Source: Tribonema minus (taxonomy: Eukaryota; Sar; Xanthophyceae; Tribonematales; Tribonemataceae). Taken from it: a stretch of 64,000 bases of DNA. The position numbers and the translations under genes are program-made. Below are positions 1 through 64,000 of the stretch, piece after piece. Positions within the stretch are counted from its first letter, which is position 1, and each line of letters begins with the position of its first letter. Location of the stretch: the NCBI GenBank assembly GCA_017506865.1, contig JAFCMP010000516.1:62001-126000 (forward strand). Direction: 5' to 3'. Below the pieces are notes generated by a model. The model made no database searches. It was not told the origin of the DNA and saw only the letters and a program-made list of their open reading frames with translations.

Positions 1-69
1 TCGAGCTGAGGCTGAGGTCACGCCAGCACGCGCGCACAGCCTGAACTTTGCAAACCCAGTGCTGCTCAC

Positions 70-1770
70 CTCCGTGTACGCACTGCTCGTCGTGAAGCCG
101 CGAGTGTTGAGCTTAGACTCCTGGGCTACCGCCAGCAGACGCGCCCTTGTCGCCTCCCCCCGCACCTTCTCCACCGCCGCCGCTGCTACTGCGACGCTCG
201 CCTGCGCGCCTTGCGTGTTCCCGCGCAGTTTTGCGGCCTCCTCCACGCGCCGCTGCACAGCTAGGATAGCCGCCATCACAACCTCCCCCTCTGTGGGCTC
301 CAAGTCCGGCCCGCAACGCCCCCCCTCCGTGGGCTCCTCCGTGGGCTCCTCCCTGCCGCGCAGCCGCAGCAGCTTCCGCGCCAGCTCGTACAGAGCCGCT
401 GCAGTGCCACACATGCACAGGTGCATGGTGACGATCACCTGCGCCTCCTCGAGCTTGGCGCGCCTGGCGACCGCTGCTGCGGCGCCGCCCCCCTCCCCCT
501 TGCCCTCCTCGCACTCTGCAAACTGCCACATGCAGATGCGTGAGGCGCCGAAGATTCCGCCCACGGACGCCAGCACCAGCTGCTCTACCCTGTCGCGGCA
601 CTCTAGCAGGTCGCGGCGGTACTGGCGACGGCTGGCGCAGCATGCGCCGCAGGCACCGCCGATGCGCGGCTGGTGCAGGCACGTGCTCCCGAAGTTCGCC
701 TGGTAGGCGACCCAGTACTTGCCGACCAGCGGCTGCACGGCGCGCCAGTTGACGCCCGTCGCCGCGTCGCAGCCCGGCGCGCAGAACTCAAGCTTTCCGC
801 GCGCCCGGCAGTGCGCTACCACCACCACCACCCGCTCGCGTGGTGGGAGTGCGGGGGATTCGCTGCGGAGCAGCTGCTCCAGCGCGGGGCTGAAGTGCAG
901 CGTCGCCGGGCCGCCGTTGAAGAAGTTCGTGCGCAGGTGCGACAGAGCGCGCAGAGGGTCGTGCTCGCTAATGAGCGACTGCGCGGTGCTGCAGACCTCC
1001 TGCCAGTCGGAGAGCTCACAGATGTGCTGGTCTCCTGTCTTGAAGAAGGACAGGTAGACGGAGCGCCAAATGTTCACCTGGGCAGTGAACGTCAGCGCCT
1101 CCCACGACTGCGGGGCGGTGCCGCGCCACGGTTCATCGCTGCCCGGCAGCAGCTGCTCAAATCGCTTCCCCAGCAGCTCGCCGCCCATGCGTGCCAGCTC
1201 CAGTGCCCGTTCGTGGTTGCGCAGCACCGGGTCCGCCACCTGCAGCATGCGGAACACCTCCTCCTCGCAGAGGCTGGGGTCCGTTGCCCACGTTGCTAGG
1301 TCGTGCCGCGTGGTGTTCGCCTTCGCGAAGGGGGCGGCGCGCGCCGCGGATGGCGTCTTGCGAGCGTGTCTGGCGGGCGTCGCCGCATTGTGTGCGTGTG
1401 ACGGCGCGGCGGCGCTGTTGCTGCTGTCGAGGTCGACGCACTGCATGGCGACGGCGGCGGCGCTGCTGATGTGTATTGCGGGGGCTGCTGCACTGCCATA
1501 GCCGCCTCCATCACCACTGTGCGCCAGCAGCGGCGCAGCGGCCATGGTGGCAGCAGCAGCGACGGGGGGGTGGGGCGTGAGCAGGGCTGCACCGCCGCTG
1601 CTGCTGCCGCCGCCGTTGAGTGCAGGCGGCAGCGCGGCGGCGGCGGCTGCGACGGCGGATGTGCTGTCAATGTAGGACGGCCATGTAGATGATGCATGCG
1701 ATCTGCCGTAGCCACCAGCGGTGCTGCTGTCACCGATGCGGGGGCGCTTGCGGAAGGTAAGCGGCTGCAT
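70..1770 (-). CDS. Hypothetical nuclear-type protein with LOB-like segment, partial
   Basis: One long open frame of 567 codons that ends in a good donor (GAG|GTGAGC, last exon base 70), so further exons lie beyond the left edge. An in-frame ATG at 1830 would add 20 residues; the choice is open. The N-terminus has a basic nuclear-localisation-like stretch (FRKRPR), followed by about 150 Ala/Gly/Ser/His-rich residues that look disordered. An ordered region with many Trp, Phe and Cys residues begins near ATWATDPSLCEEE. Around residues 370-412 there is CGACCASRR, then IFGAS about 30 residues later, followed by a Leu/Arg-rich helical segment with MHLCMCG. The spacing resembles the C-block start and GAS block of LOB/AS2 domains, but the last two C-block cysteines are absent. 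I do not otherwise recognise the protein. Real gene likely; function unknown. Confidence 0.6.
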
Positions 1771-2586
1771 TTGCAAAGAGTGTATCGGCAGAGCATTTGT
1801 CTGGTCAGCGTCAGCCAATGCCACGTTCATGATCAAAACTTTTACGGTGTGTTTCTGTCTTGACCCCCAGGCTCTTCTCAAACAACAATTCCAACAACGG
1901 CACAACACCAATGCCCGGCATACACTGAATGTACTACATGGCGATGAACAAATACAATGTGATTTGTTGTTGCAGCAGTAGTTTGCTGTGGGGATATGAG
2001 GGTGCTGTTTTATGGCATAAGTTGGCTGACTAAACTCCCAACAACATCGAGGGAAAGCATCTTGCACTTCCGATATGCTGCGTGTGATCAAGCCACGAAT
2101 GTTACATTACAGTAGTTGTGGTCAGCTCGAGGCCAGGCGTTGTAGCTGTGAGCTGGTGCGGTCAGTTGACTGTGTGTACTGTGAAGGTTCTGGTCGTCAC
2201 TGCTAGAACAGTGCGTATAGCCACATCACAGACATCTTGAGTGCCAATCTGGCAATTGACAATAGGCATCCACGGCTTGAAGGAGTGATCACAGGAAATT
2301 GTAATCTTTCAGAGCAGGCTCTAATAAGCACCAAGTGCATGCGATCACCTGTTCTTGCTTCCATTGCATACTGCAGCTGAAAATGTATAATGAATGCACA
2401 GGCTTCCCCATGAAAAATTCGATCAAGTGTTGGTCAACACCAAAAAGGCCCTGCCGCCGCACAGACTGTTGCACGACATGCTTCTCGTTGCTTGACAGTC
2501 ATCGAAGCATGTATGGGTTGCCTGATGTTTTGACCCTGAGCAATCACTTGCGAGATACAGAGGCTCAGTCCCGAAATGAATCTCAC
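1771..2586. other. Intergenic/intron space
   Basis: AT-balanced DNA between the hypothetical gene at the left edge and the acidic exon at 2587. It may hold the later exons of the minus-strand acidic gene, but no exon with convincing splice signals and coding character was found. An alternative is that the acidic gene reads through without splicing to a stop at 2434. Confidence 0.4.
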
Positions 2587-2805
2587 CTGCACGAGTTCAT
2601 CAATCTCGTCCTCCTCGATGTCCTCGTCGTCGACGTCATCCACGTACGGGTCGTCTTGGGCCTCGTCTTGGGCCTCATGGTGGTCGTTTGCTGACAGATC
2701 TTCGTCTTCGAGCGGCTGGTACCTCGTTGCACCGTCTATCTCGTACCGGGAGTGCCACAGCGGCGCTCGTGTGTCGCACTTCGAGCGGCGGACTGGAGAT
2801 GACAT
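2587..2805 (-). CDS. Acidic protein, first exon only
   Basis: A 73-codon exon begins with ATG at 2805 and ends at a good donor (GTGCAG|GTGAGA). The first 35 residues are mixed and carry RRSKC and LWHSRYEIDG. The rest is strongly acidic (DDPYVDDVDDEDIEEDE), like the tails of chromatin or ubiquitin-ligase subunits, but no family is recognisable. Without splicing the frame continues to a stop at 2434, giving 123 aa. It is divergent from the EsV-1-7-like gene, with 207 bp between start codons. Downstream exons were not located. Confidence 0.4.
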
Positions 2806-3012
2806 CGTGCAGTACCAACCGATGAGCCTTGCACTGTGCGCTGCTGGTAAGCCCTGTGGTTAGTGTGGCGACCGTCATTGTGGCGGCCACCAACCATGTT
2901 GACCGCCGGGCAGGCCCAGCCGTCAACCCAGCTGTCAACATGGTGGCCCAGCTGGGTTTTGTTTGAAGTTGGAATCTCTAAAGTTTGAACTTCGGCATTT
3001 GGCACAGAGCTC

Positions 3013-3894
3013 ATGGTGGCGCGAACACGTGCTGGGGCAAAGGCGAACTCTGTTTCCTTGCCCCGAAAGAAAAAAACAGCCCCCGGCGTGGGCAAAACCT
3101 GTCAGGTCAGCAACTGTGGCAAGCGGATCAACACTAACGGCTTCCGCAAGGTCAACAGCAAGACCGTACGTTTCTGCTCGAACCACAAGGCCGAGGTCGT
3201 CGACGGCGTGCAGGTTGTGCCTGCAAGGCGCACAACCTGCAGCAACCCTCTGCCAGACTCGGAATTTATATGCATCAACGAGAAAACCCATGGTTTTCCG
3301 GGTCAGGGTCGCGAGGTGTGCTCGCAGCATGCTTCCCCCGGCATGATCAAGATCGCCGCCAGCGGATGCCGTGCCTGCGGCAAGAGCGCCAACTACGGCT
3401 TTCGTGGTGAAGGCAACGCGCATTGCGCATCGTGCCGCGCGCCAGGCATGATCAGGCGTCCAGGCAAGGCCAAGGGTGGCGAGGACCATGCTGCGTCTGC
3501 TGGGGCACCAGCTGGACCTGGCGAGACGGATTCTGGCTCAAGCGGCGCGGAGGATAGCGACGACGGCGACACGGACTCTGGTGAGACATCCCTGCCCTCG
3601 CACACCGCTGCTGCAGCCGGCGGTGGCACCGGCAGCCCGGACGAGTCAGGCGAGCGCAGCAGCAGTGAGGACGGTGACGGTGCCATCGGGGCAGCGCCGC
3701 CCGTGAATGGGTCTGCAGCAACGGATACCGCGGTGGCCGTGCCACAAGGGGCTGCCGCGCATGTGCTGGGGACAATGCTGGCGAGCCTTGTCCACCCCAA
3801 CACTTTGCACAAATCCACACCGCAGAACCTGTTCCAGGCACTGTCCAGCACTGTCTCGATCATGGAGCGCTTTTCGCCGGAGGCCCTGGAGTAG
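3013..3894 (+). CDS. EsV-1-7-like Cys/His repeat protein
   Basis: Intronless 293-codon gene. The N-terminus is Lys/Arg-rich (VARTRAGAK, PRKKK). Residues about 28-145 contain three degenerate Cys/His units: C-x4-C...C-x2-H (FCSNH), C...C-x15-C-x2-H (VCSQH), and C-x2-C-x15-C-x2-C (CRACG...CASC). Two of them are followed by P-G-M-I. This layout resembles the EsV-1-7 repeat (C-x4-C-x16-C-x2-H, then a GM motif) known from the phycodnavirus EsV-1, from the brown-algal developmental gene IMMEDIATE UPRIGHT, and from scattered green algae. The units probably bind zinc; their biochemical role is unknown. Residues 150-230 are a Ser/Asp/Gly/Pro-rich disordered linker. The last 60 residues are helix-forming (HVLGTMLASL, FQALSSTVSIMERF). 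The stop is TAG. Confidence 0.6.
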   Translation: MVARTRAGAKANSVSLPRKKKTAPGVGKTCQVSNCGKRINTNGFRKVNSKTVRFCSNHKAEVVDGVQVVPARRTTCSNPLPDSEFICINEKTHGFPGQGREVCSQHASPGMIKIAASGCRACGKSANYGFRGEGNAHCASCRAPGMIRRPGKAKGGEDHAASAGAPAGPGETDSGSSGAEDSDDGDTDSGETSLPSHTAAAAGGGTGSPDESGERSSSEDGDGAIGAAPPVNGSAATDTAVAVPQGAAAHVLGTMLASLVHPNTLHKSTPQNLFQALSSTVSIMERFSPEALE

Positions 3895-4956
3895 GCGGTG
3901 CACCATGCCAGAGGTGTGCAACCTGAAATGTTGTTGGAGGATTCTGGCACTGCAGCTGTTGACCCAACCTCGATGTGGATGTCCGAGGGCTTCCCACTTT
4001 TGACACCTGACACAGAGAACGGATTACTGCAGCCGTCACAGTGACGTGCTGCACTCAGTCTGGCAAGACACACAGACACCGCCACCGCATCCAACAAATC
4101 AGGCACAACCACACTGACAATTTTGATTTTGAGTTTCGGTGCGTCACTGAGCAGCACGATCTTTTCGTCCAGGTGGGGCTGGCAAATGCATTTGAAAACT
4201 TGGGGGCAAACTGCCTTTCCCATTGCATTCAGAAATGCGCTTTTTTGACTAGAAATTGGATGATGCGGAGAAAAACACAGCCAAAATTGCTTCACATGCC
4301 ACCTGGAGCGTTTCACAGGGATTTCCCAAATATATTTCTTTGGTGCCTGGCGATTGCACTGCCTGTCTGATGACCTGCCACGACCTGGAATTTGGACCGG
4401 CATTTGCATGTCATTAGCAAGACAATGTGGAAAATTGCATTTGATTTGCAAGACAATGTAGAACCTCTGCCAGACAAACGCAAATGCTGGCAGACATTTG
4501 CACATGCTAGTCAATGGCGATGGTGGTGGAGATGGCATCACTTCTGTGGTAGTATACGCGTACGCGTTCCCAGAAGATGCCACGTGTCACTCAGATGTCA
4601 CACTACAGAGAACGACAGAAAGGGACAAGTTGTCACACATGTAGCACGTTCCTCTCTGTCAGAATATAGACCGGTTCCTGCTTGTGTCACAAAGCAATCT
4701 AGACAGACTGTAATTTGGCGCCGCCTCCTGATCGGGCCGAAAAAAGTGATATCGCGATCCTAAACGGCGGGGCCTCTCCTCGCTCTCACCTTGATAAGCT
4801 CTCACTACAGGTGGAGCTACATGTTGATCGACCCACTATCTCGCAGCCTTTGCTAGAGCTCGTGGAGAAAGAACATACAACGTGCCCCCCCCCGCCGTCT
4901 TCACATGACATGCATGATCATTGCGGGCGGCACGCCTGGGCACAAATCACACCATC
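3895..4956. other. Intergenic region
   Basis: 3' flank of the EsV-1-7-like gene. It has AT-richer stretches and several short GCATTTG/CAAATGC motifs around 4180-4510, and no convincing gene on either strand. The long minus-strand frame here runs antisense into the upstream gene and was rejected. Confidence 0.4.
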
Positions 4957-5247
4957 ATGTGTCAGGCCACAGATCCGCAGACCCGCGATGGTGCCCCTTG
5001 CTCGTGCCTTGACAGATACAGACAGCAGGAGCCTGATGGTGGTGCATCGCATTTCAACAGGAGCATGGAGATTGCTGACGAGGCTGCGGGCCTTGCTCAG
5101 ATCTGCCCGCCAGGAAAGGGTGCGGCTGACTGTGGACCGTGCAGTGAGCGCAAGGTTGTTGACTCGATCGTATGGATGTACGAGCATCGATTCACACAGA
5201 CGCCTGATGGCTGTGCATTGCACATAACGCATGCGCCATGTAGGTAA
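4957..5247 (+). CDS. Hypothetical small protein (weak)
   Basis: A 96-codon frame from an internal ATG. The composition is balanced, with clustered cysteines (CSCLDRYR, CPPGK, CGPCSER) and a protein-like stretch EIADEAAGL. An upstream in-frame ATG exists at 4921. No domain recognised and no homologous copy in the window. It could be an exon or a chance frame; an overlapping frame of similar length also exists. Confidence 0.2.
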   Translation: MCQATDPQTRDGAPCSCLDRYRQQEPDGGASHFNRSMEIADEAAGLAQICPPGKGAADCGPCSERKVVDSIVWMYEHRFTQTPDGCALHITHAPCR

Positions 5248-5461
5248 GTTGGGTTCATATATGATATATATGTAGTCCTGAGCTCATGCATACAATATAT
5301 GGATGGTGGATGTCGCATGTTCAGCGTGTCAGTCTCATGCCCCATCTGGTGGTCGACGTGCCATTTGTGGGAATGCCAGTAGCTTTTGGGGGCCCACTTG
5401 ACAGCACATAACTTCCTGCGGCGTGCTTCTGCTGTGGAGAGATGGCTATGCTTACAGGATT

Positions 5462-5845
5462 CTAACATGGCATCAGGCCTTGATGGGAAAAATGGGCGCA
5501 TGTGTTCACCACGTTGTAGCCGTAGCAGAGCTTGTCCTGCAGCCGCTGCAACCGCATTTCCAGCCAGCGGTCGAACTTGCGCGTTGCGGTTGCACATCTA
5601 CAAACAACAATACACAGACGGCTACAAGACGCCATTGAGCATGCCCGCTTCAGCAGCGCTAAAATGTAGTTTATCGGTGCGCGGTGCGCAACCGCGGCAG
5701 CTGCCACGCCGTGACGCTCGAAGTGCGGCAGCATGTGCCGCTCCTTGGCCATGCTGCGCACGCTGAGCGGTGCGGACTTGTGCAGGTCCGTTAGCTCATT
5801 GATGCAACCCACAAACACAATAGCTAGGTGCACGCAAAATTGCAC
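5462..5845 (-). CDS. Hypothetical protein (weak)
   Basis: A 127-codon frame with alternating hydrophobic and basic stretches, including NELTDLHKSAPLSVRSMAKE and RKFDRWLEMRLQRLQDKL. The second half could be helical. It lies just downstream of the duplicated unit that holds the ankyrin-like pseudogene and reads in the same direction, so it might be a separate small gene or a lost 3' exon. No family recognised. Confidence 0.2.
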   Translation of the reverse strand: MQFCVHLAIVFVGCINELTDLHKSAPLSVRSMAKERHMLPHFERHGVAAAAVAHRAPINYILALLKRACSMASCSRLCIVVCRCATATRKFDRWLEMRLQRLQDKLCYGYNVVNTCAHFSHQGLMPC

Positions 5846-6690
5846 TGTGGCGCGCGCTGCCCCAGGAGTCTACGCTGCCTCTGGTTAAAGCCGGCACACC
5901 TGCTGAAAATAGGCTCTAATTGATAGCAGCCCCGTATGCATGCGACGGCGGCAGCATGTGCACACTCGTAGTGCATGTTTTACGCGTTCCAGCCAGTAAT
6001 CATTGATGGTGACGATCTTTTATTTATATTGAAGTGAGAGACGCATTCGTAAACCTATAGTGAGCAATAAAGGCCGAACTGCGGCAACAGGTAAAGCTGC
6101 TGGCACTGATTGCAGCAGTGCTTGTGAAGTGCGCGTATTAATCACGGCGCTGGTCTAAGTCTCCATCACACACACTACAGCTGGCGGACGGCGGCATGGC
6201 AGTGCTCAGACGCAGAACGGGGTGCTCGAAGGCGCGCGGCAGCCACTGCAGCGGCAGTCACTGTGGAAGCACCCTTCATGCGTAGGCCATCATTGCAATT
6301 TGGGAGCAGGATGGTACAGTGGTACAATACGTCACTACTGGACCAGACATGGGATAAGATCTCGTCGGCCGAAAAAAAACTGAGCCGTGGATTATCAGAG
6401 TTCGTCAGAAAACAATGCGTGATGTCGCTTGCTGGGGCTTTTGGGAGCAAGCAAGCCTTTACCAAGCAACAGAGTATAGAGTGAACAGGTCCGCAGCAGA
6501 AGCAAGGTTTTGAACGCAGTCATGCCTTTTGTGTGCACAGAACAAAAATTTGTCGTGTATATTTTGCAACCAGCCAACCCTCAGGCGCTCAACAATTGCC
6601 CCACATTTTTGCCTGATTGAAGCATCGCCGTCATGCTGCAGCGGATCGCAAACACCCTTGCTACACTATAGGCAGCTTGGACACAAGCTT
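5846..6690. other. 3' flank of ankyrin-like pseudogene
   Basis: Non-coding DNA downstream (minus sense) of the pseudogene. It is partly alignable with 12740-13140 in unit B, for example the GGCGGACGGCGGCATGGCAG block. Nothing else seen. Confidence 0.4.
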
Positions 6691-9600
6691 TTATACCTCG
6701 CCAGCCTGCGCGCACGCGCAGGGGCAGCCCAGCGCATGCAGCTGCTGCATCCAGTGCTGCGCACTCTGCGTCGACACAGATGAGCGCTGCTGCGGTCGAG
6801 AGCGGAGCACTGCGCACTGTGCGGATGTCCACGGCCCCCACGGGCACGCAAGGTCCGACACCATGCGCACCACGCCACAGGCATCGACATCATTGCGCGC
6901 GCGTACAATATGCGCAGCGCCGCCACGAGGCCAGCCAGCCCCCATCGCATTTTGCAGCCACTGGACCTTGGCCTGCCAGTGGTGTGTGTGACGCGCAGAA
7001 AGCGGGGCCCGTGCGTACTGCGCAGCGGCGAAAGCAACGAGAGTTTCCAGGTTCTGCTGTGTTAACGGCTGAAATGTGGAGCCATCCAAGCCGCTCGAGT
7101 GGATTGTGCACAGCGGCTTCAGCACCTGTGCCTGGAGGCAGGGGATCAATCCTGCACACGCTCGCAATTATCACTTCGGCGCTGCCGTCAAATGGACATG
7201 CTGACTGCCCATGTAGCCACTGCAGCAGGCTGAGACTGGCACAGCTTGCAGCGAAGACCGCGCTGCGTGGCGTGAAGCACGACAGTTCGGGGGCAACATC
7301 AAACCTGCTGAGCGCTACAACAAACTTTTCCTGCCCAAAAAGGATGGCGGAATCCATCAGGGTGCATATGTTTTTGGTGATGCCAGTGGTCAGCACCTTC
7401 AAGAACAGTAAGTCATCCGTGCACGCAGCGCGGAAAGGCACCACAACCTCCTCTTTGAAGGCCTTCAGGTCTGCCGCACTGAGTTTGACTGTGATGTCCT
7501 GCTGCGCAAGGCGCTGCCCCTCTGTGTACAGCCAGCGAAACGTGTCAAAGTCACCGTACCGCGCGCACTTGCAGGCCAGCAGCGTGAGCAGCACCGGCGG
7601 CAGCTGCACCTCCGCCCCCTTTGAACGTGCGGTGTTGAACACCCACCGCAGCAACTCAAGGGCTTTGGAGCGCTCTCTGCTTCGATTGCGCGCAACGCCA
7701 TCACCGGCAGTACCCACGACCGCTGCGCGCGCCACGCGGGTCGCTGCGCCAGGCTGCGGTGCCACTGGTTGAGCGCTGCCTCGCAGCCGCGCTCCGCAGC
7801 ACCGACCAGCGCATGGCCATCCACCAACAGCCCCGCACTCATGGCGTCCCTAATCATGTTGCAGGAGAGCTGTGCACGGCCCACCTGGACCATGGTGCGC
7901 GGGCTGTTGTTGAGCAGTGTGGTGAGCGAGTCATCCTGCAAGGCATCAGGCGCAGTGAGCAGTGTGTGTCAAAGAGCGGTACTGCTGAGGTGAGCGCGTT
8001 GGATTGCGCACGACCGTATAGCAGTAGTGCAGCGTTGACGCATTACCAGCACCAGTATGTCGTGAGCCCAGAGAGAAGCCCCAGTGTGCATCATGCTATG
8101 GAGCAGTGGTGATTGTGATCATGCACCAACACTGTTGAACACAGTGCTCTTTGCTGCACGCAAACACGCGGCTGGTATTCAAGCTCAAGCCAGGTGTGCT
8201 GCATTAAACCCCTGTTCAACGCTGCTGACATTGTGCGCCGACATTGTCAGTGGATGGCATTAGTTCGAGTTCAAGGTCATGGAATAATGATGCACGTGCG
8301 GAGCAAATGACACATCCTACAAATTCAAGTCATCATTGATCAAACCTTTTCAACACTATGTCGCATGGTAGCTGACAGCAACAACTAACACAAGTGTCTT
8401 TTATGGTGTGTTGAATGCCTCTCTTAAATGCAACAGATAAATGTCAGCTGTCCGTTTAAACTTGATCCTTGAAGGCGAAGAAAGGTTCACTGGTGGCAGA
8501 TTTCCACAATCTGTCAAGTCTGTCATCCTGGATGCTGCTGCAAGTAATACCGTCTTCACTCATCTCAGCCATGCTTCCTGCTAAAAGAACATGCACTTGT
8601 TCCAGTTTCCTTTAAGAGGATGTGGATTCCAAATACCACTTGATGATGTGTATGTAATGATATTCAACACTATCAAAGCTCAATTGCAAGTGCTGCCCTG
8701 GGCAACTCAGATCTCCAATTATGGCAATGGCAGGGCCAAATGTGGCTCTTGGGGCACAAACGCGCGAGGCAAAAACTATCATGAGTGATGTTATGATCCT
8801 GCTACTTGAAAACAACCAGATACCAGTGCCAGTCACTTTATCAGATGATTGTTGCACACACACACCCTGATAGTGGTCACACTTCTCTGCAATCAAGGAG
8901 TCTCCATGCGCACGCAGTGTTCCTTCAAGTGAACAATCCTTTGCTGACTGTTGCACTTACACTGATCCTCCAGCCTGCTGGCGACGGGGCTGTACCAGCC
9001 GGCACGGGGTTGAGCGAGATGGCTTGCATGTCCAGGGCCATGCGCAAGACAGCGTCCGAGTGCAGCACGGCACTGACCGACGTTCGACACAGCCAGGCAC
9101 AGTCAGAATCGCCGCTGCCGCCGCCGTTGCTGCTGCTGCTGCCTCCACACAGCAGCTCTCTTGTGTAAACTGTACGTATGCCCCTGCTGACGCTCGCCAC
9201 GGTCAGCCAGTATCCTCGCCCCAGCATCTGCCACACTGCGCTGCCAGGTTCAGATGCGAGCACAGCACTGGCGACGGCAGAAGCGTCTGGGGTGGGGGCA
9301 CCTAGACGTTGGCGCTGCGCAGGGCCTCTAGTGTCATGCAGGTCCTCTGCAGACTCACTGACAGGTGTAAGTTGCCCGCACGATTGCTCCTTTCCCTCCG
9401 AGCAGGGACCAGCCCCCCCGCTGCCAGAGCGCCCCACGTGGGCCCTCATGACCAGGCCCGCTCTATGTACTTCATCCAGCTGCAGTTTTAGCCGGTCCTC
9501 TAAGTGTTCGCCAGGCCGTGAGCACGAAACTGCGGCCTTCAGTGCTGTCAGTATGTGGTCTGCGTTGTCCAGTTCCATCGCCACATGGGGCGGCACGTTT

Positions 9601-10029
9601 GGCTGCTGCGCGCTGGTGCCGCCGTCTGCAGATGGGACCAATGCCAGGGTCAGAGTGTTCTTTCACAAAAGCAAAGATTCATAGTTGCAAGCTCGCAAGG
9701 CTTGAGTCTTCACTTTGGGTGCAAAAAGTTTTTTTTTTAAATCCCAAGAACTGAAACAAGACAGACTGCAGTGGGGCGATCCAGGAAGACTGCGAGACTG
9801 GGCGCATGCTGCGGACATTGTGCGATTCAGCGCATACGTCTGAGGCTGCTTGGCGTTGCTGCAGTGTCAACATCCCCCTCGAGTCCAAGAAACCTGCTCA
9901 CTCACCTCCTTCAGGAAGCCCGTCGAGCCAGGGGTGTTGCTCCCGCAGCCTGTTGACGCCAGAGGCCACCATCTTGAGCAGGTGGCGGACGTGACCATTG
10001 TCGCATGATGCATCAGTGCGGTTTGCCAT
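6691..10029 (-). pseudogene. Pseudogene copy of the F-box-like/ankyrin-like gene
   Basis: Paralogue of the intact gene at 14195-17220 with the same three-exon layout: exon 1 10029-9906, exon 2 about 9653-9020, exon 3 7935-6691. Breaks relative to the intact copy: exon 1 has one extra base near 9918 (124 versus 123 nt). The acceptor before exon 2 has lost its AG (the CTCAG of the intact copy reads CTCTG). Exon 3 shifts frame twice, near 7675 (one base missing) and near 7060-7100, so homologous protein segments sit in three frames. The end of exon 2 also diverges. Conserved pieces include VWQMLGRGYWLTVASVSRGI, FDTFRWLYTEGQ, LMDSAILFGQEKFVVALSRF and ACPWGPWTSAQC. Sequencing error cannot be fully excluded, but four independent lesions favour a pseudogene. 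Confidence 0.75.
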
Positions 10030-10133
10030 CCTCCTATATCAATGCGAGCTCGAGCAAGATTTGTGTTGAAGTTGTATATTATGTCCTGGACCGCATGGGG
10101 GTTGAGCACACGATAATCGGGCAATAACTAAAT

Positions 10134-10808
10134 CTACGGAGGGGCCGGCGGTTCGGCGCTGGCCGGCGAGGGCCGCGGCACTTGCAACAGTGCGATGCGG
10201 CGGTAAGCACTGACGTCGCCATCAGGGGCAATGACTGCGTTCCAGTTGTCGATCACGACACGTGTGAGCGCGCGCTGTAGCGCGAGGGAGGCGCGGCGGC
10301 GCCAGAAGGCAACGCGCTGCGCGAGATTGTAGCTGACTGTGAAGTTGAAAAGATCTCGGTTCATGATCATGGAACCAGTGCATTGCAATGCAGGGATGCC
10401 GAGCGCTTCAATGGCTCGCAAATCGTCGTGCTTGCACAGCATTGAGCGGTTGGCACAGGCAGCACAGATAGAGCGCTCTGCAGCAGCAATCGGGAGGAGC
10501 ACGTCCCAGTCACAAGCACTAGCACCTTCGTGAGTTGGTGTCCGCTGCAAGCAGTCGCCAAATTGAATCAGCCATATTGCAAGAATTGCGACAAGCAAGC
10601 CTAAGCGACAGGCGCACGAGCAACAGCAGCAGCCGCGGCAACGCAGCTTGAAGGCGATATCTTTCGTCGTCACCGCGTTCCAGGACGTGGACGACAACGA
10701 CTCTGCCACCCGGCAGCAGATGCACAGCAGGCCATCAGACGCGTCTTTGAGTCCACAGGGGGGCAATTGATGCCGAAAATGGAAAACAGCAAGCATCGTT
10801 TGGACCAT
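10134..10808 (-). CDS. Hypothetical ORF upstream of pseudogene (weak)
   Basis: A 224-codon frame containing a hydrophobic segment (LGLLVAILAIWLIQFG) after a Cys-rich run (CRGCCCCSCACR). The matching part of unit B (about 17400-17780) does not keep this frame, and the proximal third has no counterpart there, which argues against a conserved protein. It may be 5' flanking DNA of the duplicated gene. Confidence 0.15.
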   Translation of the reverse strand: MVQTMLAVFHFRHQLPPCGLKDASDGLLCICCRVAESLSSTSWNAVTTKDIAFKLRCRGCCCCSCACRLGLLVAILAIWLIQFGDCLQRTPTHEGASACDWDVLLPIAAAERSICAACANRSMLCKHDDLRAIEALGIPALQCTGSMIMNRDLFNFTVSYNLAQRVAFWRRRASLALQRALTRVVIDNWNAVIAPDGDVSAYRRIALLQVPRPSPASAEPPAPP

Positions 10809-10860
10809 GAGGTGCAGCAGGACTCACTTCTAGTCATTCCCTGTTTAAATTGCGAAAGCT

Positions 10861-12739
10861 CTGCTGAGCTACCCTCTGTAATAAGCCGCAGTAGATCGAA
10901 GATGTTCCACAGTAGGTGCAAGATGTGAACTTGCACCAGTAGTTTGATATATGGAGGGAAACGCTGCATGCACTCTACAAAGAAATGTCCACAACCAGAG
11001 CATATGGCAAACTGGAAGAGTGACCAGCCGCCATAAAATCTTGCATTAGATTAAAAGCTCGCGCAAGCATGCTGACTGTACAGCCTTCCATGCTCTTGCA
11101 CACTGCAAGAGCTATACGCCTTCCATGATCTTATGCACTGCAAGAGATTGGGTTTACTACAAGCTTTAAGTTGCATGCTGATGAATTCAGCACCAACATG
11201 TTTACTGTGTCAGCTCGAAGTTACTCTCGTACTCAGGCACGGGCAAGCATGAGAAGGGGCAGTCAAGTTATGCAGTGCTGCAGCATTGTTTTGCCTGTTC
11301 AATGGAGTGTGTACTGTGACAGCTCACATGGGAAGGGCACTTCTTGCAGATCTCGAAGTTGCAGTCAATGCATGCAATAATGACTTTGCCTTGAGAGCTG
11401 GCCACAGCAGCAAGGAGGCGTTTAAATGCAATTCTGGAAACTGCCAACTGTGCCGGTGGTTATTGCAGCATAGCACGTGATAGCCTGAAGTGCATGCATG
11501 TCAGGGCTGTTGTTGAGGTCAAGCATAATGATGTCATAGTGGGGTCAAGAGACTCACGCGCGTGTGGCAACCCTTATTCAATGTGGGGTTGAGGCGCACG
11601 CCAATGTCTTGGTCACGACGTGTTGGAGGAGGCAGCGGCAGGTGCTTCAGCGCATCTTTGCAGCGCTTTTTTTGTTTGTGCAATTCTGTGCAGCTACAAG
11701 AGCTGATTGAGGCACTGGTGCAGCCGCTGCTGTTGAGCAGCAGCTGCGCCTGTGCGCCCGGCTTCACTGTTCCAAACTTCCACTGGCAATCAGCGCAGCA
11801 TTTGTGCACATCACTCACTCTCGCGCCGTTTATCTGTGCTCAACCCGCGCAGGTCGCAGGGGGCCTGCGCAGCCAGGCGTAATTACGAGTAGGTGCTGCA
11901 GCAGCTGCAGCAGCAAGGCAGTGCACCCGCAAATGGTCACTGCGCAAGGGGCGGCATAAGCATCAGCAGCGCTGCAAAGCGGTGCGCCACAACTGGCGGC
12001 GGCTTGTGAAGCATGGCGCCGAGTCGTGACAACATACCCCACTGCTGCTCTTCATGCGTTGTCTAGCGAATCAGCGCGACTGGGCCTGCAGGAGTCGGAC
12101 GGCGCATCAGAATCGCGCATGAGTGGACGTGGCCACTGCAGTAGGTTTGCATGGTGGCGGGAAGATGGGTGACGCCGTGTGTGTTACCGGTGACCGTTGC
12201 AGTAATGCTGGCAGCTTCAGCAATTGTGATGGTATCTCCGTAAAAATGCACATCTCGGTGCTCAAATGCTTTATAAAGCCCACCATTGCTGACGAAATGG
12301 CACTATAATATGGCAGATTGGCGCTACTTTTGCACTAGTATGCAGCTGTGCCTTTGCAGCGGCTGCCACATGTACTGTGATTTTGTATGACTCTACACAC
12401 CACCATGCTCACAAATCTTAGGCGTCCAAAAGCCACCTTCACAAAAAAACGCAGTAGATTGATGACGTCCGACGATGTGACCATGGTGTGCGCTGGCAGC
12501 CTGTGCTGCTGTCGCCATTGCTGAAATGCTCCTGTGTGCAACACTGCACTGCATGAACGAACTACTCAATTCACATTGTCCGGGTGTGAGAATGCTAATT
12601 CTTTGTGTAGCATTAAACATGACATTGTGCAAGGCATTTGGAGCTGCCATTTGGAATTGAGGTGCACCAGCCTTGACTTCAACGTCACAGCTTGCTGATC
12701 AATGATGACATGCCCTTTCGCCTAGCCAGGCTATCATGA
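10861..12739. other. Spacer between the duplicated units
   Basis: Mostly non-coding. A minus-strand frame at 11534-11818 (94 codons, starts MSDVHKCCADCQW, Cys-rich, donor-like GTGAGT near its end) and a Cys-rich frame at 11830-12042 might be exons of a small gene, but no support beyond composition was found. TTCCATG(C/A)TCTT is repeated at about 11085-11130. Nothing else seen. Confidence 0.3.
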
Positions 12740-15700
12740 TGCATTGGCAAGACCACTGTGCGCGTGCGATGCCGGCGACCCTTGCGCATTCCAGCCGGAA
12801 ATGGTGTCTTCTTTAATGAGAGAGACTCGTTGTTAAACTACAGATGAAGGCTCCAATTGCGGGGGGGGGTGAGCTACTTGCATTGCCAGTGTTAGCAGCA
12901 GTGCTTGCTCAATTTCAGCGCGCAGCTTGATGCATCATGATTGCTGCTGCCAATGCGCACTGCCAGGCTGAGCTGCGTCATGAAGTGCGCGCTAGACACG
13001 GCACTACTCAAAGTTTCCGGCATACACTGCAGCGGACGGCCGGCAGCATGGCAGAGCTTGGACGCAGGCGATTAGGGACAGAACGATGAAGGCGCGCGGT
13101 TTTACTGCACAGCTGAGTGACATCGAAAGCACCTACATGCTGACATGGAACACCAAGCGCGAAAAGCTGCAAATGAAGTGCATGCGGCTGCCGCTGCAGA
13201 AATATGATGTGGCAGGGGCAACAGCGACGCCGTCCGCATGGGCAGCGACAAGCAATTGGTGAGCTGTGCGAGCGCTGCCACCCAGCAGCAACGGCAGCAG
13301 CTGCAGGGCATGTGTTCACACTCGTCTCAGCCGCTGAGGTATATATCCGCATGCAGGCGAATCGTGTGCCAGTGTCGCGGTTTGCGTGCGTGTTGCATTG
13401 AGCACTGCCATGTACTGTTGTGATCTGTGTGCAGCTCTTTATACTATCAGTATGGCCCAGCAGCCGTTCCTCTGATGAGGACCTCGTGTACAATACAGAA
13501 GTCATATGGGATCCGCGGTTGTCACATGGGATCCGCGGTGACTGTTGTAACCAAGGATGGTGTCACACGGTGCTGAGCGATGTCCACATTGAGGCACTGC
13601 ATGATGTCAACTGTTGCCAACTACAACAGCCTTTTTAATGAGCCTGAGGACATGCGCATTACTATAACCAACCAATCAGTTTGATACTAGCTGACATTTC
13701 TGACACCATGTAAATCTCTGTGGCACGTATGATGGACAGCACTAAAGCGAAATTGAGTGGCTGCCGAAAGCAGGGCGATGCGACTTGAATGGTACATCAG
13801 CGCAGGCATGAGATCAGATCTCTCTGGCAACCTGTGCTGCAAAATATTCAACTGTTAAAGGTGCGCAAGTAGAAGGTGCTACTGGAATGTATACTCCGAG
13901 TTCAATGCTGTGCAAATATCTCTAGCAAAAGTTGCTTGGAGCGAGCGAGCCTCTGAGCCAGCATTGCAAAGAGTCTGCACGAGCGAGTCAGCAGTAGAAA
14001 GCAGCAGAAAGGAGGCAACGGACACAAAGGCACATTTTCAACTTCCTTTTGCACACAACATGATTTTGAAAATAAATGTCTCAATAACCAAGCTTGCAGC
14101 CACACCTTTCAATGCCCCTCGTTGCTGCCTGATTGAAACGCGAACTTCACCGTCATGCCCCTGAGACTATTGGGGCTTGAAGATGGCAGCTCATCTAAGC
14201 ATCCTCAGCGCCAGCGCACCTGCAAGGGCAGCCCAGCGCGTGCAGCTGATGCATCCAGTGCTGCACGCTCTGCGGCGGCGCCGATGAGCGCTGCTGCGAC
14301 CGGCTGCGAACCAGCGCGCACTCCGCTGATGTCCATGGCCCCCACGGGCACGCAAGGTCAGACACCATGCGCACCACGCCGCATGCGTCTAGATTCTCGG
14401 CTTTCTGTAAGATGTACGCAGCGCCGCCACTGGGCCAGTCAGCCCCCATCTCGTCTTGAAGCCACTGGATCCTGGCATGTGCGTGATGCGCAGAAGCCAA
14501 GTTTTGCGCGTACGCCGCAGCGGCAGCACCAACGAAATGTTGCAGATGCTGCTGCGTTAATGTCTGAAGTGCGCCAGTGCTGCGGAGCCATATCAGCTGC
14601 TCAGTTGCGCTGTGCTCAATGGCATCGTCACCTGCACCTGGTGAAATGGGGTCACTGCTGATCATGCTAGCCAGAATAACGGTTTTGCCGTCAAACATGT
14701 GCAGACATGCTGGCTGCGTGTGCAGCCACTGCAGCAGGCCGAGACTGGCGAAGCGGGCAGCGATGCGCACACTGTGGGGCGTGAAGGATGACAGCTTGGG
14801 GGCAACATCAAACCTGCTCAGCGCGACAACAAACGATTCCTGCCCGAAGTGGATGGCGGAATCCATCAGGGTAAAGGAGGTGGACTCGCCACTCGAAAAT
14901 TTGATGAATTGCTGCTCTCCCTGCTTTGCAGCACGTAAGGGAACAAATACCTCCTCACACAATGCCGTCACGTCCTCCACTGTCATATTGGCTGCAATGC
15001 CCTGCTCTGCGAGCATGCGGCCTTCTGTGTACAGCCAGCGAAACGTGTTGAATTGACCGTACCGCGCGCACTTGAAGGCCAGCATCGTGAGCAGCAGTGG
15101 CGGCAGCTGCACCTCCGCCCCCTTCAAGACTGCGGTGTTGAAAACCCACCGCACCACCTGAAGAGCTTCCGGGCGCTCCCTCACTCCGATTGCGCGTAGC
15201 GCCATCGCCGACAGTACCCATGACCGCTGTACGCGCCACGCGGGCCGCTGTGACAGGCTGTGGTGCCACTGGTCGAGCGCTGCCTCGCAGCCGCGCTCCG
15301 CAGCGCCGACCAACACGTGGCCATCCACCAACAGCCCAGCGTCCATGGCATCCCTGATCATGTCGCAGGAGAGCTCCGCGCGGCCCACCTGGACCATGGC
15401 GCGTGGGCTCTTGTTGAGCAGAGTGAAACGTTTGCGGTCCTGAGAGCGAGCGGGCAAGAGATGCAATGAGCATTCAATCAATTTGTATGTACATGAGCGT
15501 TGCTGCATTGGTGACTCTGAGAAGCACTGTCATAGACACAGGTGGCAACGGCAGCAGAAGCGGTAGCGCGGCGGTGATGTGCTTTGCTAGTATGGACACG
15601 CATGAGGAAGTCGCGAGCACTGCAAGTGTCCAACAGGCTTGTTGCAACCACGTTAGGAAACAGGAAACAGAAACAATACTTTATCAATAACACTGTCGCA

Positions 15701-17850
15701 TTCGCACCTAGTCATGTAAGCAGCCAATGCCTGACATTCAATTATCTACAAGTATTTGAACGTTACGGTTGTGAACATTGTCACAACAGGAGCAAATGTA
15801 ATGACCCGGAAGCAGATACTGAGCACAGTGTCACGCTCATTGTGCCTCCATGTGGAAGGCCTCATCTTGTGCGCATCAGCAACGTTCGCCATCGCAAAGC
15901 AGTTTGCAGATTCTTTCTGAACCCTTGACTGGTGGTGTGCGATCAGATTCTAGGCGGCTGCCTGCTGGCCTGACTCTGATCACATGGCTGCTCAAGGGAA
16001 GTCTGAAAGACTTGTGCTGAACACTTGACCACTAAACTAACACTTTCAGCAGAAACGGCACCGCAACTTCCACAACTTTGTGCACTCAGCACAACACATA
16101 CTCCATGCACATGCAATGGCCAATGAGCGGCAACTTGAGTCCCTCTAATACTCACCTTCATGCTCTTGAGTACTAGGACAAAGGGTGTAGTGGCAGTAAC
16201 TTCAAGTGGCGGGCCATTGGAGGTGTCCAGGGCCATGCGGAAGACAGCATCTGACTGCAGCACGGCGCTGACAGTCGTGCGGCACAGCCATGCGCAGTCT
16301 GTACCACCGCTGCTGCTGCTGCCGTTGGCGCTGCTGCTGATGGCGCTGCTGCTGATGGCACTGCTGCTGTTGCTGCTGCCTCCACAAAGCAACTCCTTTG
16401 TGTAAGCTGCACGTATGCCCCTGCTAACGCTCGCCATGGTCAGCCAGTACCCTCGCCCCAGCATCTGCCACACTGCCTTGCCGGGTTCGGATGCGAGGAC
16501 CGCGCTGGCGGTGGCGGGAGGGGTAGGGGCAGCCAGGTGTCGGCGTTGTGAAGGGCGTCTGGCATCGTGCGTGTCTTCGTCAAACCCCGGCGTACTCGGC
16601 TGTCTGCAGAGCTGTTCCTTTTCCGCTGTCTTGAGTTCAGCCTGGCCGCTGGCATGGTGCCTGACGCAAGCCCTCAAACTCATCACACCTCCATGCACAA
16701 AGTCCAGCATCGGCTCCAGCCGATCCGCGAAGCGCTCGGTAAACAATGAGCCCGAAGATGCGTAAGCGGCCTTCAGTCCTGTCATGATCTGGTCCGCATT
16801 CTCCAATTCCGTTTCCACATGAGGCTGCACGATTGCCTGCTGCGCATTGGTGCCGCCGTCTGCAGATGGGGCAAACGCCGAAGTCTGAGTGCTTCAGTAC
16901 AACGACACAAATAACTACATACATTGTGTCAAGTCTTGGGTGCAAGAAGTTTCAACAAACACAGACACCAGTGGGGCGATCCAAGAAGGCTGAGGCTGGG
17001 TACATACTGCGGACATTGTGTGATGCAGCGGACACATCTGAGGCTGCTTCGCCGCTGCTGCAGTCTCGGCACCTGCTGAAATCCAAAGAACCCTCACCTC
17101 CTTCAGGCAGCCTTCGAGCCAGGGGTGCTGCTCCCGCAGCCTGTTGACGCCGCTGGCCACCACCATGAGCAACTGGCGGATGTGATCCTCGTCGCACAAC
17201 GCATTGTTGCCGTTTGCCATGCTCCTGCAGTAATGTGTAATGTGTCCAGACGTTAGCAAAAGAAGATCCTGTTGAAGTTGATTGTGAAGTTCCGGTTGAA
17301 AAATCTGAAAGATTCTACTCGCACTCGCATCGCCGCCCTGCAATGCCAGGATGAGGCCGGGCGCTAGTTGCTCGCATATCGTCGTACTTGAATAGCATTG
17401 GGCGATCGCACAGGCAGCACAGAGAGAGCGCTTTGGGGACAGCAATTGAGGTCTCAGACACACGCCTGTTCTCCACAGCGTGAGAGCGTGGTGTCTGTTG
17501 CGAGCGGTGCGATAGCCTACATCAACCACTCAAATTACAGACTTTGCAAATCGACAAGGTCTGACTTTGCAATCCGACAAGGTCTGAGTGACTGGCTTAC
17601 CAGCAGCAGCAGCAGCAGCACTGCAGCATGATCGAAGGCGACATCGTCGTCGTCGAGAACGTGGACGATGACGATGACAATGAAGCATCCACAGGGCAAC
17701 AGGTGCACAGCAGGCGAACGAGAGGTGTGTTCGGGCCCAGAGGAGGGCATATGAGGTTGGAGACGGAAGAGGAGCAAGCGCGAAGGACTATGAGGTATCG
17801 TAATGTGAGGGGGCCGGGTGACAGCTCACTGCTGTTCAAATCGCGACACA
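12740..17850. repeat. Segmental duplication, unit B
   Basis: The better-preserved partner of 5925-10860. It carries the intact three-exon ankyrin-like gene. The 12740-14194 part is the 3' flank: no gene was identified there, and only about 12760-13140 aligns with unit A. Position-by-position similarity is strongest in exon 3. Borders are approximate. Confidence 0.75.
14195..17220 (-). CDS. F-box-like / ankyrin-like repeat protein
   Basis: Three exons, all phase 0: 17220-17098 (41 aa), 16884-16156 (243 aa), 15439-14195 (414 aa plus stop), 698 aa in total. Donors are GTGAGG and GTGAGT; acceptors are CTCAG. Exon 2 has a VWQMLGRGYWLTMASVSRGI motif that resembles the F-box-like leader of many algal ankyrin proteins (pattern wLfVA.VSrrwr..Y), then a Ser-rich spacer. 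Exon 3 holds degenerate ankyrin-like units of the type common in algae, protists and large DNA viruses: QWLHTQPACL, IQWLQDEMGADWPSGGAA, ACPWGPWTSAEC, HWMHQLHALGCPC. The likely role is protein-protein interaction, perhaps substrate choice for a ubiquitin ligase, which is inference. A broken paralogue lies about 7 kb to the left. The introns (213 and 716 bp) show no boundary-copy arrays. Confidence 0.75.
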
Positions 17851-17897
17851 AAGCCACCACTGTGCAGTTAATCGATGTTGCGCCACAACATTCGTGA
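17628..17897 (+). CDS. Small acidic/basic ORF, divergent from ankyrin-like gene (weak)
   Basis: An 89-codon frame: EGDIVVVENVDDDDD, then a Gln/Arg/Glu-rich middle (ETEEEQARRTMRYR). In unit A the aligned DNA encodes a related stretch (VDDND...QQMHSR), but reading frames there are interrupted. It could be a small gene lost in unit A, or 5' flanking DNA with a chance frame. No domain recognised. Confidence 0.25.
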   Translation: MIEGDIVVVENVDDDDDNEASTGQQVHSRRTRGVFGPRGGHMRLETEEEQARRTMRYRNVRGPGDSSLLFKSRHKATTVQLIDVAPQHS

Positions 17898-18111
17898 ATA
17901 GTGAGACTGTAATTGTAGAATACTACGGCAGGAAACGCTTCGGCATTTGCCTTGTCATCGCCGGCCATGTGCATTGCACCGACAAAAAAGCTGACAATGT
18001 TATAGACGTGCGCAAGGCTATGATCTGCATGTGCTATTCGTCAGCATGTGCTCCAACGCTTGGTATTTTAAGTCATCACAGTGCACCATTGCACCGTTAC
18101 CAGCCATGTCT

Positions 18112-18585
18112 CTAAATTGGCATGCATGTGACGAGTGTATAAACACCAAATTCAATCTGAACAGGAGTCAAGTCCTCTTGCAGGCATTTCTGAAGCCATT
18201 TCGAGGAGGCCAAACTTACATGTAGCTTTCCAGCTCTACACATGGTGTGCATAATTCCAGAGGTTTGGCAAAAAGTTTCCAGCTTACTGATGTCTGATGG
18301 TTGCAGCCACACTTGACTTCCTCCAGCATAATCGAGTTCAAATGATGATTGCGTGTATAAGGATCCGACAAGGCTGCTACCAGGTTGCCCCGCTTTGAGG
18401 CAGAGCAGCGATTGCACTCGTGATGTGTGGTGCTGCAAAATTGCGTGCACTGGCGCATCAGGACAACACGCTGGCCCGGTCAGCGCAATGACAAGTGTAT
18501 TCACTTCCAGCGGGCAGATATGGTTGTCACCATTTATGAGAGTACATTTCCAAGCCATCTGCACTTTGCCCAGGGTGCCAACCAC
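18112..18585 (-). CDS. Hypothetical protein, 157 aa
   Basis: An uninterrupted frame in a non-GC-rich region with a protein-like composition, for example LASSKWLQKCLQEDLTPVQI near the C-terminus and NGDNHICPLEVNTLVIALTG near the N-terminus. No signal peptide, membrane segment or known motif is clear. It sits between the duplicated units and the PhoD-like gene, on the opposite strand to PhoD. Could be a single-exon gene or a long chance frame. Confidence 0.3.
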   Translation of the reverse strand: MVGTLGKVQMAWKCTLINGDNHICPLEVNTLVIALTGPACCPDAPVHAILQHHTSRVQSLLCLKAGQPGSSLVGSLYTQSSFELDYAGGSQVWLQPSDISKLETFCQTSGIMHTMCRAGKLHVSLASSKWLQKCLQEDLTPVQIEFGVYTLVTCMPI

Positions 18586-19191
18586 TCATGGAACCTTTAA
18601 AGCGCTGATCATGCCACCTGCGCTGCGTTGATTAAACTTCCAGCACGTGGCTCGGCGGACAGTGCATGTCAATGCTGCTAATGACTCTCAAGCACAATGT
18701 CATAGTGCAGCTTGAAGTCAGACGCGAGTGCAGGTCGAAGTCAGACGCGGTGAGCATCGATGCATCACAAGTCTGCTTTCCTGTGGTCTTGACGCGCGCA
18801 CTCACCTATGGCACTTGACGCTGCTGATCGTTGCAGTCGCAGGCGCTTCAGCATTGTCGCACCCTGTGCTGAGCACTGCACACTCAGCAGGGGGAGCGGA
18901 GACTCACTCCTGGCAGATGACAAGTTGTGCTAAACTTTTCAGTCATATGTCTGACAGGCGTCGGCGAGTCGACAAAAACAAAAAATTTATTGCAATGAAC
19001 GGCGGCACAGCTGGTTTTCTTGTCGTTTGCTGTACCAAGGCCAGCCTGAGGTGCATCACGCGCAATTTTCAAACAGTTACAACGCCTAACCCTAACGCTG
19101 AGGCACAGGGTGTGTGGATGCAGAAGCCGCTGCACCCTGCTCTGCACCCTTAACATGCACTTTCTTTCGCTGATGCTCAACGCCTGCGCAG
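18586..19191. other. Upstream region of the PhoD-like gene
   Basis: Must contain, or lie downstream of, the unidentified initiator exon of the PhoD-like gene, because the first recognised exon begins in phase with a partial codon. CCTAACCCTAACGC occurs near 19086. No exon was assigned. Confidence 0.3.
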
Positions 19192-22100
19192 CCGCCTCAC
19201 GCTCTACGTGCTGGTGGGAGCAGCCGTGGGCCTGTCCAGCGCCATCGCCTACTACGCAGGGTACTACAGTCAGGAGGGGCAGCAGCAAGCAACCCCGCTG
19301 GCCGCCGCGCCGCTTGTGAGCCGCATCGCCTTCGGCTCGTGCACGTCCAAGGTATAGGTGCATCAGAGACGTGTATAGGTGCATCAGAGCCGTGAGCAGT
19401 GCCCCTGGTGTTGAAGTTTTGCTGCTGTGGTACTGTTGAAGTGCAATCAGGCTGCTCTTGAAGTTTTTAGCTGTGGTGCTGTTGAAGTACGATCAGGCCG
19501 ACATCACGACATGCGTCTAAGTAGGGAAGTTCTGATCCATGCGCACCATGTCATGATTTCGAGCTGAATATTGATGCGTACTTGTTGAAGTATAGTCACA
19601 TTCAACATGTGTAATGATTCAACGGGTTTTTGGAAGTATGCATACTTTCGTGCTTTAAATGGTGTACTTCTCGTTTTGGGTTTTGTCGTGTAACTTGCTG
19701 ACAGAGCCTTGGAAATGACTTTAAAAGTGAGTTAAATTTCAAGGTCGAGCAGCGGCGGTCTCTCTATGGGGCAATGGTTCTTTGGTTAACATGACCATTA
19801 CGAAAATGTACATAATGTAAGACGCTTACACATTGGAGTGTGATGCAGCTGGCACGTACACGCGAGCGACAATTTTGAAAGCATTTTGGCAGCAAGGTTG
19901 CAGGGTCATGTAATGTGCATTGTGTATTGCTGCAGCCCAATGCCAGATGATCATTCTTAGGGCGCTCGTGGCGGGCTTGCCTGTGTGACAGCCGAGGCAG
20001 TCGCAATATTGCTGCTGGTCGTCTGTCGAGGGTGTTGTGGCCTGCGTTTACAGCGCATACAGGCATCTACAACGCGCTGTGCAAGCGAACTTCATACTTG
20101 TGCACGCAAACCTGAAGTGCCTTTACTGCGAAGCCGTCTATTGTAATGAGATTATGCGCGGATGCACCTTGCGTATATGCAAGCGCAGAGAGCTGCCAGG
20201 AAGCGACAGCATTTTGCTATCCTGACGCTCAATCTGCAGTACAAGCGCGTCAGAGCAGATGGCGCGGAAACGCGATGCATGCGGTATCCTCTCAGGGTCT
20301 TCACAATTACCTAAACGCGCAAGCTTGTGCTTGAGGGGACATTGCAGTAGGTCCTCGGCGCTGCCTCTATTCATTGCTACTTTTTGGCAAATGCAATATG
20401 TGCCGTGGCTGCTTACACGCTCACGTCATTGTGCGCCGCTCGCTGCCACGCAGGGCGTGCACGACGACGAGGCTCAGCCGATTTGGACCGAGGGCGTCAT
20501 GGCCGCGCAGGTGAAGTTGGAAACTTTGCAGCCCCCACCGCAAGGACTAGTTCACAACTATGCACAATCAAAGCAATGTAAAGATTGGCCTTGGATATGC
20601 TTGTCCCGTTGTGTTGCACGGACGATCTCCAAAAGATGATGTGGGGGCCATGCTGTAGCGCCGCTTAGTCGACTCCAAGCACAGCAGCTCGCGCATCATG
20701 GCGGTCACGTGTGGAGCGCTGACATCTGCTGTTCTCAGCTCACGATTGTCTGGTTTTGAGTAGTCTGGTACAGCACGAAGCGGTTCATGTATTTGCCTTG
20801 CTTTTGCATCAGATCTGGTCCTTGTGTGGGGCTTATTGCAAAAAGTAGTGCTCCCGTATAAACCTGGCTCACCGAGACCGTCCCTAGTGGCACTGACAAG
20901 TTCTCTTATGGTTGGCATGGCCTTCAAATTGTGGCAAGCAAATCGTTACACCTGCTGGCAAGCTAATACGTTGGGTTGAGAGTTCTCATCGATTGGAATA
21001 GCCTCCAGAGCGACTGCTTGCAAGCAAGTATTTAGAATGAAAATCTTATCTTATCAAATCTTCATAGTCTTACTGTAAAAGCTAGGTGTGCCAATGGCAC
21101 TGACGAGTCTAACATTGGGAAACTTGGTAGAGAATGGCGCCTTGTTGCACGTGAACCAGATGCCAACCGAGCAGTAATGCGTGAAATGTGACATCAGCCC
21201 ACACTGCACTAGTAGGACCTGTGCTGTTGCCATCTACCAGCGATGCTCAACACATGTTTTGGTGCAGTAGCATGTCACCGCTATATGAGAAAAATGCAGC
21301 CATCTCCTGAGCACCGCTGCAATGCCCCCTTAGCTGGGCGCAGACCAGCAGACAGCAACGATGTGATGGAGTCTCCCTGACCCACCCCTGTCCCTCTGCC
21401 CTTGATGCGTCAACAATTTACAGCTGCACATCATGGCGTTGATCTCAGCAAGAAGCTTCTACTGCACTAGACAGCGGCTGCCTTTTAACCTTGTGCCTGA
21501 GCCTACTAGATAAGGTAACCCGCGCTCTATATTCCCTGCTCCCTCGCGCGTGCCTTGAACATGTTTGCGGCAGCCAGACGCGTGGGTGTGGCTGGGTGAC
21601 TTTGCCTACTTGGACTACCCCTCCGTGAACTGTGAGCTGCTGCCCAACAGCACGCAGTGCAGCTGCGCGGACGAAGCGACGGCGTTCAAGATCGAGCCCT
21701 TCTGCCTGTCCGGCGATGAGCAGCACAGTCTGTTCAAGGTGAGCGCGTATACTTGAAGTTTAGAGTCAGCGCGGAGACTTGAATTTGGGGGGCGCTTGCC
21801 TGCTGGGAGTATATCTTCTCGAGGCACCAGCGACCCATGTATTGTGAAGCGCTCCTTTTTTCGTCTTGCTTATTGGAAGCGCGCTACCTTGTACTGCGAC
21901 AGTCAGGCGAAGATGTGAGTCGAGGCACACGTGCTGCAAACGTCTGCTCACGGTACGGTCGTTGACTCTGGAGAGGCCTGGCACGCACATGCAGTGACCC
22001 GTTTCGAGTCAGCATTGAAAGCCAGCTTCTAAGGCGTGATGGGGACGCTAGCAGCTTATTCTCTCTACCTAGTGATCTTGCTGAAAACCACAGAGACACT

Positions 22101-25100
22101 TGTGAGCACATGATTTGCGAGCTGTCATGTGCGGTGATAGTTGAAGACAGGCAGTGGCAAAGGGTCGCACCCAAGTAAGGGCGCTGTTGTGATGACAGGG
22201 AACCTCGTGCCCTCAAGGTCATCTGAAGGTGAACACTGGCACATTGAGCTGCAATTGTCCGCTGTGCATACATGTTGAGGCAACCTCTGGTAAAGTAACA
22301 TCAGAGCCATACCTTGGCTCTAATTGATTTGAGGTCTGCTTGAGGGGTGACCAGATGTGGCCTGCTCAAGTTCATACCGCCAAGTGCCTTCAATTATACA
22401 GACGGTGGTCTTTTGACCAACAGCTGTTGAAACCACAAGACATGTTGGAAGGACAATGCGATCGGCAGCGGCCATTTGCATGAGATATGATGAAGCGGCA
22501 AGGCGCGTGACTGCATCACTGCGCCAGGGTGCTGAGCGCATGCCAATAGTTGAAGTAGGAAGACGCACAGTCAGCAATTGAACTTTGAAGACGCGCAGTG
22601 GATGGGGACTTCATTCCAGTGTCGCAGCGTGGCTTCTACGAAGTACTTTCAAGTATAACAAATTGTGGCCTGTGGTCATTCTGTGCTCTCTTTGGAAGCC
22701 CTGCAGTTTGAGCCAGCACCAAGGGGCAGTATGGGTACACTACATTTCACACAGCCAGATCTGTGGCTTGGCTGGCATCAACGCTGAGCAATGACTTGTG
22801 GCTGTGCTCAGGCGCAATGATGTTGCACGTCATCAGCACTACATAGCATTAACCTTCACCAGCATGTGTTAGTGTATGCATTGCTGCCCGCTGCAGCTTG
22901 CGAGCGCAGTATCAGGCGTGCTGCAGAGCTTGTGGCAACAATACATACTTCGAAGTATGTTGAGTAAGGGTTGCATCTGCACTATGATAGCTAATGATAC
23001 CTGTTGCTCCACCGCTTAATCATGCAGTACCAGACCATGCTGCAAAACACGGAGTACAAGACGTTTCTGGACTACATGTGCCCAGGGGCAGCAGCGCAGG
23101 GGCGATATCCCCCGCCAGGCACCAACCTGGAAATCTGCCCCAGGTGTGTACCAGAACATACTTTCAGGTAGCTCTGTGTCTAGCACATTCAATTGGCTTT
23201 TGTGTCACAGCACGTCTTGCACGAGGAGGCTCGCGCTCTCGCTTTCATGGCGTGTGCCTCTTAGCGCAGTGCCGCGGCAGCGAACATGGTGGTAGGGATG
23301 CAGTGCGCCCGCTGCCTGACACCAGTGTTAGAGTTTGCCTTGTCATACGCTCATGGTCTAGCATGCCAAGCGCGTTGTGACACCTCTCCCCTCCCCTCCC
23401 CCCCCGCCATTGACAATGTGTACTCCTCTCGCCTCTATGCTGTGCGTGTCGACTTGCTGCTGGAGCCTCGTGCTTTGTTGTTCATCCGTTACTTGACCAT
23501 AAATATGGTCGCCGCGCTGCCACGTCGGCACAGAGAGTGCTGTAAAATGCGTATTGTGGTCTGCAGCATCATCGTGTTGTGCACCATGGTAAAGAGATGT
23601 CGACCATTAGTTGTGTGTCACGTGGCAGACCACAGTGGCTGAGCACTGCAGCCCATCTCATAGCACCGGTACTCACGGAACACGCCACCTGCAAATGAGG
23701 CAGAGAAGTAAGCAAGCTTTTTTGGAGTGTCTAATGCTGGACTGCTTCATCACGTGCCGCCCGTTGTCAGACCTGCCATCAGGCACGTAGCACGACCAAA
23801 GAAAATTCTTGCTTCACCTCTGAACTCTGTATGCGACTCGTGGATGTTAGTTGTTGAGTTGAGCGCTGTCACATCTCCCCTTCGCCAGGCCCGTCATAGG
23901 CACGTGGGACGACCACGACTTTGGCTGGAACGACGGCAACGCGCTCCACCCGCGCAAGGCAGCCTTCAAGCAGCTCTTCCTGGACGCCATAGGGGAGGCT
24001 GCAGACAGCCCAAGGTACATGTTTCATGACGCCATTGCATCTGTTGACCCCATTTGTGACAGACATCAAGTTTGATGTTATCCATTGGCTCTCTCTTGTT
24101 GCTTGAACCCTGCCTTGGTTCACGGACATACTTGGGTGATGCTGCATTACACAAGCACTTCAGCAGTATTCTGGTGCGAGCGTGCGGGCGGGGGGTGCGG
24201 CGGATGCCTGGCATCGTTTTTCCCTGCAGCTTTCAACGGCATTAGTAGACGCAGCATTCAGCAAAGCATGAAGCAGAGAGTGTTTATATACTTGCAAGCA
24301 ACAATAATGATCTCAGCCTGCGGCACGCACACTGGCAATTTTGTGAAGCGCTTCATCGCCTTTGAACGACGCTGATTTGTTACAGATCTGCGTTTTCCCT
24401 TGAAGTTGCACTTCTGGTGACTGCTTTGGATCCTATGTACAACTTTGGTGGCCGCACAGTATCCTTTTCGGGTTAGGCCACCAGCAGATGCGATATTTCA
24501 AAGAAGTATGCTAGAGCATGAAGGCAGCAAAACATCACTTGTCTTGCCTGAAGAGTCAAGTCGCCCGTGTAGTGCTTGACAGTGATTTGCTTTTGCTTCT
24601 CGTGCAGGCCATTGCGGGATGCAACGCTCTGCGGGCGATTTGGCAAATGTAGCTCGTGTCACTCCTTTAGAGTACTCTGAAGGTGCTGTTTGAAACTTAG
24701 ATAACTCTTTGCGAGTCTCATTTCAGGGCATCGTGGCTAAGATTGCAATTTCCTGTGGTCCCCAGGCGTGTCGCTGATAGAGTTAAAGCTCGAGCCAGAA
24801 TTAGACTCCTATGGCGCCCACAGCACTGCGGCGACCTCTTCAGACCAGGTCACATCATTGAATGTTGCAAGATGACCATGTTGCTGCACCTTCTTCATGT
24901 TTGCATATGCACCGTAATCATTACTGTGATGCAATAGTGTAGAAGAGATTTTTTTACACTTGCATATATACAGTGCTTCGATTATGCAAATGCAATTGTA
25001 ACTTCAACTTTCAACTGCAACTGATGCGCTTTGCTGCCATCTATCAGGCGCAACGTCCACCGCGGCATGTGGGGCGTGCACACGCTCAACACGCCTCTTG

Positions 25101-28100
25101 AACGCATCATTAACCTCAATTTTCAAGCGCAACTATTGCGCATCCGTCAGGCGCAACGTCCACCGCGGCATGTGGGGTGTGCACAAGCTCACACCGCCTT
25201 TTGAATGCATCATCAACCTCAACTCTCAACCGCAACTGCCGCGCATCCGTCAGGCGCAACGGTCACCGCGGCATGTGGGGCGTGCACACGCTCAAACCGC
25301 CTTTTGAATGCATTATCTCAGTTTTTACAAGCTCAACTCTCAACCGCAACTGCCGTGCATTTCTCAGACGCAACGTCCACCGCGGCATGTGGGGCGTCCA
25401 CACGCTCAACCGCGGCGTGCGCGGCCGCGAGATTGACGTCTTCCTGCTTGACGAGCGCTACAACCGGTCGCCGCTGCCGTGCCATGTAAGATGATGATGC
25501 TCAGTCCAGCACACCTCGAAGATCATGCTGATGGAAGGTTGCCATGCAGCCAAAATGGTGCATTGACGTTGTTGATTCTCCAGCAAGTACTGTAGAAGCG
25601 GCAAACGTCAGTTTGACACGCTCGTACAGTGTTGCACAGCATGCCCGGCCGCGATATTAACGTCTTCCTGCTCAATGGGCACTACAACCGGTCGCCGCTG
25701 CCGTGCCATGTAAGATGATGATGCTCAGTCCAGCACGCTTTTGGCATCAAGCTGACGGAAGCTCGGTCATTGCGTATGTGTGCATATATCTAGCCAAGGT
25801 TGTGTACTTCAACGTAGTTGATTTTGACAAGCAGTATGTTTGACACACTCCTAAAACCTATTGTGCGGCGTGCCCGGCCGCGAGATCAACGTATTCTTGC
25901 TCAATGAGCACCGCAACTGATCGCCGCTGCCGTGCCATGTAAGTTGGGGCTAGGGCCAGCACGGCTGCCGTGCGGGCATTTTCTAGCTGCCATGTCGTGT
26001 AGGACATGCTCAGTGGAGGGTGGCTACTGTGTAGGCACGAGTGCTCGGATGAGCGCTTCAACCCATCGCCGCTGCCGTGCTCATGTGACATCATGCTGAC
26101 TCAACCACGCTGGCTGTGTAGCCATGTGTATGCTTTGACACTGTCTAAGGCTTGCTGCTGTATTGGAGGGCGAGCATTGACATCAGTCGCCACTGCCGTG
26201 ACATGCGAGGTGATGGCACCGTGCTGCTCAGTCGAGCACGCTGAGGGTTAGAGTTAGGGTTAGGTTTTTGGCGCAGGCAGCGTCTGCTTTGACGCGGTGT
26301 TGTCATGATCGGCACGTCATTGCTGGATGATGGCCAAGTTTTCCCTATTTCCCCTATGCGATCATGCTGCGTTGACACCATTACATTTGCATTCTGCTCT
26401 GTGGAAACTTAAGGTGTTTCAGTGCTACTGCACAGTACCTGCACCATGCTTGTAATTAAAACGTATTGCCGTGGAAATGCATTCGCACTATTCTGAACAC
26501 AAACGCCATTTCTAACACCACTAGCGCCGGTCAGTCGCACATGCGCACGGAAGTGCGTTGCAGAATGGAATTGGAGACCGCAATGCAGGTATTGGCTAGC
26601 ACTTCTAAATGCTTTCTGTACAGTAGGCTGGTTTTCACTTGCGTGCGACCCACCGTAGTGCACCTAGCTGGTTTTCTCATAGTGTACTCTCGCTGCTTTG
26701 ATGTCGTTATGGCACCCGCAGATGCGACGGCAGTGGTGTGAAGAAGAAGTGCTGGCGCCGGACGCGGATGCAACCGACACACACGCAGCGTGGTGCCAGG
26801 TATGTACTTGAAAGTACATTTCATTATTTCTCGCTGAAGGTGCATGATGCGTTTTATCATTTGAAAAACGTATGACTCATTATTACATGTACTGATCTCT
26901 ACATTATCATATATAAGACCTCAATTCATGTGGGTGGCTATGTCTTGTATTTCATGCCTTCAGGTCATTTGCATGAAAATGCTTCTATCTCAGTGCTGCT
27001 GCCATCTGGTCAGGCCCTGCTGATGCACACGAGCTGCTGTTGGTCGGGAGAAAGAAGCCAATTAGTTGAGTCAGCGAGTGACATGAAGTTCTGTTGTTTG
27101 GAGTTTCTTCAGCGAGCCCGCCTGATTTGCATTCTACATCACTCACCAGCAGAGTGGCGTCCCTTCGTGCCAGATAGATGCAACAATACATTGAATACAT
27201 AATTCGGCGCCATGCACCAATGCTGCCACTACTGAAGCGCTCTTGCCTACATATATCATGACGCCACGCGCATACATGCCGATTGGCTTTGGAGTGCAGG
27301 ACTCAGTGGCTCCGAAGCCACCTCACGAGCTGTGCCACCTGAACTGTGGAGCACTGACACTGTCAAGTACTGTGGCTCACGCATTTGTGCGCTTGCGCTG
27401 GCAGGACTTTTTGCACGGCGGGCAAGACGGCAAAGGGACGTGCTGCAAGTACGACGAGCAGGTATGTTGGGAGTGATGTTGATACATACCCCACTGCCTC
27501 GCAGCATGCCTACGGCGCATTGTTTCTGCTCGCACACCATCCGTGCCGCGCCGGCAAGAGACCGTATAATGATAAACAACATGCAACACGTATGCCACAG
27601 ACTACCCGTATGAAGCATGCGAGAGATGTGACCGCATTGGAAACAGGTCATGTGCGGCACACACGTGCATGCTACTTGAATTTACAATGTGCAGACGATG
27701 GCCCGCACGGCTCCACTGATGACCTCACGCGCTCAGGTGACGCTCATCAGGGTTGTGTGCATTGCCGGCATCAGCCACTGCTAGACGCCGGTTACGCGCG
27801 CTTTCAGCGCTGTCGCACAAGTCGTTTTAGCTTTAGGGCCGCGTATCGGTGTGAGCGTGGCGTCAAGCATTGTGCGATCGTACGCTGATGCTCATGTCGT
27901 GTTGATGATGCTCAGCACTGCGTAGTTGCTTGTGCGCTCCCCTGTGTACGTGTCGAGGCAACCACGTGGACGTGAATGGTGATGGTTCAAGCATCCATGT
28001 ACCACTTACACCTTGCCAAACTTCAGAACGCCGCTGACAAAGGCGGCTGAGCCCATGACACAGCTGTCCATCCATGCGCTGCAGACTGTGAACTGCTGCA

Positions 28101-31100
28101 CACCTGCTTGTGTGACTGCCACTTGCATGTGCACGTGCTCTGCGCCCAACACGTAGAGCACTTCTCGCAGCGGTACATAGGTGGTGCAACCCTGACCTTC
28201 ACCCAAACCCCGATCCTAACACTAAGTTAAGGTTGGGGTCAAGATGCAAAGTGACAGCGTACCAGGCCGACCCGCTGCGGGCAGAGGCAGGGCACAGGAG
28301 TAGTGCAGCAGGAGCTCATATGCGCCAAACACTGGCACGTTCCGTTGCCTGCTGCAGATTCACCTCAGCTTAGGGGGGTTAGGATTAGGTGTAGTGTTAG
28401 CCAAGCGCCTGCGCACCAGGCTGACTAGCTGCACCCGGAAGCAGCGCGGTTGGGATAGTGCATGTTCCACGATACGTACCAACCCTCAATGGCGTCCTCT
28501 GCTGCCTGCCTCATGTTCGTCTGAGGCTGCACCAAAGTGCCAGCAAGTCAGTCTGACCCGCAGTGGCCGGAGGTAGGTGGTGTAATTTAACTGATACATA
28601 CCAACGCTCAATGAAACGCCTCCGCTGCCTGCCGCAGATTCAGCTGGGCTGGTGCAAAGTGCCTGCAAACCAGGCCGACCCGCTGTGGGCGGAAGCGTGT
28701 GACGTCACGTCGCCGTCTTTCGGCATGCGCAGTCTCGTGCTCGACGCGGCCACGCAACAATTGCGGCGGCCCAACGGCACTGAGCCCGTTGACATCTTTC
28801 AGGTGCGGCAGTGCTCAGTGAATGTGGTGGGCGGCGCAGAAGGGCGGTATTTACAGGTGCATTAGCGCCTTGACGATGCTCGGTGGTAATTAAGGACAAC
28901 GCACGTGCATGCAAGCATTGCACGGCATGTCAAATTGTACTTTCAGGTGCATGGGCGCCTGGAAGATGCTGGTCGGCAATTAAAGGCATTGCACGTGCAT
29001 TGAAGAACGGCGGAGTCATCTCAAAATGGGCTATGATAAGGCTGAGCCGCCGGCAGCAAGAACACGCAGTGTTTTGGCTGCACTGTCAGGCATGCGCAGG
29101 CTTAGAGCGTAATGAGACCCTGTAGCACTAGCTTTGTCAGGTCAGAGGCTGGAGGCTGCCTACGATTCTGGGCATGAGCACGATGCACCCATGGAGCGCT
29201 TGTGCAGCAAATCGCGCCAAGACTTCATGTTGTACGCATGTACTGTATGCATTCGTGCTGTGCTGTGTTTATCATCACCATTCAAGACCCTCTCTACACA
29301 CAGCACCTTTCCGCCCACTGTGCTGCTCCACACGACCGCTCATCCCCCCCCCGGCTTGCCCCCCCCCCCCCCCCCCGTTCCCGCACACACACACATCCAG
29401 GACTCGCCCTTCTGCGAGGTGCTCGGCAGGGAGCAGCGCCTGTGGCTAAGGGACGCGCTGAGCGCGTCCACCGCTGCGCTGCGCATCATTGCCTCTGGCT
29501 CCGTGCTACTGGGCAACGATGGCATCGCCCGAAACCCCGTGAGTACACACATAATTCAGCAATGACCTGCATTTGTACTGAGGAGTTCAGAGTCTGTACC
29601 GCTTGCGATGCGCGCTGAGCGCTTCCACCGCTGCGCTGCGCATCATCGTCTCTGGCTCAGTGCTCCTGGGCAGCGATGGCGTCGCTCGAAACCCTGTGAG
29701 TACATGCACGGTTCAACAATGAGCTGCATGTGTACTGAAGATTTCAGAGTCTGTACCGCTTGCGATACGCGCTGAGCGCTTCCACCGCTGCGCTGCGTAT
29801 CATAGCCTCTGACTCCGTGCTCCTGGGCGGCGATGGCATCGCTCGAAACCCCGTGAGTACACGCAGCGTTCACAATGACCTGCGTTTGGACTGAGCATTT
29901 CAGAGTCTGTACAGTTGAGCCTGAGGCTGCCGGTTGCGCTGAGCAGTTTCACCGGGCCGACGCGCGTCGTCACCTCTGGCTCCATGCTGCTGGGGATAGA
30001 TGGCGTCAGTCTGAACCTCGTGAGTACACACAGGGGTCACAATGACCTGCAAGGGTACTGATTACTTCACAGCCTGTACAGCGGCGCTGCGCGGCGTCGC
30101 CTCTGGGTCTGTGCGTCTGGGTACCGACGGTGTCACCAGCGATGCTTTGAGCATACAAAAGGGGTCAGAGCATCCTGCATGTACCCTGAGCAAACAGTCC
30201 ATGGTCTGCACTGGTTGCCAGTGGTTGTTCGCTGTTGGCCTGCAAAAATCAGCAGCATTTCTGTTGCGATGCTTGAGACAGCTGCAGCATTGCTCACCAC
30301 TCATCTTAGCTGATACTGCGCCGCAAAAGGCACCTGCAGTCACTCCCCGGCTGGTTCTCACATACACCCTCGGCCAGCCGTAACTTCAACTCCTCGTCGC
30401 TCAGCGTAGCCACCGACGGCACGCTCTAGAAGTGCTGCAATGACCCGCAGGCCACGCTGATCGGTTAATGTAGCTTACTGTTCAGTTTTGCATCAATGTA
30501 GAACACCATAGTGCTGCCTGCATAAAGATGCCCACTCCAGCCCATGCAGCCCTCCTTCAAGTTTGCTGGCCCACTTGTCACGTGTTGCTCCGTTTCAACG
30601 CGCAGTCCCCAGGGAAGAAGTTCAAGTTGGCCTGCTCCGGCGACGACTGGGACTGCTACAACGCTGCGCAGCGCGCGCTGATCGCTGACATAGAGCTGGC
30701 GCGTGGCAGCAGCGACGGCAGCAGCGACGGCTCAGGCAGCGGCGCGTGCACGATCGTCCTGACAGGCGATTTTCACTACGCAGACATCAAGCTCATGCAG
30801 CCTGGGGAGAAGATGGCTTATGCGGATTGGCTCGGTACCGTGGAGTATCAGCGGCCGCTGCTGCAGGTGTGCCAATGTCTTGACGGATACATCAAACGAT
30901 TGTACAGCTCTATTTAAGTTGGTGACAAGGTGTGCTTAGCCGCAAATGCCTTCTACCGATATCCGTGATCGCCGCTGCTGCGGCCGTTGGCCCCAATTGA
31001 ACAGTGCCACCATATCCGCAAGAGCCAAAACACTGAGGTGTGCAAGCTTGTAGCGTTCGTCTTAATCTCGGTGAACCAGTTGGTTTTTGGGCCATAGTTG

Positions 31101-32092
31101 TGGACTGTGCAGGATTCTCGTGGTGTTTCAAAAGTTCACTTGTCTGCGTCCAATGTTCAACAAGGTCGGCATGCTAAGTAGTAGCTGGTGGGCATTGAGC
31201 ATGCAGCTTACATAAGCCATCTGGATTGACGACTACTGCAGAGCTTCGGCAGCCACTCATGTGGGTGGTGTTTGTGGTCCAATGTGTTCAGAAGTCACAG
31301 GTTGCGTTGCCATAGAAATTGGGCGATGTGGGAGTTGTCCGTCATTATACTTCAGAAGTTTTTGCAGCAGTCTTTGAAGTACATGGCTCGAGCTGTCAAC
31401 GTGGGGCTGCGTTCAACAGGATAAACTGCAAAGAGACCTTGCGATTGCGCCAGATACGGCTCAAACACAACTTTATCACTCTTGTGCTTAACAATTTGGA
31501 TAGCCTTGGGCATTTTAGTCGCGCTTACAAGAACGGTTGACCTGAACAAGCATGGGCTGCCTGTCGACACCTTTTGTTGACCATGTGCTCCTGCGAAATG
31601 CTCCGGTACTCAGACGTGGAAGAGGGTTACTTCGATGATTTGCAAAGTCTCACCATGCGTGACAGGATCAGTTCCCTTATCGGACGTTGCTCAAACACCG
31701 TGCTCGCAGTAACTAATAAACATCAGCCTCTCATGCATTACCGACCACCTCTCGCGTGTACCTATACCTGTGTACCTATGACCCTGCACGCAACACAACT
31801 GCCCACTGCCTACCAACGCCCCCCCCCCCCCCCCGCCCTGTGCCAGGTGATGGCGAGCGGTATGACCCTGTCTACCGCCGTGCCGGGGCGGCAGTGCTCA
31901 GGCTACCTGCTAGACCCCGCGGGGCTGCGCGACCACCCAGAGTGCGACATCGTGCTCGACCCCAACTTTGGCCTGCTTCAGGTAGACTGGGACGAGGGCG
32001 GCGGCGGCGTCAAGTCCGTCACGGCGCAGATCCGTGACGCAAAGGGGGCCGTGCGCTTGCAGTCCGTGCTGCTGCCGAGTATGTGTGTGTGA
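19192..32092 (+). CDS. PhoD-like metallophosphatase, membrane-anchored (start exon missing)
   Basis: Twelve exons with consistent phases: 19192-19351, 20454-20510, 21574-21738, 23028-23143, 23889-24014, 25368-25485, 26722-26799, 27405-27461, 28638-28802, 29401-29538, 30606-30866, 31847-32092, together 561 aa. The initiator exon was not found. Exon 1 starts with a membrane segment (LTLYVLVGAAVGLSSAIAYY), then RIAFGSCTSK. Metal-site motifs are in family order: PDAWVWLGDFAYLD (exon 3), GTWDDHDFGWNDGN (exon 5), DVFLLDERYNRSP (exon 6), LGREQRLWLRDAL (exon 10), SGDDWDCYNAAQ and TGDFHYADIK (exon 11). Expected role: phosphomono- or diesterase at a membrane or cell surface, perhaps in phosphate scavenging. 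Only exons are GC-rich. Introns at exons 6, 9 and 10 contain boundary-copy arrays. The last codons include a donor-like A|GTATGTGTG, so one more exon is possible. Confidence 0.9.
25048..26215 (+). repeat. Boundary-copy arrays on both sides of PhoD exon 6
   Basis: Upstream, copies of acceptor plus first part of the exon (CGCAACGTCCACCGCGGCAT...) start at 25048, 25151 and 25254, before the true start at 25368. Downstream, copies of the exon end plus donor (CGCCGCTGCCGTGCCAT|GTAAG) have donors at 25710, 25939 and about 26085, with a fourth degraded copy near 26200; the true donor is 25486. Copies next to the exon are the most similar. Confidence 0.9.
28240..29010 (+). repeat. Boundary copies flanking PhoD exon 9
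   Basis: Three degraded copies of the exon 9 start (key words GCAGATTCA, AAAGTGCC, CAGGCCGACCCGCTG) lie at about 28262-28300, 28355-28445 and 28500-28575, before the real exon at 28638. Downstream, units with TTTNCAGGTGCAT..GCGCCTNGA at 28855 and 28945 repeat the donor neighbourhood. Confidence 0.75.
29359..29376 (+). other. Poly-C tract before PhoD exon 10 acceptor
   Basis: Eighteen consecutive C, 24 nt before the CAG acceptor; it probably serves as the polypyrimidine tract. A 16-C run at 31819-31834 stands in the same place before exon 12. Confidence 0.7.
29539..30150 (+). repeat. Four boundary copies downstream of PhoD exon 10
   Basis: Units of about 157-167 bp each repeat the last 80 or so bases of exon 10 (GCGCTGAGCGC.TCCACCGCTG to CGAAACCCC) plus GTGAGTAC and the intron start. 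Donor positions: true 29539, copies 29696, 29853 and 30020, and a fourth near 30144 that has lost GT. Decay is progressive with distance. Confidence 0.9.
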
Positions 32093-33637
32093 AAGGGTGA
32101 GGCGCGGCCCTGCGGTGCTGCCGCACTTGGCGGCGTGCCACAGGACGTAAGTCTATGATGTCGCAGAGCGTTGGCACGATTTGCTGGGAGGGCAGGGCGC
32201 CATGCAAGAGCAGTCTGTGCTGCTGCCTCTGAGCGCGTCTGACAGCAACAGCACTGCTGCCCTGCAAACTTCAACTCCAAGTAACTCCAGCCTACGACGC
32301 GGCGCCGCCCATGCTGGGCTTGGGCATTAATGCCCAAGAATGAGTCAGAACGGTGGTATGCCGCCGCATGACGTGCGCATGCCGTGTCGCGCAAGCTTCG
32401 TCGCACCGCGGACCTGCGGTGCTGAACTAGCTCTGCGGTTGAAGTGTTGGCTGCTGCAAGCGCAGTGTCCCAATTACGACAAGGAGCACGCAAAAGGACA
32501 GCGTGGTGCCTCGACAAAACAGCCACATGCTGGCGACATGCAGTCTTCTGCTGCGGGCAAGGCGCGCCTTGCATACGTGGCCCGTACATACGTCATGTGC
32601 AGGAAGAGCGTGGGAGGCGTAGTGTGGCGGCATTTCGAGACGTCGCTCCCGCAGGTGCTTGCTGAACGCGATGGTTCCAATTTTTGTGCCAAGATGCGGC
32701 AGCAGCGATGCAGCACGTCGTGCGCTCAGCAGTGAGGCGTACCACGATCCATGCCAGCCATGCACGTTTCTGTCATTGGCCCTTGAAGCGATGACGCGTG
32801 TCTTGTAGCAACTGTACACAGTCAGTTTTGTAATGGATAGCACACTGCACATTGCTGATGTCTGCAAGTTGTCTGTCGTGATTCTGTTGCTGTTCGCTTT
32901 TGAGGGCTCACTGCATGCTGGCCAGCACAGGCAAGGCTGAATGCCGTGCTGAGTGCAACTGGTGCCTATCAATGGGTAAATCTGCAAGGGGTTTTTGCAT
33001 TCACATACGTTCTCTGCTTTAGTCTGTCAAGCAAATGATCATCAAGCAAATGGACTATTGCTGTTCGCATTCAAAGCCGATCCGCGAGGCAACGCATAAT
33101 CCGCATGAGATCGCGCTCCTCCACTGCCCGCTGCCTCTTTCAACACCATCGACGTGGGATATGTAGACCTACTGCTTAAGGACAATTCGACTTAGCATGG
33201 CCAGCACCAATCTACTGCAGAAAAACAACGGCAATGTCCGCGTGCTTGCCGCAAGTCTGCACCGGCATGCCATCATCAGGAAGATCATGAATCATATGGC
33301 CACAGCACGGCTTAACCACGCATGCTCACACCAAAATCCTCCCCAGGGCACGTCCTGCTGGCTCTGAAAATAGCGCCAGTGTACACAAGGTGTCTGTGCG
33401 TCAATGCGCGTTGGGTTAGTTCAAAAAACCGTTACACCTCTTTATTCCTCGCAATTTGATTGGCCAGAGGAAACTACTGACTTTCGAGGGCAGATTTTGA
33501 AACTCCAAGCCGCCGCCAAGCTGTGCACGAAAGTCACACTTCCGAACTCGTCCTGACCGAAGCGTCAAGACTTGCTCGGTACCAGCGCCAGCTAAACAGC
33601 TAGCAGCAACCAAACCTCTCCTCTCTCTTCCTTTAAG
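32093..33637. other. Intergenic region between PhoD-like gene and alpha-tubulin
   Basis: At about 32175-32235 there is a degraded copy of the end of PhoD exon 12 (GAGCAGTCTGTGCTGCTGCC compared with the coding GCAGTCCGTGCTGCTGCC). The stretch 32340-33400 shows no supported gene. The tubulin promoter probably lies in 33400-33637, with an ATTGG (inverted CCAAT) at about 33460 and a CT-rich leader just before the 5'-UTR donor. Confidence 0.5.
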
Positions 33638-33899
33638 GTACGTGTGCCTGGCACCGCTGGAGGCGCGCTGTCAAAAAGTCAGTTGGTGGTTTTGATTTTC
33701 ACCCGCTTTCTGGAGCTTGGGGCATGGGGCGCGCACGCTGGCGAGGCAGCTAGGCAGTGGGGCGTGACGCTGATTGATCTCTGCTGGAGATCATCATATC
33801 TGCCAGCGCCCCTGTGCAGTGTGCACGCTCTGGTGCCTTCATCCGAGATCGAAACTGCCGCCCATTCTCACCAGCCGCTTGTGCTCTCGTGCCTCGCAG
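33638..33899 (+). other. Probable 5'-UTR intron of alpha-tubulin
   Basis: Donor TTTAAG|GTACGTG at 33638 follows a CT-rich leader, and acceptor CTCGCAG ends at 33899, 19 nt before the ATG. Inferred from splice consensus only. Confidence 0.5.
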
Positions 33900-33918
33900 G
33901 ACCACTACCCCAGTCAAC

Positions 33919-36297
<2,379 letters not shown>

Positions 36298-37437
36298 GCG
36301 CACTGTTGAAGTGTGCGCTTCAACTTGCGGTTGAAGTGTGGGCTTCACCTTGACGCTTGGGGGGGGGGGTCGTGTATTTTCTCACGTGCGAAGTGGCTTT
36401 CTCTCTTTCGTATGTAAGAGTCGGTGGGGCACGGGCGGCCTTTGTCAATACGCGCGGTGCAGTGTACGGTTGTGGGGGGGGGGCTGGGGGTAGGAGTGTG
36501 CCGCACTGCAACAGGTGTGATGCCATGCCCCCAGTTCTTCTCGGCTTTCGTATGTGATTGGCCCATGTCAATGGATTATCGCGTAACCTACTGCAAGGTT
36601 CTGGTACGGTGTGTTGTGTGTGCTGTGCTGCCTTGCTTTTCTCTTTTGTTCTATGCACATTTGGATGCCCCCCTGTCTCGGCAGCGCAGAATCATTTTGA
36701 TGGCATTCCTTACTTGTGAATGCTCAGAGTGTGCTCTTCTGCAAGTCTGTGTTCGTCAGTAGGTGCTGCCTTGCTGTCTCCCTTGTTCTGTGCAGTGGTG
36801 TGCCCTGTGTAGGAAGCGCTGAGTCTTTTTGATGACATTCCTTACTTGTGAATGCTCAGAGTGTGCACTTCTGCAAGCCCCGTGTTCGACAGTAGGCAGT
36901 GTCATGCTACAGTGCAGCATGCTGCTTTGCCTTGCTAATGCCAGCCAGTGGTGCCTCAATGTTTGGTTACTCAACATGGTAAGCTGATTGCCTGCCTGGT
37001 GTTTGTCTGTAATCTGGTGTGACGGTTGACGGTGCTGTTGCGTACAATGGTGCACTCAGCTCTTGACATACTGTACCTGTGTTGCACTGCATATCTTCTC
37101 AACTGCCGCGCCCAAGAGAATGGCATAGTCATAGGGAGCCTCTCATGCCTTGTTCGCACTGAGCATCAGTACATATCACTGACACAATGCGTGGGCACAA
37201 GAGGCATGCATGTTGGTTGCACAGTACAGAGCCGCATAGCTTACTGCCATGTATACTGTCCCTTGTGTGCCATCAGTGCAACATCAGATCTCATTTGACT
37301 GCCGCTCATGAACGGCATATTCGTATGTAGGGAGCTCAAGTGCAAAGCGCAAGGACAGCGCGAGGTGGTCTCAGCAGTCTATTTCTGTATGACGCAATGG
37401 CCAGCGCAAAACACAAAAACAACACACACTATGCAAG
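36298..37437. other. Intergenic region between convergent tubulin and glycerol kinase genes
   Basis: Holds the tubulin 3' UTR with TGTAA near 36414, G-runs at 36360-36370 and 36473-36483, and a tandem duplication (see 36683-36897). No gene seen. Confidence 0.6.
36683..36897. repeat. Tandem duplication 3' of alpha-tubulin
   Basis: Two copies, about 132 bp apart, of a block containing CATTCCTTACTTGTGAATGC, then CTCAGAGTGTGC and CTTCTGCAAG. Not associated with any exon edge that I can see. Confidence 0.8.
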
Positions 37438-48285
<10,848 letters not shown>

Positions 48286-48300
48286 GATAGCCCCACACAC

Positions 48301-49269
48301 ACAGCGTGACGTGCACTCAAGCGCCCGAGCCTGATGACTGAACCAACTTCAAACGTCAACTTGAAGTTGTGGATTTGCACGAAAGCTTCAAAAAGGTTGC
48401 CCACGATCTCAGGTAAGCGCTGACGAATGCGCAGCCCATGTGCAGTGTGCAATCAGACGCACTGCATTGCGTGCTGGATGGATGCTCCTGCCTCACTGTG
48501 GCTGATCAGATTTTGTATTGGCTAATTTCGCGGCATCCGGCAAGGCGGATCTGAGCCGGGCCATGCTGCTCAGCTCGTTTTGAACGACTATAGGCGGGAT
48601 GCTGTGAAGTCACAATCCTGTCAAACCTTCATTCGTTTGATGGGCGGTGCGACACTGATTGTGATCGCTCTCTTCTCTTTCCTTTTTTTTTGTATGTTCC
48701 CGCACTGCACCACCATCGCTACGGCGGCACACACCTCGCCAGTTCGCAACTGGAGTGCTCGGAGCCACGCGCAAGTCGGCTATGGAGTCGCCTTCACTGA
48801 TGGACACCCCTGACAGCGGATTAAACTCGGTATGCAGAGTGCCGCTCGGCTTGTGAGAAAGCACCTCCTTGTCGAGTGAACTGTACAGTCGGCTTTGCTG
48901 ATGGACACCCCTGACGGCGGATCCAACTCGGTATGCAGCGCCGCTCGGCTCGTGAGAAAGCACCTCCTTGTCGAGTCATCATGTACAATAAGACTTCAAT
49001 AATCTGTGCAACCTCATTGCAAGTCTTTTCATGGCCTGCAATACTGCCGCATAGAGCTAAATTGTAAGGCCCACATCCGGGTTCCTCCAGTTTAGCGGTG
49101 CGTGCAGACCTGTTCACACGGCTCTTTCTTTCGCTCTATTCATTGACACGAATTCATTGTTATGATTTAACCTTTGATTTTGAGTTGCTTGCATGGCGCT
49201 CAGCTAAAGAACCCCGTTCAAGTGAATCATGAATCATCGGGCTTTGTCACCATGCAGACCATCTGACAG
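48301..49269. other. Region between divergent glycerol kinase and AP2-like genes
   Basis: Should contain both promoters and the unidentified first exon(s) of the AP2-like gene. A 100-bp tandem duplication is described separately. A plus-strand frame with a hydrophobic segment (48640-48813) and overlapping minus-strand frames were seen but not supported. Confidence 0.4.
48797..48982. repeat. 100-bp tandem duplication
   Basis: Two copies of GATGGACACCCCTGACNGCG followed by GCCGCTCGGCT and AAAGCACCTCCTTGTCGAGT, starting at about 48797 and 48899. On the plus strand each contains an acceptor-like CCCCTGACAG/G, so this may be another exon-boundary copy belonging to an early exon of the AP2-like gene. 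That is inference. Confidence 0.7.
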
Positions 49270-51763
49270 GATGGCGGCAGCGACAGCAAACAGGGGGTGT
49301 ACTTGGGCTTCGGCAGCGATGATGACGGTGACATCACGTCGACCGAGGAGCGTTCTCAAACGTCGCCGGACTCTTCCTCGCGCGGTTCTGATCAGCCGGT
49401 GAGGGAGTCAGCCCATCAAAAGGCGCGCGCTGCGCATGTCACATGTTTGTGGGGGTGCTCATGTTATTGTTCCATGTATGCATACCCCTGGAGTTTTCCA
49501 GTGCAGTGCACTCATACGAACACTGCGACACACAGCGTCTCTTGGCTTTGCCTCAGTTGCTCTAGGTTTACAAGTATTTGTGCTGTTTTTACATTGACTG
49601 TTGTGTATACCTCCTTCAAAGTGCTTCGGTGCAGTGCACTCGTACAAACACGGCTTGCACAGGCGCCATCCTGACGCTCGGTGTCTGTCGCTTTGCCTCG
49701 ATTGGTCTGGCGGCTGCGGCAGTGCAACGGACGCGCCACCCGTCGCTGATGCTGCAGAACCCTAATGGTATCATGGTATCATTTTTGATCATACCCTCAT
49801 GATGGTACCCTCATCTGTTCTTGGCCGCAACCCTCAATGGTTTGAAAGCTGTTGTGGCCTCAAATGCTTCCACGGCGTCAGCGCTCAGTGCCAGCATCCT
49901 GCTGACCTATGCACGAAGCAGCAGCGCGGAGCAGCGCAGCGCAGCCAGCGGCCGTCGCGGGATGCGGCGCCAGCGTAGCCCTAGCCTGAGCCTACTTGCC
50001 CTAACACAGAAAGCCCACACCTTACGCGCAGCCAGCGTTCACGCAATGCTGACGGCACGCGTGGCTTACCACTCCGCTCCGCTACCGCGCCTCGCGCGCT
50101 TTCGCCGCTTCGCGCGCAGCGAGGGCGCGGCCGCCCCCCGAAGCTGGCGCGCCGCACCGACAACTTCAACTGTGACGTGCCGGAGGCGCGGCGCGCGGCC
50201 GCTGCAGCGCCACGGCGGATGACGGCGCAGGCACAGGCTCGGCATGTCACAGTGGAAGTTGAAATGAGCGCCCCGCGCAGCGCAGTGAAGGAGCCTGCGC
50301 CAGGTGTCGGCAGCGGCCTCAAGCGAAGGAGGACAGCAGCAGCGGCGGCGGGCGGCGGCGCGCGCGAAGCTCATGCTGAAGTTGAGGTCGGACGTGCGCG
50401 GCAGCGCCAGACGCTGAACGGCCGCTGCACACAGTACACCGGCGTGTATCAGAGTCGCAACGGCGCCTTCTGCGGGAGGGTCGGGATCAGGTGAGCGCGT
50501 GCTGTTACGCTTCTTGACGCTCGATGGCCGCATGTGCGCCTTTTTTTGCCAAGGACGTGTTCGCTCAGAGCGCGAAAACGCCAAAAACGCCATTGTGATT
50601 GTCGGTCAGCTTGCCATGAGAGTCTTCAAACACTCCCAAGTTTTTCTCGTGACCAGGCGTCTCAACGCGCGGTGACGATCACTTCAAATGACACTGTCAA
50701 ATGTATGTACTCGCGACATGCGTCGCCGTTCATCGGTCAGGTTGCGTCTTAGGCCTGCAGTGCTCAGCCAACGGACGAGGCCACAGTACAGTCAACGGAC
50801 GAGGCCACAGTACATGTGCAGTTTTTAACCTTTGCAGTTGCTGGCTGCAGAGACACGCCTTGGTATGACCTTCTAGCAACGGCTTGATGGGAGCGCGCTG
50901 TGCGAGTGACGTCAGGTGATTATGTGCAGTTAACCTACAAGCACCAGTCTGCAGAGTTCATTCGCAGTCCAGCACACAGGTTGCACTGTTCACCAAGGGT
51001 GTGCAATCCCCTGCGAAAATGTGCGCTGTCAGGAGAAAGTTGTGTGCTGTGTAACAGGGCTCCGGGCTGTCCAGTGACACCACCAAATTATCAACAAAAT
51101 TGTGTTGAGCATTGGTCATGCAACGATCAGCAGCAGGCTCTAATGCTACCACACACACATACACATGTTTTTTTGTGTCCATGACTTCAATATGTACTTC
51201 AACCAGGCCAGCCGCCCACTTTGCCTCGTGAACTTATTCTCGCACTGGCCTGCAACAATCACCCCGCCGTATGAAAACATTGAATTTCGTCAAACGCTCG
51301 TAACAACGCTGTTGCAGCGGGGGCAGCGGCTTTGCAGGCACAGGTGTCAGCCTGCCATACCCTGATGCGGTCTTTGACACTTGCCAAAGTCTAGTGTCAA
51401 GTGCTGCTTACTGCGACTTGGCCGCCAGGATCGTGCGGCACACCGTCATTGCATAGCATATGACTCAAACTTTTAAGGCCTGGAATAATCTATTCTATCG
51501 TGTTCTATTCAGGATGGTCAAAACACAAATAATTCTTCCACCAACAACCCCAGGCGCTAGGCCAATCAGAGGGCAGCATGTAGTGGCGTTGAGCAATGCG
51601 TACCTGCAACAATAGCCCAAGGCGCTAGGCCTATCAGAGCACAGCGCGTAATGGCGCTCGGTGCTGCCCGCAGCACAGAGCCCCTTGTCGTATCCTGGTC
51701 GCTGTTGCGATTTAGATCGGCCTTCACGGGCTTCACGGGCGGCGCAATCAAAATGCCCCGATG

Positions 51764-51828
<65 letters not shown>

Positions 51829-52980
51829 GCAGAGCTCTTAATAAGAGTATTTGCACAGGGGCGCAAAAAAAAAACCAAACGCCCGCCCTGGCCCCCCTGC
51901 AACCCATCGCATTGCTCTCACCGCTCCTGTTGTTCTTTTTCTGTTTCTCCCCCATGCGCGCCAGCAAGGCGCACAGTATCTATCTGCCGTGGGTGGACAC
52001 CGCGGCGGAGGCGGCCTACATGCGGGACGTCGCCACGGTGGCGTTGCGCCAAGGCCAAAAGGCAAGGCAGAATCTGTACCTTTTGGAAAACAAATCAGAA
52101 GATCGCAGAGCTCTAGGCGACAAGAGGGGGTTAGCCGCAAGTGCCTGCCGCACATAACCATGGTCGCCGCTGCTGCGGCAACTGCCCACGAGTCCACCAT
52201 ATCCACTGTAGAGGCCAGAAGGCAAGGCAGAGTTGGTAACTTCTTGTAAATTCTCGCTCAGGGCGCAAGAAAGCCCAGGTGGTATATGTCCAGCTTGCAA
52301 CCAGAATCTACACATGTCTCTGTGGACATCTTGAAAGTGTCTCAGGGCGCATTGCCGATCGCTTCTAAACGTGCAGACACTGTACGACATAATTTCATCT
52401 AGCTGATGTGTGCGTAACCCTAGCTTGAACCCTAATCTAACCCAAGCCCCTGTGCGTGCTGCTGATCTAAAGACAAAGACATCGCGTACTGTCAGCTCGC
52501 CACCTGGTTCATGCATGGCGCGGCGCTAACCAGAGCACGGCTTCTGGTGGCGGGCTCGGCGCGCCGTGGGTTGAGCGTTATGATGCTGAAGCATCGCACC
52601 AATCAAGAGCAGTGCAACCTTGTACTTTATCAATTCTCGCAACCTTGTACAAAAATAAATAGGGTTGGGTCCCGGTCCCCCTGTTCGGTATCGGGATGAT
52701 GGTGTTCGGGAATGCACCGGTATCGGGATGCAATACTGGTATACCGGTTAGGCTGCGTGGCATGGACCGGAATGGACCGGGATTGACCGGAATGACCGGT
52801 AATGCCGGCTTCCGACCGGTATTTATCCGCTCTTACGGTTACACAGCAACGGTTCCTCGCGCACAGCAGCAACAACAGCAGAACGACAGCAGCAAGTGAC
52901 AAGCACCCATCTTGAAGGCTCAGTAAAGAGATCCAACCTTCATTTGTGCGCACCAAAACGTACCAACAGCAGGGGCCTCT

Positions 52981-53013
<33 letters not shown>

Positions 53014-54977
53014 AAGCAACATGGCGCCACTGCAAAAAAAAACGCTAGCGCATGCTGCCGCCCGCTGCTTCTGCTTCTTGCACCAATCATCGACTGTGTC
53101 CCAAGCGTTCTTAAGCCACACCAGTAGGGTGACTGCCTCGCCAACAAGGCGATTGCGGTGCTTAGTCGCAGTCAAGCCAGCCGCAGAAAACAGCCGCTCA
53201 GAGGGAGCTGAAGTGGCAGGGACACAAAGCACACGGTGTGCGAGCTTAGACAGGTGCGGAAACTGCACCATGTGGTCGCGCCACCAATGCAGAGGGTTTG
53301 AAAGCTTCTCCCCTTCGTACATGGCCAGAATGGGGAGGAAAGAGGCTGGCTCTTAAACTGCTGCACGGTGTCCTTGCACGCCCCACAGACAACGTACTCG
53401 ACCATGTCGGCATCAGCATAGTTGTAGAACGTGAGCCCCACGTTCCACACTGCCGACATGGTCTTCGTTGTAGTCTTCTTTAGCAGCGCCCAAGTAGTCA
53501 GACGCTGCCACTTGGCGTCCATGTCTTCCTTTGCCTTGGCTTTGCCTGCTGCTGACCGTTTTTTGGACCTCGCTTGAGGCTGGCGAGCCTCGTCCTCATG
53601 ATCAGAAGACACCAGGTCGACCGCTCCCACCTCAGCGTTACTCGCATCGTCAGCCATACTACCAGGCTGCACACTACAGCGATCTCACAAGCCAAACCCA
53701 AGCCACAGGCGGGCTTTTTCAAAAATGGACCCCAAGGTGACCGTTTAAGTAACCCTGTGACGTGATGTGTGGTGTTTGAGGGTGCAAAGCGATCATAAAT
53801 GCTGTGGAGACATGAAAGAGTAGTGCTGAAGTGACAACAAGTCACTAGGGGGCAGTTTGAGGCTGTTTATCACCAAATCCCGGTTCAGCCACCTCCCTCG
53901 ACCGGTATTGGGATCGGGATGACCGGATTTCCGGTCTGCGACCGGAAATCCCGGTTCCGGGACCCAACCCTAAAAATAAAAACAAGCAGAGGCAGACGGA
54001 CAGTATCACGTGCGCGGTCAGTTGGCGCTTGAATGCTGCAAGAGCGGCGTGAGGATGTGCGCTGCTCGCAAGACTGCTGCATGTTTGGTGCGCATGCATG
54101 CGTGTGTGCAGGTGACCGATTCGCCGCATGGCACAGCGATGCTCACGTACGCCTTGCGCCCAACTGCCTCATCCGCCAAATATGCTCCCAAAATGCGTGC
54201 TGCGTGCAGTTTGCTGCGCCCAGATGCACGCACACTGCTGCGCCCAGATGCACCCCGCTGCTGCTGCCGCTGCCGCTGCCCCTGCAGCTGCGTCTGAGGC
54301 TGCTGAAGCCGCTGCCCCTCCTCCCGCCGGCGCTAACTGCCGCACGCACGATCCACGCCGTTCACTCTCACCACAACGTGATGCGGCGCTCTCCCCGTCC
54401 CTCTGTTTTGCCCTCTCCCGCCCGCGCATGCACGGCGGTCCGCCTCCAGGTGACGCGCATGAACGCCCTGCCCGCACGCGCGCTCTTTGCGGCGCAGCAC
54501 CTCGCCCTCATGCACGGCGGCGTGACGGAGACGCTCGCGCGCCTCGCGCCGTGGGTCGCGGCACCCGCCGAGCTGAGCGCTGCCGTCGAGCGCGCCGCCG
54601 CCGCCGTGCAGAGCTGCGGCAGCGCTGCCGCTCCGCCGGCGGCGGCGGCGGCAGCGGCGGCGGCGGCGGCGGACGCATTGCGCGCCGCTGCTGCCGCGGC
54701 AGCAGTTGGCAGCGGAGGCGCCCCCAAGTTGCGCGCTGCGGCAGCAGCGCATCCTGAAGGCGGCAGCGCCGCTGCCGCTGCCGTCGCCGCCGCTGCTGCT
54801 GCTTCGGGGTGCATCCATGACGACGAAGATCAGCGACAGGGGGAGAGCGAAACCCCCTCACTGCTGCTGGCGTCGGCTGCGTCGGCGGCGATCGAGCCTT
54901 CGGATTTCGACATTACGTCGCTGCACTGTGACTTTGCCATTTGCCGGTGTGTGAGGACGGAAGGCGGTCGGCGATGA
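49270..54977 (+). CDS. AT-hook / AP2-domain transcription factor (5' end missing)
   Basis: Exons assigned by phase: 49270-49398, 50120-50490, 51965-52061, 54450-54977, together 374 aa; earlier exon(s) are missing. Exon A (49270) is Asp/Ser-rich. Exon B opens with a textbook AT-hook core (RGRGRPPK), carries basic KRRR, then the first half of an AP2 domain (CTQYTGVYQSRNGAFCGRVG). Exon C completes it (YLPWVDTAAEAAYMRDVA, compare the family pattern LGtFdTaeeAArAyD). The last exon is Ala-rich with a long poly-Ala segment and an acidic tail (DDEDQRQGESE), like an activation region. AP2 proteins bind DNA with a three-strand sheet; expected to be nuclear. The usual WLG is YLP here, so the domain is diverged. 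The exon C donor is GC (AAAAG|GCAAGG). The join to the last exon is the least certain step. Confidence 0.6.
51765..51826. repeat. (GA)n microsatellite
   Basis: About 60 bp of uninterrupted GA dinucleotide inside the intron before AP2 exon 51965. It creates spurious Arg-Glu frames. Confidence 0.95.
52211..52254 (+). repeat. Boundary copy downstream of AP2-gene exon C
   Basis: GAGGCCAGAAGGCAAGGCAG followed by a TTGGTAACTTCTTG-like stretch repeats the exon end and donor at 52050-52093 (AAGGCCAAAAGGCAAGGCAG). This independently supports 52061/52062 as the exon edge and GC as the donor. Confidence 0.65.
52660..52675 (+). repeat. hAT left terminal inverted repeat
   Basis: TAGGGTTGGGTCCCGG, matching the reverse complement of 53957-53972. 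Confidence 0.9.
53060..53657 (-). pseudogene. Internally deleted hAT transposase
   Basis: The N-terminal part (from ATG 53657) is acidic then basic, followed by a BED-finger-like VWNVGLTFYNY...VVCGACKDTV. Within about 20 codons it meets the hAT C-terminal dimerisation domain in another frame: LPILAMYEGEKLSNPLHWW, LSKLAHRVLCVPATSAPSER, LFSAAGLTATKHRNRL, LVWLKNAW. The catalytic RNase-H-like core between these parts is missing. Either an internal deletion or a very short splice joins the two frames, and in both cases no active transposase is expected. A CTG/CAG run (52985-53011) follows the domain. Confidence 0.8.
53957..53972 (-). repeat. hAT right terminal inverted repeat
   Basis: Reads TAGGGTTGGGTCCCGG on the minus strand and is followed by the target duplication AAAATAAA. 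Confidence 0.9.
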
Positions 54978-56580
54978 CGTGGTGGCGTCGGCACTGGCGC
55001 TGCATTGCGCTGCATTGTCGTGATTTGTTTTTTGTTGTTGCTTGTACGGAGGTGCTCGTCCTGTGGGTATGGCGTGGGGGAACGCAGCACATTCTGGGGG
55101 CGGGGGTGGGGGAAGTGGCATTGTGCATACGTCATTTGACTCCCCTTCGTACATGATGTACATGTGCGCCAAGGCATGCGTGCCGCACTGTGTCCGGCCA
55201 CACTCCAGTCACATGCTCAAGTTGGGCTAGGGTTGGGGTCAGGGTTAGCATTACAATCAGGGATAGAGTAGGGTCAGTGACACTCCCTCGCATTCGCCGT
55301 GCGCAAAAAATACATGCTTCATTCGCTGCACGTCGTGACTTGTGAAACCTGGTTGACTTTGGTTTGGTCGGGTGCCTTGCATGAGCGCAACACGCTTGTA
55401 CTTTTTGCCAGCACGTCAGCATAATGAAACACTCCAAGTCAAGACTCAGTGTTTTGGTTTGATCATGGTGATGCTGCGCTGCTGTCTATGGGCAGACTCA
55501 GCTGCTGTACAGGAGTAGTAAAGTTCACGATTGCGCAAGACATGCCTCCCTTGAACCTTCATGGCATCCTTCTATCATACAAGTCCACAAGTGCAGTGAG
55601 CGCGTGCTTCGCCATGAGTATACAGAACGCTTTAAGAGACCAGGGAATGGTTGATGCATGCATCTCCGCCCGTAGCCATGCAGGTGTCCCATACTTCCAA
55701 CTTAAAGGTCTTGCCCCATGCAGATCTGATGCTGGCGACGGTGCACACTAGGCCAGGACCTGTGCACGTGCTTGGATGTGTAGAGCAACGCATCTGGAGG
55801 AATGCGACCTGACGACCACATTGATGTTGAAGCATGACTGGTGCCATGGCATGCATTCATGGCCTGATGTCAGCTTTGTTGTCGGAACATCTTCTGCCGC
55901 AGTTTCCACACACGCAGCATCAATGGCGCGCAGCTGGACACCCGCAGACGCTGATCGCAGTGCAGCTGACAGGGGCAGCAACATCACCAGGTGACAGCGT
56001 AAGCACCCGCAGGGGCACGCAATATCATATGACAAACAGGCAATCATATATGCAAAGAACCCGTCAGAATGTCCGTCCTGAAAAAAGGACTTGGTGCTGT
56101 GTGGCATGTTATGTAAAGAGTGTTGCCCTCTGCTTTTGGATGTGCAACCAGTAACTCATGTACAATTCCGATGCCCAAAGTCTCAATGGTAACTACAGCG
56201 CTCAGCGTTGTGCATCCATCCCACCTCGCCTACTAGTACGGGTGCGTACACCTCAAACGCAGTGGCGTCAACCGTCAGCTGTGCCCAGACATCCTAGGCT
56301 GTCGTGAACGCCAACAAACTGCCGGCCAGCGTTACATGCGCAGAGTCGCAGAGGGGCCCGTGATCAGCGTTCCGCGCTCACAATCTGGCTTACATCCACA
56401 TTGGATCCTCAAACGCTGGCCTACGCGTCTAAATAGGTAGGCTTTGTGCAAGGGCCCGTCTGTGAGCACCGCCATTTGCCTGATGTATGTGTATTGCAGG
56501 TGAAGCTCTCGCAGCCGGTAATGGGTGCTTGCGTGTGACACAGCCGGTCATTGTTGGGTCGAGGTATGCAACTCTCAGGC
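54978..56580. other. Intergenic region between convergent AP2-like and glycosylase genes
   Basis: 3' flanks. It contains a short TTAGGG-like block (55227-55255, GGGCTAGGGTTGGGGTCAGG and onward). No gene could be supported, although 119-codon and shorter minus-strand frames exist around 55750-56110. Confidence 0.45.
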
Positions 56581-56589
56581 TCGTACGCC

Positions 56590-57115
56590 CACTCACTCAG
56601 CTTCTTGAGTGGCGGGCCTGAGGCTCATGCACCGGAACCGCTGCCAGAGTGCCGTGGACGCGGCGAGTCGCATGCGTGAGTCACTCTCTCAAATACTATT
56701 GACTTTTGGGGCAGCGGACAGACGAAGGCATGGCAGGAGATCCTGCAGCCAGCACACGTCTTGCAGTGCTCCCATCAGCAACGCATTTGTTCACTGAGTA
56801 CTCACTCACTTGCTCCATGCCTTCTTGAGCAGCGAGAAGACTCATGGGCTGAACCTCTTACAGCTGGCGCACCGCACTCACGCCTTGCTGTGCGCGTCAC
56901 TCACTCACTCAATTACTCGACTTCTTGGGAAGCGGGCACGCGAAGGGGCTGGAGATCTTGCGGCTGGCACAGCGCGGGCGCATGTGTTGCCGTGCGAGTC
57001 ACTCACTCGCTCACTTGATCGGACTTCTTTGGCAGCGGGCACGTGAACGGGCTGGAGATGTCGCAGCTGGCGCAGCGCACGCACGTCTTGCCCTGCGAGT
57101 CACTCACTCACTCAC
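56590..57115 (-). repeat. Boundary-copy array beyond the stop of the DNA glycosylase gene
   Basis: Four to five degraded copies of the end of the last exon (plus strand CTTCTTGGGCAGCGGGCACG...CTGGAGATCTTGCGGCTGGC) with CACTCACTCACT spacers, at about 57025-57110, 56920-57010, 56820-56910, 56700-56780 and 56600-56660. They lie past the assumed stop codon (57116-57118). Confidence 0.85.
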
Positions 57116-60100
57116 TCAATTACTCGACTTCTTGGGCAGCGGGCACGTAAACGAGCTGGAGATCTTGCGGCTGGCGCAGCGCGCGCACGTCTTGCCGTGC
57201 AGCACCAGCAGCACGTGCAGGTCGTGCTTGAGGTGGTCAGGAATGGTGGCATTGAGGTGCGCATACGCTGCTTCGCGCGACGCGCTGGGGGGCGCCCACT
57301 TCAACTGCTCCTTGGTGATTCTCCAGACTGCGTGAATGCGGCAACATCGGAAACGAAAAAAAACTTTCAGCGGGCTGGTGTTGGGCGAAGTTGTTGTGCG
57401 GTTGCGTGACACCCACTTCAACTGCTCCCTGAACCAAATGAAAAACAGCCACATGGGGAACAGGAAAAAAAAAGCACTTTCAGCAGGCTGGTGTTGGGTG
57501 AAGTCGGTGTTTGCTATGCATTGCAGCGTGTGCGGTTGCGCGACGTGCACGCACTTGAACTGCTCTTTGGTGATTGTCCAGACTGAATGATAGCGGCAAC
57601 ACCGGAAACGGAAGCAAAACTCTCAGGCTGAATGAAAGCGGCAATATAGACAACGATAAGAACTTTCAGCAGGCTGGTGTTAGGTAAAGTTTCTGTAGTC
57701 CATGGTACGCGTTGCAGAGTGTGTAGTTGCGCGACGCGATCATCAGCACCCACTTCAACTGCTCCTTGGGTGACTCTTAAGGCTGACTGAAACAACATGT
57801 GAAATGTGAAGAGACGTGAGAAATGTGGCCTCGACGGCGATCAGCTTCAAAGTGCCCCTTCGAGGCGCAGAGCACCACCAGGGTTAGGGTCAGGTTTAGG
57901 AATTGCCACGTGCTGCCAATGGTCATGGGTGCAAATGCTGACTGCAGCAGCAACGCTGCTGCAATAATGCAGCACACACACACCCTGTCCCGCTGCTGCT
58001 AATGAGCTTCCAGCGCCCAAGTATGATCACCGCCACCGAAAAGAAAACAATCTGAGCAGTGCCACCATCATGCACAACAACAAAGCGCTAAGCGCGCGCT
58101 CACTGTGGGTGTCGACGGGGAACTCGGCGCGCCGCAGCATGCCAACGCCGCTGCGGAAATCCAGCGTACAACATGACACACACACTCTTCGCGGCTGGTG
58201 CACACCCATCCTGTTACTGCTGAGACAATTCAATGCCATCCCTCCCAGGAATCATTACAGCGCTGACGTCACCATGCACGGCAACAACGCGCTAGCGCGA
58301 AGCGCGTGCTCACCATGGGTGTCGACGGGAAACTCTGCGCGCCGCAGCGTGAACATGAGCACGCACGCGATCGTCTTGGGCCCCACGCCCTTGAAGTGGC
58401 TCAGCTCCTGCTTCACATCCGGCGTCGGCAGCGCGCGCAGGTACTCCAGGGAGGGCTCGCCGCGCGGGCAGTGCTCGGCGCGGTTCTCCAGGATCCAGCG
58501 CAGAATGGTCTGCGGAACAGGGTTGGGGTGGGGGGGGGAGGGGGGAGGGGGCAAAGACAGGGTCGGAGGTCGGGGGATGTCGCGCAGGGGGCGAGGGGCA
58601 GTAAACAGGGTGCAGCAGCGCTCAGGTGTAAATTGGTTCTCCAGAGAGGGCTCGCCGCGTGCGCAGTGCTCAGCGCGGTTCTCAAGGATCCAGCGCAGAA
58701 TGGTCTGTGGCCTAGGGGGGTGGGGGCGTGGGGGTTTGTTGCAAAGACAGGGTCAAAGGTGGGTGGGTGCAGTGGACGAGAGGCAGGAAAACTGGGTGCG
58801 CAATGCTCAGTTGTGATGCAATGCGTGCCCGTACATGTATGCGTGCCCATCGTTGTTGCAGGGGGATCCCAGACGAGGGGGACACGGCGCTCAGGTGCAG
58901 AGCACAAGTGTGTGCGTACTGTATGGTCCCATCATGACAACCTTGGCTAGCGCCATGTGATGGCCATCAACCTGCAACGATCGCATCAGTCTTGCCGCAT
59001 GTGGGTGGGTGTGCTCCAGCGCTCCTTTGCAATCACACGCACATGCAGCAAGACTGGACTTGAAGCTTGCGTCTTGTGGCAGCGCTCCGCAAGGGATCGC
59101 GACCTCTACCGGCACGTATCATACATGCCGCATATGTAGCCAAAACTGACCTCGGCACACGTATGGCAGACAAACAGCATGTACCTGAACATGTCGTTGA
59201 TGCATGAGACATTGATGGCAGCGCTCCGCAGCGGATTGCAACCTCAAGCGGCACATACCATCATCCGGCGTGGCCACTTCAATGGAAGCTACACTGCCCT
59301 TGATCCATGCGATTTTGATGCCATGGCTGCCAGCCCACCGCAGCGCATCGCATCCTCCAGTGACGCATAGCGTACATGCAACGTGTACCTGGAATTGATG
59401 GTTCTTGCTGATGTAGTGCACGTATCCAAAACTGACCTTGATGCGTGCAATCTTAGTGGCTGCCAGCCCCCCGCAGCGAATCGCATCCTCGAACAACACA
59501 CCAGACTTACCGTTGCCTGAAAGCGCCCTCGGCACCCGCTCTACAGACCACACGTCACTAAAAACTGACCTTGATGCGTGCAATCTTGATGGCTGCCAGC
59601 CCCCCGCAGCGAATAGAGTCCTCCAACGGCGCGTCTTCCGACTCCAGAACGGCCCTCCACGTGGGGAACGCGCGCTTGAGCTGCGCAAACGCCACCGCGG
59701 AGGTCTTGTCCGTGGTGTTCTGACTCAGAATGGTGCGGCACAGGCTGTCCAGCACCTGGTAGGTATGTATGGATGGGATGCAGCAGCGATCAGCAGTAAG
59801 CCGCACTGGCGATGTCTGAAGGGAATGAAGAGTACGCGCTGCGGGCATGTGGTGACGGATGATGATTCTGCATGCAAAGCGACGGTAAATGATAGTGTTG
59901 CGCCTCCCCATGACGGTCACCACGAGCAGGGACTTGCCTTCTGGGTCTTTGATAGTGGTACGCTTTTTCAGTCCAATGTACTGTAGCGTCTATTCAGGCA
60001 AAGCGCAGCAATCAATTGTGATCCCCGGTAGTGATCAAGTGGTACATGCAAGAGTGATTGTGGGAACCGCAGGCTGCCAATTCCCTGAAAAGCACTGCCA

Positions 60101-61098
60101 TCGGTACTCAATACGCAACGCGAGACTAGTCGACGATGCTGTGCACAGCGGCCATGTGTCCATCGGCAAGAGCCTGAAGACAGTGCGGGTGCTTCTGGAA
60201 TAGCTGCTGCTGAACTTGTGTGCTGATTACTTTCAGGTGCTGATATCCCCCCTCCCCCTGCACAGTCAACTGTATGCTTCACTGATTGTAACATAGATCA
60301 TCAAACCCCTGGCTGCCTGCCAGAGTGCTGAAATTGCATGCACATCCTCAGCAACAAGCTATGGACGGCCCATCGTTGCATCTGTGGGCGCCGAAGGCAT
60401 GCCCTCCTGCGCAGCGCGTACATCATCACGAGCAAGTAAAGTGATGGCACGTCATTGCTGGCGCGCACCTTTTGTCCTGGAGGGGGCTTTTCCAAGTCCG
60501 TGCCCTCCTTCTCCAGGCGCGTTCGATGCGGAAGCCCGTGCACTGACACCAGTGCCCTGTGCACTGCCTCGCACTCCTCGGGCGTGGGACGAGGCCAGGG
60601 CTGGGCCTTGGCCGCACTGCTGCCCCGGCGCCGTTTCCCAGCGGCAGGTTTGCCGCTATCTATGAGCAATGACGCTTTCTCGTCTGACCCCAGCGCTGAT
60701 GCTGCTGGCTCGTCCATCTGCAATTGCTGAGCTGCCGCCTTCCTTGCCGCAGAGCGCGCTGCCTGTCTTGCCGGCTCCAAGTGCTGTGCCTGCGAAGCAT
60801 CTGCCTCGAATTTGACGGTCGCTGCTGGATTCCCAGTGCTACCAGCCAACATCTCCTTGTCAAGCGACCCCACCTCCTGTTTGATATGAGGTACATGCGC
60901 CTCCAGCTTCACCTCTTGCTTCACAACATCTTCCATCTTCACCACAGGTGGCTTGCCGGGCGCCATGGTGGCGAGGGTTGCCGCAGGGGCGAGCCGCTGC
61001 AGGGACACGAAGGGTCTGAAGGCCTCGGCTGTTCGAATCACCAGCGCTGCTGTATACGCCCGCTTCCAAGCTCCGATCATGAGGGTGACCTGATTCAC
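57116..61098 (-). CDS. HhH-GPD DNA glycosylase (endonuclease III-like, At3g47830 type)
   Basis: Four exons: 61098-60469, 59755-59570, 58509-58314, 57327-57116; 407 aa. The first 44 residues (basic, Ala/Arg-rich, before MAPGKPP) could be an organelle presequence; a downstream start at 60966 is possible. Then comes a Lys/Glu/Ala-rich region with KRRRG and, near residue 180, PTPEECEAVHRALVSVHGLP. The catalytic domain follows: RTILSQNTTDKTS, EDSIRCGGLAAIKIARIK, the helix-hairpin-helix LSHFKGVGPKTIACVLMF with the catalytic Lys, and PVDTH with the catalytic Asp. It ends HLNATIPDHLKHDLHVLLVL, HGKTCARC and a final C-P-L, so only part of the Cys cluster remains, as I recall for the plant family. It should excise oxidised bases in base-excision repair. 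Divergent from TAF5. Confidence 0.88.
57405..57800 (-). repeat. Three boundary copies upstream of glycosylase exon 4
   Basis: Copies of acceptor plus exon 4 start (plus strand CACTTCAACTGCTCCTTGGT...CCAGACTG) near 57411-57440, 57552-57605 and 57748-57795; true exon start 57327. The associated intron word CTTTCAGC.GGCTGGTGTT also repeats (57363, 57477, 57663). Confidence 0.85.
58055..58145 (-). repeat. Boundary copy downstream of glycosylase exon 3
   Basis: GCGCTCACTGTGGGTGTCGA and the following GGGGAACTCGGCGCGCCGCAGC repeats the exon 3 end with its donor region (58305-58350). The GT of the donor is altered. Confidence 0.8.
58632..58735 (-). repeat. Boundary copy upstream of glycosylase exon 3
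   Basis: GAGGGCTCGCCGCGTGCGCA...GATCCAGCGCAGAATGGTCTG and the adjacent G-rich intron repeat 58450-58550, that is, exon 3 start, acceptor and poly-C tract. Confidence 0.85.
58960..59515 (-). repeat. Four to five boundary copies downstream of glycosylase exon 2
   Basis: Copies of the exon 2 end (sense EDAIRCGGLAATKIARIK-like) with donor lie at about 59440-59495 (closest), 59300-59365, 59205-59265, 59065-59120 and a trace at 58963-58995; true exon end 59570. Similarity drops steadily with distance. Confidence 0.88.
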
Positions 61099-61231
61099 AT
61101 TTTCTGCAATAGGTGACTCGCCAACTTCAACAACCGGATCGTAAAGAAAAGGACATTGCGCAATGAAGTCTTTCTAATGAGATAAATCAAGGTAGACGCA
61201 TCGGCACAACTGAGTCTTTGAAAGCAGCGCC
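61099..61231. promoter_or_regulatory. Bidirectional promoter region between glycosylase and TAF5
   Basis: Only 133 bp separate the two divergent start codons, so both 5' UTRs and core promoters must share this space. No TATA box is evident. Confidence 0.6.
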
Positions 61232-63464
61232 ATGACAACTCCTGTGAATGTCGAGGCTGCTGTGAAGGCGTACCTACGCTCCCAGGGCTATGAGGATGCT
61301 GCCCGAGCAATGGAAGAGCAGGCCGACAAAATTAAGAGCAACCAGGCGAGACACACTGGCACAGTGAGCGCGCAGCCGGGTACAGAGGCGGCGCGGCGGT
61401 TTGCCCTGTCCTACGGATTTACATCGCCGGAGAAGCTGTCAGAGAGCGTGCTGTTCTCTGGCGTGCTTGAAGGGAAGCCCTCGAGGCTGGTGGAGCTATA
61501 TGGCATGCTGGAGGCGTTCATTGCTGGCTCGCTGGACGCGTACAAGACGGAGTTGAGGAGTGTTGCTTTCCCGGTCTTTGCACACTTCTATCTGGATCTG
61601 GTGCTGCGGGGGGCGGATAAGGAGGCCAAGCAGCTGATGTCAACTTGGGCGGCGGAGCACTCGCTGCACTACGAGGATGAGGCAAGTCGCAAATCCGCCA
61701 TAGCTGCTGGATTAATGCTCCGTGCCACTCCCACGGTAATCAAGTTACGACGTGCACGATCAATGCAGGTGTTCTGTGTGGGACGACTGGAGCTTTCTGC
61801 TTGAAGTAGGTTTTGAGCATGCACACTCCCATACCGCTTCCACTCCACTGCGTGCTGCGCCCCTATGACGAACATGTCAACCAGGCGCATGTGGGCACAG
61901 TAGGTGCTGTCAAATGTCATACAGGCCACCTTACAGAAGGAGCAAAACTCGCATCACTCCATGCATCAGTTTTTGCGATGGAGACGTGCAGCCGGAGCCA
62001 GAGCCGGAGCTTCAGCTCTTCACCAAACTTTACACAGATAAGCCCCGTGAGGTTCGCCGCACAATCCTCTCTGGCACACCAAAGTTTAACGCCGAGGCCC
62101 TCGTGTCCGCCGGCCTCGACGTCGCCAAGGTTCCGCCAAATGTGCGGCAGATGGTTCCGCCAAATGTGTGACGGAACCTTGGCGCCCGGTCTCGACGTCA
62201 CCAAGGTCCCACCCACACATTCGACGGCGCCTTTGTGATGTCAAGGCCGGCAGAGACGAGGGCCTTGGCAATCAACTTTGGTATGCCCGAGCGAACTGTG
62301 CAGCGAACCTCACGGGGCTCATCTGTGTGCAAATTGTTCGAGAGCTGGGGCTCGAGCTCTGGCTCCAGCTCTGGGTCTGGCTCTGGCTCCACGTCCATTT
62401 CCTCTACCGGCTGGCCTGACTTCTCCAAGTGAGGCTGGCACTCCGCATCTTGGAGGTTCTCTGCTCCAAGTTCTTCTCTTTGCGGGGATGAATCATGGTC
62501 TGCAAACTCTTCCTCTTGCTGAGGTGAATGACGGACTCCCGCACAGTCGCTCGGTTGAGCGCGCCCAACACGGTGATTGGATATCGGGCAAGGTGGCCTG
62601 CGTGGGGGCATGGGAGGCACACACGCTCAGACTCACTACCGATGCGAGTTGCCAACAGAGTCACCATCCATCGCACCTTATAAAGCTGCGCTGTTTCAGT
62701 TGCGTGCTGTGTCAGCCATTGCACCACCTGGGCACGCCATGAGGCAAGCAACCTCGCGCGCCGCCTGCGCGCAAGCACTCGGACCTCACTTGCGGATTCG
62801 AGTTGCCGAATGAGTCGCCATCCATCGCTCACCTTATCATCGGCGCCCGATCACAGCCCTCACCCACACGTGCGCGCGCTGTCGGCCGTGACGACGCCGG
62901 AGCATGCCGCGGCGAGCCACCTCGCGCGCCGCCTGCGCACACGCACTCAGACTCACTCACCGATACGAGCCGCCAATAGAGTCGCCATCCGCCGCTCAAT
63001 TTCTCATCGGCCCTCATTCACGATCACACCCTCCACCCGCAGGTGCGCGCCCTGTCCGACGTGACGACGCCGGAGGACGCCGCGGCGGGCGACCTCGCGC
63101 ACCGCCGCCGCACGCACTCAGACTCACTCACTAGTACGAGTCGCCAATAGAGTCACCAACTGCATTTCACCATCTCATGCGCCCCCGAATCCTGTGTCGC
63201 TACGCAGGTGCGCGCGCTGTCGGCCGTGACGACGCCGGAGCACGCCGCGGCGAGCGACCTCGCGCGCCGCCTGCGCGCGCACCCCTTCCGCGTGTCCCTC
63301 TCGCGCACCGCGGGCGCGCTGCTCGACGCCTGGCTCGCGCGCGCGCCGTCGCTGCTGCCGCTCGCAGCAGCGATCAACACGCGCGCGGCGCTGCGCATCG
63401 AGGACCGGCCGCCGCGGCAGCACTTCGAGCCAGCGCTGTGCGGCCCCGCGGGGGATGTTTTTCC

Positions 63465-63497
<33 letters not shown>

Positions 63498-63655
63498 AGA
63501 GGGGGGCGGCGGAGACGGTGCTGTGGCCGGCGCTGCCGGGGGCGCACGTCGCGGCGGCGAAGCGGCGGCGGGGGGACGCGGAGATTACGGGGCAGGGGCA
63601 GCGCGATTTGGCGCTGCTGCTGGACAGCGAGTGGTACGCGGAGTACTTGCGAAAT
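61232..63655 (+). CDS. TAF5: TFIID subunit TAF5, 5' part (runs off window)
   Basis: Exon 1, 61232-61681 (150 aa): a LisH-like start (VEAAVKAYLRSQGYEDAARA), a linker, then the first half of the TAF5 NTD2 domain (SRLVELYGMLEAFIAG...FPVFAHFYLDLV...STWAAEHSLHYEDE). Exon 2, 63208-63655: the second half of NTD2 (VRALSAVTTPEHAAASDLAR, FRVSLSRTAGALLDAWL), then KRRRGDAEITGQGQ and LALLLDSEWYAEYLRN. The exons meet in phase 0 across a GC donor (GAG|GCAAGT). The WD40 propeller expected in TAF5 is beyond the right edge. TAF5 is a scaffold of TFIID (and SAGA in many eukaryotes) for RNA polymerase II initiation. A 30-G run inside exon 2 puts its two halves in different frames. The intron (1526 bp) contains four exon 2 start copies and an inverted repeat. 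Confidence 0.88.
61984..62400. repeat. Inverted repeat in TAF5 intron 1
   Basis: The left arm (about 61984-62150, plus) and right arm (about 62215-62400, minus) encode near-identical peptides when read outside-in: a Pro-Glu/acidic repeat, then DKPREVRRTILSG / DEPREVRCTVRSG, then ALVSAGLDVAKVPPNV / ALVSAGLDITKAPSNV. The arms differ by scattered substitutions. Could be two opposed copies of a gene fragment or the ends of a mobile element. Confidence 0.85.
62532..63207 (+). repeat. Four boundary copies upstream of TAF5 exon 2
   Basis: Copies of intron end plus exon 2 start (GTGCGCGCGCTGTCGGCCGT...) begin at 63043, 62868 (acceptor AG lost) and 62700 (TTTCAG|TTGCGTGC), with a fourth, much decayed copy at about 62532. 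The period is about 165-175 bp; true exon start 63208. Each unit also repeats the CACTCAGACTCACTCAC and GAGTCGCC words. Confidence 0.9.
63467..63496 (+). other. 30-G homopolymer inside TAF5 exon 2
   Basis: The frame entering the tract (from 63208) and the conserved frame leaving it (…LLLDSEWYAEYLRN) differ by one base. A tract length of 29 or 32 would restore continuity, so the length given here may be a sequencing or assembly error. Confidence 0.8.
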
Positions 63656-64000
63656 GTGAGTCGATGAGTGCCTGACAAGCGTGAGTCGCTGGACACTACG
63701 GCTAGGGTTAGGGTCAGGGGCAGCGTGACTTGGCGCTGCTGCTGGACAGCGAGTGGTACGCGGAGTACCTGAGAATTGTGAGTTGTTGGACACTAGGGCT
63801 AGGGTTAGGTCACTAGGGGTAGGGTTAGGGTTTTAGGGTTAAGCGATTTGGCGCTGCTGCTGGACAGCGAGTGGTACTGAGAAATGTGAGTCGCTGGGTA
63901 AAGGACTAGGGCTAGGGTTAGGGTTAGAGGCAGCGCGGGTTAGGGTTAGGCTTAGGGTTAGAGGCAGCGCGACCTGGCGCTGGTGCTGGACAACGAGTGG
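63656..64000 (+). repeat. Boundary copies downstream of TAF5 exon 2, mixed with TTAGGG repeats
   Basis: Copies of the exon end (TGGCGCTGCTGCTGGACAGC, then GAGTGGTACGCGGAGTAC and GTGAGT) at about 63718-63785, 63841-63895 and 63962-64000 (cut by the window edge). They are separated by GGGCTAGGGTTAGGGTCAGG-type blocks at 63700-63717, 63795-63838 and 63905-63960. Confidence 0.92.

Follow-up and report, generated by a model that had tools for sequence, protein, structure and literature searches.

Can an intron grow by taking in copies of the edges of its own exons? The question is raised by a 64,000-nucleotide stretch of the Tribonema minus genome (hereafter the window; C513:62001-126000 of a 158-Mb assembly in 554 contigs), in which several genes have introns that carry tandem copies of the neighbouring exon boundary. 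To our knowledge, the lengthening of introns without a transposon is largely an open question. Here we analyse these arrays in the window and in genes from elsewhere in the same genome, and conclude that they are probably of the mirage type: segments spanning an exon edge would have been duplicated in tandem and the outer copies absorbed into the intron, which was lengthened in the process.

Exon-edge arrays in the window

Exon edges were set by reading frame for 12 glycerol kinase, 7 PhoD-like and 4 DNA glycosylase exons, and the joined exons keep intact reading frames. Pfam matches in the window included TFIID_NTD2 and tubulin, and the FGGY_N match for glycerol kinase reached 28.3 bits, the cut-off being 28.8. 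The names PhoD-like and DNA glycosylase are assumed here from a preliminary description of this DNA and from sequence features. An EsV-1-7 motif is also present, and two Cpn60 genes of the genome look plastid-type.

Self-BLAST and TRF detected local tandem arrays at the places in the window where the preliminary description had put them. Together with shuffled controls, they bore out its claim that introns of the glycerol kinase, PhoD-like, DNA glycosylase and TAF5 genes contain copies of the exon edge next to them, placed on the matching side of the exon. The make-up of the units is also as it had stated: on the acceptor side each consists of the intron end and the exon head, and on the donor side of the exon end, the donor and the intron start. 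For all 17 edge arrays compared with shuffled sequence, with extents set by hand, the best copy scored higher than the best of 100 shuffles; GLK exon 6 is a strong example (162 versus 35 for shuffles) and exon 10 is the weakest GLK one (56 versus 27). The functional copy is indeed the one that adjoins the rest of its exon, as claimed for the innermost copy in every case, but this follows from geometry, since only the innermost copy is contiguous with the remainder of the exon.

Both edges of the PhoD-like functional exon at 25368..25485 (forward strand; open frame RNVHRGMWGVHTLNRGVRGREIDVFLLDERYNRSPLPCH, acceptor ctcag, donor gtaaga) are copied. Upstream of it, TRF detected three acceptor-edge copies with a period of about 103 at 25044..25367 (exon-part identity 0.91, 0.91 and 0.96), and self-BLAST detected four donor-edge copies in the following intron, at 25486..26232 with an approximate outer bound (0.87, 0.82, 0.88 and 0.74). 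On the same strand, an acceptor-edge copy lies at 28471..28571 before exon 28638-28802 (TRF, self-BLAST), with a fragment of the same edge further out at 28245-28288, and exon 29401-29538 is followed by four donor-edge copies at 29539..30205 (TRF; outer bound approximate; 0.89, 0.91, 0.68 and 0.68). Besides itself, a 2-kb piece of the window matched two copies close by and one dispersed repeat; the dispersed repeat (30891-31059) is distinct from the edge arrays.

On the reverse strand, glycerol kinase exon 44404-44255 is followed by eight donor-edge copies at 43259..44254 (self-BLAST), whose exon-part identity runs from 1.00 to 0.80. Three acceptor-edge copies precede exon 41320-41162 (41321..41806, outer bound approximate; 0.96, 0.79 and 0.88) and three weak donor-edge copies follow exon 40724-40597 (40318..40596, outer bound approximate). 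Exon 39921-39785 has an acceptor-edge copy before it (40024..40121; self-BLAST) and three donor-edge copies after it (39212..39784, outer bound approximate; 0.85, 0.84 and 0.74), the latter with TTAGGG-like runs between them. Intron 2 of this gene holds a 59-bp tandem array without exon sequence, 4 bp from the donor (46805..46970, reverse strand; TRF).

The DNA glycosylase gene, also on the reverse strand, has three donor-edge copies after exon 59755-59570 (59184..59494, outer bound approximate; self-BLAST; 0.90, 0.84 and 0.74). Self-BLAST also placed one acceptor-edge copy before exon 58509-58314 (58635..58814) and one donor-edge copy after it (58066..58141), and two or three acceptor-edge copies precede exon 57327-57124 (57403..57813, bounds approximate). 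The 3' end of the final exon recognised is copied at 56674..57123 (TRF, self-BLAST), in an array that may sit at a stop codon and not at a donor. TAF5, on the forward strand, has three acceptor-edge copies before exon 63208-63437 (62620..63207; TRF; 0.88, 0.97 and 0.77) and three donor-edge copies with TTAGGG-like spacers after the exon ending at 63655 (63656..64000; self-BLAST; 0.92, 0.98 and 0.89).

Two familiar sources of repeated sequence in introns were set aside. Introner elements would give unrelated genes similar intron sequences, but in the window self-BLAST the one match between arrays of two genes is a TTAGGG-like spacer run (39310-39362 with 63903-63960), the copies matching the edge of their own exon. 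Duplication of whole exons in tandem is ruled out by the copies themselves, which span a single exon edge and lie on the side of that edge.

Decay and order of the copies

Compared with their functional units, 65 copies from 17 arrays showed mismatches of 0.107, 0.091 and 0.162 at codon positions 1, 2 and 3, and of 0.207 in the aligned intron part, as expected for near-neutral copies set against a constrained exon. A frame-shifting gap was present in 25 of the 65 copies and an in-frame stop in 3, and 51 of 59 retained the splice dinucleotide. The copies thus decay almost neutrally, with mismatches close to those expected if the functional exon were fixed at codon positions 1 and 2 and everything else could change. 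Their private changes (71 synonymous, 123 missense and 3 stop, versus 45, 147 and 5 if all base changes were equally likely, with no mutation bias) include a synonymous excess that possibly reflects some constraint on the copies, or else a mutation bias.

Divergence is slower in the exon-derived than in the intron-derived parts of the copies, and identity drops sharply at the splice site. On the donor side it is about 0.9 at positions -10..-1 and 0.53-0.59 at +6..+14; on the acceptor side it is 0.95 for the CAG and 0.51-0.56 at -10..-4. Neutral simulations produce so steep a step only with intron-derived sequence evolving at about double the rate, and the CAG identity exceeds the simulated 0.80-0.88. 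Selection on the copies, considered as the cause of the step, was weakened as an explanation by the simulations with faster intron decay. Whole spacers align poorly, with a mean identity of 0.68 versus 0.58 when shuffled (113 pairs, in which the three of one PhoD-like array were counted twice).

Similarity had been said to fall with distance from the exon, and this holds as a trend: among 20 arrays with at least three copies, divergence rises outward in 17 (mean Kendall tau 0.42, permutation P 0.0013), but the order is not strict. The outermost copy does not, as a rule, resemble its neighbours most (mean tau -0.44, positive in 2 of 9 arrays). The functional unit is the closest relative of 40 of 61 copies in arrays with at least three, and another copy that of the other 21; in GLK intron 6, 7 of 8 copies are closest to another copy. 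In such counts the frozen exon biases copies toward the functional unit. Taken together, the distance trend, the behaviour of the distal copies and the 40 of 61 suggest that the functional edge would be the main source of copies, and it looks not to be the sole one, some copies having in part been copied in turn, to judge from these alignments.

Recurrence beyond the window and a probable preference for exon edges

The arrays recur in independently chosen genes. Searching the same genome with Pfam PF00118 gave partial matches to exon edges next to true exons; in the C51 example, profile positions 52-88 and 53-81 lie upstream of an exon covering 51-147, and in the C5 example 177-224 lies downstream of an exon covering 155-224. 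BLAST of the chaperonin genes likewise matched 5' edges with upstream copies and 3' edges with downstream ones. Edge arrays make up 13 of the 19 arrays in 27 PF00118 chaperonin introns and 10 of the 17 in 39 HSP70 introns (8 gene regions from a longer list, with introns taken only between supported exons), and in the 27 chaperonin introns plus 20 from the window, 13/47 donors and 10/47 acceptors lie inside local repeats. A purpose-written gene finder, trained on the glycerol kinase exons and recovering 11 of those 12 with both edges exact, contributed 44 further introns; 9 predicted introns nested in known ones were excluded, as were 12 of 53 predictions that either split an array falsely or were short and doubtful, and 3 merged C516 introns were added. 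The chaperonin and HSP70 sets were picked by family, and the 91-intron set used for the simulations includes window genes noticed for their arrays.

The full survey of 130 introns (96,762 bp) yielded 62 edge arrays, 12 arrays abutting a junction and 19 interior ones. Both splice boundaries are affected, with edge arrays at 39/130 donor and 23/130 acceptor junctions, in 49 of the introns and accounting for 18.6% of intron bp. Arrays with at least three HSPs numbered 31 among the edge arrays and none among the 31 others. Genes differed strongly, none of 20,000 draws being as extreme (16 genes with at least 8 junctions, grouped by stretch): 9 of 12 junctions have edge arrays in C516, and none of 6 in C511, none of 6 in a tubulin gene and none of 28 in three HSP70 genes.

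As exon conservation keeps edge copies detectable for longer, uniform duplication was simulated forward in time and its arrays counted in the same way, with tandem duplication, substitutions, indels and conserved exons at hand-picked rates (4 or 8 runs per setting). The 91-intron set has 52 edge, 9 abutting and 15 interior arrays, an edge fraction of 52/76 = 0.68. With equal rates, uniform duplication gave 0.19-0.44 (0.19-0.38 in one series and 0.22-0.44 in two more settings, one with deletions) together with 34-100 interior arrays; letting intron-derived sequence evolve two or three times faster gave 0.36-0.47 and 0.45-0.57, respectively. When edge-crossing events were made 6 or 10 times more frequent, the fraction was 0.48-0.83, and with the sixfold factor plus twofold faster introns it was 0.65-0.71. 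Multi-copy edge arrays numbered 27 in the observed set and at most 14 in any simulation. Judged against these uniform models, edge-crossing duplications are likely to be over-represented; a sixfold excess fits, its size being uncertain, and given the 0.45-0.57 obtained with threefold faster introns it could be smaller. Duplications across an exon edge would arise or survive several times more often than intron-internal ones, with six- to tenfold fitted by the two multipliers simulated (6 and 10) and about threefold as our own lower guess.

Without any edge-specific process, neutral tandem duplication could strike uniformly everywhere, with exon-internal events purged and edge events both tolerated, as one copy still functions, and easier to detect, as the exon part of each comparison is frozen. 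In its favour, repeats cover junctions about as much as intron interiors in 47 introns (0.24-0.32 at junctions, 0.17-0.32 by bin in interiors), coverage dropping to 0.01-0.06 at more than 60 bp into the exon; moreover, interior and intergenic arrays do exist, and faster intron decay lifts the simulated edge fraction to 0.57. We had accordingly considered that edges are no more covered than interiors, and revised this, as most of the interior coverage turned out to belong to edge arrays reaching further in (8510 of the 9958 array bp in introns) and the simulations disagreed. Every uniform setting remained below the observed 0.68, with at least 23 interior arrays versus the 15 observed and with fewer multi-copy edge arrays; and once exons were masked, 13 of 28 intron-only arrays reached the intron end, when naive uniform placement, which ignores edge truncation, expects 1.3. 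We therefore consider uniform duplication unlikely. Somewhat unlikely, too, is that exonic sequence is generally prone to duplication and only the edge events survive selection, the splice site playing no part. This would suit the array at 56674-57123, if it does sit at a stop codon, the 21 of 61 copies closest to another copy, some of which would breed in turn, and the non-coding tiles (74.4 kb), which hold 33 arrays, 27 of them in the random stretches L050-L052 and just 6 elsewhere. Several of these random stretches have multi-copy arrays with no confident exon nearby; they may contain unrecognised exons, or arrays may arise elsewhere too. Distal copies, nevertheless, are mostly not closest to their neighbours (the tau of -0.44 in 9 arrays), and the GC content of exon edges is nearly the same at junctions that carry arrays as at those that do not (0.667 versus 0.647, P 0.08). 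Candidate causes of the edge excess are a mutational hot spot, duplication-prone exon sequence noticed just where it survives, or a feature of decay that the models leave out.

Copies that serve a function, as alternative or cassette exons or as decoy splice sites under selection, would account for the sharp identity step with its CAG kept at 0.95, for the splice dinucleotide retained in 51 of 59 and for the synonymous excess (71 versus 45), and the gene finder did predict four 63-bp pseudo-exons in a C516 array. This is quite improbable in view of the frame-shifting gaps in 25 of 65 copies, of codon positions 1 and 2 that diverge about half as much as the aligned intron part, in line with neutral decay, of the single edge in each copy, which offers no ready second splice site, and of the paralogue C511, which matches in exon length and has no edge arrays. 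Assemblies are liable to errors in tandem repeats, and the amphioxus globin case had a draft misassembly, according to the part of that report available (PMC3087553); yet 61 copies, all but one short one, differ by 3-31% from the functional unit, and the arrays occur in several gene families and on contigs of up to 2.45 Mb, so that we find an assembly artefact scarcely credible.

Known mirages, intron growth and possible intron gain

The likeness of these arrays to amphioxus mirages, reportedly treated by Canestro et al. in 2002, is close. The preliminary description knew of no process of this kind, and here it was mistaken: mirages are minisatellite-like duplications of intron/exon boundaries (PMC3087553, PMC3902484). 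In the portions of these papers at hand, the globin gene BflGb6 has 150-160 bp units made of the intron 3' end and the exon 5' part, BflGb9 has a 157 bp mirage at an exon 3' boundary, and those of Adh3 measure 10-72 bp; splicing is reported as undisturbed and lengths as unstable, and a model of intron creation is proposed (PMC3087553). PGBD5 and troponin C are further cases (PMC3902484). As far as these portions go, both systems share tandem units spanning either boundary, the authentic copy on the gene side and many splice signals. The units are 10-160 bp in amphioxus and about 60-230 bp here, and mirages are described from a handful of genes in one animal lineage, whereas 62 of 260 examined junctions carry edge arrays here. 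For mirages, haplotype length differences are reported, with concerted evolution in the single cluster that was treed (BflGb6); here, we find graded copies and arrays that explain intron length.

Related events are described in the accessible parts of other reports. In potato RdRp a tandem duplication crossing the intron 3' end and the exon 5' part, as in the arrays here, gave a new intron in a single event, with the exon part of the upstream copy staying in the mRNA (PMC4974935), whereas here copies were repeatedly absorbed into an existing intron. Intron gain by internal gene tandem duplication (PMC3443670, PMC4974935) is similar in being tandem and internal to genes, but makes introns inside exons, whereas here it is mainly existing introns that lengthen. 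Daphnia neointrons have internal direct repeats, and repeat-generating events were proposed to lengthen young introns; those repeats, of 4-17 bp, are attributed to staggered breaks and lie mostly in new introns, unlike the exon-edge copies of 60-230 bp (PMC4202315). In word searches of open-licence papers, as far as their text could be consulted, we found no genome-wide report of such arrays and, outside animals, single cases such as the potato one. The apparent novelty lies in the scale and the host, in the grading of the arrays and in intron growth having been measured.

Under the mirage-type reading that we prefer, a segment of about 60-230 bp across a splice junction would be duplicated in tandem, by replication slippage, template switching or unequal exchange. 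The copy contiguous with the exon body would remain functional and be held by selection, and the displaced one would turn into intron and decay almost neutrally. Later duplications of the functional edge would tend to move older copies outward, so that the intron grows from its ends, and some copies would be copied in turn. Much of the growth proposed in the preliminary description survives in this form, namely the duplication of boundary segments, the displacement of copies into the intron, the lengthening and, against uniform simulations, an excess at edges; its age order is just a trend. The copies would also provide a readable record, since events can be dated by comparing the exon-derived halves with the frozen exon. 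Were the edge bias mutational, intron growth would become measurable genome-wide, and duplicated boundaries could lead on to new introns, along the lines suggested for amphioxus mirages in the accessible text.

Introns with edge arrays have a median length of 865 bp (49 introns) versus 526 bp for those without (81); once array bases are subtracted, the former median falls to 506 bp, indistinguishable from array-free introns (P=0.90), which fits arrays added onto ordinary introns. The longer introns thus owe their extra length to edge arrays.

The two Cpn60 paralogues C511 and C516 display compact and expanded forms of the same introns. They have identical exon lengths (238, 141, 300 and 207 bp). 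The introns of C511 measure 357, 479, 772 and 302 bp, none of the four with edge arrays; those of C516 measure 2382, 897, 1131 and 865 bp, all four with them, and in the 2382-bp intron the detected array (650 bp) explains just part of the difference. C516 has an additional intron of 645 bp, missing in C511 and C544, with two donor-edge and two acceptor-edge copies of its flanking exons, identified partly by eye. No intron breaks up the homologous stretch in C511, nor in C544, which is more distant (43% identity, with one stop codon within the match), so that a gain in C516 is the simpler reading of these alignments, if not a proven one; no origin by AGGT duplication is visible in this intron, though both flanking exon edges are copied. 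Copies of both flanking edges in this extra intron would make it an example of a wider proposal, to which we give rather less than an even chance: that a mutational process in this lineage preferentially duplicates splice junctions, with functional exon edges serving as sources again and again, is the main cause of intron growth in the affected genes and can accompany intron birth.

Edge copies in an additional Cpn60 intron and tandem arrays in random stretches

The Cpn60 gene on contig C516 carries an additional intron of 645 bp (C516:695202-695846), and copies of both flanking exon edges were found inside it. At the homologous position, this intron is absent from contig C511, whose Cpn60 gene is a paralogue with equal exon lengths, and from C544. 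Among the randomly chosen genome stretches scanned for arrays, tandem arrays were abundant in the three 10-kb stretches L050-L052, several of them multi-copy, and confident exons were few there, whereas only four arrays were detected in L047-L049.

Repeats and simple-sequence runs in introns

Within an intron of the PhoD-like gene, a dispersed repeat of ~169 bp (window 30891-31059) was detected at a minimum of ~40 other genomic sites with 77-83% identity, and is possibly a short non-autonomous element. Searching the whole window, including this repeat, against Rfam at gathering thresholds yielded no matches.

Degenerate TTAGGG-like runs were located at window 39137-39405, ~39520-39760 and 63690-63971, where they serve as spacers separating the donor-edge copies of the glycerol kinase and TAF5 genes. 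Long poly-C runs, in coding-strand sense, were present at window 29360-29376, 31819-31834, 42904-42920, 44440-44452 and 45131-45150, each at most ~40 bp upstream of an acceptor.

Other features of the window

On the minus strand, a stretch of open frames is present in two diverged copies (window 6710-10794 and 14214-17779), with 69-79% identity depending on the piece. A Pfam search gave no match for the second copy's long frame, at 14195-15529. The window also encodes a hAT transposase C-terminal dimerisation domain (52630-53352, minus strand) and an EsV-1-7 cysteine-rich motif protein (2989-3894).
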